A DNA stretch of 64,000 nt from Hoylesella nanceiensis DSM 19126 = JCM 15639 (GTDB taxonomy: Bacteria > Bacteroidota > Bacteroidia > Bacteroidales > Bacteroidaceae), in assembly GCF_000379965.1 (NCBI RefSeq), contig NZ_KB904328.1:1-64000 (forward strand). The letters are read 5' to 3'. Position numbers and translations under genes: made by a program. Of the stretch, positions 1 to 64,000 are shown piece after piece. The notes below the pieces were generated by a model. That model searched no databases and was not told where the DNA came from. It was given only the letters and a program-made list of their open reading frames with translations. Every line of letters starts with the position of its first letter. The first letter of the stretch is position 1.

Positions 1-45
1 CTGTAGCTAGCGTTCATCCTGAGCCAGGATCAAACTCTACATTGT
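1..45 (-). rRNA. rrs: 16S ribosomal RNA, 5' end only
   Basis: The reverse complement of positions 19-38 is the universal 16S 5' segment AGAGTTTGATCCTGGCTCAG, followed by GATGAACGCTAGCTACAG, a Bacteroidetes-type continuation. In E. coli numbering this block begins at base 8, which puts the mature 5' end near position 45. Only about 45 bases lie in the window; the rest of the rRNA operon continues to the left. The gene reads away from the protein-coding genes shown here. Confidence 0.97.
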
Positions 46-289
46 AAAATTTCTTATTTAAATCTCCATAAGGAGAATGTATTCTGACTTAGAACGACTA
101 TCCTTTATAACCTTTATTGAAGTAATCAATTAACGGTTCGTATTTATACCCTGTTGTAAAAAACAACAAGACTCTTGTACTAACTTGTCTGTTTATGTAA
201 ATCTATTCAAAGAACTCTATCTTTAGTGCTAACCGAGATAACTCTCGAAAGCGGATGCAAAAGTACAACTTTTTAAAACACAATCCAAA
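46..289 (-). promoter_or_regulatory. rRNA operon promoter and leader
   Basis: On the minus strand a TTTG (289-286) is followed after 20 bases by TACTTTTG (265-258). This matches the Bacteroidetes -33 TTTG / -7 TAnnTTTG promoter with standard spacing. It implies a leader of about 200 bases before the 16S gene. A small perfect hairpin (TCTCC/GGAGA with a 4-base loop, 63-76) lies just ahead of the mature 5' end and may belong to the processing stalk. No ORF is present. Confidence 0.75.
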
Positions 290-422
290 TAATTGGAGAA
301 TATTTTTCAAAAAAATATATGTTTTTTATTCTGCAACTAAATAAATCAAGGTCTTTTTACATCACACCTATTTATATTATATATAGGGAGTAGAAAACAA
401 GAAAAATTCTATTAGAAACAAA

Positions 423-458
423 AAAGGCGGAAGGTTTAAAATAACTCCTTCCGCCTTT
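423..458 (-). terminator. Intrinsic terminator of the Bax-inhibitor-1 family gene
   Basis: A perfect 12-bp stem (AAAGGCGGAAGG / CCTTCCGCCTTT) encloses a 12-base loop and is followed on the minus strand by a run of T (421-425 complement). It begins ten bases after the stop codon at 468 and separates that gene from the rRNA promoter. Confidence 0.9.
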
Positions 459-467
459 CATTTCATA

Positions 468-1181
468 TTAATTTCTCTTTCCTAATAATCTAAGTAGATA
501 TAAGAAAAGGTTCACAAAGTCGAGATATAAGGTCAATGCGCCTAGCAATGCAATCTTTTGCGCATCTTCAGAAATATCGTCAGCTTGTGCCAACATTCTT
601 TTAATTTTTTGGGTATCCCAAGCAGTCAAGCCCACAAACACCACTACGCCAACATAGCTAATAATAAGCGACAGAGTGTCGTTCTTCATAAGGATATTTG
701 CAAAGCTTGCGATAATAAGTCCCACCAATGCCATCATCAATAGTTGTCCCATTTTCGACAAGTCTCTCTTTGTGGTATATCCAATTAAAGACATCGCACC
801 GAAAGTTCCTGCAGTAATGAAGAACACATTAGCAATAGAAGACGTTGTGTAAACCAAGAAGATAAACGACATCGTCACACCATTCAATATCGAATAAGCG
901 ATGAACAACAATGTTGCAGTAGTGAGTGAAAGATTCATTATACGAGATGAAATGAAGTAAACCAAACCCAATTCACCAAGTAGACAGCCCCAGAACAAGT
1001 ATTCAGAGCTCATCAATGTATAAATCAAACTAGGTGAAGCAGCCACTCCATACGCAGTTACACCTGTTATAACCAATGCGAGTGTCATCCATACATACAC
1101 CTTGCGCATTAAAGCTGGAAACGCAAGTGACATTTGCTCCTCACGTTCTTCAATCATTCTATCAAATGTTTCTCTATCCAT
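468..1181 (-). CDS. Bax inhibitor-1/YccA family membrane protein
   Basis: This 237-residue protein has a short charged N-terminus (residues 1-25) and then about seven hydrophobic membrane segments, the layout and length of bacterial BI-1 (YccA/YbhL) proteins. The late segment with the Trp-Asp-Thr-Gln motif (near residue 190) and the Asp-rich C-terminal loop fit the family's pH-sensitive calcium-leak channel fold. Known relatives modulate membrane proteolysis or ion leakage; the role here is inferred. The gene stands alone, with a TAnnTTTG box upstream and an intrinsic terminator downstream. Confidence 0.9.
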   Translation of the reverse strand: MDRETFDRMIEEREEQMSLAFPALMRKVYVWMTLALVITGVTAYGVAASPSLIYTLMSSEYLFWGCLLGELGLVYFISSRIMNLSLTTATLLFIAYSILNGVTMSFIFLVYTTSSIANVFFITAGTFGAMSLIGYTTKRDLSKMGQLLMMALVGLIIASFANILMKNDTLSLIISYVGVVVFVGLTAWDTQKIKRMLAQADDISEDAQKIALLGALTLYLDFVNLFLYLLRLLGKRN

Positions 1182-1205
1182 AATTTTTTATTTTATTGTT
1201 ACTTG

Positions 1206-1213
1206 CAAAGATA
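1206..1213 (-). promoter_or_regulatory. -7 promoter box for the Bax-inhibitor-1 family gene
   Basis: TATCTTTG on the minus strand matches TAnnTTTG and lies 24 bases before the start codon. No convincing -33 TTTG is seen at the expected distance. Confidence 0.45.
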
Positions 1214-1279
1214 GAACAAAGGAAATGCCACATCAGCACACCCGCTCTTCTTTTTAAGATTTATTATACTTTCTAGTTT

Positions 1280-1306
1280 ATAAAGCACTCATATTCTGTG
1301 CTTTAT
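1280..1306 (-). terminator. Hairpin downstream of the OPT transporter gene
   Basis: A perfect 9-bp stem (ATAAAGCAC / GTGCTTTAT) with a 9-base loop starts three bases after the stop codon. The T-run is weak, so efficiency is uncertain. Confidence 0.6.
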
Positions 1307-1309
1307 CAC

Positions 1310-3283
1310 TTATTTCTTTGTAAAACGAACCAAACAGTAGATCAATGCTCCGTATGCAATAAGCGATAAGCCTTGAGATAAGGGATTATCCAACCACGCT
1401 TGATTAATAAAGTCGAATCCAGCGAAGCGCAATAAAGCACTCACAACACCCATCAAAGCACCCCCTGCAATAAATCCACTTGCAATAAGAGTACCCTTTT
1501 CGCCTCTTTCTTCGTTCACCTTAGCATCGCTACTGCGTGATGTTACATACCAGTTTACGGCACCACCTACCACAAGTGGAAGGTTCAATTCAAGTGGAAT
1601 AAACATTCCAAGTGCAAAGGCAAGAGCAGGAACTCTACACCATGTTAATACAATAGCTATCAAAGCACCAATTCCATACAACAACCATGGAGCACCAGCA
1701 CCATTCATCAAAGGATCAATAACAGCCGCCATAGCATTTGCTTGAGGTGCAGCCAACTGACCAGAAGCGAAACCATAAGTACTATTTAATAGCATCATCA
1801 CACCTCCAACGGTTGCTGCCGACACCAAAGTACCTAAGAACTTCCATGTTTGTTGCTTCTGTGGAGTTGTTCCAACCCAATAACCTATCTTCAAATCGGT
1901 AACAAATGCGCCAGCCATAGACAAAGCTGTACAAACCACTCCACCCATAATTAGGGCTGCAACCATACCACTTGCGCCATTCAATCCTACAGCAACAAGT
2001 ACCACCGATGCAAGAATCAAGGTCATTAAAGTCATTCCCGAAACAGGATTACTACCCACAATGGCAATGGCATTCGCAGCTACTGTTGTAAATAAGAAGG
2101 CAATAATTGCCACAAGCAACACGCCCACAACAGCATAGAACAAGTTGTTCATCACGCCGAACCAGAAGAATAAGAAGATAACCAACAAGGTTACTAAAGA
2201 TCCTATTGCGATGATTCTGAAAGAGATGTCACGTTGAGTGCGGATAGCCTCGCTCTTTTCAGCAGATGCGGAACCACCTCTTAGCTCTTTAGAAGCAAGC
2301 ACTATGGCATTTTTGATGATGCTCCACGATTTGATAACACCAATAATACCCGCCATTGCGATACCTCCAATACCGATACTCTTACCATAATACTTAAATA
2401 TTTCTTCAGCACTCATCGAGCCAACTGTTTGAGTTATCGATGCGTCCCAATTGTTTAAAACTGTATCATGGAATACGAATGACATACCAGGAACAATCAA
2501 CCACCATACAGCAGCAGAACCCAAGCAGATAATTAGCGTATAACGTAAACCAACAATGTAGCCCAATCCAAACAAGGCAGCACCCGTATTGATTTTAAAC
2601 ACCAATTTTGTTTTGTCGGCAAGAGCAGTTCCCCAGCCCACAACACGTGAGGTCACGTTTTCGTTCCACAAGCCAAATGTAGCCACAACAAAGTCGTATA
2701 AGCCACCAATTAAGCCTGCAAGCAACAGCTTTTTGGTTTGTCCGCCTCCTTTAGCACCGCTTACCAACACCTGAGTTGTTGCAGTTGCTTCAGGGAAAGG
2801 ATATTTACCATGCATGTCTTTCACAAAGTATTTGCGGAAAGGAATGAGGAACAAGATGCCAAGAACACCACCCAAGAGTGATGCAATGAATATTTTTAAG
2901 AACGAAGCACTTATTTCTGGATATTTTGCCTGTAGAATATAAATAGCTGGAAGGGTGAAAATGGCTCCTGCAACCACAGCTCCCGAGCAGGCACCAATAC
3001 TCTGTATAATTACATTCTCGCCCAAAGCGTTCTTTCTTTTCGATGCAGTTGAAACGCCCACAGCTATAATTGCGATAGGAATAGCAGCCTCGAACACTTG
3101 TCCCACCTTTAATCCTAGATAGGCAGCAGCAGCAGAAAAGATTACAGCCATTAAGATTCCCCAAGTCACCGACCATGGTGTTACTTCGGGATAGCTACTC
3201 TTTGGCGACATCAAAGGTTCATACTCTTCGCCTTCTTTCAATTCCTTAAAGGCGTTTTCAGGTAGTTTTTCAGGAACATTCAT
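1310..3283 (-). CDS. OPT family oligopeptide transporter
   Basis: The 657-residue protein is almost entirely hydrophobic, with about 15-16 predicted membrane segments. It matches the OPT (oligopeptide transporter) superfamily in length, in the N-terminal Trp-rich entry segment, in an early Gly-Leu-Lys-Val-Gly-Gln motif (near residue 58) and in the Lys-Tyr-Pro-Phe-Pro-Glu-Ala motif (near residue 160) typical of bacterial OPT proteins. OPT proteins are proton-coupled inner-membrane importers of peptides or metal chelates; the substrate cannot be read from the sequence. It sits as a single gene between two hairpins. Confidence 0.92.
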   Translation of the reverse strand: MNVPEKLPENAFKELKEGEEYEPLMSPKSSYPEVTPWSVTWGILMAVIFSAAAAYLGLKVGQVFEAAIPIAIIAVGVSTASKRKNALGENVIIQSIGACSGAVVAGAIFTLPAIYILQAKYPEISASFLKIFIASLLGGVLGILFLIPFRKYFVKDMHGKYPFPEATATTQVLVSGAKGGGQTKKLLLAGLIGGLYDFVVATFGLWNENVTSRVVGWGTALADKTKLVFKINTGAALFGLGYIVGLRYTLIICLGSAAVWWLIVPGMSFVFHDTVLNNWDASITQTVGSMSAEEIFKYYGKSIGIGGIAMAGIIGVIKSWSIIKNAIVLASKELRGGSASAEKSEAIRTQRDISFRIIAIGSLVTLLVIFLFFWFGVMNNLFYAVVGVLLVAIIAFLFTTVAANAIAIVGSNPVSGMTLMTLILASVVLVAVGLNGASGMVAALIMGGVVCTALSMAGAFVTDLKIGYWVGTTPQKQQTWKFLGTLVSAATVGGVMMLLNSTYGFASGQLAAPQANAMAAVIDPLMNGAGAPWLLYGIGALIAIVLTWCRVPALAFALGMFIPLELNLPLVVGGAVNWYVTSRSSDAKVNEERGEKGTLIASGFIAGGALMGVVSALLRFAGFDFINQAWLDNPLSQGLSLIAYGALIYCLVRFTKK

Positions 3284-3374
3284 ATTCTTTCTTGTTTTTG
3301 TTTATTGATATTCTACGAATAGTTTCAATCGGTTTTTATCTCTAATTCTTTTCTTTGAGCGATGTAATAGTTAA

Positions 3375-3432
3375 AAGAGTTTTTTAGTGAGACAGGCTCG
3401 TTGTGGGACATGAACTGCACTAAAAAACTCTT
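3375..3432 (-). terminator. Long-stem terminator downstream of the OmpA-type lipoprotein gene
   Basis: A perfect 15-bp stem (AAGAGTTTTTTAGTG / CACTAAAAAACTCTT) encloses a 28-base loop. On the minus strand it is followed by TTAAC and starts 24 bases after the stop codon at 3457. The loop is longer than in most intrinsic terminators. Confidence 0.65.
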
Positions 3433-3456
3433 ATTGTTCTTTTTAACCGCTACAAT

Positions 3457-4308
3457 TTATTTTTGAGACTCTTCTGGAGCCTTATCGATTAGCTCCATAA
3501 ACTGATCGAGTTTTGGAGTGATAATGATCTGAGTACGACGGTTGCGTTGCTTTCCTAACTCTGTATTGTTGTTGGCAATGGGGTTATATTCACCACGTCC
3601 ACCAGCTGTTAAGCGTTTAGGATTCACGCCATAGTGTGTTTGTAGATATTGAACTACGCTCGAAGCACGCAAGCAAGACAAGTCCCAATTGTTGCGAATG
3701 TTCTCTCTTGTGATGGGCACATTGTCGGTGTTACCTTCGATCAATACGTCATAATCCTTATAATCGGTAATGATTTTCGCAATTTTACTTAGTGTTTCGG
3801 CAGCTCTGTCGTTTATTTCATAGCTTCCACTCTTATACAACATGTTGTCGGCTAATGAGATATAAACTACACCTTTCAACACTTGTACGTCCACTTCTTT
3901 AAGCTCTTCTTTGCTTAATGAGCGTGTTAAGTTATTCGAAAGCACCATATTTAGAGAGTCACTCTTGCTCTTCACTTCCACTAAGTGACGGATATATTGG
4001 TTCGACTCGTTGATTTGGTCAACCAATTTCGAAATATTCACGTTGTTTGCATTGCTGTTTAGCAAACTTTTGTCGAGCGAATTTTGCAATGACGCATAGT
4101 CTTTCTTTTGTTGAGCAAGCTGTTCTTCTAAGCTGTTTACACGTGCTCTGCTAGCTGCGAGCTCTTCTTTTGTTGATTGGAAAGATTCTGTTAAATTCTT
4201 ATTTTCTAATCTACAATTGTCCAATTCTTTCTTACTTGCACAGCTACTTACTAGAACTAATCCAGCAAAAAGAGCGGCAATAAATGTTTTTTGTTTCATG
4301 ATTTTCAT
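3457..4308 (-). CDS. OmpA-family peptidoglycan-binding lipoprotein
   Basis: The 283-residue protein begins with a lipoprotein signal (hydrophobic segment, then Leu-Val-Ser-Ser-Cys with Cys23). A long charged alpha-helical stretch (about residues 28-135) is probably a coiled coil. The C-terminal half (about 145-270) is an OmpA/MotB domain with the Gly-Asn-Thr-Asp-Asn and Asn-Arg-Arg-Thr motifs that hold diaminopimelate. It likely anchors the outer membrane to peptidoglycan. It is transcribed alone, with its own TAnnTTTG box upstream and a strong hairpin downstream. Confidence 0.93.
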   Translation of the reverse strand: MKIMKQKTFIAALFAGLVLVSSCASKKELDNCRLENKNLTESFQSTKEELAASRARVNSLEEQLAQQKKDYASLQNSLDKSLLNSNANNVNISKLVDQINESNQYIRHLVEVKSKSDSLNMVLSNNLTRSLSKEELKEVDVQVLKGVVYISLADNMLYKSGSYEINDRAAETLSKIAKIITDYKDYDVLIEGNTDNVPITRENIRNNWDLSCLRASSVVQYLQTHYGVNPKRLTAGGRGEYNPIANNNTELGKQRNRRTQIIITPKLDQFMELIDKAPEESQK

Positions 4309-4357
4309 TATTTAATTCGTCTTTCGTTTGTTTTCTGCTATCAAAACAGTCGATATA

Positions 4358-4365
4358 CAAATATA
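4358..4365 (-). promoter_or_regulatory. -7 promoter box for the OmpA-type lipoprotein
   Basis: TATATTTG on the minus strand fits TAnnTTTG, 49 bases ahead of the start codon. The -33 element is not clear. Confidence 0.45.
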
Positions 4366-4573
4366 CTAATAAAAAGAGAATTAAGCATTATTGTTTTTTA
4401 TTTTTTATATTTTCCAACCTGTTTCTTTGTATTTATTACCTTTACAGCATTGCAATTGACCTATATCTACCCTTTCGTTGCCTTCAACCACTCTCCCACT
4501 GCTTTTCTAACTCAATCACCTTCTTTTCCCTCCTCATTCTCCTTTGCACAAAGCAGTTTCGCTATAATGCAAT

Positions 4574-4661
4574 AAAAGCATAACTATTACCTATCAATAG
4601 CTATGCTTTTATGCTCTAATATCAATGCTTTTAGCCTGCAAAAGCATTGTGTTTATTGTTC
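4574..4661 (+). repeat. 22-bp-period palindromic repeat, copy A (4 units)
   Basis: Four units start at 4574, 4596, 4618 and 4640, each a 15-bp degenerate palindrome related to AAAAGCAWTGCTTTT plus a 7-bp spacer. Units 1 and 2 also pair with each other: AAAAGCATA-A-CTATT pairs AATAG-C-TATGCTTTT around a 7-base loop with one mismatch. Units 3 and 4 form a perfect 10-bp stem (4623-4632 / 4640-4649, 7-base loop). The copy ends two bases before the stop codon of the minus-strand EamA gene, so it could serve as that gene's transcription end. Confidence 0.85.
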
Positions 4662-4663
4662 AC

Positions 4664-5587
4664 TTAGGCTTCTTCTTCAATCCGTTTGTCTTGTTCTTGA
4701 GCCTTTTTATTCGACAACACCAAGAATATTACCGATGCAATAATCAACATTAAGCCTATTGCAATGGGCACTGTAAATGGCTCACTGAACACCAAAACAC
4801 CCACAAGCATGGCTGTAACAGGCTCGAATGCGCCCAAAATGGCTGCCATTGTGCTGCTCACTTTCTTTAAAGCCATAATCAAAGTGATATTACTTATCGC
4901 AGTGGGAACAAGTCCTAAGAGTGCCAAGTTGATAAATGCTGAGGTCGAAGGAATACCCTTTATGCCTCCAGTTGCAAAAAGAGAATAGAACGAAATAAGC
5001 AACATTGTAAAGAAGAACACATAGAAGGTGAGCTTGAGCGACGACATTTTACGTATGCGCATCACTGGAAGTATCACCATATAGGTGGCATATAAGAATC
5101 CAGAAAGCAACTCACACAATAGTCCTTTGTATGAAGCTTGAAAGTCTCCGTCTATCACTCCCGACAAAAGAACAACGCCTCCGATGGCTAAGAAGATTGA
5201 TAAAATAGCGCCAAGTTTGAGTCGTTCTTTAAAGAATATGCCCATAAGCAGAGCCGTCCATATTGGATATGAGAACAAAAGTGTGGTGGCAATACCACTC
5301 GACATATACTTATAACCCTCGATAAGCGCAATAGCCGACACGGCATAGAGCAACGAAATAAACATAATTCGAAAGGCATCACCTCGGTTTATGTGCATAG
5401 AACGTTTATTGGCAATGAGCACTAAGAGTATAATTACACCTGCAAAGGCAAAGCGATACACAAGAAGTGAAAGCGAATCAATTCCTTCGTTCAATACGGG
5501 AATACTGAATAAAGGGATAGTTCCGAATGCAATTGCTGAGATCGACGCCTCTACTAATCCTCTAATATTGTTATTGTTTAAAGCCAT
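4664..5587 (-). CDS. EamA/DMT-family transporter (first of a tandem pair)
   Basis: The 307-residue protein has ten predicted membrane helices arranged as two EamA repeats (about residues 10-145 and 155-295), the standard drug/metabolite transporter layout. Typical features are the Phe-Gly-Thr-Ile-Pro start, the Phe-Ser-Tyr-Pro-Ile-Trp-Thr motif in the first half and the Leu-Gly-Ala-Phe-Glu-Pro-Val motif in the second. Members export amino acids, metabolites or drugs; the substrate is unknown. It is closely similar to the next gene upstream (5637-6524) and 49 bases from it, so the pair probably arose by duplication and is co-transcribed. Confidence 0.9.
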   Translation of the reverse strand: MALNNNNIRGLVEASISAIAFGTIPLFSIPVLNEGIDSLSLLVYRFAFAGVIILLVLIANKRSMHINRGDAFRIMFISLLYAVSAIALIEGYKYMSSGIATTLLFSYPIWTALLMGIFFKERLKLGAILSIFLAIGGVVLLSGVIDGDFQASYKGLLCELLSGFLYATYMVILPVMRIRKMSSLKLTFYVFFFTMLLISFYSLFATGGIKGIPSTSAFINLALLGLVPTAISNITLIMALKKVSSTMAAILGAFEPVTAMLVGVLVFSEPFTVPIAIGLMLIIASVIFLVLSNKKAQEQDKRIEEEA

Positions 5588-5636
5588 ATCTTTAATATCT
5601 CGCTGTTTAGGGGGTATTATTAATATCGTAATTTGT

Positions 5637-6524
5637 TTAACTCTTACTCTTTCCTGCGCCCATTATCAATAGCGAAACGGATACAAGGGTAAGAATAAGA
5701 CCAAGGGTTGTGTATTGATTAAGAGTCTCTCCGAAAACCAATAGACCGATAATCAGTGCGGTGATGGGCTTAAATACTCCCAAAATAGCTGTTAATGTGC
5801 TGCTCACTTTCTTTAAAGCTACGATGAGAGCGATATTACTTATGGCTGTAGGAATGAGTCCTACGAGCACTAAGTTCAATGCTACACTCTTGTTGGCAAT
5901 AGGTGCAAGCTCGCCTTTGGTAATGAACGAGAAACCTAAGATCAACAACATCGTGAAAAGAAAGATATAGAATGTGAGTGCAAGCGATGGCATCTTCTTC
6001 ACTTCAAGACGTGGAAACACCACTAAATAGATGGCGTAGGTCAAGCCAGAAAGAAGCTCCCAAGCTACTCCAATATGCGAATTTTGTAGGTCTGAGCCCG
6101 TTATTCCCGACAAAAGAACAACGCCCACGATGGCCAACACGATTGAAGCGATGGTTTTAATGCCTAATCTTTCACGAAAGAAAACGGCCATTAACAAGGC
6201 TGTCCACACTGGATATGAGAACACAAGTGTGGTGGCAACGCCCGTAGGCATATAGTTATAACCTTCTATTAGCGACAAGGCTGAAACGGAATAGATGCAC
6301 GAGAGCAATAGAAGTTGCCCGATGTCTTTTAGCGAAACACGCAAAGACACTCTTTGAAAGAGGGCTAAAAGCAGGAGTGCTATGCCTCCAAAGAAAAAAC
6401 GATAAACGATAAGTGAGAGCGAATCCATACCACTTTTGAGCACAGGAAGACTGAAAAGGGCTATCGTTCCAAAGGTAATTGACGAAATTGCAGCGGCACT
6501 TAGGCCTTTTAAATTTGTATTCAT
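5637..6524 (-). CDS. EamA/DMT-family transporter (second of a tandem pair)
   Basis: This 295-residue, ten-helix EamA-repeat protein is a paralogue of the neighbouring 307-residue transporter. The two share long matched blocks, for example the segments around Phe-Gly-Thr-Ile-Ala-Leu-Phe-Ser and Val-Pro-Thr-Ala-Ile-Ser-Asn-Ile. In the second repeat Gly-Ala-Phe-Glu-Pro of the partner is Gly-Val-Phe-Lys-Pro here, a charge reversal at a usually conserved position that may signal different substrates. Inner-membrane exporter; substrate unknown. Confidence 0.9.
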   Translation of the reverse strand: MNTNLKGLSAAAISSITFGTIALFSLPVLKSGMDSLSLIVYRFFFGGIALLLLALFQRVSLRVSLKDIGQLLLLSCIYSVSALSLIEGYNYMPTGVATTLVFSYPVWTALLMAVFFRERLGIKTIASIVLAIVGVVLLSGITGSDLQNSHIGVAWELLSGLTYAIYLVVFPRLEVKKMPSLALTFYIFLFTMLLILGFSFITKGELAPIANKSVALNLVLVGLIPTAISNIALIVALKKVSSTLTAILGVFKPITALIIGLLVFGETLNQYTTLGLILTLVSVSLLIMGAGKSKS

Positions 6525-6584
6525 GAGGTATTATAAATTAATCATTTTCTGTAAATAGAATTGTTTTCTGGTTTAAGTGTCGAA

Positions 6585-7157
6585 CTATAATAGCATCATT
6601 CCAGCAAAGGCGGCATAGAGTATCATGTGAATGGGATTGATCTTGATAACCTTTGTGCCAACGAATGTGGCGATAAATAAGGCTATACTGATGCAGAATT
6701 GCCATCGACTTGCGCCAAATGAGCCGAAATTCTCGCTATTCATCAACATCAATGTCGCAGCAGCTAAGAGTCCAACAACAGCTGGTCGCAAACCTTCGAA
6801 CACGCTTTGCACCGCAGTTGTCTTCATATAACGCATAAACATCTTTGTAATTAGAATCATAAGAATAAACGTTGGCAACACTAATGCAAAGGTAGCGATG
6901 GCGCTTCCCAATACACTCATGCCCGTTCCGTAGCCCATTGAGTGCACAGCAGTGTAGCCACAATAGGTCGCAGTGTTTATTCCTATAGGCCCAGGTGTCA
7001 TCTGACTGATGGCAACAACATTGGTAAACTCTGCCGATGTCAACCAATGATGATTGCGAACTACCTCTGTTTGTATAAGAGATAGCATGCCATAGCCTCC
7101 TCCAAAGCCAAAAAGTCCAATCTCAAAGAATGTTACAAATAGCTGAAAAAATACCAT
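6585..7157 (-). CDS. CHR-family (chromate transporter-like) half protein, subunit 1
   Basis: At 190 residues this is a single CHR domain, half the length of classical ChrA. The N-terminal motif Phe-Gly-Phe-Gly-Gly-Gly-Tyr-Gly-Met (about residues 15-23) and the Gln-Met-Thr-Pro-Gly-Pro-Ile-Gly-Ile-Asn motif (about 51-60) are the family signatures. Short CHR proteins usually occur in pairs and work as heterodimers, and the partner lies at 7255-7791. The pair may export chromate or another oxyanion; the physiological substrate is not shown by sequence. Confidence 0.88.
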   Translation of the reverse strand: MVFFQLFVTFFEIGLFGFGGGYGMLSLIQTEVVRNHHWLTSAEFTNVVAISQMTPGPIGINTATYCGYTAVHSMGYGTGMSVLGSAIATFALVLPTFILMILITKMFMRYMKTTAVQSVFEGLRPAVVGLLAAATLMLMNSENFGSFGASRWQFCISIALFIATFVGTKVIKINPIHMILYAAFAGMMLL

Positions 7158-7254
7158 ATTTCAATATTTCTCGTATGTCTTTTACACCTTATTATATTAT
7201 AGGTGCATTGTTTGTCGAATGTTATTTTATTGCTGTTGCTTAGCTCTTGCGGGT

Positions 7255-7791
7255 CTATTCGGTAGGTTTAATAAACTGTCCGTATAGAAATCCACCTATT
7301 CCAGCAGCCAAAATAATAAAAATTGGATTTACTCCCATTGCCCAAATGAGCAGTGCTGAGAGGATAGGTATCCAACAATTGGTCCACGACACCTTTGCAC
7401 TTAATGCCATATTCCATGTAGGAACGGCAATTAAAGCAACCACAGCAGGACGTATTCCCTTAAATATCGACTCAACAACAGGATTGTCTTGAAAGCTATG
7501 AAAGAAGAGAGCAATGAGCAATATGATGATGAATGAGGGCAAAGCGGTGGCTAATGTGGTGCAAATGCCTCCTGGAACACGCTTTATTTTATATCCAATA
7601 AAGGTGCTAAGATTGATTGCAAACACGCCAGGACAACTCTGTGCAACGGCTATAAGGTCAACAAATTCGTCCTTACTAATCCACTTTCGCTTCTCAACAA
7701 TCTCCGATTCAATTATCGGTATCATTGCATATCCACCGCCAAAGGTGAATGCTCCGATCTTAAAAAAGGTTTTAAAACTTTCCCAATACAC
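7255..7791 (-). CDS. CHR-family (chromate transporter-like) half protein, subunit 2
   Basis: The 178-residue partner carries the same CHR signatures: Phe-Thr-Phe-Gly-Gly-Gly-Tyr-Ala-Met near residue 20 and Gln-Ser-Cys-Pro-Gly-Val-Phe-Ala-Ile-Asn near residue 55. The Met-Thr-Pro-Gly-Pro of subunit 1 is Ser-Cys-Pro-Gly-Val here, so the halves are diverged and probably not interchangeable. It precedes subunit 1 by 97 bases on the minus strand. Both halves are intact, so the locus is a two-gene CHR system rather than a broken chrA. Confidence 0.88.
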   Translation of the reverse strand: MYWESFKTFFKIGAFTFGGGYAMIPIIESEIVEKRKWISKDEFVDLIAVAQSCPGVFAINLSTFIGYKIKRVPGGICTTLATALPSFIIILLIALFFHSFQDNPVVESIFKGIRPAVVALIAVPTWNMALSAKVSWTNCWIPILSALLIWAMGVNPIFIILAAGIGGFLYGQFIKPTE

Positions 7792-7840
7792 TATATTTAT
7801 CTGCTTTAAGCTGTTTTTCTGTTGTATAGTTCATATATGG

Positions 7841-7891
7841 TTTGCACAAGAAAAGTCGCTAAAATGCTATTAACAACTCTCCTTGTGCAAA
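7841..7891 (-). terminator. Hairpin downstream of purL
   Basis: A perfect 10-bp stem (TTTGCACAAG / CTTGTGCAAA) with a 31-base loop begins ten bases past the purL stop codon. The loop is long and there is no good T-run, so a terminator role is tentative. Confidence 0.45.
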
Positions 7892-7901
7892 GTAATTCAC
7901 T

Positions 7902-10900
7902 TTATTTTGAGGTCTTGCTTTCAACCCATTTGCGTGCATTTACAAAGGCTTCGAACCATGGAGTCACTTCATCTGCAACTCTATTACTTGGATAATAAGC
8001 GTTTTGCCATGGGAAAATAGCACGTTCAGGGTGTGGCATCATTGCCAAATGACGGCCATCTGCGCTACAAATACCAGCAACATTGTAATCTGAACCATTT
8101 GGATTTGCAGGATAATCAGCATAATGATAAGTGGCAATGACATTGTACTTATCGAGCGATTCGGGAAGAATAAAGCGTCCTTCTCCATGTGCAACCCACA
8201 CACCTAATGAGCTATTAGATAGCGATTGCAACATAACACTATTGTTTTGTGGTATATCTAAGCCCACAAAAGCACTCTCGAACTTATGCGACTTGTTGTG
8301 AACCAACTTCGAACGGTTTTGATGTTCAGGGTTAATGAGGTTCAGTTCAACCATCAATTGGCATCCATTACATATACCTAAACTTAAGGTATCGGGGCGT
8401 GAATAGAAGTTATCTAAGGCCTGTTTTGCCTTTGGATTGTATAAGAAAGCACCCTCCCAACCCTTCGCAGAGCCTAAAACATCAGAGTTAGAGAAGCCTC
8501 CACAGAACACAATCATATTGATGTCTTCTAATGTTTCACGTCCTTCTATAAGGTCAGTCATCGTTACATCCTTCACATCAAAGCCCGCTAAATAGAGCGA
8601 ATAAGCCATTTCTCGGTCACCATTAGTACCCTTTTCACGGATAATAGCAGCACGAACGCCTGTTTTTTCACGTCTATCTGCGCTCACGCCATAGCTTTCT
8701 AAGGTACCTTTAAATGTGCTTGCAAATTGCAACTTCAATGGTTGTTTACCATAGTTGTCTTTTCTTTGTTCAGCACAGCCATTGAAACTTTGTTTGCAAT
8801 CGAGCTGATATGAGGTATTATACCACACAGAACGCAACTCATTGATATCGAAAGTATATTCTTGTTCGTTGCTCTTAATCACCAAAGAACGATTGTTTGG
8901 AGTTGGATAACCAATTTTAGCAAATCCTATACCCTCGTTTTCTAAGAGCGCAAGGAGTTCTTCTTTGTGTTTATCTGATACCTGAATAACCACTCCAGGG
9001 TTCTCTGCAAAGAGCTGTTTAACGATGTCTTGGCTTGCTAAGTCGTGTAGATTGATGTGCAAACCGCCTGTTTCATTAGCAAAACACATTTCTAACAAGG
9101 TGGTAATAATACCGCCCGCACTAATATCGTGACCTGCCATTATCCAGCCTTTAGCTATCAATTCTTGGATAAAAGCAAAGCAATCAGCAAAGTATTCGCT
9201 GTTCTTTACAGTTGGAACATCGTCTCCTACCTTACCAAGAGATTGCAATAGTGCGCTACCTCCAAGTCTTTGTTCATCGAAAGAGAAGTCGATATAATAT
9301 AAAGAGCTGTTCTTATCGTTCACAACAACAGGCGAAACCACTTTCTTCACGTCGCTAACTTCGCCGCCAGCACTAACAATTACGGTTCCTGGAGATATCA
9401 CTTTGCCTGCTCCATCGGGGTATTGTTGAGTCATAGATAATGAGTCTTTACCTGTAGGAACATTGATACCCAAGTCGCAACAGAAATCACTTAGAGCGTT
9501 AACAGCAGCATATAAGCGTGCATCTTCGCCCTTTTGCGATCTACAAGGCCACATCCAGTTAGCCGAAAGCGACACACTTGTTAGTCCTTCGCTTAGTGGT
9601 GCCCATACAATATTGGTCAAAGCTTCTGCAACTGCCATAACAGAACCCGCCTCAGAGTTCGCTAATGCCACCTGAGGAGCGTGTCCAATAGAAGTAGCAA
9701 TACCGCTCTTTCCACGATAGTCGAGTGCAACTACACCGCAATCTGATAGTGGGAGCTGTATTTCTCCTTGACATTGTTGGCGTGCGACCTTTCCTGTTAC
9801 CGAGCGATCGACCTTATTTGTGAGCCAATCTTTACATGCAACAGCCTCTAATTGCAATACATTGTTGATATAAGTATTGAGTTTGTCTGCTTCAATAGCA
9901 GGTGTATTGTAGTGATGTTCAACGGTTTCGTCACGCATAATGGTTTTAGGTGAGTGGCCAAACATCTGTGCTACGTCCATATCGAAAGGCTTAACGCCAT
10001 CTAATTGTTCAAAAGAAAAGTGCGCATCTCCTGTTGTTTCGCCCACAACATATAGCGGAGCACGTTCTCTTTCTGCTATTTTCTTCACCTCTTCGATGTG
10101 CTTTTCATCGATAAGAAGACCCATACGTTCTTGACTTTCATTAGCGATTATTTCCTTTGCAGATAGGGTTTTGTCGCCAAGAGGTAGCTTATCGATATGA
10201 ATAACGCCTCCACATTCTTCAACAAGTTCCGACAAACAGTTGAGATGTCCTGCCGAACCGTGGTCGTGAATAGACACAACTGGGTTGTCGTCGCTTTCTG
10301 TTAGAGCTCTAACAAGGTTGTAAGCACGTTTTTGCATCTCTGGGTTTGCACGTTGAACAGCGTTCAATTCGATACCATTAGAATAGCGTCCTGTATCTAC
10401 AGAAGACACACTTCCGCCTCCAAGTCCAATGCGATAGTTATCTCCACCCACAACAACTACTTTGTTACCTGCATGTGGTTCTTTCTTTAAGCAGTCTCTT
10501 TGAGTTCCATAACCCACACCTCCTGCAAGCATAATCACCTTGTCGTATGCATAAAGAGGAGCATTGTTGCCATCTTGTTCTTGATGTTCGAAAGTGAGAA
10601 CAGAGCCACAAATCAATGGTTGTCCAAACTTATTACCAAAGTCGCTCGCACCATTTGAAGCCTTAATCAATATGTCTTCGGGCGATTGATACAACCATTT
10701 GCGGGCTGGTATAATTGTTTCCCAAGGGCGAATGTTACCGTCTTGAGATTTAAGACGAGGATAAGAGGTCATATAAACGGCTGTTCCTGCGATAGGACAA
10801 GAGCCAATTCCACCTCCCATACGGTCTCTAATTTCTCCTCCAGTACCTGTTGCTGCACCATTAAAAGGCTCTACAGTTGTTGGAAAGTTATGTGTTTCAG

Positions 10901-11636
10901 CTTTTATTGAAATAACGCTGTCGATGTTACGAATAACGAAGTAGTCGCTTGTTGCTGCGCTTTGAGGTGCAAACTGTTCGATAGTTGGACCCTTTGCAAA
11001 GGCTACATTGTCTTTATAAGCACTGAGAATAGCATTAGGATTCTCTGCAGTTGTGCGTTTAATCATAGCAAAGAGTGATGAAGGCATTTCCTTTCCGTCG
11101 ATAATAAAGGTACCTCCAAAGATCTTATGACGGCAATGTTCTGAGTTAATTTGAGCGAATCCAAATACTTCTGAATCGGTTAAAGAGCGTGATAGTTGCT
11201 TTTCTACATCGTGAAGATAATCTATTTCTTCTTTAGATAGCGCCAATCCTTCTGCCTCGTTATACGAATCGAGGTCATCTATATACTTTATTGGAGCCGC
11301 TTGGTGGTTTACTTCGAACACGTTTTGTGTTAAGCCACGGTATAATGTCTGCAACATTGGGTCGTAATTTGCATCTTCTGAGTCTACCGGAAAGAACTCT
11401 TCTATACGCAAAATGCCGCTAAGATTCATGTTCTGTGTAATCTCAACGGCATTCGTACTCCATGGTGTTACCATCTCTTTACGTGGACCTACAAAATAAC
11501 CTTCAATTGTTTGCTCATTAATAAACTGCGCATCACCATATAGCCAAGATAGCTTTTCGATATCATTAGCTTCAAGGTTATTGCTCACATCTGTTACAAT
11601 AATGCTTTGCGATGTTGTTTTAAAAAAGAGAATCAT
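7902..11636 (-). CDS. purL: Phosphoribosylformylglycinamidine synthase (large one-chain type)
   Basis: The 1,244-residue protein catalyses the fourth step of purine synthesis, converting FGAR, glutamine and ATP to FGAM in the cytosol. The order is N-terminal PurS-like domain, linker, two AIRS-like synthetase halves (with the His-Asn-Phe-Pro-Thr segment and glycine-rich metal/ATP loops) and a C-terminal class I glutaminase. The glutaminase triad is visible: Cys1089 in Gly-Ile-Cys-Asn-Gly, and His1202 and Glu1204 in Pro-His-Pro-Glu. The length matches the proteobacterial/Bacteroidetes large PurL rather than the split PurS/PurL/PurQ form. It is transcribed alone from a TAnnTTTG box near 11730. 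Confidence 0.98.
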   Translation of the reverse strand: MILFFKTTSQSIIVTDVSNNLEANDIEKLSWLYGDAQFINEQTIEGYFVGPRKEMVTPWSTNAVEITQNMNLSGILRIEEFFPVDSEDANYDPMLQTLYRGLTQNVFEVNHQAAPIKYIDDLDSYNEAEGLALSKEEIDYLHDVEKQLSRSLTDSEVFGFAQINSEHCRHKIFGGTFIIDGKEMPSSLFAMIKRTTAENPNAILSAYKDNVAFAKGPTIEQFAPQSAATSDYFVIRNIDSVISIKAETHNFPTTVEPFNGAATGTGGEIRDRMGGGIGSCPIAGTAVYMTSYPRLKSQDGNIRPWETIIPARKWLYQSPEDILIKASNGASDFGNKFGQPLICGSVLTFEHQEQDGNNAPLYAYDKVIMLAGGVGYGTQRDCLKKEPHAGNKVVVVGGDNYRIGLGGGSVSSVDTGRYSNGIELNAVQRANPEMQKRAYNLVRALTESDDNPVVSIHDHGSAGHLNCLSELVEECGGVIHIDKLPLGDKTLSAKEIIANESQERMGLLIDEKHIEEVKKIAERERAPLYVVGETTGDAHFSFEQLDGVKPFDMDVAQMFGHSPKTIMRDETVEHHYNTPAIEADKLNTYINNVLQLEAVACKDWLTNKVDRSVTGKVARQQCQGEIQLPLSDCGVVALDYRGKSGIATSIGHAPQVALANSEAGSVMAVAEALTNIVWAPLSEGLTSVSLSANWMWPCRSQKGEDARLYAAVNALSDFCCDLGINVPTGKDSLSMTQQYPDGAGKVISPGTVIVSAGGEVSDVKKVVSPVVVNDKNSSLYYIDFSFDEQRLGGSALLQSLGKVGDDVPTVKNSEYFADCFAFIQELIAKGWIMAGHDISAGGIITTLLEMCFANETGGLHINLHDLASQDIVKQLFAENPGVVIQVSDKHKEELLALLENEGIGFAKIGYPTPNNRSLVIKSNEQEYTFDINELRSVWYNTSYQLDCKQSFNGCAEQRKDNYGKQPLKLQFASTFKGTLESYGVSADRREKTGVRAAIIREKGTNGDREMAYSLYLAGFDVKDVTMTDLIEGRETLEDINMIVFCGGFSNSDVLGSAKGWEGAFLYNPKAKQALDNFYSRPDTLSLGICNGCQLMVELNLINPEHQNRSKLVHNKSHKFESAFVGLDIPQNNSVMLQSLSNSSLGVWVAHGEGRFILPESLDKYNVIATYHYADYPANPNGSDYNVAGICSADGRHLAMMPHPERAIFPWQNAYYPSNRVADEVTPWFEAFVNARKWVESKTSK

Positions 11637-11725
11637 GCTTTATGTGTATATAAATGAATATTACATTTGGAGTGCTTCGAAAAGCAATTATAAAACACTA
11701 GCACCTGCTTTGTGTTCTAATGGTG

Positions 11726-11733
11726 CAAAGATA
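11726..11733 (-). promoter_or_regulatory. -7 promoter box for purL
   Basis: TATCTTTG on the minus strand fits TAnnTTTG and implies a leader of roughly 80 bases before the start codon at 11636. No PurR site or purine riboswitch was recognised in the leader. Confidence 0.45.
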
Positions 11734-11916
11734 ACTATTCTTTTCTAAATAAAGGACGCTTTAAGTGAGTTATTTTATGATTTTAAAGAACTTGTGTTCG
11801 AAAGGCGTTTGTTTCTTTTCTGCCAACGAATAAAGGAGGGTGTTTGTCGCTATCTTCTCCCCTTTCTCAAACGTCTGATAAGCCTTTGCCAACCACTTCT
11901 TTTCTACTCCACTTTC

Positions 11917-12004
11917 AAAAGCATTGTTTTTACATTGCAATATCAATGCTTTTAGGGTGCAATTACATTGCTTTTGGAGGGCAAAAGCAGTGAGTTTATT
12001 TTTC
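11917..12004 (+). repeat. 22-bp-period palindromic repeat, copy B (4 units)
   Basis: Units start at 11917, 11939, 11961 and 11983. Unit 2 carries the common AGGGTGC spacer. AAAAGCATTG (11917-11926) can pair with CAATGCTTTT (11944-11953). CATTGCTTTT (11966-11975) can pair with AAAAGCAGTG (11983-11992) with one wobble. This copy lies between two divergent promoters, so it cannot be a terminator for either neighbour's coding sequence. Confidence 0.85.
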
Positions 12005-12107
12005 GAGTGGAGACCTTTTGTTTTTAGAGGACATTGTAGAGGAGTTCGAAGGAGAGCAGATGTGCGCCTGACTTAAAGGCAAATAAAAAGTAAAAAGAAG
12101 AGAAAAT

Positions 12108-12166
12108 ACACCCATTTTACACAGCAAACCTACCCCTTTTTGATGAAAATCCGCCCCATTTTTCAC
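12108..12166. promoter_or_regulatory. Three phased direct repeats upstream of the SusC/SusD operon
   Basis: CCCATTTT at 12111, CCCTTTTT at 12134 and CCCATTTTT at 12155 form direct repeats spaced 23 and 21 bases, close to two helical turns. They lie about 130-185 bases ahead of the -7 box at 12297. The arrangement suits tandem binding of an activator; no regulator gene is adjacent. Site function is inferred only. Confidence 0.4.
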
Positions 12167-12273
12167 AATACATTATTTATACAAATTGCTCCCTTACATT
12201 CACTTAAACACCTGATTAGCAAATAGATAGTATTTCGTCGACTTTGTATTTCTTTATACATTAGTTGTTTTAC

Positions 12274-12304
12274 TTTATCTCTTTTCTCTTTTTATGTAAT
12301 TTTG
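12274..12304 (+). promoter_or_regulatory. Promoter of the first glycan-uptake operon
   Basis: TAATTTTG (12297-12304) matches TAnnTTTG. A TTTA (12274-12277) 19 bases upstream is a one-mismatch -33 element. It predicts a leader of about 40 bases before the start codon at 12350. Confidence 0.5.
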
Positions 12305-12349
12305 TAAAAAAAGAAAACCTAATTAGTTATTAACTTTAAAACACCGAAC

Positions 12350-12880
12350 ATGAGAAAGATTCATTTACAAATGGCGGGCTTAACATCAGCTTTAGTGGTG
12401 TCGTTCACCTCCTTGTTAAGTTCGTGTAACGTAACCGAAGACGGATCTTACGTTGCTCCTATCTCAATTAATGAAAAGATTCATGGCAAATGGTCGCTTC
12501 AATCATTAGACCAAACCGACGAAATCACCATGAAAAAGATGTCGCTCACCGACGCTCTTCAATTCAAAACGTTTGCCATTACGCTCAATGCTACGGCAGA
12601 AGGAACACCCTCTACCTTTACAATTGAAGGCGAAGCACCTTTGCTTTTGCCCACTTCTGGTACGTGGAAACTCGACTACGACTATTACAAATCTGATGGT
12701 TCATCGAGTCGTTTACTCTTAAATGACGGTCAAAAAAATCACGAAGTGATTGTAACTGCTATCCCTGGAAACGAAAAGACCTTAGCCTTTAAGCTCGTAA
12801 GAAAGCTTGCTGGTAAGCCTTTTGTATCGTACACCTACAATTTAACATCATCAACTAAAAGCGAGGAGGCACAACCATGA
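12350..12880 (+). CDS. Small lipocalin-like lipoprotein (DUF5004-like)
   Basis: The 176-residue protein has a lipoprotein signal ending Leu-Leu-Ser-Ser-Cys (Cys26), followed by acidic residues that could act as a surface-export signal. The body has the pattern Gly-Lys-Trp-Ser-Leu, then alternating beta strands with Gly-Thr-Trp-Lys-Leu, as in lipocalin-like DUF5004 proteins of Bacteroidetes glycan loci. The exact family is uncertain. It is the first gene of the operon and its stop overlaps the next start (ATGA), implying translational coupling. Probably an outer-membrane accessory protein for glycan uptake; no ligand can be inferred. Confidence 0.75.
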   Translation: MRKIHLQMAGLTSALVVSFTSLLSSCNVTEDGSYVAPISINEKIHGKWSLQSLDQTDEITMKKMSLTDALQFKTFAITLNATAEGTPSTFTIEGEAPLLLPTSGTWKLDYDYYKSDGSSSRLLLNDGQKNHEVIVTAIPGNEKTLAFKLVRKLAGKPFVSYTYNLTSSTKSEEAQP

Positions 12881-14088
12881 AAAGAAACTATATCATAATG
12901 CTCATGTCATTGTTGATGTTGAGCTTTGCAAATGTTGTGAAAGCTGAAGGCATTGAACTATCTAATGCGCCCAAAGTGTGGACGGTTCCTGCCGTGTTTA
13001 CTGCCGATCAAGAAGTTACTTTCTATTATGATGTAACCGATGTGGGCTTCCCTGCTGGGGTAGACTTATATCTTTGGGCATGGCAACCCACTGAACCTGA
13101 TGCTGGACATGGCGGTAATTCGTCTGATTTTGCTAAGCTCGAATACCTCGGAGACAATATTTATAAGATGACAATGACGCCTACTAAATATTTTAACTCA
13201 CCCGTTTCGGCTTTCGAAAACAGCGACTGGCCTGGCTTTTGGCAACGCCTTAAAACCAAAGATGGTGCCTATTGGAGTGGCGTTTATCAAGCTCCCGACT
13301 CGAGAAGTGAATGGAAGGCGTTTGCAGATAGTGGCGAACCCTATCAGGTTTTCAGCGGAAAGAAAACTAAAGCACTAACCAGTAAGTTCACATTAAACGA
13401 ACCTCTTACTATTGTGTTCAACCCTAATGTAATGAAAGTAAAGGGTCAAACCATGACCGATTTTGCTGCTAATACTCCTAACTTCCAAAGCTTCAACCTT
13501 CATTCTGGTATCGATAACTTCACCTATTTACAAGGTGTTAAGGTATGGATTCCTAAATGTATGGAGAAAACAGCTATTCAAAAGCTCAGCAATGGCTTTT
13601 ATTCTATCAGCATGACATCGCCCTTTGACTACTATAGTTGGAACTATGCCGACGACGGAAGCAAAGCGGTTTCGACCTTACAAACCGACACTGACATCGA
13701 AAACTTAGAGTGGTTGATGGTGGGTATCGCTAATAACGACTGGGCAGGAACAAGCTCTAACGTCGTATTTAAAGCTGGAACGGCTGCTCCTTATCCTGAT
13801 CCTACATTCTCTTTCTTCCCTTCTAAGATTAGTGCTAACGACATATTAACGCTCACTCGTCAATATAATGAACGCACAGCAGGCACCTTAAAATACACTA
13901 TCTCTACCGCTTCGCAAACCATTCAAGGCACTATGGAAGGCACAAGAGATAAAAGAGCGGCAACAATTAACTTGATGTCGATTCCCGAATTCAACAAAGC
14001 CACTGAAATACATGTCGTTATTAGTAAGGAAGACGGTCAACAAGTTGTTGACACTAAGATTCCTCTTGTGGTAGAAGACCAAAACTAA
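12877..14088 (+). CDS. Secreted glycan-locus accessory protein (possibly DUF4961-like)
   Basis: The 403-residue protein has a cleavable signal peptide (hydrophobic residues 5-20, cut after Val-Lys-Ala) and no lipobox. The rest is beta-rich with many aromatic residues, including a Trp-Ala-Trp-Gln-Pro segment near residue 67. Two similar halves seem present (about 25-190 and 200-400), each opening with a Tyr/Phe-rich strand. The setting between a lipoprotein and SusC suggests a periplasmic or surface glycan-binding role like SusE/SusF, although lipidation is missing. I recognise a resemblance to DUF4961-type proteins but cannot confirm it. Confidence 0.7.
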   Translation: MKRNYIIMLMSLLMLSFANVVKAEGIELSNAPKVWTVPAVFTADQEVTFYYDVTDVGFPAGVDLYLWAWQPTEPDAGHGGNSSDFAKLEYLGDNIYKMTMTPTKYFNSPVSAFENSDWPGFWQRLKTKDGAYWSGVYQAPDSRSEWKAFADSGEPYQVFSGKKTKALTSKFTLNEPLTIVFNPNVMKVKGQTMTDFAANTPNFQSFNLHSGIDNFTYLQGVKVWIPKCMEKTAIQKLSNGFYSISMTSPFDYYSWNYADDGSKAVSTLQTDTDIENLEWLMVGIANNDWAGTSSNVVFKAGTAAPYPDPTFSFFPSKISANDILTLTRQYNERTAGTLKYTISTASQTIQGTMEGTRDKRAATINLMSIPEFNKATEIHVVISKEDGQQVVDTKIPLVVEDQN

Positions 14089-14108
14089 ACCTATTAAAGC
14101 ATTACACT

Positions 14109-17042
14109 ATGAAACAAATTAAACAATCCTATATGGCACTGATTCTTATCAATGTGCTGTTGTTTTTAGGTAATATTCAAGCCATGGCACAATCGTTTCT
14201 TGCAACAGGAAAGGTGCTCGACGGCAACAATGAGCCTCTTGTGGGGGCTACTATCAAAGTAGTTGGAGCCTCAACAGGCACTATTACCAATGCTGATGGA
14301 CATTTCTCTATTCAATGTAACAATAATTCTACCTTAGAAATAAGCTATGTTAGCTATGTAACTCAACAGGTGAAGGCTGGCAAAAACATCACTGTTGTGT
14401 TGAAAGAAGACGCTAAGATGCTTCAAGAAACCGTGGTTGTAGGTGTGGGATACGGCACAATGCGCAAGTCAGACCTAACGGGTGCTATTGCATCTATCAA
14501 CGCAAAAGATTTAAAGAAGGGCGTTATCACCAGTACTGAGCAATTACTTCAAGGTAAAATTGCAGGTTTATCGGTGATGCAAAGCTCTGGAGCTCCTGAG
14601 GCAGGAGCAAGCATTCGCCTTCGTGGAGGTACGTCTTTATCTGCAGGAAACGGCCCTCTTTTCGTGGTAGATGGTATTCCTGGCGTGGATATTAACAGCG
14701 TTCAGCCTTCTGAAATCGTTAGTATGGACGTGTTGAAAGATGCTTCTGCAGCTGCTATATATGGTTCGAGAGGTGCGAATGGCGTTATTATCGTCACCAC
14801 TAATCGCCAAGGAAGCGATGTGGAACAAAAGACTTTGCAATATAATGGCTATGTGGCTATTGCCTCTGTAGCGAAGAATATGGACCTACTTTCGGCTAAT
14901 CAATGGCGCAGTTACGTTCGTGAAAGGGGCGTAAATGGAGCTTTAGACTTTGGACATGCTACCGATTGGCAAAAGGAACTCGAAAGAACTGCTATCTCAC
15001 ACTCACACAATATTCTCTTTGGAAGTAACAAAAAGGATAATGGTTATCGTGCTTCTGTAACCTATCAAAATAACCAAGGCGTGATAAAGAACAACACTAT
15101 GAATCGCCTTTCTGCAAGTCTTTCTGCCTATCAAAAGGCTTGGAACGGCAGACTTAGATTGGACGAAGGAGTGAATACCAATTTTGATAGCTGGCATCCA
15201 ATAGACGGTCGTATCTTTGAAAGAATGACAAACATTAATCCTACCTTTCCTATTTACAACCCAGATGGCAGCTATGCGCAGCTAAGTGGTACGAATACGG
15301 AGAATCCTATCGAGCTAAATAACAACCGAACTGCCGACCATAAGCGTCATAGACTATTGGGTTATCTTAAAGCTGAGCTTGAGATTATACCTGGATTGAC
15401 AACAACTATCAACACTTCTTATGAGTTTAACTCTGCAAAGAAGGGTCTTTATAAGCCTACATACGCAAAGATGGAGGGTCAAAGTGAAAAGGGTTGGGGT
15501 CAAAGAACCTATGAGGATTATACCAATAAGCAATTGGAATGGTACTTTACTTACGATAAAGACCTATCTAAAAACCATCACATAAACCTCATGGCGGGCT
15601 ATTCTTATCTCGATAACACATACGAAGGCTTTGGCTCAACACGCAGTGGTTTCGACACAAATGCATTCGGTTACAACAATTTAGCAGCGGGAACAGATTA
15701 TCGTCAGGGTGATGTTTACTCGTATAAGGGCAACGCTAAGCTCATATCTTTCTTCGGTAGAGCGAACTATAACATGATGGATAAATATCTTATCACTGCA
15801 ACTCTAAGACGAGATGGTAGCTCTCGCTTCGGAAAAGACCACAAATGGGGTACTTTCCCCTCTGTTTCTGTAGCGTGGAAGATAAGCAATGAGGCCTTTA
15901 TGAAGGGCACTCAAGAGTGGTTAGACTATCTAAAACTACGCATTGGATATGGTATTACGGGTAATCAAAACGGCATTGGAGACTACAAGTCGCTATCTAT
16001 TTTGAGCCCATCTGGTGCTGCTTACTACGATGCTACAACCAATTCGTGGAAGAATGCCTATGTACAAATACAAAATGCAAACCCTAACTTAAAATGGGAA
16101 GCTACTCAACAATTTAATATTGGTGTAGACTTTTCATTGTTTAACCGCCTCACTGGAACCATAGAAGTATATAATAAGAACACAAAAGACTTGCTTTGGA
16201 CTTATCCAGTGCCTCAACCTCCATACCTAGTTGGCACGATGTTGGCTAACGTTGGCAATCTAAAAAATACTGGAGTAGAGCTTACTTTGCACTCAAACAT
16301 CATTCGTTCTAAGGATTGGACCTTTGATGCTAACATGAGCTTTGCATACAATCACCAAAAGATTACAAAGCTATCAAATGACCTTTACAAAGCCGTTGGA
16401 CTTCAAGCAGGCTCTTTGCACGACCTAAGAGGTATGTCTAACATGTATTCTCAGGTAATAAAAGAGGGCTATGCAGCGGGTGCTTTCTGGGGACCTGTAT
16501 GCGAAGGAGTGGACGAAAACGGTAAGTATATCCTCAAAAAGGACGAGAATGGCAAGGTTGTTAATGAGTTCTTAGGTTCTGCTCAGCCCAAAGTGAACGT
16601 GGGATTGTCGCTTAATGCATCGTATAAGAATTTCGATTGCACCGTAGCAGGATATGGAATGTTTGGTCAAAAGGTGCTTAATGCTACCCGAATGGCTATG
16701 TTTGACCCCACAAGATTCCCCTCTCAGAACGTTCCCGACGACTTTATGACAAGCGGAATCACTGATAATCCAACCTTTTCGAGCTACTTTATCGAGAATG
16801 GAGCATTCTTCCGACTTCAATCTTTCACTTTAGGTTATTCGCTACCTTGCGCTAATAAGCTTGGATTATCACGCTTAAGAGTTTATTTCACCGCTGAGAA
16901 TCTCTTCTGTTTAACAGGCTATAAAGGCTTAGACCCTGAGGTTTCTATCCCCGATAATGTATTAGATTCTCCTGGAATAGAGAAGTTTAACGCTTATCCT
17001 CGCCCACGAACATTCTCTATTGGTTTAAATCTTGCATTCTAA
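14109..17042 (+). CDS. SusC/RagA-type TonB-dependent outer-membrane transporter
   Basis: The 977-residue transporter has a signal peptide (1-27), a carboxypeptidase-regulatory-like domain (about 30-110; Gly-Lys-Val-Leu-Asp-Gly start), the SusC TonB box region (Glu-Thr-Val-Val-Val-Gly-Val-Gly-Tyr-Gly, near 112), a plug domain with Asp-Val-Leu-Lys-Asp-Ala-Ser-Ala-Ala-Ala-Ile-Tyr-Gly, and a C-terminal beta barrel ending in aromatic Phe. With the next gene it should form the SusCD outer-membrane pump that imports oligosaccharides using TonB energy. The downstream GH97 suggests an alpha-glucan or alpha-galactoside substrate. It starts 20 bases after the previous gene. Confidence 0.95.
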   Translation: MKQIKQSYMALILINVLLFLGNIQAMAQSFLATGKVLDGNNEPLVGATIKVVGASTGTITNADGHFSIQCNNNSTLEISYVSYVTQQVKAGKNITVVLKEDAKMLQETVVVGVGYGTMRKSDLTGAIASINAKDLKKGVITSTEQLLQGKIAGLSVMQSSGAPEAGASIRLRGGTSLSAGNGPLFVVDGIPGVDINSVQPSEIVSMDVLKDASAAAIYGSRGANGVIIVTTNRQGSDVEQKTLQYNGYVAIASVAKNMDLLSANQWRSYVRERGVNGALDFGHATDWQKELERTAISHSHNILFGSNKKDNGYRASVTYQNNQGVIKNNTMNRLSASLSAYQKAWNGRLRLDEGVNTNFDSWHPIDGRIFERMTNINPTFPIYNPDGSYAQLSGTNTENPIELNNNRTADHKRHRLLGYLKAELEIIPGLTTTINTSYEFNSAKKGLYKPTYAKMEGQSEKGWGQRTYEDYTNKQLEWYFTYDKDLSKNHHINLMAGYSYLDNTYEGFGSTRSGFDTNAFGYNNLAAGTDYRQGDVYSYKGNAKLISFFGRANYNMMDKYLITATLRRDGSSRFGKDHKWGTFPSVSVAWKISNEAFMKGTQEWLDYLKLRIGYGITGNQNGIGDYKSLSILSPSGAAYYDATTNSWKNAYVQIQNANPNLKWEATQQFNIGVDFSLFNRLTGTIEVYNKNTKDLLWTYPVPQPPYLVGTMLANVGNLKNTGVELTLHSNIIRSKDWTFDANMSFAYNHQKITKLSNDLYKAVGLQAGSLHDLRGMSNMYSQVIKEGYAAGAFWGPVCEGVDENGKYILKKDENGKVVNEFLGSAQPKVNVGLSLNASYKNFDCTVAGYGMFGQKVLNATRMAMFDPTRFPSQNVPDDFMTSGITDNPTFSSYFIENGAFFRLQSFTLGYSLPCANKLGLSRLRVYFTAENLFCLTGYKGLDPEVSIPDNVLDSPGIEKFNAYPRPRTFSIGLNLAF

Positions 17043-17069
17043 TTCATCACTAAAAGAAAGAACACTATT

Positions 17070-18593
17070 ATGAAAAAACATTTGATATATTTATCGTTTG
17101 TCGGCCTGTTAGCATGCAATGCCTGCACAGACTTAAACGAAACGCTATACGATAAGGTGACAATGGACAGCTATGGCAAAAATAATTCGGAGGTACAAAC
17201 CATTGTTGGAGGCGCATATGCAACGCTTCGAGGCTATGGTGCCAATACTCCTGAAGGCAATAAGGTCAATTGTTTCCCCACATGTGAATATGTATTCTTC
17301 ACCGCCGCCTGCTCAAGTGATGAGGCATGTATCCCTACTCGTGGTACAGACTGGTACGATGGAGGTCGCTATCAGCAGCTACAATTCCACACATGGGACG
17401 CTAATAACACCGCTATTCTCTCGGTTTGGCGATACAATTTCACTGGAGTTTCGAAGATTAATGCCATTATTTATCAGGTTGAACAATCGTCTTTGACCGA
17501 CCAAGAGAAGAAAGTTGTAGAGGCAGAGTTGCGTGGTTTGCGTGCTTACTACTATTATAATCTACTCGATAACTTTGGAAATGTGCCCATAAGTACAAGC
17601 TTTACCGAGAAAGAATTGCCTAAAAACGCTTCGAAAGAACAGGTGTTTGACTTTATAGAAAAGGAGATTAAAGACATTCTTCCACTCCTTCCTTCTGGCG
17701 TTCAATATGGTCGTTTCACTCAAAATGTGGCTTATACGCTTCTTGCTCGTTTGTATCTCAATGCCGAAAGCCTTATAGGTACAGCGCATTGGCAAGACTG
17801 CTTAGATGCATGTGATAAGATATCGGGTTACAGACTCACTGCCGATTACAAGGAAAGCTTTAAGATTAAGAATGAAACTTCACCCGAAATCATCTTCGCA
17901 ATACCCTATGATCACAAGCAAGGAACAAGTGGTAACTATCTAGCTTCAATGAGTTATCATTACAATCAGAAGTATGTTTTCTCTCCAGAAGGCTCTTGGC
18001 AGTGGTCAGGAAACGGCATTTGCGCTCAACCTGGCTTGTATTCTTCATTCGAAGAGAAAGATGTTCGTCGTGCATCACTGCTCATTGGCCAGCAATATAG
18101 TGCCAAAGACGGATCTGAAGTGTTGATGGATAATGGCGAACCACTTAACTATACTGAAGAAATTAAGAAGTATACAGATGCGCTTCAGAATGAAGGTGCA
18201 AGACTAAATAAATACGAATGGAGCCCAACTGATATGTGGGAACGTGATAACGACTGGGTTTTGATGCGCTATGCCGAAGTTCTTATGATGCAAAGTGAGG
18301 CTAGTTTCCGCCTAGGATACACTCAAACGGCTTTAGATTACATCAATCAGGTGCGCAAAAGAGCTGCTCTCGATCCATTAACAACGCTTTCTCTCGAGGC
18401 ACTTGACAACGAATGGAAACACGAGTTTGTGTTCGAAGGCTTGCGAAGAACCACTAACATTAGATTTGGAACATTCTTTAAAACATGGTGGAACAAAGAG
18501 GCTGACCCCGCAGACATGCACACTCGCTTCTTCCCCATACCCAAAGAAGAGTTGGATAAGAACCCCAATTTGGTGCAAAACACAGGTTATTAG
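17070..18593 (+). CDS. SusD/RagB-type glycan-binding lipoprotein
   Basis: The 507-residue surface lipoprotein caps the SusC channel. The signal contains two candidate lipidated cysteines (Cys16 after Leu-Leu-Ala, Cys19 after Asn-Ala); Cys16 fits the lipobox slightly better. The N-terminal TPR-like part (about 25-250) has Leu-Arg-Ala-Tyr-Tyr-Tyr-Tyr-Asn-Leu and Gly-Asn-Val-Pro motifs typical of SusD. The C-terminal half contains Met-Arg-Tyr-Ala-Glu-Val-Leu-Met-Met and the closing Phe-Phe-Pro-Ile-Pro block. It starts 27 bases after susC, in the same operon. Confidence 0.94.
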   Translation: MKKHLIYLSFVGLLACNACTDLNETLYDKVTMDSYGKNNSEVQTIVGGAYATLRGYGANTPEGNKVNCFPTCEYVFFTAACSSDEACIPTRGTDWYDGGRYQQLQFHTWDANNTAILSVWRYNFTGVSKINAIIYQVEQSSLTDQEKKVVEAELRGLRAYYYYNLLDNFGNVPISTSFTEKELPKNASKEQVFDFIEKEIKDILPLLPSGVQYGRFTQNVAYTLLARLYLNAESLIGTAHWQDCLDACDKISGYRLTADYKESFKIKNETSPEIIFAIPYDHKQGTSGNYLASMSYHYNQKYVFSPEGSWQWSGNGICAQPGLYSSFEEKDVRRASLLIGQQYSAKDGSEVLMDNGEPLNYTEEIKKYTDALQNEGARLNKYEWSPTDMWERDNDWVLMRYAEVLMMQSEASFRLGYTQTALDYINQVRKRAALDPLTTLSLEALDNEWKHEFVFEGLRRTTNIRFGTFFKTWWNKEADPADMHTRFFPIPKEELDKNPNLVQNTGY

Positions 18594-18935
18594 AAGTGGA
18601 ATGTTGGCTTTCTGCAACACGAAAAGCAACTAAAAAGATGTATTTTTTACATTATTTCCACAATAAAGAACGTTTTTAAACGTAAAATAAGCGTAAGGTT
18701 AGGTGCAGACAATGGGTTCTGCACCTCCTTAGCGTTATATAAAACGACCCACTTTTGCCTCTCTTCATCTGCTAACCCCTTATTAAATAAGGGACAAGCA
18801 AGATGAAACAAGGATTTAAAAGCACCTCAAGCGAGGCAAAATAGGTTGAAAAGAAAGAACAAGATAACCGCATCATATCGCATTATTACAGGGAGAATAT
18901 AATTAAAAAGAAATAAAAACAACAGGTATTATAGT
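18594..18935. other. Intergenic region with a GC-rich hairpin between SusD and GH97
   Basis: The 342 bases contain a hairpin at 18693-18732: AGGTGCAGA (18701-18709) pairs TCTGCACCT (18718-18726), and after a two-base bulge TAAGG/CCTTA extends it. There is no T-run, so it may be an RNA stabiliser or attenuator rather than a terminator. No promoter box was recognised ahead of the GH97 gene and no small ORF is convincing. Confidence 0.5.
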
Positions 18936-20957
18936 ATGATGAATAAAAACAAAATTACTCTATTGCTTTGTATCTGCGCAATGAGTTTAAGCTATTTAAG
19001 TGCGTTTGCCACCTCAAAAGTAACGTCGCCCAATGGTCGTTTGTCGCTTTTAACGGGTGTAGACGCATCTGGTAAGCCCTATTTTGAATTGCTCAGAGAC
19101 AACAAAAGCGTTATTAAAAAGTCGTATTTAGGCGTTTCTCTAAAAGATGGACAATTGTCTGAAGACTTTAAAGTTACCAAAACATCTCGCAATCAGCTTG
19201 ATGAAACATGGCAACAACCATTGGGAGAAGAGCTAAACATACGTAATCACTACAACGAACTCACCCTTCATCTTCAGCAAAAGAAAGACAAGAAAAGAAT
19301 GATGAACATTGTTTTCCGCCTTTTTAACGATGGAATGGGTTTTAGATATGTATTCCCTAAGCAAGCAAATCTCAATCAGTTTACCATTATCGACGAGAAA
19401 ACGGCTCTCACTTTGCCTTGGGACGCCTCTGCATGGACCATCCCTACCGAAGGAACTCACTACTATGAGGGTCTTTGGACCAAAGCTCCTATAAGCGAAA
19501 AGCCAACCGTTTCGACCCCAATAACAATGGAAGTGAACGACAGTTTATATCTTGTTTTTCACGAAGCCAATCTAACTGATTATGCAACGCTGAACTATCA
19601 CCCTCAAAAAGATCAAAACGGACAAGTTGTTTTGTCGTCTGAACTCACCCCATGGAGCAATGGTGACAAGGTATATGCAGCCACTCCGTTTGTTAGTCCA
19701 TGGCGAACTGTCATCGTAGGAAGCACCATTGCCGACATCACTGCATCTCGCTTAATGCTCAATCTCAATGAGCCTTGCAAGATTAAAGATACTTCTTGGA
19801 TCGAAGATGGTAAGTATATAGGTATCTGGTGGGCCATTCATATGGGCGATTACACATGGAGTCAAGGTGAAAAACACGGTGCAACAACAGCCAATACCAA
19901 GCGTTATATCGACTTTGCAGCGAAGAATGGCTTTAAAGGTGTATTGGTAGAAGGTTGGAATTGGGGCTGGGATGGCAACTGGGGAGTCGAAGGTGACAAG
20001 TTTAACTTTACCAAAGCGTACCCCGATTACGACTTAGATAGCTTGCAGCACTATGCTCTTTCGAAGGGAGTACGCCTCATTGCGCACAACGAAACAGGTG
20101 GATCTGCCAAGAATTACGAGCAACAACTCGATTCAGCTTTTGCCCTTTACCAACGCTTAGGCATACGAACTGTGAAAACAGGATATGTAAACGACAAGAT
20201 GGATAATCTTGAATTACAACACAGTCAATATGGTGTTCGCCACTATCGCAAGGTTATTGAAACTGCAGCTAAATACCAAATAATGATAGTTAACCACGAA
20301 CCTGCCATGCCAACAGGCTTAAATAGAACCTATCCCAACCTTATTTCGGGTGAAGGAGTACGTGGACAAGAGTATAATGCGTGGTCGCAAGATGGCGGAA
20401 ACCCACCCTATCACTTGTGTATTGTGCCCTTTACACGTCAGTTAGCGGGTGCAATCGACTACACACCAGGTATCTTTAACTTCGAAAATAAAGCCGTTCC
20501 ACAAAGTCACCCACAAACAACTATCGCTAAACAGTTGGCTTCTTACGTGGTGATTTATAGTCCTTGGCAAATGGCTGCCGACAAAATAGAGAACTATGAG
20601 GCACATCCTGCCCTCTCATTCATACAAAGAGTGCCCACAAACTGGCAAGAATCACGAGTGTTAAATGCCGAATTGGGTAAATATGTCACCATTGCTCGCA
20701 AGGAAAGAAACAGCAACAACTGGTATATTGGTGGTTTAACCGACCAAGACCCACGCACACTTACCCTTCATTTCGACTTCTTAGATAACGATGCTCAATA
20801 CGAAGCACTTATCTATAGCGATGGAGAAGGTGCCGACTATCGCACTAATCCTTATCCACTTGCAATCACTCAAAAACGTATTCGCAAAGGCGATAGCTTG
20901 CAATTGAAGCTTGCTCCAAGTGGAGGATTTGCCATAGAGCTAAAGAAAATCAACTAA
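18936..20957 (+). CDS. GH97 glycoside hydrolase (SusB-like alpha-glucosidase)
   Basis: The 673-residue protein has a signal peptide (about 1-26) and the three GH97 parts: an N-terminal beta-sandwich (27-280), a TIM barrel (about 290-570) with the Gly-Trp-Asn-Trp-Gly-Trp-Asp motif, and a C-terminal beta domain. Candidate calcium and catalytic glutamates are Glu386 (His-Asn-Glu-Thr), Glu455 (Asn-His-Glu-Pro), Glu473 and Glu479. Thr-Gly-Tyr-Val (415-418) replaces the Val-Asp-Phe carrying the nucleophile Asp of retaining GH97 galactosidases. It is therefore probably an inverting alpha-glucosidase like SusB, acting in the periplasm on imported alpha-glucan fragments. Confidence 0.92.
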   Translation: MMNKNKITLLLCICAMSLSYLSAFATSKVTSPNGRLSLLTGVDASGKPYFELLRDNKSVIKKSYLGVSLKDGQLSEDFKVTKTSRNQLDETWQQPLGEELNIRNHYNELTLHLQQKKDKKRMMNIVFRLFNDGMGFRYVFPKQANLNQFTIIDEKTALTLPWDASAWTIPTEGTHYYEGLWTKAPISEKPTVSTPITMEVNDSLYLVFHEANLTDYATLNYHPQKDQNGQVVLSSELTPWSNGDKVYAATPFVSPWRTVIVGSTIADITASRLMLNLNEPCKIKDTSWIEDGKYIGIWWAIHMGDYTWSQGEKHGATTANTKRYIDFAAKNGFKGVLVEGWNWGWDGNWGVEGDKFNFTKAYPDYDLDSLQHYALSKGVRLIAHNETGGSAKNYEQQLDSAFALYQRLGIRTVKTGYVNDKMDNLELQHSQYGVRHYRKVIETAAKYQIMIVNHEPAMPTGLNRTYPNLISGEGVRGQEYNAWSQDGGNPPYHLCIVPFTRQLAGAIDYTPGIFNFENKAVPQSHPQTTIAKQLASYVVIYSPWQMAADKIENYEAHPALSFIQRVPTNWQESRVLNAELGKYVTIARKERNSNNWYIGGLTDQDPRTLTLHFDFLDNDAQYEALIYSDGEGADYRTNPYPLAITQKRIRKGDSLQLKLAPSGGFAIELKKIN

Positions 20958-21022
20958 AATGTGGTGCTGTTCGGCACTATTAAAAGCCCAAAAGCAAATT
21001 ATTTTATTGGGAATAAGAATTG

Positions 21023-21051
21023 AAAAGAGCCTCAACTGGGGCTCTTTTTTT
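21023..21051 (+). terminator. Intrinsic terminator of the first glycan-uptake locus
   Basis: AAAAGAGCC (21023-21031) pairs GGCTCTTTT (21040-21048) around an 8-base loop and runs into TTTTTTTT. It starts 65 bases after the GH97 stop and ends the plus-strand block. Confidence 0.92.
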
Positions 21052-21230
21052 ATTGTCTATGATAGAAGTTAGAACGAAAAAGTAGAGCAACACGCCTCCT
21101 CCACCCTACTTTTAAGAGCGGATTTTATCCTTTTCACCTCCTCATTCTTACACTATAAGCAAGAAGAACATTTCAGTTCGAGTGAGAGTTGTAATGAGCT
21201 GGTAATCAAAGTAAATAAAAGAAGCCTTGA

Positions 21231-21318
21231 AAAAGCATTGTTTTTATGTTGCAATAGCTATGCTTTTAGGGTGCAATTGCATTGAGATTAGAGTGTAAAA
21301 GCATTGAGATGGTTTAGC
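21231..21318 (+). repeat. 22-bp-period palindromic repeat, copy C (4 units)
   Basis: Units start at 21231, 21253, 21275 and 21297; unit 2 is followed by the AGGGTGC spacer. It is very similar to copy E over its first 76 bases. The spacer of unit 4 contains the stop codon of the minus-strand Crp/Fnr gene (21314-21316), so the repeat abuts the end of that coding sequence, as copy A does for its neighbour. Confidence 0.85.
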
Positions 21319-21997
21319 CTTTCAATATCTCTTGCAAGCCATGTACATCGAGAATGACAATCTCTTTCTCTCGAACAAAAATTAAATTGTCGTGTTCCAG
21401 TTCGTTAAGAGTGCGTATTAACGAGCTTTTTTGAATACCAAACACATCGGCAAGTTGCCTTCTCGACAGACTAAGAGGTACCGAATCGCAATGCATTACG
21501 GTGGCCTTTCGAAGTAAAAAAGTGGCAATCTTCTCTTTAATAGAGCTCATATACACCATACGAATCTTGCTCATTAAAAAGAAATTAATATGCGATAGAA
21601 TATGAATAAAGTTGTTTCGAACAGGCTCGCAGAAGCCAATTAGAAGCGAAAAATCGTCTTTCGACATACAAAATAACACGCTCTTCTCTATCGTTTTCAC
21701 CTCAACAGGCACCTCACACTCATCAGAATACACAAAAGCAGGAGCCAACATAGTGCCTGGTTTCAAATAATCTACCATTAAATGTTTGCCTTTTGCCGTG
21801 CTCATTCCTGCCGAAACAAGTCCTTCAACCACCACAACTATTTCGCAAAGAGAGTCATTTTCTGATATAAAAACAGTTTTAGCAGGCACCTTTTTCACGC
21901 TATAACGAAGCGTGTTCAAGTGTCTTTCGATGTCGTTAGCATCTAATCCAGAAAAAAGAGCAGACGATTCGAGTTGCGAAAAAATTGTTTTTTTCAT
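21314..21997 (-). CDS. Crp/Fnr-family transcriptional regulator
   Basis: From the preferred start at 21997 the protein has 227 residues; an in-frame ATG at 22030 would add 11. I prefer 21997 because a -7 box at 22020-22027 would lie inside the longer version. The N-terminal half (about 20-130) is a cyclic-nucleotide-binding-like beta roll lacking an obvious cAMP-binding Arg-Ser pair. A dimerisation helix follows, then a winged helix (about 165-220) with Ser-Arg-Arg-Gln-Leu-Ala-Asp-Val-Phe-Gly-Ile as recognition region. There are no N-terminal Fnr cysteine clusters. Two palindromes upstream suggest autoregulation. The regulon is unknown; the neighbouring transport loci are candidates. Confidence 0.88.
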   Translation of the reverse strand: MKKTIFSQLESSALFSGLDANDIERHLNTLRYSVKKVPAKTVFISENDSLCEIVVVVEGLVSAGMSTAKGKHLMVDYLKPGTMLAPAFVYSDECEVPVEVKTIEKSVLFCMSKDDFSLLIGFCEPVRNNFIHILSHINFFLMSKIRMVYMSSIKEKIATFLLRKATVMHCDSVPLSLSRRQLADVFGIQKSSLIRTLNELEHDNLIFVREKEIVILDVHGLQEILKG

Positions 21998-22019
21998 GTG
22001 TATCACTAACTTTCGTCTG

Positions 22020-22027
22020 CAAAAATA
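22020..22027 (-). promoter_or_regulatory. -7 promoter box for the Crp/Fnr-type gene
   Basis: TATTTTTG on the minus strand matches TAnnTTTG. It lies 22 bases before the start at 21997 and just downstream of two palindromes, and it helps decide the start codon. Confidence 0.5.
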
Positions 22028-22050
22028 CACACTTTCGCAATTCTTTGCTA

Positions 22051-22086
22051 TACCTACTTTTAGGTATTTTTCACCCTTTTAGGGTG
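22051..22086. promoter_or_regulatory. Two palindromic operator candidates upstream of the Crp/Fnr-type gene
   Basis: TACCTACTTTTAGGTA (22051-22066) and CACCCTTTTAGGGTG (22072-22086) are inverted repeats sharing CC(T/C)...TTTTAGG, with centres about 20.5 bases apart. They sit 24-66 bases upstream of the -7 box on the minus strand, well placed for binding by a dimeric regulator, most simply the gene's own product. Confidence 0.5.
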
Positions 22087-22096
22087 TAAAAAGAAG

Positions 22097-22131
22097 AAAA
22101 GGAAGTAGAAAAACGCTCTCTACTTCCTTTT
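22097..22131 (-). terminator. Intrinsic terminator of the ten-gene TonB-receptor/lipoprotein operon
   Basis: AAAAGGAAGTAG / CTACTTCCTTTT makes a perfect 12-bp stem with an 11-base loop. On the minus strand it is followed by a T-rich CTTCTTTTT. It starts eight bases after the stop of the last lipoprotein gene. Confidence 0.9.
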
Positions 22132-22138
22132 TTATCGA

Positions 22139-22879
22139 TTATTTTTGTGCTTCGAAACTTATTAAGAACAAGCCATCTGATATCTCAACTAAGAGCGAAA
22201 GCTCGCTATCTGTAATCTTAGTAACACGCAAATTCTTCATTTCTAATGGTCCAATAGGTATTCTTGTGCTGATGTTTAGCACCGAATTGTTGATGGTCCA
22301 TGAGCCATTTTCGTAAGTATAGTTCAGTGGACTGGTTACTGTAAAGATGAATTTGTTATTGGCTTCGAACTTAAAAGTTTTCTGTGCCACAGTCACAAAC
22401 ATTGTATATGGCTTGTTATCGCTATTTGCAACAAGCACACGAGAGGTTCGAACAACCGAGTTCCATGCGTGTTTTGTAAGCATATTCACCAATTGTTGCT
22501 GTGTAAGTGTTTGTGTTGCAGCAGGCACTTTCAACTCTTTTAAAGTCGTTTTGGTTTCGTTCTCTTTCACAACCACCTTCAAATTCTGTTCAAATCCCAC
22601 AAGCTGATCCACCTCAAATTGCTGAGTTCCGTCGGCATTCACTAAGGCTTCGCCCAACACTTGACCACGAGCTGTGGCATAAACCAATTGCAAATGGGTT
22701 TTAGCAGCAAGTCCACTCACCTTAATAGTGGCAGTCTTTGTCTGCTCATTAAGAGTCATCTGCACTGCAGGTTCTTTCTTATCAACAGGTAAATCTTCGT
22801 TTTTTGAACACGAAACAATGCTTATTGCGCCTATAAGTAGATATAGGACAACAAAAAAATTACATGTAATTTTCTTCAT
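22139..22879 (-). CDS. Lipoprotein with lipocalin-like C-terminus, last gene of the operon
   Basis: The 246-residue protein has a signal ending Ile-Val-Ser-Cys (Cys24), followed by Ser-Lys-Asn-Glu-Asp, which resembles the acidic surface-export signal of Bacteroidetes lipoproteins. Residues about 35-125 look like an immunoglobulin-like beta domain. Residues about 130-246 show His-Ala-Trp-Asn-Ser, then Gly-Ser-Trp-Thr-Ile and regular strands, as in lipocalin-like lipoproteins. I do not recognise a named family. It follows the leucine-rich-repeat lipoprotein by 39 bases and is followed by the operon terminator. Confidence 0.8.
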   Translation of the reverse strand: MKKITCNFFVVLYLLIGAISIVSCSKNEDLPVDKKEPAVQMTLNEQTKTATIKVSGLAAKTHLQLVYATARGQVLGEALVNADGTQQFEVDQLVGFEQNLKVVVKENETKTTLKELKVPAATQTLTQQQLVNMLTKHAWNSVVRTSRVLVANSDNKPYTMFVTVAQKTFKFEANNKFIFTVTSPLNYTYENGSWTINNSVLNISTRIPIGPLEMKNLRVTKITDSELSLLVEISDGLFLISFEAQK

Positions 22880-22918
22880 ATCAATATTCTTTAAAGTTAA
22901 ATTATAGTTTAATTGGGT

Positions 22919-24610
22919 TTAATCTTCACTCACAACATAGTTGCCATTGCCATCACTTACCAACCAAGAAGGTTTATTTTCAATCACCGTATCTTTGTTC
23001 ATATCCCTCAAGATAATGGTATATCCACTCCAAAATTCAGTTGGTTCTCTTTTAAATGTACTTTTTTTAAGGTTCTTTGGCAAAATAACTTTCTTTATAT
23101 ACAACTCATCTGAAGTTGTATCGTCAAGGGTTAATGCTTCAAGTTGCGTGCAACGGCTCAAATCAAGCACTTCTGTTTTCAAGTTATATAATTCTATTCG
23201 CTTTAGAGTTGCGGGGAAAACTATACTTTTAAACATGGATATAGGCTTGCCATCTTTCTCTAAATGCCCGATATAAATATATCCTGAAGTGAGCTTTGTA
23301 TGAGAAAAATCGATGTTTTTAATATCTCCAAATGCCATAGAAGGAAAGAGATGGATAGAGTCTAACTGCTCTGGGAACTTCATATTTGCCGATAAAAACT
23401 TTCCATTTGAATAGGTCTTTAGTTTGGTTAGATGCGAATAATCGAACGAATCGTTATCTTTATAAGGCACATTTCCAGAACCACCAAGTACCAAAAACTC
23501 TATATTCTTTGGCAAATCTTTCGTTGCTACAGCACTAAAATCAGGATTATAGGCAAAATACTTAAGCTTATTCAATTTTGAAAGTCCCTCTAATTCAACA
23601 CTTTCATGTAAGCTTACAATCTGATTAAGATATCCTCCTAGCGTCAAAGTGTCTATCTTATCGTTCAAAATAATCTTCTTCAAAGAATGTTCTTTGTCTG
23701 CATTTTCAACCACATAAAGCTTATGTAACGAGGTGTTGGCAACGTTTAAAAGCTTAAAAGCCTTGTTTTCTGCTGTATTAGTTGATATCGACAACGATTG
23801 AAGAGCTTTATTATTAAGAATCAATTGCTCGTCGGCTGCATCCGAACTTTCAATGTCTATCACCTTTGCATGAATGTTATTAAGATTGGCATTGGTATAA
23901 ACTCCATTCTTTAAACTTAGCGATTGAAGAGTGGTTGCAGGCACTTTAAGGTTGGTTAGATCTGCTCCTTTAAACGAAAGTGTTTCTAATTGATTGTTTT
24001 TCGATAGGTCGTAGCCCGCCATATCGACAGGTTTAAAAGGCTTATTAGTAAACCACCAGTCGTATTTTTCTTTGTTTGCTTCAAACCAAAAGACTTTAAG
24101 TTTGGTCAATTTATCGAGGTCTTGCACCTTAGAAACAAAGCAAGAAGGGAACGTTAACGTTTCTAATGAAGGGAAATTAGCCAATCCCCACAAGGTAACA
24201 TCTTTGTTGGTGCTTTTCAATCCCACATAATCATAAAACTCAGTAAGGATCTCTAACTGATTAGAAGCAATGTTATCGTCGTTCTTTACCTTTAAAAAGA
24301 GGGTGTCACCGCTTTCTAATATGTAGCCACATCCTTGCTTTAAAGCCTCTTGATAATATCTATTATACTTCAACCAAATATCCTTTTTAATTGCAGAATC
24401 GGTGATTTTAGCTATACTTCGTTTAGCTTCTTCAAAGCGATAGATAGCCAAATAGGTATCAATTCGCTCCTTTAAGTATTCTTGATACTCACTTGAATTC
24501 TCGTTTAAGTCGATGTCTTGGTTCACAATATTTAAGATATCGCCTTTCTCGCACGATGCGAATAAAGCTACAGAACATAGCGATAAAATGGTATATATAA
24601 ACTTTTTCAT
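22919..24610 (-). CDS. Leucine-rich-repeat surface lipoprotein
   Basis: From the preferred start (24610) this is a 563-residue lipoprotein with signal Phe-Ala-Ser-Cys (Cys20). An upstream in-frame ATG at 24646 would bury the signal and overlap the previous gene, so it was rejected. Residues about 35-115 are helical and charged. From about 130 to 530 there are irregular leucine-rich repeats (for example Leu-Glu-Thr-Leu-Ser-Phe and Leu-Gln-Ser-Leu-Ser-Leu), a binding scaffold common in BspA-like or internalin-like surface proteins. Its position in a TonB-receptor operon suggests it binds a host or environmental macromolecule; that is inference. Confidence 0.82.
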   Translation of the reverse strand: MKKFIYTILSLCSVALFASCEKGDILNIVNQDIDLNENSSEYQEYLKERIDTYLAIYRFEEAKRSIAKITDSAIKKDIWLKYNRYYQEALKQGCGYILESGDTLFLKVKNDDNIASNQLEILTEFYDYVGLKSTNKDVTLWGLANFPSLETLTFPSCFVSKVQDLDKLTKLKVFWFEANKEKYDWWFTNKPFKPVDMAGYDLSKNNQLETLSFKGADLTNLKVPATTLQSLSLKNGVYTNANLNNIHAKVIDIESSDAADEQLILNNKALQSLSISTNTAENKAFKLLNVANTSLHKLYVVENADKEHSLKKIILNDKIDTLTLGGYLNQIVSLHESVELEGLSKLNKLKYFAYNPDFSAVATKDLPKNIEFLVLGGSGNVPYKDNDSFDYSHLTKLKTYSNGKFLSANMKFPEQLDSIHLFPSMAFGDIKNIDFSHTKLTSGYIYIGHLEKDGKPISMFKSIVFPATLKRIELYNLKTEVLDLSRCTQLEALTLDDTTSDELYIKKVILPKNLKKSTFKREPTEFWSGYTIILRDMNKDTVIENKPSWLVSDGNGNYVVSED

Positions 24611-24632
24611 ATTCAGTATGTCTTTCTTTACG

Positions 24633-25829
24633 TTAATTAAGTTCACGAACAGCGTCTTTAACTCCTACAAAATGAGATGTATCGGGCATCGAAGTCTTGA
24701 GCATAAACACATAATGTGTTTCTAAATCAGATGTAACTCTAAACCAAGAACCTTTGCTTGTCTCTTTCACAAGCTCTAATATATAATAGAAATGACGCCA
24801 TGTATAAACTCCTTTTGAAGGTGTTTTTGAAGCCCAAAACATTGCTTGCGACTTGTCAGTGATGAGGTTAAAGGTTTCTTCTCCCATGCTTACCTGAGGC
24901 AATTCGTCTGTTTCTATGATAATTCTACTGCCTTCTATTCTCCAAGAAGCATTCACTACGGGATAATTATTCTCATCTAAACTACCCGAAAAGCTAGTAA
25001 ATGCAGATTTAATTAGGTTCTTAGATTGAATAAAAGCCTTGTTATTTTCGCCCAAAGAGATCTTTAATCCATAGAAGAAAGCAGGGGTTCTTGTTAGTAA
25101 ATCCTCTACAAATAAAGAACGAATAGCCAACTGCGAGTTATCTTCTACAGCCTCTTTGTTCTCTGCTTTATAAGAGATTGTCTCCCAAGAGGTATTCACA
25201 TAGTTGGCCAATGACAAGTTATTGTGATTCACTGGCATTGTTGCAAACCAGTCTTGACGTGCAGTTTTGCCTATACCTGGGAACTCATTTTCAGGCTCAT
25301 CGCCATATATTGAGGTGTTATTAAAGAAGTCTATCATCAAAACTCTATCGCCAACGTCTACCAATGCCGTAAGAATACTGACATTATCTTTAGCTTGTAG
25401 GTCTTTAACTTTTACCTTCATGTTAATGTATCCCACTGGAGTTTTAGAGTCAATGATGATGGTATTCTCCTCAGTTGTTGAGACTTTCCACTTTCCTTGA
25501 CAGAAAATATAAGAGCTTTCTCCTAGCGGTGGGCGGAATAAAAGAGTAGAACTGCCATCTCTTCTCAATTCCATTCCCAGCCAAGCCATCATATATAGCA
25601 TGCTTTCAAAGGGCGAAGAAGCTTTCTCTTTGAATCGAGTTGTGGTCCAAACTATATTATTTTCGATTCCAATATTCTTATACCACGTTACATTTGTCAG
25701 CTTTTGAACCACCGGATTACTTAGATCTGGGGTGCTACTTGTTTCATAAACGTCAATAACATTGCGTTTATCACAAGCCGAAAAGATAATTGTTGCAAGC
25801 AAACTTGCTAATATTATTATATTTTTCAT
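24633..25829 (-). CDS. Lipoprotein with two lipocalin-like halves
   Basis: The 398-residue lipoprotein has signal Phe-Ser-Ala-Cys (Cys19). The body seems to contain two beta-rich halves (about 35-180 and 205-390), each starting with a Trp (Val-Thr-Trp-Tyr; Thr-Ser-Trp-Glu) and carrying a later strand with Lys-Trp-Lys-Val or Ser-Trp-Arg-Ile, the pattern of calycin-type lipoproteins. I recognise no named family. It starts 14 bases after the TonB-dependent receptor gene, so it is likely translated in step with it as a surface partner. Confidence 0.78.
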   Translation of the reverse strand: MKNIIILASLLATIIFSACDKRNVIDVYETSSTPDLSNPVVQKLTNVTWYKNIGIENNIVWTTTRFKEKASSPFESMLYMMAWLGMELRRDGSSTLLFRPPLGESSYIFCQGKWKVSTTEENTIIIDSKTPVGYINMKVKVKDLQAKDNVSILTALVDVGDRVLMIDFFNNTSIYGDEPENEFPGIGKTARQDWFATMPVNHNNLSLANYVNTSWETISYKAENKEAVEDNSQLAIRSLFVEDLLTRTPAFFYGLKISLGENNKAFIQSKNLIKSAFTSFSGSLDENNYPVVNASWRIEGSRIIIETDELPQVSMGEETFNLITDKSQAMFWASKTPSKGVYTWRHFYYILELVKETSKGSWFRVTSDLETHYVFMLKTSMPDTSHFVGVKDAVRELN

Positions 25830-25843
25830 TGATCTTTTGTGTT

Positions 25844-28291
25844 TTATATTTTATACTCTAATGCCAAAGAAATATATCTTTTAGGGCGTGAAAATCTACT
25901 TAATGACTTCTTTCCGTCTTGAAAGAAGTAGTTAATATTAGAGAGTAAAGCAGGGTTTGTTAATTGTCTTAGGTCGTCCCAACGTAGATATTCGCTATTA
26001 AGAATATTGTAAATACCAAGTCTTACAGTGAAATTACGAGTGACTTTATAGTAACCATAGGCATCAAAGGTGTATGCATTACTCATAAAAGAGGCAGGAT
26101 AGCGTCGTATTAGCTCTTTTCCAGCAGCGTCTTTGTCCCAAAATGTGGTCTGAGAAACAGGCTTTGCGAAATAAAGATTAGCCTTTATATTCACCTGCCA
26201 GCGTGCTTTTGGATCGGTATATTCAACTCCTATGTTTCCAGTTAGAGGCTGAATGCCCAGCATACTCATTCCAGATGAAGAGCTTCCTTCGGCATAACTA
26301 AAGGCAGAAGACACCATAAAGCCTTTTAATAGGTCTACCCATTCACCAGGATAAAGCTGCAATGCGGCATCAAAGCCTTTGAGATGAGCCGATGTTTGAT
26401 TAACATTCTTCACATAAGAGATACTCTTTGGAGCCTGCATAAGGGGCTCTTTCACAGCTAAAGTACCTTGTTTTAGCTCTATAAAGTCTGAATATTGATT
26501 ATAATAAAGACTCAATAAATAGCCAAATCCTTTGCCTCTACCATTGAATTCCAATTCATGATTATACGACTTTTCAGCCTTTAGGTCTCTATTGGATAAG
26601 ACAATGAATGATGGCCATGCGCTATAAAACTGGAAATACTTCTCTTCTGTGTTAGGAACTCTAAAGCCTGTTGAGAAGCGATAAGATGCATTTAGAAGCT
26701 GACTGTGGGCATAAGACACCACACCAAGGAACGAAAAGCCTGATTCTTTATCGTTAATTGGATCAAAATTCATTGCTGCTCCTTGCATATTGCGCAAGAG
26801 ATAATCAATGTATCCCATATTTTGTGCCCCACCTTTTCTATCGTCTTTAGTAGAGAACAAATCGTATCTTGCACCTAACTTCATTGTAAGCTTTTCATTA
26901 AAAGCGATATCGTCCATCAAAGAAACGCCCCAATTGAATCGTGTTATAGGGTTTAAGAACGAGTAAGTTTGTGCAAATACGCCCATAGGTTCGCCATATT
27001 TAAACACTTTTCCCATTCTAACAGTATATCCAGTCAATGGATCTGATGCCAAAGGAGCCTCTACATCCACATTACGAGTGTCATTAACTCGTTGCATTGC
27101 CATTGTAGATAGATTGAGAATGTGTTGACCTAACGCTCCAAGTTGAAACTTTTTAGAATCTAATTCCAACTTAAACAGATTGTCTTTCGTTGCTTGTCCT
27201 CTGTATTTAGTGTGCTTTCCCTCATAAACAAGCGTCATTTCGCTATTCACAAGGTCGAAGTTTGGACGATAAAAGTCGGTCCAAGAGCTGGCATCTAAAT
27301 AAGAATTTTGATGGTGCAATTTAGCTATTAGCTTACGTACAAGACCTTTTTCGCTTAAGAAACGATAAGAAAACGAAAGCGAACGACATAGCGATTGGTC
27401 GTGAGAGTAATAGTATGGCTTTCCATCTGCAGTGAAAGCATCAATAGGTTCCAATGTCCAAATATCCGCATTGGTCTTTCTATTCATTACATAAAACGAC
27501 AAAACGAACTTGTGATTGTCGTTAGGTGCATAAGAAAGTTTACCCAACCATGTTGTTTGATGAAAGTCCATAGGGTCTATTTGCGTAGAAGTGATGTTGC
27601 GAGTGAGCTTTCCATGCGAGAAATTTCGCAATTCATTACCATCTCTATGCGCAGCCATTAACAGAGCATCGAAATGCTTAAAGCGCACAGCACCACCCAA
27701 AAGATAGGTTCGAAGGTTCTCTTTTCCATTGTAATTGACGGTAGTTAAGAGTCCCCATTGCTTGTTTCCTTCAATCAAGTCACGTGCTTCTTTGGTAGAA
27801 TAGTTCACCGTTCCGCCCAAAGCTCCCGTTCCACTTACGAACGAGTTTGCACCCTTTTGAATTTCAACCGACGATGCAAAATAAGGGTCGAAGTCTATTC
27901 TTGAGGCGTTAGAAAGCCCATACGAGCTAAAAACTATATTGTCTTGTATCTCGGGTTGCAACACACCATCGATGCAAATAGCCACTCTATTGGCCTCAAC
28001 TCCACGTATAGCGAAGCCTCGCATACCTCCTCTTGAGCCCGAAACAGATACTCCTACCGATGGAATATAACGCACCAAGTCGTTCATATCCATTGGCATT
28101 TCCACCTTAAGTTGCTCTGCAGTGCGTTGAATGGTGCCCACTTTTTGTTTTCGTTTGTCGGCAGTTACAACCACTTCTTTTATCTTTTGGGTTTTAATGG
28201 TGTCTACTTTCGCTTGCTGGGCATGGGCTTTTGCGCCTCCAGCAACCGACAAAATCAGCATTAAAATATAACTATTGTTATTCATAATCAT
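25844..28291 (-). CDS. TonB-dependent receptor of the hemoglobin/transferrin/lactoferrin type
   Basis: The 815-residue outer-membrane receptor has a signal peptide (1-24), a TonB box region (Lys-Glu-Val-Val-Val-Thr-Ala, near 39), a plug (about 45-165) with Arg-Val-Ala-Ile-Cys-Ile-Asp-Gly-Val and the Gly-Thr-Gly-Ala-Leu-Gly-Gly-Thr-Val-Asn-Tyr motif, and a barrel ending in an aromatic-rich strand. The Gly-Ala-Leu-Gly-Gly motif, the Gly-Phe-Arg-Val-Pro (FRAP-like) motif followed by Asn-Arg-Asp-Leu-Lys, and the Arg-Phe-Ser-Arg-Pro-Lys-Arg C-terminus resemble the TbpA/LbpA/HmuR family. It probably imports iron or heme, or another host-bound ligand. Its start overlaps the previous stop (TGATG). 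Confidence 0.88.
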   Translation of the reverse strand: MIMNNNSYILMLILSVAGGAKAHAQQAKVDTIKTQKIKEVVVTADKRKQKVGTIQRTAEQLKVEMPMDMNDLVRYIPSVGVSVSGSRGGMRGFAIRGVEANRVAICIDGVLQPEIQDNIVFSSYGLSNASRIDFDPYFASSVEIQKGANSFVSGTGALGGTVNYSTKEARDLIEGNKQWGLLTTVNYNGKENLRTYLLGGAVRFKHFDALLMAAHRDGNELRNFSHGKLTRNITSTQIDPMDFHQTTWLGKLSYAPNDNHKFVLSFYVMNRKTNADIWTLEPIDAFTADGKPYYYSHDQSLCRSLSFSYRFLSEKGLVRKLIAKLHHQNSYLDASSWTDFYRPNFDLVNSEMTLVYEGKHTKYRGQATKDNLFKLELDSKKFQLGALGQHILNLSTMAMQRVNDTRNVDVEAPLASDPLTGYTVRMGKVFKYGEPMGVFAQTYSFLNPITRFNWGVSLMDDIAFNEKLTMKLGARYDLFSTKDDRKGGAQNMGYIDYLLRNMQGAAMNFDPINDKESGFSFLGVVSYAHSQLLNASYRFSTGFRVPNTEEKYFQFYSAWPSFIVLSNRDLKAEKSYNHELEFNGRGKGFGYLLSLYYNQYSDFIELKQGTLAVKEPLMQAPKSISYVKNVNQTSAHLKGFDAALQLYPGEWVDLLKGFMVSSAFSYAEGSSSSGMSMLGIQPLTGNIGVEYTDPKARWQVNIKANLYFAKPVSQTTFWDKDAAGKELIRRYPASFMSNAYTFDAYGYYKVTRNFTVRLGIYNILNSEYLRWDDLRQLTNPALLSNINYFFQDGKKSLSRFSRPKRYISLALEYKI

Positions 28292-28884
28292 CAGTTAATA
28301 AGAGTAAGTTCTGCCTTGAAAGGTAAGAACTCGTATGTCCTTCCTCCACGCTTTATTTTCTCTTCAATTTCAAAAGCATTGCTATCACCATCAAAAAGCA
28401 CTCTTTTTAGGGTCAAAAAGCATTGCTTTTTCGATGTAATTACAGTGCTTTTATTTGGCAATAGAATTTCTTTATTATCTGCAGGGGTTAGCTTAAAGGT
28501 GAGAGATAGTCGTTCATTGTTGATTTGAACGAATTGTTCTGGAACATTTTTAAAGGTAATTTCGTTTTCAGAAGCATTGTATTCGTAGAGCAATCCACGC
28601 AAAGGAATACGTCGAAAGCTCGCTACACTACCTTCGTTCATGGGCAAAGTGAGTTCGGGTTTCGAAAAGTTTGCCACCTCATTGTTGATATCAAACCACA
28701 AATAAGAATGATTACTGTTGATGATAAAGATGCGAGATAGCAGACGATCGTTATCCCCTACGAGCGGAATAGATTCGCTTTTAGTGTATTCTTCATTGCT
28801 ATCAAATTCTCGATTGATGCAACTGCACAAGACAATCAACATACAAAAGAATAGGCAATGTTTTGGTTTTACAAAGCAAGTCAT
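28291..28884 (-). CDS. Small lipoprotein carrying an internal repeat copy
   Basis: The 197-residue protein has a lipoprotein signal with Cys20 and Cys22 (Leu-Cys-Ser-Cys-Ile) and then an acidic tract (Asp-Ser-Asn-Glu-Glu). The rest is beta-rich; no family is recognised. Residues about 142-171 are encoded by repeat copy D, on the antisense reading of the repeat, without breaking the frame. Its stop overlaps the next gene's start by one base (TGATG), and it begins two bases after the previous stop, so it is tightly coupled to the TonB-dependent receptor. Confidence 0.8.
   Translation of the reverse strand: MTCFVKPKHCLFFCMLIVLCSCINREFDSNEEYTKSESIPLVGDNDRLLSRIFIINSNHSYLWFDINNEVANFSKPELTLPMNEGSVASFRRIPLRGLLYEYNASENEITFKNVPEQFVQINNERLSLTFKLTPADNKEILLPNKSTVITSKKQCFLTLKRVLFDGDSNAFEIEEKIKRGGRTYEFLPFKAELTLIN
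28372..28459 (+). repeat. 22-bp-period palindromic repeat, copy D (4 units, inside a coding sequence)
   Basis: Units start at 28372, 28394, 28416 and 28438. Unit 3 is the perfect core AAAAGCATTGCTTTT and unit 2 has an AGGGTCA spacer. It aligns without gaps to the intergenic copies. The second half of unit 3/4 is close to copy B (AATTACAGTGCTTTT versus AATTACATTGCTTTT). It lies in the coding sequence at 28291-28884 and leaves the frame open. Confidence 0.75.
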
Positions 28885-28886
28885 TA

Positions 28887-29930
28887 TTATTGTGCAGTTA
28901 ATGTAAATGATTTAAAGTCGGCATAATAACCATTTTCAAACATTTCTGAGTTGTAATCAGATGATCGTAGGTTCACCATTACATATAAAGTGATGCGAGG
29001 TTCAGACAAAGTTAGCTCGTTACCATTTACAGAATAGGTGTATTCATAATACCATTCGTGTGCTACATTGCCACGACCAGTAAAGGTATTGGCATTGTCT
29101 TTCATTGGAACACGGAAGAAAATTTTGTTATTATAAACAAAACAACTGATGTTATTTTCTGCCATAAGCTCTTGTTTCCAGTCGCCTGCAGAATCGAAAT
29201 TAAGCGAATAGTCTACAATTATAGGAGCAAGGAAAAAGCGCTTTGCAGTGATGGTGTTGTTCTTATTGAAATGAAAATCAAAGCTCAAATCCTTCAAACC
29301 CTTATAATCTCCAGTGTATAAGTCGGGTAATTCGTCCTCATGTCCTGCCAAATCAAAAGTCCACTTCCATTGTTTATTCAACAATTCGGTAGGAATTGCA
29401 CCCAAAGCACTTTCTCTTTTCTTTAGGATTGCGCCCACCATACTTTCAATTTCGGCTACCTTTGCCTGCAAACGCTCATACTTTGCGCCTTGTCTTGCAC
29501 GATAAGGCAACTCATGAAGCACGCTTTTACAATTGATAATGATATGGTTTCTACGCACATATCCATCGTAAAGGCTACCCTTATTCAACTCTTGTTCTAA
29601 TGTACTTTGATTTCTTTTTAATCGAATAGCCATTTTTATTAGCGTCTCATTAACACGTATATCTTGGTCGGTTAATAAGTTCTTGCCATCTGAAACCAAA
29701 TCAGTAAAAACAAAAGTTCTTAGCTTTTGCTCTGTTTCATCGGGCTTTTCAAATGCCTCTTCGAATAGTTTATCGAAGTTATTAGCAAGTTCTTGCTTTG
29801 CAACTAAAGCTCTTTCTTTTTCATCTAACTCTACTTTTGTGCAGCTTACAGCAACAAAACACAGTGCAACAAGCATAGTATTTGTTGCAATAGATGTTCT
29901 TTTTAGTTGTCTTTTTATATTAAATTTCAT
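28887..29930 (-). CDS. Lipoprotein with helical N-terminus and lipocalin-like C-terminus
   Basis: The 347-residue protein has signal Ala-Val-Ser-Cys (Cys30). Residues about 35-185 are strongly helical and charged, suggesting a helical bundle or stalk. From about 195 the sequence turns beta-rich, with Lys-Gln-Trp-Lys-Trp-Thr-Phe and Phe-His-Phe-Asn-Lys, like other lipocalin-like lipoproteins in this operon. No family is recognised. It lies 78 bases after the preceding lipoprotein gene and two bases before the next. Confidence 0.78.
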   Translation of the reverse strand: MKFNIKRQLKRTSIATNTMLVALCFVAVSCTKVELDEKERALVAKQELANNFDKLFEEAFEKPDETEQKLRTFVFTDLVSDGKNLLTDQDIRVNETLIKMAIRLKRNQSTLEQELNKGSLYDGYVRRNHIIINCKSVLHELPYRARQGAKYERLQAKVAEIESMVGAILKKRESALGAIPTELLNKQWKWTFDLAGHEDELPDLYTGDYKGLKDLSFDFHFNKNNTITAKRFFLAPIIVDYSLNFDSAGDWKQELMAENNISCFVYNNKIFFRVPMKDNANTFTGRGNVAHEWYYEYTYSVNGNELTLSEPRITLYVMVNLRSSDYNSEMFENGYYADFKSFTLTAQ

Positions 29931-30008
29931 GTTATTAATAAAGTAAATCTGAATAAGTTATTAAGTTAAAACACTGTTATTCTGCATCTTTCGCCTTTCA
30001 ACACCTAT

Positions 30009-30590
30009 TTACTTGCGAACGGCTTCGATAACAATTGTAACAGGAAGGATGTTTGGTGACACCTTTAAATCAAGCTTTCCGTCTTTAAATACACCACTTG
30101 CTTGCGCTCTATCTGTATCGAATCCTTTTAGATTAGGAGGCAAAACGCCCTCTGGAATCTTATTAGGATCAACCTCATTTGCGCCGTATGGCTCTGCTTT
30201 AAATGTGCCTTTTACTGATTGAAGCTGAATACTTCCATCTTTTTGACGCTTTACATCCATCACAAAGTCACCCGAAACGGCAAAAGGCATGCGTGCTGTT
30301 TCGCTCAATTTTCCATTTGAATCGAACATAGGAGCATTGAACTTCTCGAAATGAAAGCGCACTTGTTGATTGTTATTAAGGGCTTCTAAAACAACGATAT
30401 GAGGTCCTTGTGCCATCTGTTTGGTGCCCATTGTGGGGGTTATTGTGGCTTGATAGGTTCCAGTAACAACGCCAACGGCAGACGAACCACCTGTTTCTTC
30501 ATTGTTATTACTACACGATGCAGCCATTAAAGCCATGAAAAGGAATAATAAAACGCTACTTTTCAATTGTTGAATTGTCTTTAAATACAT
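30009..30590 (-). CDS. Calycin-like lipoprotein
   Basis: The 193-residue protein has signal Met-Ala-Ala-Ser-Cys (Cys26) followed by Ser-Asn-Asn-Asn-Glu-Glu, a plausible surface-export signal. The body starts Val-Thr-Gly-Thr-Tyr-Gln-Ala-Thr-Ile and continues as alternating strands, resembling the small calycin-like lipoproteins of Bacteroidetes. No catalytic motif is seen. It is the second lipoprotein of the operon after the methyltransferase; a ligand-binding role is inferred. Confidence 0.78.
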   Translation of the reverse strand: MYLKTIQQLKSSVLLFLFMALMAASCSNNNEETGGSSAVGVVTGTYQATITPTMGTKQMAQGPHIVVLEALNNNQQVRFHFEKFNAPMFDSNGKLSETARMPFAVSGDFVMDVKRQKDGSIQLQSVKGTFKAEPYGANEVDPNKIPEGVLPPNLKGFDTDRAQASGVFKDGKLDLKVSPNILPVTIVIEAVRK

Positions 30591-30662
30591 ATTGTTTATC
30601 TTTAAGTTATGGTTTATTTTTTGAGTTATTGAATGCTAATTGTAATGTTGTTTGTCCTCAAT

Positions 30663-31274
30663 TCACTCCTTAGTGCCTTGCCATTGCATCTTCATTGCAA
30701 CGGGTAACATAAGATCTATGAGGGCAGAAACTTCGTTTTTAGAACGCAAGAAATATCCTTCTAGCTCTGCATCGTCGCTCTCTGGCAATTCAAGTCCAAT
30801 CTGTTTGCCTTCGTCCGACGTACGAACTATGCCGTCACGACCTTGCAATCGAATGGTATCTCCTACTCCTTCAGATAATAATACGTCCATTTCTACACTC
30901 ACATAAAGCGGCATAAAGTTGGTATGAAACTTACTTATGCTGAGGTGTAACGATCCATTTGCATTGGTGGTGCAATGCACTTGATGTTTACCTGCAGTGA
31001 AATAAAGAAGCGGTTTGATGCGTTCGGCATCATAATAAATCATGGATAACTTCGAAGAGTAATGTCCTTCGATGGCTTTTGCTAACGCTTGAGTGCCTAA
31101 GTCGTCGTCGACATACTCTTTTTTGTTAGGCAATAGCTCTTTTGAACGTGCGTAATCGTCTGATAAAAACGATTCTTTTTCACACGACATCAATAGCAAC
31201 ACCAAGCCAATAAAAATGCTTTTTGCTACTAATTGCCATGAGATTACTGCCTTAAAAACGTTATTTTTTATCAT
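30663..31274 (-). CDS. Small lipoprotein (DUF4840-like)
   Basis: The 203-residue protein has a long signal ending Leu-Leu-Met-Ser-Cys (Cys31) and an acidic/charged tail (Glu-Lys-Glu-Ser, then Ser-Asp-Asp). The beta-rich body includes an Ile-Glu-Gly-His-Tyr-Ser-Ser-Lys segment (near 69) that suggests a DUF4840-type small-barrel protein, though I cannot confirm the family. It starts 21 bases after the methyltransferase, so co-transcription is likely. Confidence 0.75.
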   Translation of the reverse strand: MIKNNVFKAVISWQLVAKSIFIGLVLLLMSCEKESFLSDDYARSKELLPNKKEYVDDDLGTQALAKAIEGHYSSKLSMIYYDAERIKPLLYFTAGKHQVHCTTNANGSLHLSISKFHTNFMPLYVSVEMDVLLSEGVGDTIRLQGRDGIVRTSDEGKQIGLELPESDDAELEGYFLRSKNEVSALIDLMLPVAMKMQWQGTKE

Positions 31275-31295
31275 TATAATGCCTGTTTTGTGGTT

Positions 31296-32072
31296 CTATC
31301 GCTTACGTGCGACAATGCAAATAGCATTGATGTGGTTGCCATGTTTACGGAAAATGCGGCGCATTTCTAATACTCTTTTGCGAGCATGACTATTCTTTAA
31401 CATTCTAAATATAATGCGAATGAAATTCCAAAAGCCTTCATCTGCAATCATACGAGCCTGCTCTAACAAGTGCATTGGTCTGCTTTCGACATACGAAATG
31501 TCGAAACCATTGTCCTCTAAGATGTCCTTCCACTCTACAAGAGTTAAGGGACGAACATTGGTTTTGATTCCTTTTGCAAGATCACTCTCTATCTCTTTGC
31601 GCACTTCTTGCGATGTATTGTCGGGATATATGCCTATTTCATGAATGCCATAAAGCCCTCCTGGACGCAATAAACGTGCTGCTTCGGCTATAATAGCTTG
31701 CTTTTGTGGTTTACTTTGCATTGTTAACATGGCCTCTCCATACACCTTTGAGGCGCTATTTGCAGGCAAACCTGTTTCTGAAGCGTTTCCTATTACGATC
31801 TGCATTTTATCGTTTTGCACGTTATTTTCAACTCGTTTGGCTGCTTCTGCATTGAGTTCTACTGCCACATAGCTATGAGGTTGATGAGAAAGAGCAAGCT
31901 TTGCGGTGTAACCTAAGCCCGGAGCGAACTCTATTACATCATCATCTGAAGTGATGTTCATTGCCTTTAGCATTTCGTGAGTTAACTCTTTACCACCTGG
32001 TCGCAACACTTTCTTACCTAATTTTGCTAGTACCCAGTGACCTTGTTCCATGTTCATGCGTTTCTCTACCAT
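31296..32072 (-). CDS. Class I SAM-dependent methyltransferase
   Basis: The 258-residue cytosolic protein has SAM motif I as Val-Ile-Glu-Phe-Ala-Pro-Gly-Leu-Gly-Tyr (about 41-50), the acidic ribose-binding residue in Val-Ala-Val-Glu-Leu (near 73), and motif Leu-Leu-Arg-Pro-Gly-Gly (near 137), as in the Methyltransf_11/UbiE group. The substrate cannot be inferred. It lies between a FecA-like receptor gene (67 bases upstream) and a string of lipoproteins (21 bases downstream). It could modify a small chelator or a surface molecule, but it may simply be a hitch-hiker. Confidence 0.88.
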   Translation of the reverse strand: MVEKRMNMEQGHWVLAKLGKKVLRPGGKELTHEMLKAMNITSDDDVIEFAPGLGYTAKLALSHQPHSYVAVELNAEAAKRVENNVQNDKMQIVIGNASETGLPANSASKVYGEAMLTMQSKPQKQAIIAEAARLLRPGGLYGIHEIGIYPDNTSQEVRKEIESDLAKGIKTNVRPLTLVEWKDILEDNGFDISYVESRPMHLLEQARMIADEGFWNFIRIIFRMLKNSHARKRVLEMRRIFRKHGNHINAICIVARKR

Positions 32073-32139
32073 TGTTTTTTCGTTTTAGTTTCGATTATTG
32101 TTGTTTGTTTTTATTTATTAGTTGCAATGCAATTGCCCT

Positions 32140-34377
32140 CTACCAACGCCACGTTAAGCCTGCAAATACACTTCGAGGTTGCCCTGGAATGAAGAAAGTT
32201 AGCTGTTTTGCGGTGAAGTTTGGGAATGGTATTGCGGGGTTATGTATCTCATCACTGATGACATAACTTGATGCATAGCGTTTGTTTGCGATATTTTTCA
32301 TCTCAACATAGATATGCCATTTTGAGCTGAACTGATAGCCCAAGCGAGCGTTCCACACATGATAAGCAGGCTGAAACATGGTGTTTGTGTGGTCTATTGG
32401 AGTGTTTCCTGGTTTCAGTTCTAATGATATAGAACCATTTAAGCCACAAGAATGTTGATAATCGAGCGAGCTATTGATGTAATGTTGTGGAACTCCTGCG
32501 AGATACTTACCATCGTATTTGCCACCTTTAAAGATGAAACGACTATAATTATACACTGCTCCTAAGGTGAAACTACCGATATTATACCCTAAAACATGGG
32601 GTTTACTTGCCACTTGAAGCCCTACTTCTAAGCCCTGATGAAGGGTCTTTGGGTAGTTTTCTGTACGCTTTAAGCCTCGCACATAGTCTTTTATTTCGAG
32701 TATTTCGTTGGTTACCCAAGAGTTATAAATAGCCACATTCCAAGACAATTGCGTTAAACGTCCCTTGCTACCTACCTCAAATGTGGTGGCTGTTTGTTTC
32801 TTTAAAGCAATGGAAAAGAGTTTCTTCGGACTGGTATTGATATTCGATGTCACCTCTGTTCCTACCAATTCGTCGAACGTTGGAGGCTCATAACTATTAC
32901 TAATATTGGCAAATAGCTGGATATCTTTTTGTTGAATAGGATTGTAAACCACGCCTATTCGAGGATTAAAGGCAGTGAAATGCTGATTTAGTGTACTGTT
33001 TTCTGAATAGAAATAACGATATTTTCTCGACATATGACTATACCATGGACGAAGAGTTGGATCGCTAAACACGTCTTTACTGTTGCGAATATTATGCACA
33101 CCATGCACATCTAACACCACATGTAGCTGTTTATTCAAGGCATAATCGGCTTCAATAAAGGCGGTAAAGTTGGCAGAATGTAACTTATCCCACGCAAACA
33201 TAAACGACTCTTTGCCATCTTTGTTGATATAATGGCGTCGATTCATCCAACCTAAAGACGCCAATGCGCCTGCCGAAAGCTGCAGTTTTGAGGTGGAATA
33301 GTTATAATAGAGGGTTGCACCAAGATCGTTATTAAAAGAATGAGGTATTGAGATGGTGATGGGAAAGGCAAACCTATCGTCGGCATATTGATAGTAGACC
33401 GATGCTAAAAGATTGCTTTTTGCATTGAGAACAATACCTGTTTGATTGGAAATTCGAAACATATCGACATTGCGATGAGGCTTATCTCTCAAGATATTAG
33501 GACCCATTGAGAAGGGAAGGTCAACACCTACGCTCACTTGTTTGGGGTTGGTTAAAAGCTGATCGAGGGTTAATGGACCTGGCATTTGAAAGTAAAGATG
33601 AGTGAAATGCATAAAGGTTCGGTTCTCGATAGTGTGTTTTTGATTTCTCCACCCTACGTTAATAGAAGCGGTTAGACGATTGTTTTCGTTATAAATGCGG
33701 TAGCCTTTTTGAGCATTATAGGTAGAAGCAACAAACATATCCCATGCTCCCATGCGCTTTCCTGTGGTGAATGTTAAGCCTATTGTACCATAAGAGCCTC
33801 CTTCGAGCTTTACACTTGTGGTGCTATCTGTTTGTGCTGTTCTACTAACAAAGTTCAATGCGCCACCCAATGTGCCTGCTCCAAATCGCAAAGCATTCGC
33901 TCCTTTAAATACTTCTACATAGCGAGCGGTCATCGCATCCATTATACCTACCACGTAAGAGCCGTCTGAAAAGTTCACAGGAATACCATCTTGAAGCAGA
34001 TAAACACCTCGTCTTTGAGGATTACTCTGTATTCCTGAGCCTCTAATATTTAAGCGGGGCTGATCGTTTGAGCCAAAGAATTCTTGTATCATAACGCCTG
34101 GTTGCATCTTTAAAGCATCTTTTATCGTGGCTATTCGCTGATTATCTGGGCGTATTTCTACAAGAGATGTGCTGCCTGCAATGCGCCTTTGAAGGGCTAA
34201 AGCCTGCATCATATCGGGTGAAGTAAGACTGAATTTGGGCTTAACCGACACTTCTTTCAATAATATAACGGTGTCGTTTAAATTGCTTTTTTGTTGAGCA
34301 TGCACTGCAACAAAAGAACAGATAAGACTTAAAAAGGCAAATATTGCTTTATGTAAGTTCAAAAGATAATTCTTCAT
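32140..34377 (-). CDS. FecA-like TonB-dependent outer-membrane receptor
   Basis: The 745-residue receptor has a signal peptide (about 1-27, ending His-Ala-Gln), a plug domain (about 40-170) with the Pro-Gly-Val-Met-Ile-Gln and Gly-Ala-Gly-Thr-Leu-Gly-Gly-Ala-Leu-Asn motifs, and a beta barrel. The Gly-Val-Pro-Gln-His motif and the C-terminal Pro-Gly-Gln-Pro-Arg-Ser-Val-Phe-Ala-Gly-Leu-Thr-Trp-Arg-Trp closely follow the FecA/PupB-type siderophore-receptor pattern. There is no N-terminal signalling extension, so it does not signal to an anti-sigma factor. It likely imports a ferric chelate. It appears to be the first gene of the ten-gene operon, with a -7 box at 34423-34430. Confidence 0.92.
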   Translation of the reverse strand: MKNYLLNLHKAIFAFLSLICSFVAVHAQQKSNLNDTVILLKEVSVKPKFSLTSPDMMQALALQRRIAGSTSLVEIRPDNQRIATIKDALKMQPGVMIQEFFGSNDQPRLNIRGSGIQSNPQRRGVYLLQDGIPVNFSDGSYVVGIMDAMTARYVEVFKGANALRFGAGTLGGALNFVSRTAQTDSTTSVKLEGGSYGTIGLTFTTGKRMGAWDMFVASTYNAQKGYRIYNENNRLTASINVGWRNQKHTIENRTFMHFTHLYFQMPGPLTLDQLLTNPKQVSVGVDLPFSMGPNILRDKPHRNVDMFRISNQTGIVLNAKSNLLASVYYQYADDRFAFPITISIPHSFNNDLGATLYYNYSTSKLQLSAGALASLGWMNRRHYINKDGKESFMFAWDKLHSANFTAFIEADYALNKQLHVVLDVHGVHNIRNSKDVFSDPTLRPWYSHMSRKYRYFYSENSTLNQHFTAFNPRIGVVYNPIQQKDIQLFANISNSYEPPTFDELVGTEVTSNINTSPKKLFSIALKKQTATTFEVGSKGRLTQLSWNVAIYNSWVTNEILEIKDYVRGLKRTENYPKTLHQGLEVGLQVASKPHVLGYNIGSFTLGAVYNYSRFIFKGGKYDGKYLAGVPQHYINSSLDYQHSCGLNGSISLELKPGNTPIDHTNTMFQPAYHVWNARLGYQFSSKWHIYVEMKNIANKRYASSYVISDEIHNPAIPFPNFTAKQLTFFIPGQPRSVFAGLTWRW

Positions 34378-34422
34378 TTATAGTATTTGAGAGAATGAAC
34401 GTCTTAACATTCATTTCGAATG

Positions 34423-34430
34423 CAAAATTA
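34423..34430 (-). promoter_or_regulatory. -7 promoter box for the ten-gene operon
   Basis: TAATTTTG on the minus strand matches TAnnTTTG, 45 bases before the start of the FecA-like receptor gene. A TTTG lies 26 bases further upstream (34460-34457), longer than the usual 19-21, so the -33 match is doubtful. Confidence 0.4.
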
Positions 34431-34572
34431 AAAAGGTGAAAAAGGCATTAAAGTAACAAATGCGACCGATAAAAACAAATACCCAATAGTTGTGAGATGC
34501 GCAAAGAGGTTATACAAAACTGTATCTATGGTATTTTGCCTTCGAGATACGTTCTAAATGAAACTAAAAAAT

Positions 34573-34660
34573 AAAAGCATTGCTTTTATATTGCAATAGC
34601 TATGATTTTAGGGTGCAATTGCATTGAGATTAGAGTGCAAAAGCAATGATATTATTTTGC
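34573..34660 (+). repeat. 22-bp-period palindromic repeat, copy E (4 units)
   Basis: Units start at 34573, 34595, 34617 and 34639. Unit 1 is the perfect 15-bp palindrome AAAAGCATTGCTTTT and unit 2 is followed by AGGGTGC. The first 76 bases are about 90 percent identical to copy C by eye. It lies between an upstream terminator and the downstream operon promoter. Confidence 0.88.
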
Positions 34661-34833
34661 CATGCCCAATCTATTGCAATGGAACGGCTACGACTTAAAG
34701 AGAAAAAGGGGATAGAAAGATAGATGAAGGCAGTGCTTTTACCTACTTAAAGTTCTAAAAATAGGCCACACACTCTACCCTTTTGCATACCAACAGGCAA
34801 GCAAAAAGGGATAAGATAGTGGCAAGAAGGAAA

Positions 34834-34857
34834 GCCATTTCAAGGAATTGAAACGGC
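34834..34857 (-). terminator. Terminator of the DUF6377 gene
   Basis: On the minus strand GCCGTTTCAA pairs TTGAAATGGC (one G-T wobble) around a TTCC loop, followed by a T-rich stretch. It lies 18 bases after the stop codon at 34876 and ends the helicase-DUF6377 transcript. Confidence 0.75.
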
Positions 34858-34875
34858 AAAAGCTTGGAATGAGAA

Positions 34876-36474
34876 CTAAATCTCCATGATTTTCTGTTCA
34901 AACAAATCGTTCTCTACCCACGATTTGTTCTTCACTCGGGTTTTATAGGTATTGATGGTGTGAACCGAATAGTTTAAGAATTTGGCAATTCTTTCGCTAT
35001 CTTGTATGCCTAAACGAATGAGAGCGAAGATACGCATCTCTGTTGTTAGATGCTCATTCAGCATCGAACGGCGTTGAGTTGTGGGCTCAAAGAGTTGCTC
35101 ATAGCGGTCTATAAAGTGTGGAAAGAGCTTTAAAAAGGTTTCATCAAAGTCTGAATACATACTCTTTCGCTCGCTTTCGAGCACCGATTCGTTTACACTT
35201 TGACGCAAAGAGTCGAATTGTCTACTTATAATCTTGCGCTCAATGCCTTTGTAAAGCTTTTCGAGTTTCGAAATATACTCTGCATTTAGATAGAAAGAAC
35301 GCCCTATATACTCGTCTTTTATCTTGTTTGCCTCGTTCAACTTCATATTCGATTGCACCAAGCTGTTGTTCTGTTCTTCGATAATTTCTTGCGCTTTGTG
35401 CAGCTTTTTCATTTGTTTTTTAATCACCCAAACGCCATATATCAAGCCAAGAAGAAGGCAAATGACTACGAAAGCGGCAATAGCCATGCTGTTTCGTTGC
35501 TGTTGTAGCATGGTTAAGCGTTCTTGTTCGATGATAGGAAGAATGTTTCCAATCTCTATTTTGCGCTGACGTGCATCGTAAAAGTTGGCATCTTCGAGCG
35601 AGAGTTGCACATAATCAATGGCTTTATTGATCTCTCCTCGAGTGTAAAGAAAGCCCCCTAAGACCCTAAGAGCGGTGTTTTCTTTGGTCACCGACATGTT
35701 ATCATAAATGGCTGCAAGGGCTAAATAGTGGATAGTTTGCGTTTCATCGCCCAGCTCTTTATATACCCAACCAAGACAAGAGGTGACAATTGCTTTGGTA
35801 TGTAGGTCGATATCGGGTGACGAAAGCGTTTTTAATAATGGCTCGATGCACGCTGTGTAGTTGTGTTTCTTAAGACTTCGCATGCCAATAGCATAATACC
35901 ACTCCCACGATTGGGGCTTTAATAGCGTTAAAAGCGAATCGGTATAGATATGACCTTGCGCACAATAATTGTCTCGATAGGCTTTACTTTGATTATAATC
36001 TGCGATGTCGTAGTATAAACGCACCTGCATTTTATAATACAACTCTTTGTATTTGGGATCTACATTGTTGTGCTTTAAGAGTCGCATTTGATCGAAAGCT
36101 TCTTTATAAAGTCCTGCTGATAAAAGGCAAAAAGCTTTCATACAGCCCGCTTCTAACACATAATTGCGATTAGAAAGCTGTTGAGCAATGGTTTCACAAC
36201 GCTCTGCATACACCATAGCAGAGTCGTATTGATACGACTTATACTGCTCGTATAACTTCGAATAGGCTTTATATCGCTCTTCAATGGTTGTAGACTTAGC
36301 CGCCAAAGTGTATAAACTTTTTAGTTCTTCTCGCTTTTTCTCTTCATAACTATTGCGCTTTTGCAATACAGAATCGAGTCTCATCAATGTTTGTTGCGCA
36401 TTGGTTGTGGCCTGAACGCAGTGAAACGAGAAGATAAAAAGAAAGCTAATAAATAGTTTCAACATCATGATCAT
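34876..36474 (-). CDS. DUF6377 membrane protein with TPR-like sensor and C-terminal HTH
   Basis: The 532-residue protein has an N-terminal signal/anchor (1-22) and a helical TPR-like periplasmic region (about 25-320). A single membrane span (about 329-351) is followed by a coiled coil (about 355-440). At the C-terminus (about 475-520) Ser-Glu-Arg-Ile-Ala-Lys-Phe-Leu-Asn-Tyr-Ser-Val-His-Thr-Ile-Asn-Thr-Tyr-Lys looks like a LuxR-type helix-turn-helix. This is the DUF6377 layout of Bacteroidetes: a periplasmic sensor joined to a cytoplasmic DNA-binding domain in one chain. The target is unknown. It follows the helicase gene by 17 bases. Confidence 0.82.
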   Translation of the reverse strand: MIMMLKLFISFLFIFSFHCVQATTNAQQTLMRLDSVLQKRNSYEEKKREELKSLYTLAAKSTTIEERYKAYSKLYEQYKSYQYDSAMVYAERCETIAQQLSNRNYVLEAGCMKAFCLLSAGLYKEAFDQMRLLKHNNVDPKYKELYYKMQVRLYYDIADYNQSKAYRDNYCAQGHIYTDSLLTLLKPQSWEWYYAIGMRSLKKHNYTACIEPLLKTLSSPDIDLHTKAIVTSCLGWVYKELGDETQTIHYLALAAIYDNMSVTKENTALRVLGGFLYTRGEINKAIDYVQLSLEDANFYDARQRKIEIGNILPIIEQERLTMLQQQRNSMAIAAFVVICLLLGLIYGVWVIKKQMKKLHKAQEIIEEQNNSLVQSNMKLNEANKIKDEYIGRSFYLNAEYISKLEKLYKGIERKIISRQFDSLRQSVNESVLESERKSMYSDFDETFLKLFPHFIDRYEQLFEPTTQRRSMLNEHLTTEMRIFALIRLGIQDSERIAKFLNYSVHTINTYKTRVKNKSWVENDLFEQKIMEI

Positions 36475-36491
36475 ATCGTAAAGGTTGATGA

Positions 36492-39182
36492 TTAAGAACT
36501 AAATAGCGATGCTATTGAATTCATAAAGCGAGTGAGATAGCGTGGAGTGGGATTGTTATAATAGCCTATTTTGCTTGAAGCATAAATCATCCAAAGGCGC
36601 TTTCGTGCCCGAGAAAGGGCGACATAGAACTTTCGAGCGTCTTCTAATACCAGCTCTGGGTTATCCTTTATGAAGTAATTGGGATAGCGTCCTTCGGCTA
36701 CATCATACACAATTACATTGTCAAACTCGAGTCCTTTTGCCTTATGAATGGTGCTTATAAAAATCTTTTCGTGAATAATTGAACTGCCACAAAGGTCTGC
36801 TTCTTTCAGAGTTGCAATTTCATTTACATGCAAAAAGAGCTGTTGCGCCAAACAATTCTCTTCGTGTTTGTCTACAATCTCATTCTCAATATAATTGAAT
36901 ACGTATTCGGTTGCACTCAAAGGCTTCATAATCTCTGCCTCAACCACTTGATTATAGAACCAAACCAACTGCGAAACAAGGGCTGATTGCTGCTCTGTTT
37001 CTTGCTTTTTCCATAGCTCTTGCTGTGCCTGACGATAAATATCGCCATAGAATCTCTTTAACTTTTGAACCTTTGCATCGACCTTTGGGTGGGCAAGAAA
37101 CTCACTTTGCCCTTTTAACTTCTCTACGCTTTGTTGATAACAAAAATACACCAATCCAACAGTGGCATGCACATCGGCATCGGCAAGGTGCGTGTTTTGC
37201 CCCTCAAGTCTAAACTCTTGCAACAAATTCTTGAGCTTATAGTTCTTCAAAGAGGGCTGAAGAAGGCGTGTAAGCTTCAATGTATCGATGTAAGAAGAAT
37301 GCTTTTGCAAGAAAGTGTATTGAGGTAGGTACCTTAAAAGATTGTTATAGAGAATTTGATAGTCGAAAGTTGCGTTGTGACCAACGAGCAATGCGTCATC
37401 AATATAATCCATAAAGCGAGCCAAAGCCTCTGCAGGTGCGTGCAAAGTGTGGTTTTTCATTTCCTCAATAAGCGGGTTTTCGATGTCGCCAAGCATTGCA
37501 GGAATGGGTCGTTTGGTGTCGATAAAGATCTCAAAACGCTCGTTTTCGAGCACCTCTCCCTTTGTAATTTTAACGGCAGCAATCTGCACTATGTCGTCTT
37601 CTAACACGTTTAAGCCTGTTGTTTCGGTATCGAACACCACCAAAGTGTCTTGTTCATAGTGGCGAACAAAGCGTTCAACGTAGGTTGAAGGCGCATCGTT
37701 TAGCAAGTCAGAAACGCTTATTGCCCGTTCATTGAGCAAGCGAACGAATCGCTGAGAGGCTGCATTGGTACTGAAAATTTTGAGTCCTTTCAATATTCTC
37801 GACCACGAAATGAAATTGTGTTCGTTAGCAATCACGCCCAAATGAGCGATTAACAATTTGATAAGAGGAGTGGAAAACAAATCTTGCCCCGACACTTTAA
37901 AATGGGGAATATGTTGAGTGTTTAACTCTTCGCTTATCTTATCGGCATCGGCATTCGAGCTAACTATAATCGAAGTGGTTTCGTTTGGGTGATCGTTGAG
38001 CAGCTTTTGAGCCAACAAGGCGGTGTCTCTTAGCTCCTCTTCTAACGTTCCTGAGGTGATAATCTTTAGTTCATCGCCTGTTTGTGGGGTTTCTTTTAGG
38101 GTAGAAGGAAGTAGCTCTGGAGCGATATGTAGCTGATGTTGGGCAAAGGTGTTGAGCACTTTTACCAAATAAGAGGGTGCTCGGTGGTTGGTGTGTAAAT
38201 GGTAGATATACCCTTTGCAACGCTCTTTTAGGAGTGAAAGCGTACTTAGTTTGGCTCCCATAAACGAGAAGATGGCCTGCTGTTCGTCGCCTAAATACAC
38301 CACAGAACGCTGCTCTTTGGTGGTGATGGCATCGACAATGGCCAATTGCAAAGCGTTTAAATCTTGCACTTCGTCGATTTGTACCCACGAATAATGGCGA
38401 TACTCGTTGGCAGAAGGTGAGGTATAAGCATTGTAAGTGAGCATTAACAAGTCTTCGAAATCGTATAACTGGTTCTCATCTTTATAGCTTGCGTAATAAT
38501 TGGCGATGTCTACTCGCTTGAAAAACGACTTTAACAGCTTTGCCATACCATAATCGAACAGCGGATTATCGAGTGCATCGGCATATCGTTTACTATGGTC
38601 GAAGATATCAATCATGGTCGAAGCAGAGAGCTCTATGTGCAGTTGTTGGCACAAATAGCGCAACGCGGTGACATCGTCGGCAGTGATACAATCGGGGTGA
38701 AGACGCAATTCTTTGGGGTGATTGCTCTTTAACTGGAAGATGAAAGCGGCCAGTTGAACGCAAGAAAAATAGGAACGACGGAGCGTTGGATTACTACTTA
38801 CGCCCTGTTCTTCCTCTTCTAAATAGCCAGAAAGAATGGAGATAGCATCGTCGTCATCGATAATTGAAGAGCCAGCAGGTATGATATTCTCTTCAAAAAG
38901 AAACTTAGAACAATAGCGATGCACGTTTCCTACAAACACTTCGAGTGCCTGTGGCAGGTCGATATTGCTCTGAATACGTTCTAACATGCCTCGTGCTGCT
39001 CTGTTGGTAAAGGTTAAGCAGAGCATATCTTGCGGACGAACACCATTTAAAAGTGCTTTTTGCAGACGCAAAGTAAGTATCTGTGTCTTTCCACATCCAG
39101 GCGGAGCAAACACTAAAGCGTCTCCTTCTTCGATGTCGATAACACGCTGTTGGTCGCTATCTGGTATGAAAGAAGTATTCAT
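36492..39182 (-). CDS. UvrD/Rep-type helicase with an inserted DEDDh exonuclease domain
   Basis: This 896-residue superfamily 1A helicase has Walker A Pro-Pro-Gly-Cys-Gly-Lys-Thr (27-33), Walker B Ile-Asp-Glu-Val-Gln-Asp (269-274), motif III near 298-310, motif V at about 809-825 and motif VI at 851-864. Between the core halves, residues about 513-685 form a DnaQ-like 3'-5' exonuclease: Asp518-x-Glu520-Thr-Thr-Gly, Gly-His-Asn-Ala-Thr-Phe-Asp607, and His665 with Asp670. All DEDDh residues are present, so both activities are likely intact. It probably acts in DNA repair. A RecB-like nuclease is absent. The gene is upstream of, and probably co-transcribed with, the DUF6377 gene. Confidence 0.92.
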   Translation of the reverse strand: MNTSFIPDSDQQRVIDIEEGDALVFAPPGCGKTQILTLRLQKALLNGVRPQDMLCLTFTNRAARGMLERIQSNIDLPQALEVFVGNVHRYCSKFLFEENIIPAGSSIIDDDDAISILSGYLEEEEQGVSSNPTLRRSYFSCVQLAAFIFQLKSNHPKELRLHPDCITADDVTALRYLCQQLHIELSASTMIDIFDHSKRYADALDNPLFDYGMAKLLKSFFKRVDIANYYASYKDENQLYDFEDLLMLTYNAYTSPSANEYRHYSWVQIDEVQDLNALQLAIVDAITTKEQRSVVYLGDEQQAIFSFMGAKLSTLSLLKERCKGYIYHLHTNHRAPSYLVKVLNTFAQHQLHIAPELLPSTLKETPQTGDELKIITSGTLEEELRDTALLAQKLLNDHPNETTSIIVSSNADADKISEELNTQHIPHFKVSGQDLFSTPLIKLLIAHLGVIANEHNFISWSRILKGLKIFSTNAASQRFVRLLNERAISVSDLLNDAPSTYVERFVRHYEQDTLVVFDTETTGLNVLEDDIVQIAAVKITKGEVLENERFEIFIDTKRPIPAMLGDIENPLIEEMKNHTLHAPAEALARFMDYIDDALLVGHNATFDYQILYNNLLRYLPQYTFLQKHSSYIDTLKLTRLLQPSLKNYKLKNLLQEFRLEGQNTHLADADVHATVGLVYFCYQQSVEKLKGQSEFLAHPKVDAKVQKLKRFYGDIYRQAQQELWKKQETEQQSALVSQLVWFYNQVVEAEIMKPLSATEYVFNYIENEIVDKHEENCLAQQLFLHVNEIATLKEADLCGSSIIHEKIFISTIHKAKGLEFDNVIVYDVAEGRYPNYFIKDNPELVLEDARKFYVALSRARKRLWMIYASSKIGYYNNPTPRYLTRFMNSIASLFSS

Positions 39183-39261
39183 AGGCTCGAAAAATGAAAT
39201 CTAATTGAAACTTATGTATTCCTGAGAATCTATCTCCTTGATTATCAGAAGTGTTGACATC

Positions 39262-39371
39262 GCTCTGCAATAACATTGAGTTAGTATTGCAAAAGCATTG
39301 AGTTTGAAGCGTAAAAGAAGTGCTTTTGCACCCTAAAAGCATTGCTATTGAAAACGAACTGCTATTAAGTT
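39262..39371 (-). repeat. 22-bp-period palindromic repeat, copy F (5 units, inverted)
   Basis: Read on the minus strand, units start at 39371, 39349, 39327, 39305 and 39283. Unit 2 is AATAGCAATGCTTTT followed by AGGGTGC; units 3 and 4 are AAAAGCACTTCTTTT and AAACTCAATGCTTTT. Unit 1 is weak. A fifth unit, TAACTCAATGTTATT, keeps the 22-base register. It lies between the helicase gene and the CBM9-like gene and is the only inverted and only five-unit copy found. Confidence 0.75.
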
Positions 39372-39446
39372 GCAAAACAACAACTTTTCTTTCAAAAAAC
39401 AAAAGGATGCTGCACAGCGTTTTGTTGCACAGCACCCTTTGTGTTA

Positions 39447-40100
39447 TTACTTACAGATTACCTCGCCAAAGAATGCTGGACAGTGGAAATCTGGATTGGG
39501 AAGTTCGATTGAATTCCATGAAAGAAAATGCGGTTTTGGTAGCTTGTCGCCGCATTTATAGAAGTTAGCACGAATGGTATGCGCATCTAATGAGGGCACA
39601 TCGTGCTTAAAGAAGGTTGTGAAAGGAACAACTAAAGCAAGTTCCCACTGGCCTGTTGCAGGCTTTGTGTCGAATGGTTGATCGCCTAATGATGACCAAC
39701 GCTTAATTCCTTTCATCACTCCTACGGGCGCAAGGGTACGGTTTTCACGTCCACTTCCAAAGCCAACCAACACTGTTCCCGCACAGTTACACTCTATATT
39801 ATAATAGGTGTTGTCGGCAACAGGCGAACAGAAGAACTCGCAACAAGCATCTTCCCACACCTTGCCGTTGTCTTCTTCGGCTACAGCTCGTATGTGTTCT
39901 TCTTCAACAACATAGTGAAGAAGAATGCTATTGCTTGTATAAGCCATTCTAAATTGTACGTTTGGGGCATAGGGGAACTCTGCTTTCCAATTGACACAAT
40001 CGATATTTTCGAATGGAATTTCATTCTTATCAAGCAATGTAGGAATGTCTTTTGCATTGACATTGCTGAGGTCTAGTTTCTTAATCGCTAATTTCTTCAT
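39447..40100 (-). CDS. CBM9-like (DOMON-fold) carbohydrate-binding protein
   Basis: From the preferred start (40100) the protein has 217 residues. A longer frame begins at 40250 but overlaps the upstream kinase gene by 137 bases and would add an unrelated hydrophobic stretch, so I reject it. The pattern Asp-x-x-Asn-Trp-Lys-Ala-Glu-Phe-Pro-Tyr, then Val-Trp-Glu-Asp-Ala-Cys-Cys-Glu-Phe-Phe (about 75-85) and Tyr-Tyr-Asn-Ile-Glu-Cys-Asn, matches the family 9-like carbohydrate-binding proteins of Bacteroidetes. No signal peptide is visible, so it is probably cytosolic. It lies 13 bases after the hexosamine-kinase-like gene, suggesting a link to amino-sugar use. Confidence 0.82.
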   Translation of the reverse strand: MKKLAIKKLDLSNVNAKDIPTLLDKNEIPFENIDCVNWKAEFPYAPNVQFRMAYTSNSILLHYVVEEEHIRAVAEEDNGKVWEDACCEFFCSPVADNTYYNIECNCAGTVLVGFGSGRENRTLAPVGVMKGIKRWSSLGDQPFDTKPATGQWELALVVPFTTFFKHDVPSLDAHTIRANFYKCGDKLPKPHFLSWNSIELPNPDFHCPAFFGEVICK

Positions 40101-40113
40101 AAGTTTTAACTGC

Positions 40114-41202
40114 TTAGTGCTTTCTATGTTTGTTGATAAAATCATCCATGGATGCCTTGTGTTCAAGCACACTATCATACAAAGCACGCTGATTAAGAGC
40201 ACGCACAAGATTGTGATTTTCGTACTTCGTTTTGAAATAAACATCGCCATTGATATAGTCTGTCAAGAATCTTACACATTGCATGAATGGGAATAGCGAC
40301 ACAGCATACGACAAATTGCTTATCTCAACGTCTGTAAGGAAGTTGCCAGCACTCTCTAAATATCCCTTAGTGAAAGCTTGGAAGATAGGCTCATTGAATC
40401 CAACTTTGCTCAAATCGGGATCGTCCTCTGCCACAAAGTTAGCTCCAGTACGCAAGAAATCGCCATAATCAGAGAATACATAGCTTGGCATTACGGTGTC
40501 AAGGTCGATAACACAAAGGATATTTCCCTCTTCATCAAAAAGCATGTTGTTTACTTTTGTGTCGCAATGGCAAACTCGTTTAGGAAGAATTCCTTTTCTA
40601 TAAAGCTGTTCTGCTTTACACATTTCATCTGCTTTGCTATAGATATAGTCTACAAGGTCTTGTACTTCAGCCAAACGTTGCTTTGGATTTGCCTCGATAG
40701 CATCGTTTAACTGCTTCATACGGAATTCCATATTGTGGAAATCGGGAATGGTTTCGCCAAGTGTTTCGGGCACGTCTACAAGGTAGTTTTCAAACTCTCC
40801 GAACGCAAGTCCTGCATAATAAGCTGATTCTTCATTAACAGCTTCTCTACTTGTTGCGTCTTTTATAAACACAGAGATACGCCAATATTTTCCTTGTTCA
40901 TCACAATAATAGGTTTTTCCATCAGTAGTTTGAACAAAAGAAAGCACCTTTCTATCAAGGTCTTTCTCACCTTTTTGGGTAAGTTTTTTGCGAATGTGCT
41001 TTGTAACTACTTCGACATTGTGCTGAAGTAGGTCGACATCTTTGAAAATATCGTTATTGATTCGTTGCAAAACATAATCGGGATCGTTGTCAGAAACGGT
41101 CCTAACCAAGTATGTATCGTTAATCAAACCATTACCTAAAGGCTTTACTTCTTGCACTTCTCCTGTGATAACGAAGTGCGATAAAATTGTATTAAAATCC
41201 AT
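40114..41202 (-). CDS. APH-fold sugar kinase, likely N-acetylhexosamine kinase
   Basis: The 362-residue protein has an aminoglycoside-phosphotransferase-like fold: an N-terminal nucleotide-binding lobe starting Leu-Gly-Asn-Gly-Leu-Ile-Asn-Asp-Thr-Tyr (22-31), the catalytic loop His212-Cys-Asp214-Thr-Lys-x-x-Asn219, and metal-binding Asp233-Leu-Asp235. It resembles the NahK-type N-acetylhexosamine 1-kinases of bifidobacteria and Bacteroides. With GH20 and NagB genes nearby, it likely phosphorylates released N-acetylhexosamine in the cytosol. The phosphorylated position is not determined by sequence. It is 113 bases downstream of the NagB-like fusion gene. Confidence 0.85.
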   Translation of the reverse strand: MDFNTILSHFVITGEVQEVKPLGNGLINDTYLVRTVSDNDPDYVLQRINNDIFKDVDLLQHNVEVVTKHIRKKLTQKGEKDLDRKVLSFVQTTDGKTYYCDEQGKYWRISVFIKDATSREAVNEESAYYAGLAFGEFENYLVDVPETLGETIPDFHNMEFRMKQLNDAIEANPKQRLAEVQDLVDYIYSKADEMCKAEQLYRKGILPKRVCHCDTKVNNMLFDEEGNILCVIDLDTVMPSYVFSDYGDFLRTGANFVAEDDPDLSKVGFNEPIFQAFTKGYLESAGNFLTDVEISNLSYAVSLFPFMQCVRFLTDYINGDVYFKTKYENHNLVRALNQRALYDSVLEHKASMDDFINKHRKH

Positions 41203-41240
41203 AATGTGATGTTCTTATATTTATATCTTTAAAAAGACGA

Positions 41241-41286
41241 AGGGCTAATGTATTCGTTCTTACATGAAGAGCCAACACATTGCCCT
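41241..41286 (-). terminator. Hairpin between the NagB-like fusion and the kinase gene
   Basis: AGGGC-T-AATGT (41241-41251) pairs ACATT-GCCCT (41277-41286) with one bulged base around a 25-base loop. There is little T-run. It may reduce or stabilise downstream expression within the amino-sugar cluster. Confidence 0.4.
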
Positions 41287-41315
41287 ACGAATCTCTTTAA
41301 CTTAATTTCTCAGAA

Positions 41316-43307
41316 TTATAGAGGTTTGTATTCAACGAAAGCTTCCATAGCTTCATAACAAGCTAAACCTAGCTTATCATAAAGCTCTGCTGTAGCTCTA
41401 TTTCTTGCCTCAGAACGTTGCCAGAACAATCTTTCATCGTTGCCAAGGAATGGTGCACTCTCCATTTGAGATGCGTGTTTAAGGATCGCATTGCGCTTAG
41501 CTCTAAGCTCTTCAGGGCTCATTGGCACGCACATCTCAATGTTTTCGATTTCCCATTCAGCCCAAGCTCCACGGTACATCCATATTCTACAATCCTTAAG
41601 CCATGCTGCTTTAGCTTTCTTTTCTTCGTCAACTGCTGCGAAAACGGCATTGGTACACTTTCTATGTGTGCCGTGTGGGTCTGCCAAGTCGCCTGCAACA
41701 TAAATCTGATGTGGTTGTACTTCTTGCAATAAAGCTTGTACGATGCGCACGTCTTTCTCGCACATTTCAAGCTTTTCGATCTTTCCTGACTCATAGAAAG
41801 GTAAGTCTAAGAAGTGCACATGGTCGAGAGGAATACCGTTATATGTTGATGCTGTTCTCGCTTCTCCACGTCTAATAAGACCTTTTATGGTCAAGATGTC
41901 ACGTGTATCGAGGTCTCCATCTTTCTTATTAGCTAAGAATTGCTTGATTTCTTGATACTTCTTGGTGATCACTTCGTCTTTACTATCAGCAAAGAGTTGG
42001 TTGAATCCATTGATGAAGTGCATGAAACGTGTTACTTCTTCATCACCAACTGCGATGTTTCCACTTGTTTCGAACACTACATGAACATCGTGTCCTTGTT
42101 GAACTAAGCGTCTTAATGTACCACCCATTGATATTACATCGTCGTCAGGGTGTGGTGAGAATACAATCACTCTCTTAGGGAATGGAGTAGCTCTTTCAGG
42201 TCTATTGGTGTCGTCTGCATTGGGTTTACCACCTGGCCAGCCTGTAATAGTGTGTTGAAGGTCATTGAATACCTTTATATTAGCGTTGTATGCAGATCCG
42301 TAAAGTGCCAATAATTCACTTAAACCATTCTCGTTATAATCTTTATTTGTTAGCTTCAACAATGGCTTATTGGTCTTTAAGCAAAGCCAAACCAATGCAG
42401 AACGAACCAATTTGTCGGTCCATTCGCATGAAGCTACCAACCATGGGTGCACAATTCGTGTGAGTTGACCAGCTGCAGCCAAGTCAACTACAACCTTAGT
42501 AGCATTGTGTGATTGTAAGAAAGAAGCAGGAACGCTGTCTGTTATCTTTCCTTCTACAGTCTTTTGAATGATACCTGCCTTCTCTTCTCCCCACGCTGTG
42601 ATGAAAATACGACGCGAAGAAAGTATTGTTTCGATACCCATTGTAATAGAACAAGGTGGAACTTGGTCGTTAGTTCCAAAGCTCATAGACATTTCTGAGC
42701 GTGAAGTAGCATCTACAAGGATTAAACGTGTAGGCGAAGTTAGTCCACTTCCTGGTTCGTTTGTTGCGATATTACCATTTCTACCAATTCCAAGTAGCAT
42801 GATATCAATGCCACCTTGCTTCTTAATATTTTGCTCATAAAGACGGCAATACTGCTGAACTTCATCTTGAGAGATTGTTCCATCGGGTGCAAAGACATTC
42901 TTTTCTTCGATATCGATGTGATCTAACAATCTTGATCTCAATTGATTTAGAGTGCTATTTTGTGAGTCTTTATTCAATGGGAAGTATTCATAAGCATTGA
43001 AAACGATAACATTTTTAAAGCTTAGTCCTTCTTCTTTATGACGACGAATGAGCTCATTGAACACAGGAGTGAGTGAAACTCCGGTGCCAAGTCCTAGCAC
43101 ACAGTGACGTCCTTCTTGGTATTTTTGTTTTATTTCTTGCTCTATTACGTCTACAATTGCTTGTGCACCACGTTCAGGAGAAGTGTAGATATCTGTTGAA
43201 AGCTTCTCTAAACGAGTAATTTCAGAGCGTTCTACGGCAGTTTTAGGATTGTAGAATTCTTCAGGAACGCTGTTTAAAGCGATCTGAGAACATAAATCTA
43301 ATCTCAT
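41316..43307 (-). CDS. NagB-like (catalytically degenerate) and PIG-L deacetylase fusion protein
   Basis: The 663-residue protein has an N-terminal NagB/SugarP-isomerase domain (about 40-300) and a C-terminal PIG-L/LmbE deacetylase domain (about 375-600). The PIG-L zinc residues are present: Ser-Pro-His386-Pro-Asp-Asp389-Asp and His-Gly-Thr-His548. In the NagB domain the E. coli residues Asp72, Asp141 and His143 correspond to Tyr106, Asn177 and Asn179; only the Glu148 equivalent (Glu184) is kept. The NagB half is thus probably not an active deaminase and may bind or sense the sugar phosphate, while the PIG-L half may deacetylate it. It follows nagB by two bases. Confidence 0.88.
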   Translation of the reverse strand: MRLDLCSQIALNSVPEEFYNPKTAVERSEITRLEKLSTDIYTSPERGAQAIVDVIEQEIKQKYQEGRHCVLGLGTGVSLTPVFNELIRRHKEEGLSFKNVIVFNAYEYFPLNKDSQNSTLNQLRSRLLDHIDIEEKNVFAPDGTISQDEVQQYCRLYEQNIKKQGGIDIMLLGIGRNGNIATNEPGSGLTSPTRLILVDATSRSEMSMSFGTNDQVPPCSITMGIETILSSRRIFITAWGEEKAGIIQKTVEGKITDSVPASFLQSHNATKVVVDLAAAGQLTRIVHPWLVASCEWTDKLVRSALVWLCLKTNKPLLKLTNKDYNENGLSELLALYGSAYNANIKVFNDLQHTITGWPGGKPNADDTNRPERATPFPKRVIVFSPHPDDDVISMGGTLRRLVQQGHDVHVVFETSGNIAVGDEEVTRFMHFINGFNQLFADSKDEVITKKYQEIKQFLANKKDGDLDTRDILTIKGLIRRGEARTASTYNGIPLDHVHFLDLPFYESGKIEKLEMCEKDVRIVQALLQEVQPHQIYVAGDLADPHGTHRKCTNAVFAAVDEEKKAKAAWLKDCRIWMYRGAWAEWEIENIEMCVPMSPEELRAKRNAILKHASQMESAPFLGNDERLFWQRSEARNRATAELYDKLGLACYEAMEAFVEYKPL

Positions 43308-43309
43308 AA

Positions 43310-44095
43310 TTATTTCCTTTCTATATCTTTAAAGTATTTGTAAGTTCCCACTTTTAATTCGTCTGTTGCAGCTTCATCACATACAATAATACCATGTTTG
43401 TGTAGTTGTAGTGCGCTGATAGTCCACATTTGGGTTACAGGACCTTCAACAGCTGCTTGCAAAGCACGTGCTTTATTGTGGCCATTCACTAGAATCAACA
43501 CTTCACGAGCATCGAGAACAGTTCCCACACCCACTGTTAAAGCGTTCTTAGGAACCTTGTTTACGTCGTTATCAAAGAAGCGAGAGTTAGCGATTATGGT
43601 GTCACTTGTAAGTGTTTTAATACGTGTTCTTGATGAAAGAGAAGAGCAAGGCTCGTTAAATGCGATATGTCCATCAGGACCAATACCACCTAAGAACAAA
43701 TCAACTCCACCTGCTTGGCGAATCAATTCTTCGTATCTTGCACATTCTTCATCTAGGTTTTCTGCGTTACCATTTAATATATGGATATTCTCTTTGGGGC
43801 AATCTATATGATTAAAGAGGTTATTTGCCATAAAAGAATGGTAGCTTTCAGGATGTGATTCAGGTAAACCACAGTACTCATCCATATTGAATGTTACTAC
43901 GTTTTTGAAAGAAACACGTCCTTCTTTGCACGCTTTTACAAGTTCTTTGTACATTCCTATTGGAGAAGAACCTGTGGGTAAACCCAATACAAAGCGGTGT
44001 TCTGGTGTTGGATTAAATTCGTTAATTCTTTTGATTACATACTCTGCAGCCCATTTCGAGAGCGCATCATAATCTTTTTCTATAATTAATCTCAT
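43310..44095 (-). CDS. nagB: Glucosamine-6-phosphate deaminase
   Basis: The 261-residue enzyme converts glucosamine-6-phosphate to fructose-6-phosphate and ammonia in the cytosol. All catalytic residues align with E. coli NagB at identical numbers: Asp72 in Asn-Met-Asp-Glu-Tyr, Asp141 and His143 in Gly-Pro-Asp-Gly-His, and Glu148 in Phe-Asn-Glu-Pro. The Gly-Leu-Pro-Thr-Gly phosphate loop (38-42) is present. Length and similarity are typical. It lies two bases upstream of the NagB-like fusion gene and downstream of the GH20 gene, forming the core of an amino-sugar cluster. NagA is not present in the window. Confidence 0.97.
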
Positions 44096-44260
44096 TTCGT
44101 TTATATGTTTTTATTGATTATTTTATTTATTGATTTGATCTCTATTTCATTAACAAATACGCAAATCTTGAGGCTTTATTGTGCCCAAGTGTATATTAAT
44201 TGTTGCACACCTATTTATATATCATCTTGCATTTAAAATGCTTTAGTGATTGATGTGTTC

Positions 44261-44307
44261 AAGGGAGAAAAGCTGTCTACTATGTTTTTCGACCTCTTTT
44301 CTCCCTT
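44261..44307 (-). terminator. Hairpin downstream of the GH20 gene
   Basis: AAGGGAGAAAAG / CTTTTCTCCCTT forms a perfect 12-bp stem with a 23-base loop, starting 45 bases after the stop at 44353. The T-run is poor. It would separate the GH20 transcript from nagB. Confidence 0.55.
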
Positions 44308-44352
44308 TCTTATACTGTCTTCAACGTATTTGTTTATACATTTCGTTGTTTA

Positions 44353-45996
44353 TTACTTTGTTAATGACCACTCTGGTTTAGCCTTTTTGTCTTTCCATAG
44401 ATGAGTTGCATAAACGTAATTATACAAATCATAGAAAGAAACGAAGCGTGTTAAGCGTTCTTTAAAGCCCTCATAGTTCTTTGGTTGAGTTGTCCATTGC
44501 ACCTCAGCGAGAGCCGCCATACGTGGAAGTATCTGATATTCTGCTATATCTTTACCTGCGATATATTCGGTCCAGAGGTTTGCTTGCACACCAAGAATGT
44601 GCTTTCTTACGCTATCTGGCAACACACTTGGAGTTGGATTATAGTTGTAAACATTTTCAACTGTAGACAAACCACCAATCAAACCCAACTTCTTTTCTTC
44701 CTTATCGTCTGCTTGATAGTAGTCGAAATAGGTGTGAGTGTTAGGAGTCATCACTACATCATGACCCTTTAACGCAGCTTGAATACCTGGTTCTGCACCA
44801 CGCCAGCTCATCACTGTTGCAGTAGTTGAAATCTTTCCTTCAAGAATTTCGTCCCAACCCATGATGCTATGTCCTTTTGAATTGAGGTATTTCTCAATGC
44901 GGTTGGTGAAATAACCTTGAAAATGTTTAGCGTCAACGCCTTCTTCTTTCATCTTCTTTTGGCACAAAGGACATTGTTCCCACGCCACTGTTGGAGCCTC
45001 ATCACCACCAATATGAATTACTTTTGATGGGAAGATGTCCATAATTTCATCGAGGACGTCTTGCACGAAGGTGAAAGTTTTTTCTTTACCTAAACACAAT
45101 ACATCTTGGAACACACCCCAAGAGCGTGCCACTTGATATGGACCTCCTGTACAACCCAATTCTGGATAGCAAGCAAGAGCAGCCTTTGTGTGACCAGGAA
45201 TATCAAATTCTGGAATCACAGTGATGTATCTTTGACGTGCATATTCTACTATTTCACGTGCTTGTTCTTGTGTATAATAACCGCCATAAGGCACTCCATC
45301 GAACACTCTATCATTGTGTCCAACTTGTGTTCCTCGACGAATTGAACCCTTTTGAGTTAACTCTGGGTATTTCTTTATTTCCAAACGCCAGCCTTGATCC
45401 TCTGTTAAATGCCAGTGAAACACGTTCATGTTGTGCATAGCCAACAAGTCGATGTAACGCTTAACGAATTCTAATGGGAAGAAGTGACGTGCACAATCGA
45501 GCATCATACCACGATAACCAAAGCGTGGAGCATCGTCGATTACAACTGGAGCAAGTTCTATTGAGCCTGCAACTGTAGTAATTGGCAACGACTTGCGCAA
45601 TGTTTGTACACCGTAGAATACGCCTTGTGCAGTTGCGCCTTTAATAACTACGCCTTTTGAGTTCACTACAATTGAATAGCCTTCGCTATTCTTTATTTTT
45701 GGATCGATTGCAAGAATGATAGACGATGTGCTCTTCTTTGAATCTACAGCAAGATTCAATTTACATGCGTCTGCAATATATTCTTTCAAGAATTGCGCAT
45801 TGCGTCTCATTTCCTCACTGTCATTTAAACTAACAATAGTTGTGCTTGCTGTTAGCATAAATGGCTTCGACTTAACTTGTTTGATTTCTTGTGGTTGAGG
45901 AACAACGTTATAGTTGGCAACCAATGTTTGTGCTAGCGACTGATAAGGTATCATCGCCAATAGACAAAAGGGGGTAAATAGCTTCTTAAAAGTCAT
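44353..45996 (-). CDS. GH20 beta-N-acetylhexosaminidase
   Basis: The 547-residue exo-enzyme removes terminal GlcNAc or GalNAc from glycans. It has a signal peptide (about 1-22, cut near Ser-Leu-Ala), a GH20b N-terminal domain (about 30-150) and a TIM barrel from about 155 opening with Tyr-Arg-Gly-Met-Met-Leu-Asp. The substrate-assisted catalytic pair is Asp332-Glu333 in His-Ile-Gly-Gly-Asp-Glu, and His-Trp-His-Leu-Thr-Glu-Asp-Gln (194-201) is also conserved. No lipobox, so it is probably periplasmic. With nagB and the kinase-like gene it forms a GlcNAc salvage cluster; host mucin or peptidoglycan fragments are plausible sources. Confidence 0.95.
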   Translation of the reverse strand: MTFKKLFTPFCLLAMIPYQSLAQTLVANYNVVPQPQEIKQVKSKPFMLTASTTIVSLNDSEEMRRNAQFLKEYIADACKLNLAVDSKKSTSSIILAIDPKIKNSEGYSIVVNSKGVVIKGATAQGVFYGVQTLRKSLPITTVAGSIELAPVVIDDAPRFGYRGMMLDCARHFFPLEFVKRYIDLLAMHNMNVFHWHLTEDQGWRLEIKKYPELTQKGSIRRGTQVGHNDRVFDGVPYGGYYTQEQAREIVEYARQRYITVIPEFDIPGHTKAALACYPELGCTGGPYQVARSWGVFQDVLCLGKEKTFTFVQDVLDEIMDIFPSKVIHIGGDEAPTVAWEQCPLCQKKMKEEGVDAKHFQGYFTNRIEKYLNSKGHSIMGWDEILEGKISTTATVMSWRGAEPGIQAALKGHDVVMTPNTHTYFDYYQADDKEEKKLGLIGGLSTVENVYNYNPTPSVLPDSVRKHILGVQANLWTEYIAGKDIAEYQILPRMAALAEVQWTTQPKNYEGFKERLTRFVSFYDLYNYVYATHLWKDKKAKPEWSLTK

Positions 45997-46023
45997 AGTT
46001 TTATGTTTGGTTTATTACTTTTA

Positions 46024-46031
46024 CAAATATA
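46024..46031 (-). promoter_or_regulatory. -7 promoter box for GH20
   Basis: TATATTTG on the minus strand matches TAnnTTTG, 27 bases before the GH20 start codon. No well-spaced -33 TTTG was found. Confidence 0.45.
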
Positions 46032-46582
46032 CTGTTTTTTTTCTATTCAACGCCCAACTCCCCATGAATTTATGGCTTTTTTCACAAAAAATCATCATAA
46101 ATGGGTAGCTCCTTTGCCCTCATAGGTCAACATTCGCCCTACCCTTATATTATTATATGTAGATTTCGTTACAACTTTCGCCTCATTAAAACATTTTTAA
46201 ACGATAACAAAAGAAAGACAATAGCTTGTTTTATATACAGCTATTTCTTGGGCAACACATTGATTGTGCGCTATTTTTGCAAAGGGTTGAAAAAGCAAGA
46301 ATTGAGGGTTCCACACAAAACCAAAACGTTAACAGAATTAAACAAGAAAGAGATTACAAAAGAAGCACAAAGAGATTTATTTTTATTCACAGAACAACTA
46401 TATTAAAACTGCATAACCAACGCAACCTCGCATCCTCTTTCTTGCAACCTTTCTACTTATTCTTTTTCTACTAAAACCCACTATTTCCTTAGTTTCCCAT
46501 AACTCTTCTACACCACAAACCCTTTATTTTTCGCAAATTCAATCATCGCCATTCACTTCTTTTCTTATATCTTTCTCATCGC

Positions 46583-46670
46583 AAAAGCTATGTTTTTACG
46601 CTGCAATAGCTATGTTTTTACCTTACAAACTCATTGCTTTTACAACTTAAAAACAATGCTTTCCCCATCC
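46583..46670 (+). repeat. 22-bp-period palindromic repeat, copy G (4 units)
   Basis: Units start at 46583, 46605, 46627 and 46649 (AAAAGCTATGTTTTT, AATAGCTATGTTTTT, AAACTCATTGCTTTT, AAAAACAATGCTTTC). It is more diverged than copies B, C and E but aligns in the same register without gaps. Like copy B it lies between divergent genes. Confidence 0.75.
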
Positions 46671-46855
46671 AAATTCACAACTTCTCCCACACCATTTCAC
46701 CACAACTCTCCAATAAATCCAATTAGTTAATATTAGTTATACCCTCTACATCTTTTGCAAATATTATTTAATTATACAGAAAACCACTTCTAACTCCCCT
46801 CAATAAAATTCGATTAAAGTGGGCTAAACTGCCGTTTTATCTCAAAAAAAATATG

Positions 46856-46863
46856 TAAGTTTG
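46856..46863 (+). promoter_or_regulatory. -7 promoter box for the hflX operon
   Basis: TAAGTTTG matches TAnnTTTG, 28 bases ahead of the hflX start codon. The -33 region is T-rich but lacks a clear TTTG. Confidence 0.5.
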
Positions 46864-46891
46864 CACATTATTATATAAAGCAAGCAGCTGA

Positions 46892-48142
46892 ATGAAAGAA
46901 TTTGTTATATCAGAAGTAAAAGCAGAAACTGCGGTTTTGGTTGGTTTAATAACCAAAGAGCAAGACGAAAATAAGACAAAAGAATATCTCGACGAGTTGG
47001 AATTCTTAGCAGATACAGCAGGAGCGATAACTGTTAAGCGATTTACTCAACGTGTTCAGGGCCCAAATTCGGTGACCTACGTGGGCAAAGGAAAGCTCGA
47101 AGAGATTAAAGAATATATCGTTGCAGAGGAAGAAGCTGAGCGGCCCATCGGTATGGTGATATTCGATGACGAGCTAAGTCCTAAACAAATGCGCAATATT
47201 GAGAACGAACTGCAAGTGAAAATACTTGATAGAACATCGCTTATTCTGGACATTTTCGCTATGAGAGCGCAAACAGCGAACTCTAAAACGCAAGTAGAGC
47301 TTGCCCAATATCGCTATATGTTGCCTCGATTGCAACGCCTTTGGACTCACTTAGAGCGTCAAGGTGGAGGCTCAGGAAGCGGTGGTGGAAAAGGTTCTGT
47401 GGGTCTTCGTGGACCTGGAGAGACTCAGTTGGAGATGGACCGACGCATCATTTTGCAACGCATTTCGCTATTAAAAGAGCGCTTAGTGGAGATTGATAAG
47501 CAGAAAGTTACACAGCGAAAGAATCGTGGAAGAATGATTCGTGTAGCACTTGTGGGCTACACTAACGTGGGAAAAAGTACGCTTATGAACTTACTTTCGA
47601 AAAGTGAAGTGTTCGCAGAGAATAAACTTTTCGCCACATTAGATACCACTGTGCGCAAGGTTGTCATTGAGAATCTACCTTTCTTGCTTGCCGACACGGT
47701 TGGATTTATTCGTAAGTTGCCAACCGACTTGGTAGATTCTTTTAAGTCAACTCTCGACGAAGTGCGTGAAGCCGACCTGCTTATGCATGTGGTGGACATA
47801 TCACATCCCGAATTTGAAGATCACATTCGTGTGGTGGAAAGTACGCTTAAAGACCTCGATGCTGCCGATAAGCCATCTATTATGATATTCAACAAAATCG
47901 ATAATTATCGTTGGGTGGAAAAAGAAGAGGACGACTTAACGCCTCAAGGCAAAGAAAATATATCGTTAGAAGAATTGGAACGCACTTGGATGGCACGTCT
48001 AAAAGATGATTGTGTGTTTATTTCTGCAAAGGAAAATACCAACATCAAAAAGCTAAGAGACGACCTTTATGCTCGTGTTAAACAGCTACATGTGCAAAAA
48101 TATCCCTACAACGACTTCTTATATAACATCGAAGACGAATGA
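46892..48142 (+). CDS. hflX: GTPase HflX
   Basis: The 416-residue ribosome-associated GTPase splits stalled or hibernating 70S ribosomes. The N-terminal HflX domain (about 1-150), a glycine-rich loop (158-175) with Gly-Pro-Gly-Glu-Thr-Gln-Leu-Glu, and a coiled segment (about 180-210) precede the G domain. Visible G motifs are G1 Gly-Tyr-Thr-Asn-Val-Gly-Lys-Ser-Thr (222-230), G2 Thr in Ala-Thr-Leu-Asp-Thr-Thr, G3 Asp-Thr-Val-Gly (268-271) and G4 Asn-Lys-Ile-Asp. Its stop overlaps the next start by four bases (ATGA), so it is translationally coupled to the DUF4954 gene. Confidence 0.97.
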   Translation: MKEFVISEVKAETAVLVGLITKEQDENKTKEYLDELEFLADTAGAITVKRFTQRVQGPNSVTYVGKGKLEEIKEYIVAEEEAERPIGMVIFDDELSPKQMRNIENELQVKILDRTSLILDIFAMRAQTANSKTQVELAQYRYMLPRLQRLWTHLERQGGGSGSGGGKGSVGLRGPGETQLEMDRRIILQRISLLKERLVEIDKQKVTQRKNRGRMIRVALVGYTNVGKSTLMNLLSKSEVFAENKLFATLDTTVRKVVIENLPFLLADTVGFIRKLPTDLVDSFKSTLDEVREADLLMHVVDISHPEFEDHIRVVESTLKDLDAADKPSIMIFNKIDNYRWVEKEEDDLTPQGKENISLEELERTWMARLKDDCVFISAKENTNIKKLRDDLYARVKQLHVQKYPYNDFLYNIEDE

Positions 48143-50001
48143 ACAGCGAATACAGACAACTAACAGAAAGTGAAATACTGACGTTAGAAGACCAAGGTTG
48201 TTATGCCCAAGATTGGAACAATGTGAAGGTGGCAGAAGATTTTTTGCCGCACTATGTCAAAAATGTTTCGTTCTATGGATATAACAATTTGGGTGTGTTT
48301 GAAAAAGACTTAGAAGTGACTAAGGGCTTTTTTAAGCATTCTGGAATATTTAATGCCACATTGAAAGATACCACAATTGGCGACAACTCGTTGATAGAAA
48401 AGATTGGAAACTATATCAACGACTACGAAATTGGTAGCGAAACGATTATCTCGAACACCTCAACTATCGAGACAACTGAGGGCGCAAGCTTTGGAGAAGG
48501 CAACATTATATCGGTGTTAAACGAAGTGGGTGATGGCAACATCATGCTCTTTAGCAAGCTAACAAGTCAAATAGCGGCTCTCTTTACCAAGTATTCTGAC
48601 AACCAAGAGTTTATTTCTGCACTTCGAAAGTTGGTGAAACTCGAGGTGGATAACGACCGCTTGCCTTGCGGAAGGATTGGTAATGGGGTGAAGATTGTCA
48701 ACACCACTGAAATAATTAATACGCACATCGATAACGATTGCGAGATAGTGGGTGCCTGTAGATTATCCGACTGTTCGATAAAGAGCAACAAGCACGCTAC
48801 AGTTTATATCGGTTCGGGTGTCATTTGCGAGAGTTCTATCATCTGTAGCAGCTCTTCTATCCTCAATAGTGCAAAGATTTCGAACTGCTTTGTGGGCGAA
48901 GCCTGCTGCATAACCAATGGATTTACAGCTGAAAGCAGTGTGTTTTTCGCTAATTGTCACATGGCAAACGGCGAGGCTTGTGCCGCTTTTTGCGGTCCTT
49001 TTACATCGAGTCACCACAAAAGCAGCTTGCTAATAGGTGGCATGTTCTCGTTCTATAACGCTGGTTCGGCAACGAACTTCAGTAATCATGCCTACAAAAT
49101 GGGACCTATCCACTATGGAACTTTAGAGCGAGGATGCAAAACTGCAAGTGGAGCTTACCTGCTTATGCCTGCTAAGATCGGCACTTTCTCGGTGTGTTTC
49201 GGTAAGTTAATGTATCATCCCGATACCCGTTCACTCCCCTTCTCTTATCTCATTGCCTACGGAGACATCATGTATTTGGTGCCAGGACGCAACATTACGA
49301 CGGTGGGTTTGTATCGAGATATTCGCAAATGGCCCAAAAGAGATATGCGACCACATGGCTCTCACAAGTCAATTGTTAACTTCGATTGGCTCAGTCCCTT
49401 CTCTGTTGCCGAGCTATTGCAGGGCAAACAGATATTAGAACGATTGAGAGAAGCATCGGGAAGTAGCGTTTCGAGCTATAACTATCACGAATATGTCATC
49501 AAAGAACCATCGCTTAAAAAGGGCATAAAGTATTATGATATCGCCTTAAGGATATTCATGGGGGCTGTACTTAAACGCCATTCGGTTGTTTATCCCACCA
49601 CGAATGCGGGCAAAGAGCATTGGAACGATTTGGCAGGATTATTGCTACCTGCAAGCGAAGAGTGTCGACTTGTTAACGAAGTGATCAACGGAAACATCGC
49701 AAGTATCGACGAACTGCTCGACAGCCTAACTGCCATTCACAACAACTATGGCGAATATCGCTGGACATACACTTATCATCTCATCTGCAAATACTATGGA
49801 GTAGACGAGATTAACAGTGACATTGAAGAGCAAGTGAAGCAAGATTATATCACTGCAAGGCGTGCTTGGATTGCAGAAATACGCAAAGATGCACAAAGAG
49901 AATATGAAATGGGAGATGTGGAAGACTGTGTTCTCACTTCATTCCTTGAGCAATTAGATCATGAAATTGATTTTGAAAACATTAAAATAGAAGATATATG
50001 A
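48139..50001 (+). CDS. DUF4954 protein (probable left-handed beta-helix)
   Basis: The 620-residue cytosolic protein matches the Bacteroidetes family DUF4954. Residues about 60-420 contain hexapeptide-like beta-helix repeats (for example Ser-Leu-Ile-Glu-Lys-Ile-Gly-Asn and a cysteine-rich run near 215-260), as in acyl- or nucleotidyl-sugar transferases. No signal peptide is seen. The biochemical role is not established. Both ends overlap neighbours by ATGA (hflX before, M16 peptidase after), so it belongs to a three-gene coupled operon. Confidence 0.88.
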   Translation: MNSEYRQLTESEILTLEDQGCYAQDWNNVKVAEDFLPHYVKNVSFYGYNNLGVFEKDLEVTKGFFKHSGIFNATLKDTTIGDNSLIEKIGNYINDYEIGSETIISNTSTIETTEGASFGEGNIISVLNEVGDGNIMLFSKLTSQIAALFTKYSDNQEFISALRKLVKLEVDNDRLPCGRIGNGVKIVNTTEIINTHIDNDCEIVGACRLSDCSIKSNKHATVYIGSGVICESSIICSSSSILNSAKISNCFVGEACCITNGFTAESSVFFANCHMANGEACAAFCGPFTSSHHKSSLLIGGMFSFYNAGSATNFSNHAYKMGPIHYGTLERGCKTASGAYLLMPAKIGTFSVCFGKLMYHPDTRSLPFSYLIAYGDIMYLVPGRNITTVGLYRDIRKWPKRDMRPHGSHKSIVNFDWLSPFSVAELLQGKQILERLREASGSSVSSYNYHEYVIKEPSLKKGIKYYDIALRIFMGAVLKRHSVVYPTTNAGKEHWNDLAGLLLPASEECRLVNEVINGNIASIDELLDSLTAIHNNYGEYRWTYTYHLICKYYGVDEINSDIEEQVKQDYITARRAWIAEIRKDAQREYEMGDVEDCVLTSFLEQLDHEIDFENIKIEDI

Positions 50002-52907
50002 GAATGAAAGGTTTATTGGTTACACTCTTTGTAATCATCTCTACCAGTGTGTTTGCAAAGGAATACACTTACAAAGAGGTTAAGGGCGACTTGACAAAGA
50101 CCCGTATCTATGAGCTAAAGAACGGATTAAAGGTGTATCTTTCGGTGAATAAAGATCAGCCAAGAATACAAACTTACATCGCAGTTCGCACGGGAAGTAA
50201 GAACGATCCCGCTGAAACTACTGGTCTTGCACACTACCTTGAACACCTAATGTTTAAGGGTACAAAACGCTTCGGAACTGCTAATATCATCAAAGAACAA
50301 CCCTACTTAGATGATATTCAACAAAGATACGAACGCTATCGCTTGCTAACCAATCCTCAAGAACGCAAGAAAGCGTATCAAGAAATTGACAGTGTGTCGC
50401 AAATTGCGGCTCAATATTTCATTCCAAATGAATACGATAAGCTCATGGCTTCTATCGGAGCAGATGGCACTAACGCCTTTACTAGCTACGACGTAACATG
50501 CTATGTGGAAGATATTCCATCGAATGAGGTGGACAACTGGGCGAAAATACAAGCCGATCGCTTTCAAAATATGGTGATAAGAGGCTTCCATACTGAGCTT
50601 GAAGCGGTGTATGAAGAATACAACATCGGCTTAAGTGACGACGGAAGAAAGCAATTTGACATGCTTTTAAGTAAGCTTTTCCCTAATCACCCCTATGGAA
50701 CTCAAACCACAATAGGTACACAAGAGCACCTAAAGAACCCTTCAATAGTAAACATAAAGAACTATTTTAAGAAATACTATGTACCTAACAACACTGCAAT
50801 TTGTATGTCGGGAGACTTCGATTACAATGAGGTGATGACCATTTTAGATAAGTATTTCTCTGAATGGAATGCTAATCAGCCTATTAAACCAGTGGAATTC
50901 CCTCAACAGCCACAGCTAACTCCACTTAAAAACAATATCGAAACGAGTGTAGTTGGATTGGAAGCTGAAAACATTCTCATGGGTTGGAGAGCTAAAGAAG
51001 CAGGCTCTTTCCAAGCAGATACATTGGAAGTGGTGGCTGAAATCTTGTCTAATTCAAAGGCAGGGCTAATGGATTTGAACCTAGAACAAAAGATGAAGTA
51101 CCTCGGTGGCGGTGCTTATTTCGTTGGATTTGCCGATCATAGCATCTTTGCAATGCAGGGAATGCCAAAAGAAGGACAATCACTTAACGACGTGAAGCTA
51201 TTGCTTTTGGGCGAAATAGAGAACCTAAAGAAAGGCAACTTCGCCTCTACTCTCCTTCCATCGGTTATCAATAACATGAAACTCAAATATTATAAATCGC
51301 TCGAAAGCAATCGCTCTCGAACCGATATGATGATGGATGCCTTTATAAATGGCACAAAATGGAGTGATGTTACACAAAAGATGAGCCGCATACAAGGTAT
51401 GACTAAGGAGCAAATTGTGGCCTTTGCTAACCGCTTTTTCAATGAGAAATATGTGGCAGTGTTAAAGAATCAGGGCGTAGATAGCAGTATTGTGAAAATC
51501 GAAAAGCCTGCTATTACTCCTATTCCACTTAACAGAGAGGCTCAAAGTGACTTCTTACAACAAGTGGTTAACGCTAAAGTTCAACCCATAGAGCCTAAGT
51601 TTGTAGACTTTAATAAGGACCTTACAAAAGGCAATACCGCACAAAATATGCCTGTGTTGTATGTAAAGAACAACGAAAATGGCTTGTTCACGCTTTCTTT
51701 GCGCTATCCTTTTGGAAGCAATGCAGATAAGAAATTGAGCGCAGCTGCAGACTATTTGAGCTACTTAGGCACCAATAAAATGTCAGCAGAACAGCTCAAA
51801 CAACGCTTTTACGAATTGGCTTGCGACTACAGTATCCATGTAGGTGACAAGGAAACATACATCACTATCAATGGATTGAACGAGAATATGCCTCAAGCTT
51901 TGGCTTTAGTAAAGAGCCTTTTAACCAACGCTAAGGTAGACAATGAAGCCTATCAAGAATTCGTTAACTTAACTATTAAGTCTCGAGAAGATAGTAAAGC
52001 AGAGCAACAAGCTAACTTTAAGACCCTAACAGCATACGGAAAGTATGGCGAATACAATGCTTCTAGAAACATTCTAAGTAACAATGACTTGAAAACCATT
52101 AAGCCTTCGGACTTAATTCAATCGCTAAAGAAACTCATCAACTATCGTCATACCTTACTATATTATGGAGTTGACGACCTAAACAAGGTGATTGCAACCG
52201 TAAACAAAGAGTTTAAAGGCACCAAGTTTACCGACGCTCCAAAGGGAATCGATTATGTATTGCAACCCACTAAGAGCAATTCTATCCTCCTTGCGCCTTA
52301 TGATGCAAAGAATATTTACATGATTCAATATCATAACAACAACGAGAAGTGGACTCCAGAGAATAGCGCTCTTATCGGAGTTTTCAACGAATACTTTGGC
52401 GGAAGCATGAATTCTGTAGTATTCCAAGAGCTTCGTGAGACCCGAGGTTTGGCGTATAGTGCATCGGCTTCGTATGTAACTCCAAGCAGAAAAGATGTTC
52501 CTGAATATGCACAAACATACATCATCTCTCAAAACGACAAGATGATTGATTGCATCAATGCCTTCAATAGCATTATAGATACTATTCCTCAAGCCCAAAT
52601 TGCATTTGATTTGGCTAAGCAAGCACTTAACAAACGCATTGCAACAACACGCACAACAAAATTCGGAATCATCTCTAAATATTTGGAATCAAAGGAACTT
52701 GGCATCGATTACGACATCAATCAACAAGTCTATAAAAATCTTCCAAGCATTCAATTAAAAGACATTGTAGACTTTGAAAAGAAGCGAATGGCTCACAAAC
52801 CCTACCTATATATAATATTAGGTGATGAAAAGAATCTTGATATTAAAGCCCTTGAGAAGATTGCCCCCATTAAAAGAGTGAGCACAGAACAAATCTTTGG
52901 CTATTAA
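49998..52907 (+). CDS. M16-family zinc peptidase (secreted, two-domain)
   Basis: The 969-residue protein has a signal peptide (about 1-20) and two M16 halves. The N-terminal half carries the inverted zinc motif His79-Tyr-Leu-Glu82-His83, and the third ligand is probably Glu207 in Glu-Leu-Glu-Ala-Val-Tyr-Glu-Glu, after an insertion of about 45 residues compared with pitrilysin. The C-terminal half (about 540-960) has the substrate-groove Arg-Glu-Thr-Arg-Gly-Leu-Ala-Tyr motif. It likely degrades peptides in the periplasm. It overlaps the DUF4954 gene by four bases and is followed by fumarase after 43 bases. Confidence 0.94.
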   Translation: MRMKGLLVTLFVIISTSVFAKEYTYKEVKGDLTKTRIYELKNGLKVYLSVNKDQPRIQTYIAVRTGSKNDPAETTGLAHYLEHLMFKGTKRFGTANIIKEQPYLDDIQQRYERYRLLTNPQERKKAYQEIDSVSQIAAQYFIPNEYDKLMASIGADGTNAFTSYDVTCYVEDIPSNEVDNWAKIQADRFQNMVIRGFHTELEAVYEEYNIGLSDDGRKQFDMLLSKLFPNHPYGTQTTIGTQEHLKNPSIVNIKNYFKKYYVPNNTAICMSGDFDYNEVMTILDKYFSEWNANQPIKPVEFPQQPQLTPLKNNIETSVVGLEAENILMGWRAKEAGSFQADTLEVVAEILSNSKAGLMDLNLEQKMKYLGGGAYFVGFADHSIFAMQGMPKEGQSLNDVKLLLLGEIENLKKGNFASTLLPSVINNMKLKYYKSLESNRSRTDMMMDAFINGTKWSDVTQKMSRIQGMTKEQIVAFANRFFNEKYVAVLKNQGVDSSIVKIEKPAITPIPLNREAQSDFLQQVVNAKVQPIEPKFVDFNKDLTKGNTAQNMPVLYVKNNENGLFTLSLRYPFGSNADKKLSAAADYLSYLGTNKMSAEQLKQRFYELACDYSIHVGDKETYITINGLNENMPQALALVKSLLTNAKVDNEAYQEFVNLTIKSREDSKAEQQANFKTLTAYGKYGEYNASRNILSNNDLKTIKPSDLIQSLKKLINYRHTLLYYGVDDLNKVIATVNKEFKGTKFTDAPKGIDYVLQPTKSNSILLAPYDAKNIYMIQYHNNNEKWTPENSALIGVFNEYFGGSMNSVVFQELRETRGLAYSASASYVTPSRKDVPEYAQTYIISQNDKMIDCINAFNSIIDTIPQAQIAFDLAKQALNKRIATTRTTKFGIISKYLESKELGIDYDINQQVYKNLPSIQLKDIVDFEKKRMAHKPYLYIILGDEKNLDIKALEKIAPIKRVSTEQIFGY

Positions 52908-52950
52908 AGAGCAAAAAAAATGAAAATCAATATATAACAAACAAAACATT

Positions 52951-54597
52951 ATGGCAACAACTCCTGAATTTAAGTATGCCCCTATGTTCCAAACAGGGGA
53001 AGACAAAACAGAGTACTATCTACTCACAAAAGAAGGCGTTTCAACAAGCGAATTCGAAGGAAAAACTATCTTAAAGGTTAGCAAAGAAGCTCTTACTCAA
53101 CTCACTAACACAGCGTTCAGAGATGTCAATTTCTTATTAAGACGTTCTCACAATGAGCAAGTTGCAAAGATACTTTCAGACCCCGAAGCAAGCGATAACG
53201 ACCGTTATGTGGCACTAACATTCCTTCGTAACGCTGAAGTTGCATGCAAAGGCGTTCTTCCTTTCTGTCAAGATACAGGTACAGCAATCATACATGGAGA
53301 GAAAGGTCAACGTGTTTGGACCGACTTTTGCGATGAAGAAGCTCTTTCATTAGGCGTTTATAAGACCTACACAGAAGAGAACTTACGTTACTCTCAAAAT
53401 GCTCCTTTGAACATGTATGATGAAGTTAATACTCGTTGTAACCTACCTGCGCAAATCGATATCGAAGCAACTGAGGGCGATGAGTATAAGTTCTTGTGCG
53501 TAGTTAAAGGTGGTGGATCGGCTAATAAGACCTATTTCTACCAAGAAACCAAAGCTATTCTTAACAAAGAGACCCTTGTTCCTTTCCTATTAGAAAAGAT
53601 GAAGACTCTTGGAACCGCTGCTTGTCCTCCTTATCACATCGCATTTGTTATTGGAGGAACTAGCGCAGAGAAGAACCTTTTAACTGTAAAACTTGCTTCA
53701 ACTCGTTTCTATGACGGTCTACCTACAACAGGAGACGAAACCGGAAGAGCCTTTAGAGATGTGCAATTAGAACAAGAATTGCTCGAAGCATCACACAAAA
53801 TCGGCCTAGGAGCACAGTTCGGAGGTAAATATTTCGCACATGATATTCGTGTAGTACGCCTTCCTCGCCACGGAGCATCATGCCCTGTGGGTCTTGGAGT
53901 GAGCTGTTCTGCAGACAGAAACATCAAAGCTAAGATCAACAAAGACGGTATTTGGATTGAAAAGCTTGACGATCAACCAGGCAACCTCATTCCAGAAGAA
54001 TTGAGAAACGCAGGAGAAGGCAATTCAGTTAAGATCGACTTGAACCTTCCAATGGACGAGATCAGAAAAGAACTTACCAAATATCCTGTTTCAACTCGTT
54101 TGAGCTTGAATGGTACTATCATCGTAGCTCGTGACATTGCACACGCTAAGTTGAAAGAAAGATTAGACAGAGGCGAAGGCTTACCCGATTACTTTAAGAA
54201 CCATCCTGTGCTTTATGCAGGTCCAGCAAAGACTCCTCAAGGTCTTCCTTGCGGTTCAATGGGACCAACAACTGCCAACCGTATGGACACATACGTTGAC
54301 CTATTCCAACAAAATGGCGGTTCAATGGTGATGATTGCAAAGGGTAACAGAACTCAAATGGTTACCGATGCATGTAAGAAGAACGGTGGTTTCTACCTCG
54401 GAAGTATCGGTGGTCCAGCTGCAGTTCTATCAATGAACAGCATCAAGAGCATTGAATGTGTAGAATATCCAGAGCTTGGAATGGAAGCAGTTTGGAAGAT
54501 TGAAGTAGAGAATTTCCCTGCATTTATCCTTGTAGACGATAAGGGTAACGACTTCTTTAAGCAACTTCCTGCAGGCACAGTGAACTGTAAAAAATAA
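52951..54597 (+). CDS. Fumarate hydratase, class I (iron-sulfur type)
   Basis: The 548-residue single-chain enzyme interconverts fumarate and malate using an oxygen-sensitive [4Fe-4S] cluster. Predicted cluster cysteines are Cys106 (Leu-Pro-Phe-Cys-Gln-Asp-Thr-Gly), Cys225 (Ala-Ala-Cys-Pro-Pro) and Cys319 (Val-Ser-Cys-Ser-Ala), matching E. coli FumA Cys105/224/318. Alpha-type (about 1-340) and beta-type (about 350-540) domains are fused as in FumA/FumB. It fits the succinate-producing fumarate pathway of anaerobic Bacteroidetes. It may share the upstream operon's transcript. Repeat copy H follows it. Confidence 0.97.
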
Positions 54598-54642
54598 CAA
54601 TCGCAGAAACATCACGTTTCGATAACGATTATATCTAAAATT

Positions 54643-54730
54643 AAAAGCATAACTATTTGCTCGTAATAGTTATGCTTTTTCTATGTAATCTCAATGCTTT
54701 TAGATTGCAATTGCATTGAGTTGAGCAAGC
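54643..54730 (+). repeat. 22-bp-period palindromic repeat, copy H (4 units), terminator-like
   Basis: Units start at 54643, 54665, 54687 and 54709. Units 1 and 2 form a perfect 15-bp stem (54643-54657 with 54665-54679, 7-base loop TGCTCGT) ending in TTTTT, an intrinsic-terminator shape 45 bases after the fumarase stop. Copy A has the same fold with one mismatch, so A and H form a subfamily. Confidence 0.88.
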
Positions 54731-54871
54731 AGGAAACATTTTTACTCTAAAATCAAAGCATTTACCTTCTTAAAGAGTGATTATTTAAAGGAAACCTTTC
54801 TAAAGTCTAAATTTAAGCTATTTTTTATATATTTTGGTTCAATTTTATTAGGCGTAACATATATTTTCTTC

Positions 54872-54879
54872 TATCTTTG
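54872..54879 (+). promoter_or_regulatory. -7 promoter box for the second glycan locus
   Basis: TATCTTTG matches TAnnTTTG and predicts a leader of about 150 bases before the GH3 start codon. No -33 TTTG is seen at the normal spacing, which is common for regulated promoters. Confidence 0.4.
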
Positions 54880-55037
54880 CGAAAGTTTACTACCGACTTA
54901 AACAATAAAAATAGACAGAAACAAATAAAGTTTTGTCTAAAAATGTCAATTACATCATTCACTCTGCTAATAATTCGCAAGAGAAGTATGTTTCATGACA
55001 AGCACAACAATCGAAAAACCTTTTACAAAAAATAATC

Positions 55038-57461
55038 ATGAAGAAAATAACCTTTATTGTCTTTACATTCCTTTTAACCCTTGGTAGTGCATCTGCACAA
55101 ATCGTGAACATCACCCAAAGTGACATAAACAAAGCACGTGAGATCGTATCTAAAATGACATTAGATGAGAAAATCTCATACATTTCAGGCTATACAGACT
55201 TTTCTATTTGCCCAATTCCTCGATTAGGGCTACCTGAAATCAAGATGGCAGATGGCCCACAAGGGATACGTAATGTTGCAAGAAGCACCATGTATCCTGC
55301 TGGAATACTTTCTGCTGCAACATGGAACAGACAATTAATAAACAAACTTGGTTGCTCTTTGGGACAAGATGCACGCCTTCACGGAATAAATATTTTATTA
55401 GGACCAGGCGTAAACATGTATCGTGCACCTATGTGCGGTAGAAATTTTGAATATTTTGGTGAGGATCCGTATCTTGCAAGCGAAACAGCTAAACACTATA
55501 TCATCGGAGTTCAATCGCAAGGTGTCATTGCAACAATAAAACATTTTGCCCTTAACAACCAAGAATGGAATAGACATCATGTAAGTTCTGATGCTGATGA
55601 ACGCACAATTCAAGAGATATACTTCCCTACTTTCAAGAAAGCTGTAAAGGAAGCACACGTTGGAGCAATAATGAATAGCTACAATCTTATAAATGGTGTG
55701 CATGCAACAGAAAACCCTTGGCTTAATATTCATGTACTAAGAGATAGCTGGGGGTTCAAAGGAATACTTATGTCTGATTGGGAATCTGTGTATTCTGGGG
55801 TTGGAGCAGTACTTGGTGGATTGGATCTTGAAATGCCATCTGGAAGATATATGAATAAAGAAACACTTTTACCTGCCCTAAAAAGTGGAATTATATCAGA
55901 AAGAATGATCGATGATAAGGTTTGCCATATTATTCAAACTTTATCTGCTTTTGGATTACTAAAGCAAAATCAAGCCACCACAAAGGATACTGATAGAGAA
56001 CTTTCTACATCTGCTTCTACTGCACTTGACATTGCACGGGAAGGAATTGTGCTTCTAAAGAATAAAAACTCACTTCTACCTCTACGAGGCAGCATTGCAA
56101 TTGTAGGTCCAAATGCCCATATTACGCCTACAGGTGGAGGTAGTGGAAGTGTAACACCATTCAAAACGACAACAGTTGCAGAAGGTATAAAAGCTATATA
56201 TAATGGTAAAAGCTCTTACATCGAAGACGCTAAATGGCTCGACACACTAAAATTAGAATATAAAGCTTCTTACTATACAAATAAAAACTTAGAAGGTAAG
56301 CCCGCTCTTGTTAGAAAAGAAGCAGAGATTAATCACGAATGGAAAGAGGATGCACCTGCTCCTGAATTGCCAGCAGATGGTTTTTCTGTGAAATGGGAAA
56401 GCTCTTTTAAATCTGAGGCGGATGGAATCATTAAACTAATGGTTCGTGGTGATGATGGATATCGTGTTTTCGTGAACGATAAAGAAGTTGCATCAGACTG
56501 GACGAATCATGCCGTAACAGAAAAAGAAGCATGTGTGCAAGTAAAGAAAGGCAATGAATATAAGATCCGAATGGAATATTATGATAACATGAGAGATGCA
56601 ACTGCACAACTCATTATTCAAACAGCTAACACAGAAAAGTTACGCCATGCTCTTTCAAATTTCGACAATGTTGCCTTATGTGTAGGCTTCACTAGTAATA
56701 CAGAAGGTGAAAACTTTGATAGGCCTTTCGAACTTAACACATGGCAGAAAAGCCTTATAGACCTTATTTCTAAGATTAAAAAGAACACAATTGTAATTGT
56801 TAATAGTGGTGGCAGTATTGACTTTGGGCCCTGGATTGATAATGTTGGCGCAGTATTAATGGCTTGGTATCCTGGTCAAGAGGGTGGTCGTGCTATTGCA
56901 GAGATCCTTTCTGGAAAGATTTCTCCCAGCGGTAAGCTTCCTATTAGCATTGAACGTAAATGGGAAGATAATCCTTGCAGCAAAAGTTATTATGACCATC
57001 GTGATGTAACCCACAAACGAGTGTTATATTCAGAAGGCGTCTTTACTGGCTATAGAGGGTTTGATAGAAATGGAACTGCTCCCCTCTTCCCCTTTGGTTA
57101 CGGCTTATCTTATACTACCTTTGAATACAATAATCTCAAAACAGAAAAGGGATTAGATAACAATATCAAAGTAAGTTTTGACTTAAAAAACACTGGAAAG
57201 AGAGATGCGAGTGAAATTGTACAAATATATGTACATGATGTTGAGAGTTCAGTTCCACGTCCTTTAAAGGAACTAAAAAACTATGAGAAAGTATATTTAC
57301 GCAAAGGAGAAACAAAACACATCACCTTGGAACTAAATAAAGATGCTTTTAGTTTTTACGACATCAATGCTCATGATTTTATTGTAGAGAAAGGCGATTT
57401 CGAAATACTCGTTGGTGCATCTTCCTCAGACATCAAACTAAGAACAACAATCAACCTATAA
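55038..57461 (+). CDS. GH3 beta-glycosidase with PA14 insertion
   Basis: The 807-residue exo-glycosidase has a signal peptide (1-20), a GH3 TIM barrel (about 30-310) with the predicted nucleophile Asp247 in Met-Ser-Asp-Trp-Glu, and an alpha/beta sandwich (about 330-690). The sandwich is split by a PA14-type beta domain (about 405-530, with Val-Arg-Gly-Asp-Asp-Gly-Tyr-Arg-Val-Phe). A fibronectin III-like domain (about 715-800) closes the chain. Members act on beta-linked glucose or xylose; the sugar specificity is not clear. It opens the second glycan locus and likely trims imported oligosaccharides in the periplasm. Confidence 0.93.
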   Translation: MKKITFIVFTFLLTLGSASAQIVNITQSDINKAREIVSKMTLDEKISYISGYTDFSICPIPRLGLPEIKMADGPQGIRNVARSTMYPAGILSAATWNRQLINKLGCSLGQDARLHGINILLGPGVNMYRAPMCGRNFEYFGEDPYLASETAKHYIIGVQSQGVIATIKHFALNNQEWNRHHVSSDADERTIQEIYFPTFKKAVKEAHVGAIMNSYNLINGVHATENPWLNIHVLRDSWGFKGILMSDWESVYSGVGAVLGGLDLEMPSGRYMNKETLLPALKSGIISERMIDDKVCHIIQTLSAFGLLKQNQATTKDTDRELSTSASTALDIAREGIVLLKNKNSLLPLRGSIAIVGPNAHITPTGGGSGSVTPFKTTTVAEGIKAIYNGKSSYIEDAKWLDTLKLEYKASYYTNKNLEGKPALVRKEAEINHEWKEDAPAPELPADGFSVKWESSFKSEADGIIKLMVRGDDGYRVFVNDKEVASDWTNHAVTEKEACVQVKKGNEYKIRMEYYDNMRDATAQLIIQTANTEKLRHALSNFDNVALCVGFTSNTEGENFDRPFELNTWQKSLIDLISKIKKNTIVIVNSGGSIDFGPWIDNVGAVLMAWYPGQEGGRAIAEILSGKISPSGKLPISIERKWEDNPCSKSYYDHRDVTHKRVLYSEGVFTGYRGFDRNGTAPLFPFGYGLSYTTFEYNNLKTEKGLDNNIKVSFDLKNTGKRDASEIVQIYVHDVESSVPRPLKELKNYEKVYLRKGETKHITLELNKDAFSFYDINAHDFIVEKGDFEILVGASSSDIKLRTTINL

Positions 57462-57529
57462 ACACAAGCCTATAACATAACTGAATTCTATATTTCAATA
57501 AACTAATAAAAATCTAAACAATATTAATT

Positions 57530-58843
57530 ATGAAAAAGACTATGAAGAGTACGTTTTTTTCCCTCTTTTCTAGTATCGCTATTTTAGGCCTTGCTAGTTG
57601 TGGACACGAAAACATAATTTCAACAGCGCATAACTCGGCTGAACCTATACAACTTACTACATTCTATCCAGACTCAGGAATGTATAAAGAACAAATAATA
57701 TTAGAAGGTGCCAACTTTGGACGAGATGTTTCAAAAATAAAAGTTTACTTCAATAAAACGAAGGCTCCTGTTATTGGTTCTACTGGCAATATGCTTTATA
57801 TCACGGCTCCACGACTCCCAGGAGATACATGTATGATATCTGTTGTAGTAGAAAATGATTCCGTAGTTTTCACTAAACCCTTTATCTACCACGAATCAAT
57901 ATCCGTAACAACAATTGCAGGTACGGGACAATGCGATTTAGCTAAGGCAGGAGATGTGAACACAGCAACTATGCATCCACGCTACTTATGTGTTGATAAT
58001 GATGACAATATATTCCTTGTAAGTCGAGATGTCAATGATGGAGCAGAAGATGAGAAGATAATGCGCATTGATCAATCAACAGGACAGGTTGAGATTGTGA
58101 GTGATGAAAATGGCAATGTGCCTTGTGCAGACCCTCAAACAAAGATCATCACCATTCCTACAGAAACAACAGTTGGCTCGTATATGTCGCTAGACCCTAC
58201 AGAAATGTGGAGTCCAAGACAACGTGAAGTGATCTGGCCAGAAGGATATAACATTCCAGAATATGGCTATAAACACAGTATGGTTGTTAATCCTAACGAC
58301 GGATATATTTACACTCGTTACTACTATGGCGATATTATTAGAATTAACCCTCGCACTTATGAAGCAACTCCGATCTACAAAACAGCCCCAGGCAATAGTT
58401 ATGGTTTAACATTCAATCCTAAGCACCCTAACATTTTATTTATTGCTTTCCGAGATGATGCAGGTGCCATGGCTAACAGTATTGCTTCTATAGACGTAAC
58501 ACAGCCTGAGAGTACATTTAAACGTTTATCGAGCACAAATACATCAGGTGGACATCGTGACGGAGAGCTCTCTAATGCCCAGCTACATAACCCTTGTCAG
58601 ATCTATTGTGATGCAGAAGGCTATATGTATGTTGCAGATATGGATAATCATTGCATTCGTCGTATATCTCCAGAAGGCATCATTGAAACCGTACTTGGCG
58701 TTCCTGGAACTGCAGGTTATAAAGATGGTTCAAAGAAAGAAGCTCTGTTTAACAAACCTACAGGAATAGGAATAGGTAAGGATGGCTCTGTTTATGTTGC
58801 CGACTGGGGTAATTTCCGAATAAGAAAACTAACTGTAAACTAA
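57530..58843 (+). CDS. IPT/TIG and NHL-repeat lipoprotein (probable surface glycan-binding protein)
   Basis: The 437-residue lipoprotein has a signal ending Leu-Ala-Ser-Cys (Cys25). Residues about 40-125 form an IPT/TIG beta-sandwich (Thr-Thr-Phe-Tyr-Pro-Asp-Ser-Gly start). From about 130 to 437 there are NHL-type beta-propeller repeats, for example Pro-Arg-Tyr-Leu-Cys-Val-Asp and the closing Lys-Pro-Thr-Gly-Ile-Gly-Ile. Proteins of this layout sit beside SusC/SusD pairs and serve as cell-surface glycan-binding proteins. It lies between GH3 (68 bases) and SusC (192 bases, with a structured spacer). Confidence 0.9.
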   Translation: MKKTMKSTFFSLFSSIAILGLASCGHENIISTAHNSAEPIQLTTFYPDSGMYKEQIILEGANFGRDVSKIKVYFNKTKAPVIGSTGNMLYITAPRLPGDTCMISVVVENDSVVFTKPFIYHESISVTTIAGTGQCDLAKAGDVNTATMHPRYLCVDNDDNIFLVSRDVNDGAEDEKIMRIDQSTGQVEIVSDENGNVPCADPQTKIITIPTETTVGSYMSLDPTEMWSPRQREVIWPEGYNIPEYGYKHSMVVNPNDGYIYTRYYYGDIIRINPRTYEATPIYKTAPGNSYGLTFNPKHPNILFIAFRDDAGAMANSIASIDVTQPESTFKRLSSTNTSGGHRDGELSNAQLHNPCQIYCDAEGYMYVADMDNHCIRRISPEGIIETVLGVPGTAGYKDGSKKEALFNKPTGIGIGKDGSVYVADWGNFRIRKLTVN

Positions 58844-58911
58844 GAAAAGTACTTATACAAAACAAGTAAACTGACACAAGAAATCATTCTTATAGACGAA
58901 AGAATAAATAT

Positions 58912-58993
58912 AAGCCGTCTTATTGAAAAGAATTAAAAAGGCTGTCCTTCATTGATTATAACTCTATTGAGGACACCTTAATAAGATGGGCTT
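58912..58993 (+). ncRNA. Nested RNA structure ahead of the second SusC gene (candidate leader/attenuator)
   Basis: An outer stem (58912-58924 with 58980-58993; AAGCC-TCTTATT pairing AATAAGA-GGGCTT with a small internal loop) encloses an inner stem (58940-58948 with 58970-58977; GG-TGTCCT pairing AGGACA-CC, one bulge). It lies in the 192-base spacer, 43 bases before the SusC start. It could be a processing or attenuation element that sets SusCD expression apart from the upstream GH3-lipoprotein message. Folding was judged by eye. Confidence 0.45.
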
Positions 58994-59035
58994 AAACATT
59001 AATCTATTTTTTAATACTAAACATTTATAATATTC

Positions 59036-62000
59036 ATGAAGTACCATTCACTACTGGCATTGATGCTATTTGCCTTCACAAGTCAGACGTTTGCACAGAA
59101 ACTTCCTGAAGATAAAAGGATTCAGGAAGTCAAAAATAAAGAAATTTCTATTTCAGGAATAGTTTACGATAATGAAGAACCACTGATTGGTGTATCTGTA
59201 AGCATTCTAGATAAGCCTGGAAAAGGAACTGTTACAGATATTGATGGTAGATTTCACTTAAAAGTGAGTCAAGGAGACAAACTTATTTTTTCATATATCG
59301 GATTCAAAAAGTATGAATATGTTGCTGTAAAAAACCAGGAAAATCTCAAGATCCAGCTCATAACCGACAACAAACTCGATGAAGTGGTTGTTACTGCTTT
59401 AGGCTCTCAACGAAAAATTTCAAATCTTTCGGCTGTTAGCTCTGTAGATCCTCAAGATCTTCAACGTCCAACAACCTCAGTTGCAAACTTGTTAGGAGGT
59501 CGAGTTGCAGGTGTAATTGCCACCCTACATAGTGGTGAACCTGGAAAAAACATATCAGACTTCTGGATTCGTGGTATAGGAACCTTCGGAGCAAACGCAT
59601 CTGCATTAGTTCTTATAGATGGTTTAGAAGGAAATATTAACGATCTTGATCCTGCTGACATCGAAAGCTTTTCTGTGTTAAAAGACGCTTCTGCAACTGC
59701 GGTATATGGTGTAAGAGGTGCAAATGGGGTTGTATTAATTACAACTAAACATGGTACAACAGAGAAAATTAATATCACCGCACGTGGCTCTATTACACTT
59801 AATAAAATAAAGAAACTGCCCAATTACCTTGGTGCTTATGAGTATGCACTTCTTGCAAACGAAGCTCGTGAGGAGCGTGGAGAAACTCCTTTATACAATG
59901 ATATGGCTCTACAAATTATCAAGAATCACCTTGATCCTGATCTTTATCCCGATGTTAACTGGCAAAAGGAAACAGTTAGAACCACATCATGGAATAAAAA
60001 CTTTTATGTTAGTGCCAGAGGAGGTGCAAATATTGCACAATATTTTATAAGTCTTGGTGCCAATATGGAAGACGCAGCATACAAAACCAATTCTAATAGT
60101 CCTTATGCTTCAAACGTTGGATACAATCGTTACACGTATAGAACAAACCTTGACCTTAAATTAACACCAACTACAAAGGTTTATTTTGGAACAGATGGCA
60201 CCTTAGCAATTAGTAATAACCCTGGAATTTCAAATACCGATTATATATGGGCAGCGCAAGCTTACCTTAATCCATTAATTTTACCAACGGTTTATTCTAA
60301 CGGTTTATATCCTGCAGCAGGGACCAACGCTTTAACTTCTCCATCAATTTCAATTAATCATCGTGGTCGTAGAACCGATCAATCATTTTCTGGAAAAGCA
60401 ACATTGGCTGTTGAACAAGATCTTAAGTTCCTTCTTCCTGGCCTAACTCTTCGAGTACAGGGCGCATTTGACATTCACAGTTATTATCAGGAAAGTCGTC
60501 TTATACAACCTGCATTATATCAAGCTGTAGGAAGAAATGCAGATGGAACACTGAATACCGTATTACGTGTAGCTAATCAGTCTGCATCTTTCTCAAAAGG
60601 AGTAAGCCAATATCGTAAATATCACTTCGAAAGTACTTTAAACTATTCTCATATATTCGCTCAAGACCACCGAGTGTCTGGTCTTCTATATTATTATATG
60701 AGTGATGCAAAGAGTTCTAATGATGCAAAATCCAACTTAAGTTCTATCCCATATCGCTATCAAGGCATATCAAGTCGCTTAACTTATGGCTATCAAGATA
60801 CTTATATGGTTGATCTAAACTTTGGTTATACAGGTTCTGAGAACTTCTCTAAAGGTCATCGTTTCGGATTCTTTCCTTCTATTGCCTTTGGTTGGATTCC
60901 TTCAAACTATAACTTTATCAAAGAATCTTTGCCATTCTTAAACTTCTTAAAGCTACGTGCATCTTATGGAACTGTTGGAAATGACAAGATAACACATAAG
61001 CGCTTTCCATATCTTACCATTGTTGAACGCCTTAGTAATATTCCCTTTGGCTCTTCACAGGTTGAGACATTACAAGAGAGCTACATCGGTGCCGATAACT
61101 TAAGATGGGAAATTGCAAAGAAATTTGACTTTGGTATAGAAGCACATTTATTTAATGAGCGTTTTAATTTCGTACTTGATTTCTTCCATGACGAAAGAGA
61201 TCACATCTTCCAACAACGTTCTCTAATTCCTATATATGCAGGATTAACCTCTAATCCTTTTAGCAATATCGGAAAAATGGCAAGCTATGGAGCAGATGGG
61301 AACTTTACATTTAAACAAAAAATCAACAAAAATGTGGATCTTACCTTACGTGGAAATTTCACTTATTCACGTAACAACGTAAAGAATTGGGAGGAAAACA
61401 CACCTCTTTATCCTTACCAAAACATATCAGGATACCCATATGGAATACAACGAGGACTACAAGCTATTGGTCTATTTAAAAACCAAAAGGATATAGAAAC
61501 GAGTCCTTATCAAACTTTTGGAACCTATTCTCCTGGAGATATCAAATATAAAGATGTCAATGGAGATGGGCTAATTAACAGCGATGACTACATTCCTCTA
61601 GCATATAATGATAGAACTCCTTTATTAATGTATGGTTTTGGAGGAGAATTCCGTTATAAAGACTTTACTTTAGGCGTTCTCTTTAAGGGACGTGGTCGTA
61701 CAACAGTCAACCTTAATGGATATGGATATATTCCATTTTATAACGGACAATTTGGAAATGTCTTACAAACTATAAAAGATCCTGCGCAACGCTGGATATC
61801 AAAAGAATATGCAATGGCTCACGGAATTGACGAAAGCTTAGCAGAAAATCCTAATGCTCGTTTCCCTAGATTAACATATGGTAAGAGTGAGAACAACACA
61901 CAACCTTCTGATTTTTGGAATCGTAATGCATGGTTTTTACGCTTACAAGAGATTACACTTAACTATAGTATGAGAACAAAATACTTGCGAAATATTGGTA

Positions 62001-62146
62001 TTTCAGGTATTGATTTTCAGTTGGTTGGTTCAAATATCTTCGTTTGGGACAATATTAAAGAATTTGATCCTGAGCAAGCAAGCTATCGAGGTTTGGTTTA
62101 TCCCATTCCTTCTACTTACACACTTCAACTATATATACATTTTTAA
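59036..62146 (+). CDS. SusC/RagA-type TonB-dependent outer-membrane transporter (second locus)
   Basis: The 1,036-residue transporter has a signal peptide (about 1-20), a carboxypeptidase-regulatory-like domain (about 35-115, Ile-Ser-Gly-Ile-Val-Tyr-Asp), the TonB box region (Leu-Asp-Glu-Val-Val-Val-Thr-Ala-Leu-Gly, near 113), a plug with Val-Leu-Lys-Asp-Ala-Ser-Ala-Thr-Ala-Val-Tyr-Gly, and a barrel ending Leu-Gln-Leu-Tyr-Ile-His-Phe. It pairs with the SusD gene that starts 23 bases later. It is clearly a different paralogue from the 14109-17042 protein, suggesting another substrate. Confidence 0.95.
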   Translation: MKYHSLLALMLFAFTSQTFAQKLPEDKRIQEVKNKEISISGIVYDNEEPLIGVSVSILDKPGKGTVTDIDGRFHLKVSQGDKLIFSYIGFKKYEYVAVKNQENLKIQLITDNKLDEVVVTALGSQRKISNLSAVSSVDPQDLQRPTTSVANLLGGRVAGVIATLHSGEPGKNISDFWIRGIGTFGANASALVLIDGLEGNINDLDPADIESFSVLKDASATAVYGVRGANGVVLITTKHGTTEKINITARGSITLNKIKKLPNYLGAYEYALLANEAREERGETPLYNDMALQIIKNHLDPDLYPDVNWQKETVRTTSWNKNFYVSARGGANIAQYFISLGANMEDAAYKTNSNSPYASNVGYNRYTYRTNLDLKLTPTTKVYFGTDGTLAISNNPGISNTDYIWAAQAYLNPLILPTVYSNGLYPAAGTNALTSPSISINHRGRRTDQSFSGKATLAVEQDLKFLLPGLTLRVQGAFDIHSYYQESRLIQPALYQAVGRNADGTLNTVLRVANQSASFSKGVSQYRKYHFESTLNYSHIFAQDHRVSGLLYYYMSDAKSSNDAKSNLSSIPYRYQGISSRLTYGYQDTYMVDLNFGYTGSENFSKGHRFGFFPSIAFGWIPSNYNFIKESLPFLNFLKLRASYGTVGNDKITHKRFPYLTIVERLSNIPFGSSQVETLQESYIGADNLRWEIAKKFDFGIEAHLFNERFNFVLDFFHDERDHIFQQRSLIPIYAGLTSNPFSNIGKMASYGADGNFTFKQKINKNVDLTLRGNFTYSRNNVKNWEENTPLYPYQNISGYPYGIQRGLQAIGLFKNQKDIETSPYQTFGTYSPGDIKYKDVNGDGLINSDDYIPLAYNDRTPLLMYGFGGEFRYKDFTLGVLFKGRGRTTVNLNGYGYIPFYNGQFGNVLQTIKDPAQRWISKEYAMAHGIDESLAENPNARFPRLTYGKSENNTQPSDFWNRNAWFLRLQEITLNYSMRTKYLRNIGISGIDFQLVGSNIFVWDNIKEFDPEQASYRGLVYPIPSTYTLQLYIHF

Positions 62147-62169
62147 TTCATCAATATATAATAAGCACT

Positions 62170-64000
62170 ATGAGATATCACAATTATAAAAAACATATAA
62201 CCAAACTGCTTTTACTCACAGGAAGTCTTTTATCTCTATCTTCATGTAACTTTTTAGATATCACAGATAATTACTTCTCAGATGAAATAAGCAGCGACTC
62301 TATATTTGCAAACAGTCGAAACACAATCGCATATATGTGGGATATATCAAGAATGTTCCCTGATGAAGGTAATCTAATAGAGGGACACCCAAACACTCTT
62401 GGTCCGTTAGCTACTGATGAAGCTTTCTCTAATGCGAAGGCAGATATCACAATGAAATATATAACAGGAGAGATAAATTCTAAGAATCTTGGAAACTTTG
62501 AGGAACGCTACAGCAATAATTACAAAGCGATCCGTCGATGTAATACAGTTCTAAGTAATCTTAATAAAGTTCCGAACCTAAACACAACAGACAGAAAAGA
62601 TATTCTTGGTTATACTCACTTTATGCGTGCCTATGCTTATTATCGTCTTCTTATAGACTGGGGCCCCACTCTCTTATTAGGAAATGACATTATTCCGAAT
62701 AACGAAGAGTTAAAAAACTATGACAGAGAGCGTGGAACATACGATGAATGCGTGGACTATATCTGCAATGAATTTGAAGAATCTGCAAAATACTTACCCA
62801 CAACACAAAGCATTGCGAACTTTGGTCGCCCCACAAAAGGAGCTGCATACGGTTTAATTGCTCGTCTACGCATATATCAAGCGAGTCCAGCTTATAACGG
62901 AGGAGAAGAAGCCCATCGTTGTTTTGGTAATTGGAAACGTAAATCTGATGGAGCATTCTATATCAATCAAACCTATGATGAGAAGCGATGGGCCATTGCA
63001 GCAGCTGCATGTTTGCGTGTTATCGAGATGAAAAAGAATGGTAATGCAATGTATCATCTACATACAGTTGAGAGTTCATCTGAGACTCCAGACCTTCCTA
63101 CAAACGTTTCTACAGACCCTGACTTCCTAAAACCATGGCCTATCGGAGCTGCAGGCATTGATCCTTTCCATTCATATGCAGACATGTTCAATGGAGAAGA
63201 CGTAATTCCTAGTAATCCTGAATGGGTTTGGGCACGCTATAGTAATGACCTTACAGCTCACACACAGCAATCATTCCCTGCACATCTTAGCGGTTTTAAC
63301 CACTATTGTGTAACACAAAAGGTTATTGATGCATATCGTATGGTAGATGGAAATAGCATTGAAGAATCATCTTCTGAATATCCTTATTCCGAAACAGGTT
63401 TTACTACTTCTCAAAAGAAATTCTCAGGCTATCGATTAAATAGCGGAGTATATAATATGTACAACAATCGAGAAATGAGATTTTATGCATCAATAGGATT
63501 CAGCGAATGCTTTTGGCCTATGACCTCAACATCTACAGTTGGAAATTACAATCAAACAATTACCTATTACTATGATTCTCCTAATGGAAAACAAAGCAAT
63601 GTAGTGGATTATCCTATAACAGGATATGTTATTAAGAAGTTTATAAATCCAACAGATGCATGGGCGGGAACTAATTCCAAACGATTAACAAAGGCTTATC
63701 CTATAATAAGATATGCCGACATCCTTTTAATGTATGCAGAAGCGCTTAATCATCTAACCACAACTCATACAGTTCAATTAGAGAAAGAAACTTATACCCT
63801 TATGCGTAACACAGATGAGATTCGCAAAGCTTTCAATTTAGTTCGCCATCGTGCAGGATTGCCTGGCATGTCTGTATCAGAAGTGTCTGATGTAAACACC
63901 GTTCAAAAGCTAATTGAACAAGAACGCATGATTGAACTTCTATTTGAGAATGAACGTTACTATGATGTTCGTCGTTGGGGAAAGTATGAGGAATCTGAAC
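62170..64000 (+). CDS. SusD/RagB-type lipoprotein, incomplete at the window edge
   Basis: The frame opens at ATG 62170 and stays open to the end of the window (610 codons seen). The signal ends Leu-Ser-Ser-Cys (Cys26). SusD features include Phe-Met-Arg-Ala-Tyr-Ala-Tyr-Tyr-Arg-Leu-Leu followed by Trp-Gly-Pro, then Gly-Ala-Ala-Tyr-Gly-Leu-Ile-Ala-Arg-Leu, and near the edge Ile-Arg-Tyr-Ala-Asp-Ile-Leu-Leu-Met-Tyr-Ala-Glu-Ala and Asn-Glu-Arg-Tyr-Tyr-Asp-Val-Arg-Arg-Trp. It should form the SusCD pair with the preceding gene. The C-terminus and the rest of the locus lie outside. Confidence 0.94.
   Translation, partial: MRYHNYKKHITKLLLLTGSLLSLSSCNFLDITDNYFSDEISSDSIFANSRNTIAYMWDISRMFPDEGNLIEGHPNTLGPLATDEAFSNAKADITMKYITGEINSKNLGNFEERYSNNYKAIRRCNTVLSNLNKVPNLNTTDRKDILGYTHFMRAYAYYRLLIDWGPTLLLGNDIIPNNEELKNYDRERGTYDECVDYICNEFEESAKYLPTTQSIANFGRPTKGAAYGLIARLRIYQASPAYNGGEEAHRCFGNWKRKSDGAFYINQTYDEKRWAIAAAACLRVIEMKKNGNAMYHLHTVESSSETPDLPTNVSTDPDFLKPWPIGAAGIDPFHSYADMFNGEDVIPSNPEWVWARYSNDLTAHTQQSFPAHLSGFNHYCVTQKVIDAYRMVDGNSIEESSSEYPYSETGFTTSQKKFSGYRLNSGVYNMYNNREMRFYASIGFSECFWPMTSTSTVGNYNQTITYYYDSPNGKQSNVVDYPITGYVIKKFINPTDAWAGTNSKRLTKAYPIIRYADILLMYAEALNHLTTTHTVQLEKETYTLMRNTDEIRKAFNLVRHRAGLPGMSVSEVSDVNTVQKLIEQERMIELLFENERYYDVRRWGKYEESE

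Follow-up and report, generated by a model that had tools for sequence, protein, structure and literature searches.

The window analysed here, a 64-kb stretch of the genome of Hoylesella nanceiensis DSM 19126 = JCM 15639 (G000), contains eight short tandem arrays dispersed among its genes, most of which can be compared with the closest relative, G268 (Table 1). In each array unit, a 7-bp core stands between AAAA and TTTT, and a 7-bp spacer comes next, in most cases with a purine as its first and a pyrimidine as its last letter; the period is thus 22 bp and an A/T-tract recurs every 11 bp. We confirmed the places of all eight copies, their gapless alignment and their strict 22-bp phase. The original prediction of seven four-unit copies and one five-unit copy stands for the former, but the copy at 39262-39371 has only four units in phase: the next in-phase place beyond 39349 scores -4.0, and the motif-like site at 39352 is 17 bp on, not 22.

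Table 1. Arrays of the window and the segment bounded by two of them
Feature	Position	Strand	Context and counterpart in G268
Four-unit array	4574..4654	+	EamA-type transporter gene, stop codon about 10 bp away; orthologous array present
Four-unit array	11917..11997	+	Divergent region between purL-like and DUF5004 genes; left edge of the 9.2-kb segment without counterpart
9.2-kb segment between two arrays	12005..21230		DUF5004, GH97 and other genes; missing, with a single array instead
Four-unit array	21231..21311	+	Between convergent genes (GH97 and Crp-like); borders the 9.2-kb segment on the right
Four-unit array	28372..28452	+	Within a 197-aa ORF (28291-28884, minus strand), in its 3' part; identical
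Four-unit array	34573..34653	+	A 14.2-kb insert resembling a mobilizable transposon splits the counterpart after its first spacer
Four-unit array	39269..39349	-	Claimed fifth unit out of phase
Four-unit array	46583..46663	+	Between divergent genes (GH20 and a GTPase with HflX-resembling domains); units kept despite diverged flanks
Four-unit array	54643..54723	+	About 45 bp past the fumarase stop codon; absent, alignment stops at the array

Across the H. nanceiensis genome, the pattern AAAAGCATTGCTTTTA with at most one mismatch has 183 matches, versus 0 for the same pattern read backwards. A sample of 464 kb, composed of the window and 20 evenly spaced 20-kb stretches (400 kb), contains 52 arrays with at least two units at period 22 (four strong units in 32, three in 12 and two in 8); the same scan found none at periods 18-21 and 23-26, and none at period 22 in the reversed sequence. 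The two outcomes that would have refuted the original prediction did not occur in this genome: counts far exceed the control and the 22-bp period holds. Extrapolation from the 464 kb gives about 300 arrays per genome. Four-unit spans are the most frequent (97 of 132 arrays), and a weak fourth unit is visible in many two- and three-unit arrays. The supposedly fixed unit number is, however, no rule, since arrays of two and three units and one run of six (L097:14358) exist. The motif AGGGTGC, said to often follow unit 2, is a tendency only: AGGG is found in the middle spacer of 20 of 119 copies versus 24 of 238 outer spacers (p = 0.087), so that the middle spacer is not significantly distinct and the notion of a special central spacer is weakened.

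The arrays are mostly intergenic, and many lie behind stop codons at a median distance of 137 bp. Convergent regions harbor 14 of the 42 classified arrays, versus about 7 expected from intergenic length; divergent regions and ORFs also carry arrays. In H. nanceiensis, the copies resemble one another only within the array, with no sequence common to the flanks (119 copies, 238 flanks), a k-mer search of the flanks returned weak or A/T-rich words alone, and the AA/TT phase extends weakly into them. The leader-like word TTGATTATCAA occurs in 23 of the 238 flanks and in 288 of 6660 background pieces, an approximately two-fold excess that possibly stems from intergenic composition.

Conservation was evaluated in 20 of the 43 arrays with any match in G268, namely those alignable throughout, with the weak hit at 31165 included and the G268 copies taken irrespective of their match to the motif. 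Identity reaches 97-99% at unit positions 1, 2, 6, 10, 14, and 15, as compared with 71-76% at the inner five spacer letters, and 1510 bp of array contain no indels versus 22 in 4600 bp of flank. Taken over the whole array, six of the 20 arrays have a lower identity than their flanks and three an equal one. We read the conservation of motif letters and phase in these two close species as a probable mark of selection.

The distribution of the arrays was further assessed in 150 genomes of the genus with a generic pattern that counts three-unit windows, where a single array may count twice. More than 100 matches were obtained in 12 genomes, and a 24-bp control gave at most four in every genome. 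No generic match at all was found in 20 of the 150 genomes and many others have few; therefore, any function of the arrays is not essential genus-wide. The 22-bp period, approximately four units, the A/T-tracts and the purine and pyrimidine spacer edges are common across the genomes, whereas the 7-bp core is species-specific: arrays with other cores occur in many of the 150 genomes, and non-palindromic cores exist, such as AAAAGCGGCTGTTTT in P. falsenii. When arrays of at least three units were detected by the A/T frame letters only, the distribution peaked at four units in H. nanceiensis (23 of 38) and G268 (55 of 75); elsewhere, the four-unit share was 5/7 in G017, 5/8 in G010, 2/4 in G012, and 1/2 in G006. 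A strict two-unit pattern had no match in the named genomes. Some generic-pattern loci (e.g., L170, L171, and L177) resemble chance matches in AT-rich DNA.

We propose, with a probability of roughly 45%, that an array constitutes four phased sites for a putative, probably dimeric DNA-binding protein. Under this proposal, each near-palindromic unit would be bound by the sequence-specific protein, and the array would form a compact platform, usually of four sites in a common helical phase, on which four neighbours on one face of the helix could assemble into a single complex of constant size and might bend the DNA; a role in insulating or organizing the chromosome is possible. The half of the original prediction that invoked tandem sites for a dimeric protein is the better supported one, as the phase and the symmetric positions are kept while the spacers drift and RNA-type covariation is scarce; the protein itself remains a postulated partner. 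The bend modelled from wedge angles is about 65 degrees, whereas arrays with shuffled sequence or changed phase give 36-37 degrees. A simple A-tract model predicts a clear bend when the helical repeat is set to 10.5 or 11 bp per turn, but none at 10.0 (19 versus 22 for shuffled arrays). Support for docking sites is weaker because the bend depends on the assumed helical repeat and because, as a whole, 6 of the 20 aligned arrays are less conserved than their flanks. The rapid change of the core between species is also hard to reconcile with a single conserved protein, unless that protein co-evolves or mostly reads DNA shape. Finally, the P. falsenii array lies in a mobile element, and its spread could be explained without a host function.

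The alternatives considered below and the docking of a protein are not mutually exclusive, and their odds need not sum to one. It is rather unlikely, though P. falsenii speaks for it, that the arrays belong to a purely selfish non-autonomous element, in which they would provide the binding site for a recombinase or transposase within a MITE-like repeat that an enzyme spreads in trans, with no host function. In this species, the array sits in a conserved block of approximately 188-190 bp (by eye, 20 copies) within an element of about 455 bp with IS982-like inverted ends and 7-bp duplications. One copy is an insertion of this length, with inverted ends and a 7-bp duplication, relative to an empty orthologous site in G100. 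Flanks match at 6 or 7 of 7 positions in 10 of 17 full-length copies, versus 4.5% of 268 cross pairs; the 17 are from P. falsenii, P. aurantiaca and G100, include two ortholog pairs, and were left from 20 after exclusion of one duplicate locus and two copies with unclear left ends. Only one distinct locus carries the strict end pattern in full on both sides; the remaining loci are degenerate. G100 also carries a 1,025-bp IS that has the same type of ends (one letter different) and encodes an IS982-family transposase, so that the P. falsenii element shows the inverted ends, target duplication and matching IS (the latter from G100) of an IS982-type MITE.

An IS982 relative is also present in H. 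nanceiensis (C7:118233-119135, 52% identity, one internal stop). Yet the ends of such MITEs have zero genome-wide occurrences in both H. nanceiensis and G268, which sets the window arrays apart from this class and led us to reject IS982 ends near H. nanceiensis arrays; a shorter end pattern has one match in the 238 flanks and two in the 464 kb. The near-intact IS982 copies examined have no array within about 1.5 kb, and the flanks of the arrays are unshared, yet their motif letters are conserved in place. The small mobile element of the original prediction fits P. falsenii; in H. nanceiensis, neither such ends, nor shared flanks, nor a clean array insertion were observed, although the copy at 54643 is absent from G268. 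Remnants of IS982 genes were observed approximately 100-220 bp from arrays at loci of H. nanceiensis, G268, G010 and G001, and about 400 bp away in L274; among the loci covered, one H. nanceiensis array has such a remnant beside it.

The original prediction knew of no named family of this form and overlooked PINSR, a 188-bp conserved intergenic repeat without coding capacity that is linked to rearrangements and is high-copy, with 177-184 copies in P. intermedia, numbers that favour a selfish element (Naito et al. 2015, PMC4755523). It is reported from P. intermedia, nigrescens, falsenii and disiens, and PCR found none in other clades (PMC4755523). The array block of P. falsenii, a PINSR PCR-positive species, is very probably PINSR, the relative in the P. 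intermedia group; this assignment follows the block length and the PCR result. The claim of novelty survives in part, as the sections of the PINSR description available to us mention no 22-bp units and four-unit arrays occur across the genus. PINSR is described in these sections as having no terminal inverted repeats; the inverted ends of full-length P. falsenii copies are about 455 bp apart, outside the block. The H. nanceiensis arrays differ from a 188-bp repeat in that conservation is confined to the array (119 copies). P. aurantiaca, which was in the PINSR PCR panel and is not named as positive in the text available (PMC4755523), accounts for two of the 12 exact-match loci of the P. falsenii type, the other 10 being in P. 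falsenii records.

Arrays coincide with some synteny breaks between H. nanceiensis and G268, and they might serve site-specific or homologous recombination that swaps or deletes gene modules, an unlikely explanation that is compatible with docking sites. In a survey of seven contiguous pieces, 7 of 22 breakpoints lie within 10 bp of an array; these represent about six events, some breakpoints are at the edge of the G268 DNA covered, and the two in L100, a piece mostly outside that DNA, mean little. Broken intergenic regions comprise 9 of 19 with arrays versus 5 of 39 others, but the array-bearing regions are longer (median 440 versus 131 bp) and the contrast shrinks to 9 of 16 versus 3 of 11 for regions of at least 200 bp. 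A candidate for such an exchange is the 9.2-kb segment of Table 1, which a single array replaces in G268. The 14.2-kb G268 insert in an array spacer encodes two tyrosine integrases and has direct TTACATTGC copies on both sides, and rearrangements between PINSRs have been described by Naito et al. (PMC4755523). However, recombination is possible for any dispersed repeat and leaves the four units unexplained, and rearrangement at arrays may simply stem from their repeat nature and from mobile elements that target them.

It is improbable that DNA gyrase or some other topoisomerase recognizes the phased bending of the arrays and wraps them strongly, as happens at BIME-2 or at the strong gyrase site of Mu. 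The A/T-tracts every 11 bp across 81 bp with a weaker phase beyond, the excess in convergent regions, and the 10.75-bp periodicity of the E. coli motif arms, which may be read indirectly (PMC6379681), agree with this. In the portion of that study available, however, the E. coli motif spans about 130 bp with a non-periodic center (-16 to +19) between two 47-bp arms (PMC6379681), whereas the arrays are continuous and do not differ significantly in their middle spacer, and gyrase would require neither four units nor species-specific 7-bp cores.

An RNA element whose transcript hairpins act as terminator, attenuator or mRNA 3' stabiliser is highly improbable: the units are palindromic, many arrays follow stop codons, and mean folding z-scores are -5.1 (17 P. 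falsenii copies) and -2.5 (60 of 119 H. nanceiensis copies), but arrays also occur in divergent regions and ORFs, their phase is strictly that of the DNA helix, and RNA structure as the main constraint is weakened by little covariation between units and by the lack of any Rfam match in the 64-kb window. Specifically, reverse-complement pairing between units shows no excess in 119 of 132 H. nanceiensis arrays (excluding spans of five or six, the weak window hit at 31165, and two- and three-unit arrays without a plausible fourth), and is significant for one of six unit pairs in P. falsenii (p = 0.03; 17 of 20 copies) and for none of three in G010 (14 three-unit stretches among the listed matches).

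Comparison with other repeat systems points to a distinct plan. The 19 BrickBuilt elements are MITEs (Porphyromonas gingivalis) whose tandem units are of nearly equal length, 23 nt, but as described in the available text the unit AGAYCATARTATCCTCTCRTRTG has no AAAA...TTTT frame and numbers 0 to 18 (PMC4596501); membership was rejected, as the unit here is AAAAGCAWTGCTTTT plus 7 bp at period 22. REP/BIME sequences with RAYT are likewise imperfect, species-specific, intergenic palindromes present in hundreds and in small arrays (PMC2817692 and PMC8266576, in part), whereas the arrays here have a fixed phase and usually four units; this candidate was rejected with 0 matches to the Y1 transposase PF01797 in H. 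nanceiensis, as compared with its presence in 5 of 14 control genomes. In the main text of a REP survey, as far as available, Prevotella is not mentioned (PMC12306157). Periodic A-tracts and curved DNA in bacteria share the approximately 11-bp phase (PMC3940949, in part), but in the present arrays it is accompanied by a usual unit number, cores specific to each species and a dispersed distribution.

More broadly, and tentatively, the arrays may represent a DNA code of the whole genus whose grammar is fixed (a period of 22 bp, four units in most cases, 11-bp A/T-tracts, and purine/pyrimidine spacer edges), with a species-specific 7-bp core that changes freely and a dedicated, fast-evolving putative reader protein that would form fixed-size complexes at about 300 places per genome, re-spread in some lineages on IS982-type miniature transposons. 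PINSR, known from one Prevotella clade, very probably belongs to a family that extends over the whole genus and has a precise internal organization. A bait DNA of four sites, paired with a rephased control, offers a direct handle on the putative DNA-binding partner. An architectural partner would count as a nucleoid factor for which hundreds of sites are predicted; a partner active in recombination would account for a share of Prevotella genome rearrangement.

In the genome of Hoylesella nanceiensis (2.65 Mb), the array unit is a 15-bp near-palindrome, AAAAGCAWTGCTTTT, with 7 bp between neighbouring units. The eight window copies of the original prediction lie where they had been placed (Table) and align without gaps; the five units claimed for the copy at 39262 were reduced to four in phase. 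The four-unit span recurs in 97 of the 132 arrays found in all the DNA of this genome examined, and a weak fourth unit is visible in many arrays not spanning four. The consensus is similar across units 1 to 4; units 2 and 3 within one copy resemble each other slightly above chance (z 3.3). No excess of reverse-complement similarity was seen between units.

A single unit, with at most one mismatch, gave 183 matches genome-wide versus 0 for the reversed pattern. The proposed strict 22-bp period held in 464 kb of the genome (twenty evenly spaced 20-kb stretches and the window), where 52 arrays of at least two units were identified, with zero arrays at periods of 18-21 and 23-26 bp and likewise zero in the reversed sequence. 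Extrapolated to the whole genome, this density amounts to about 300 arrays. With a sequence model built from 28 array copies, at least 164 strand matches were obtained in the genome, 150 of 3,419 candidates having been scored.

Arrays were compared with 560 kb of G268, whose fumarase (99% identical) makes it the nearest relative among 398 genomes of the genus. A match in G268 was found for 43 arrays, 20 of which are alignable end to end; these 20 show no indels over 1,510 bp of array sequence, versus 22 over 4,600 bp of flanking sequence. Unit positions 1, 2, 6, 10, 14, and 15 are 97-99% identical, and the five inner letters of the spacers 71-76%. On average, arrays are 88% and flanks 86% identical, the array being less conserved than its own flanks in six of the 20 cases and equally conserved in three. 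The position pattern and the absent indels are the strongest evidence for the arrays functioning as putative sequence-specific, phase-dependent sites.

The arrays have a fixed frame, kept in place, usually of four units, with A/T-tracts every 11 bp. Each unit may be bound by a dimeric protein, and four units would then assemble a four-dimer complex. A wedge model predicts a bend averaging about 65 degrees, versus 36-37 when the arrays are shuffled or rephased; a simple A-tract model supports the bend at a helical repeat of 10.5 or 11 bp, not of 10.0 bp. Little sign of RNA-type covariation was seen in the arrays.

Several arrays coincide with differences between H. nanceiensis and G268. The 9.2 kb enclosed by the window arrays at 11917 and 21231 is represented in G268 by a single array, and the array at 54643 is missing from G268, the alignment stopping at that point. 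A 14.2-kb, mobilizable transposon-like insert with direct TTACATTGC copies on both sides interrupts a spacer of the G268 counterpart of the array at 34573; the insert encodes two tyrosine integrases, a VapE-like protein, a Toprim protein, DUF3408, a relaxase, and a TonB-receptor plug protein. Across seven compared pieces, 7 of 22 breakpoints (about six events) are no more than 10 bp away from an array. Breaks affect 9/19 intergenic regions with an array versus 5/39 without, the array-bearing ones being longer; at lengths of at least 200 bp, the proportions are 9/16 versus 3/11.

Six of the 52 arrays lie within called ORFs, one of them, at 39291, in a doubtful ORF, and 42 were assigned to intergenic regions (24 tandem, 14 convergent, and 4 divergent), with 4 left unclassed. 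Set against total intergenic lengths of 33.9, 9.1, and 10.2 kb, respectively, arrays seem to favour convergent regions and to avoid divergent ones. No clear common sequence emerged from 45 bp on each side of 119 copies or from a k-mer comparison of flanks within 300 bp, except that AA/TT weakly continues beyond the array in the same phase. A TTGATTATCAA-like motif occurs in 23 of 238 60-bp array flanks versus 288 of 6660 background pieces, about twice as frequently, and similar motifs stand ahead of arrays in some relatives.

Table. Coordinates of arrays and associated features
Feature	Location	Observation
Array	window, 4574-4661	
Array	window, 11917-12004	
Array	window, 21231-21318	
Array	window, 28372-28459	
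Array	window, 34573-34660	
Array	window, 39262-39371	
Array	window, 46583-46670	
Array	window, 54643-54730	
197-aa ORF	window, 28291-28884	no Pfam match; complete array in its 3' part, identical in G268
Two weak in-phase units, AATAAAAATGCTTTT and AATTGCCATGAGATT	window, 31209-31245	perhaps a decayed array; in ORF 30663-31274 (minus), without Pfam match
14.2-kb insert	G268, L242:917-15155	
Paired inverted ends, about 239 bp apart	G100, C1:905951-906189 (example)	same ends as, and beside, the 1,025-bp IS982 copies; MITE-sized
Second repeat, about 200 bp	P. falsenii, L153:19508-19707	96-99% identical at many genome places

Matches to the 28-copy model were found in 16 of 40 genomes: that of H. 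nanceiensis, 14 others of the genus, and a single one from a different genus. Within the genus, 150 genomes were searched with a generic frame (AAAA-N7-TTTT-N7, three units, at most three mismatches), whose counts are of windows rather than arrays. More than 100 matches were obtained in 12 of them, H. nanceiensis included, led by P. falsenii G017 (597), G100 (575), G006 (376), G094 (327), and H. nanceiensis (302). The frame was absent from 20 genomes and gave a few matches in many, where such low counts can be chance; a control frame at 24 bp appeared in 21 of the 150, with a maximum of 4. A stricter frame occurred in 8 of 151 genomes of a family sample. These belong to 4 of 30 genera, and the three besides that of H. 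nanceiensis contribute one genome each, with 1-2 matches; the reversed control gave 2 matches apiece in two genomes. In a class sample, the stricter frame occurred in 2 of 295 genomes, both from the genus of H. nanceiensis.

The core varies by species; for example, AAAAGCAWTGCTTTT is shared by H. nanceiensis and G268, AAAACCTACGCTTTT and AAAAGCGGCTGTTTT occur in G017 and G100, AAAAGGTYATCTTTT in G010, and AAAAGTGSCACTTTT in G518. When detection used A/T letters only, in six genomes of which the relatives of H. nanceiensis were covered in part through model-selected loci, the mode was still four units in H. nanceiensis, G268, G017, and G010, the other two having just 4 and 2 arrays. The first spacer letter is a purine in 80-100% and the last a pyrimidine in 90-100% across the six. 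By eye, arrays of similar look in G008 have a 21-bp period at locus L066 and a mixed 21/22-bp period at L082. Searches of an open-access paper library turned up no description of 22-bp units in Prevotella, which does not prove its absence.

Named records of P. falsenii and P. aurantiaca contain G017-type arrays at 10 and 2 loci, respectively. In 20 P. falsenii copies, a block of about 188-190 bp is conserved by eye, with the four units mid-block. PINSR is described as a 188-bp intergenic repeat that has no coding capacity and lacks terminal inverted repeats; it is present in 177-184 copies in P. intermedia and was detected by PCR in P. nigrescens, P. falsenii, and P. disiens (Naito et al. 2015, PMC4755523). 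On this description, the P. falsenii block is very probably PINSR. P. aurantiaca, which carries the arrays, is not among the positives named (PMC4755523).

One P. falsenii copy is an insertion of about 455 bp relative to an empty site in G100, with a 7-bp duplication, GTTTTTA. Inverted ends similar to ACGTGARTTCGGYATAAG bound the full-length copies of P. falsenii, P. aurantiaca, and G100, the strict pattern being complete at both ends at one distinct locus only and the remainder degenerate. Alignment of copies other than the full-length ones is limited to the middle 200-240 bp. Flanks agree at 6 or 7 of 7 positions in 10 of 17 copies, a set containing two ortholog pairs, versus 4.5% of 268 cross pairs. 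G100 also has ten pairs of ACGTGARTTCGGYATAAG-like ends, differing by one letter, at a spacing of about 1,025 bp; they enclose an IS that codes for an IS982-family transposase (NCBIfam NF033520, E 4.9e-84). Remnants of IS982 transposase genes were observed about 100-220 bp from an array at L169 (G010), L127 (H. nanceiensis), L270 (G268), and L063 (G001).

IS982-like genes or fragments exist in both H. nanceiensis and G268, and no IS982-like inverted ends were found in either. What is new here is the insertion of about 455 bp with its empty site, inverted ends, 7-bp duplications, and a matching IS982-type IS. Such a mobile-element history accounts for the spread of the arrays in one clade, not for their conservation in the lineage of H. 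nanceiensis.
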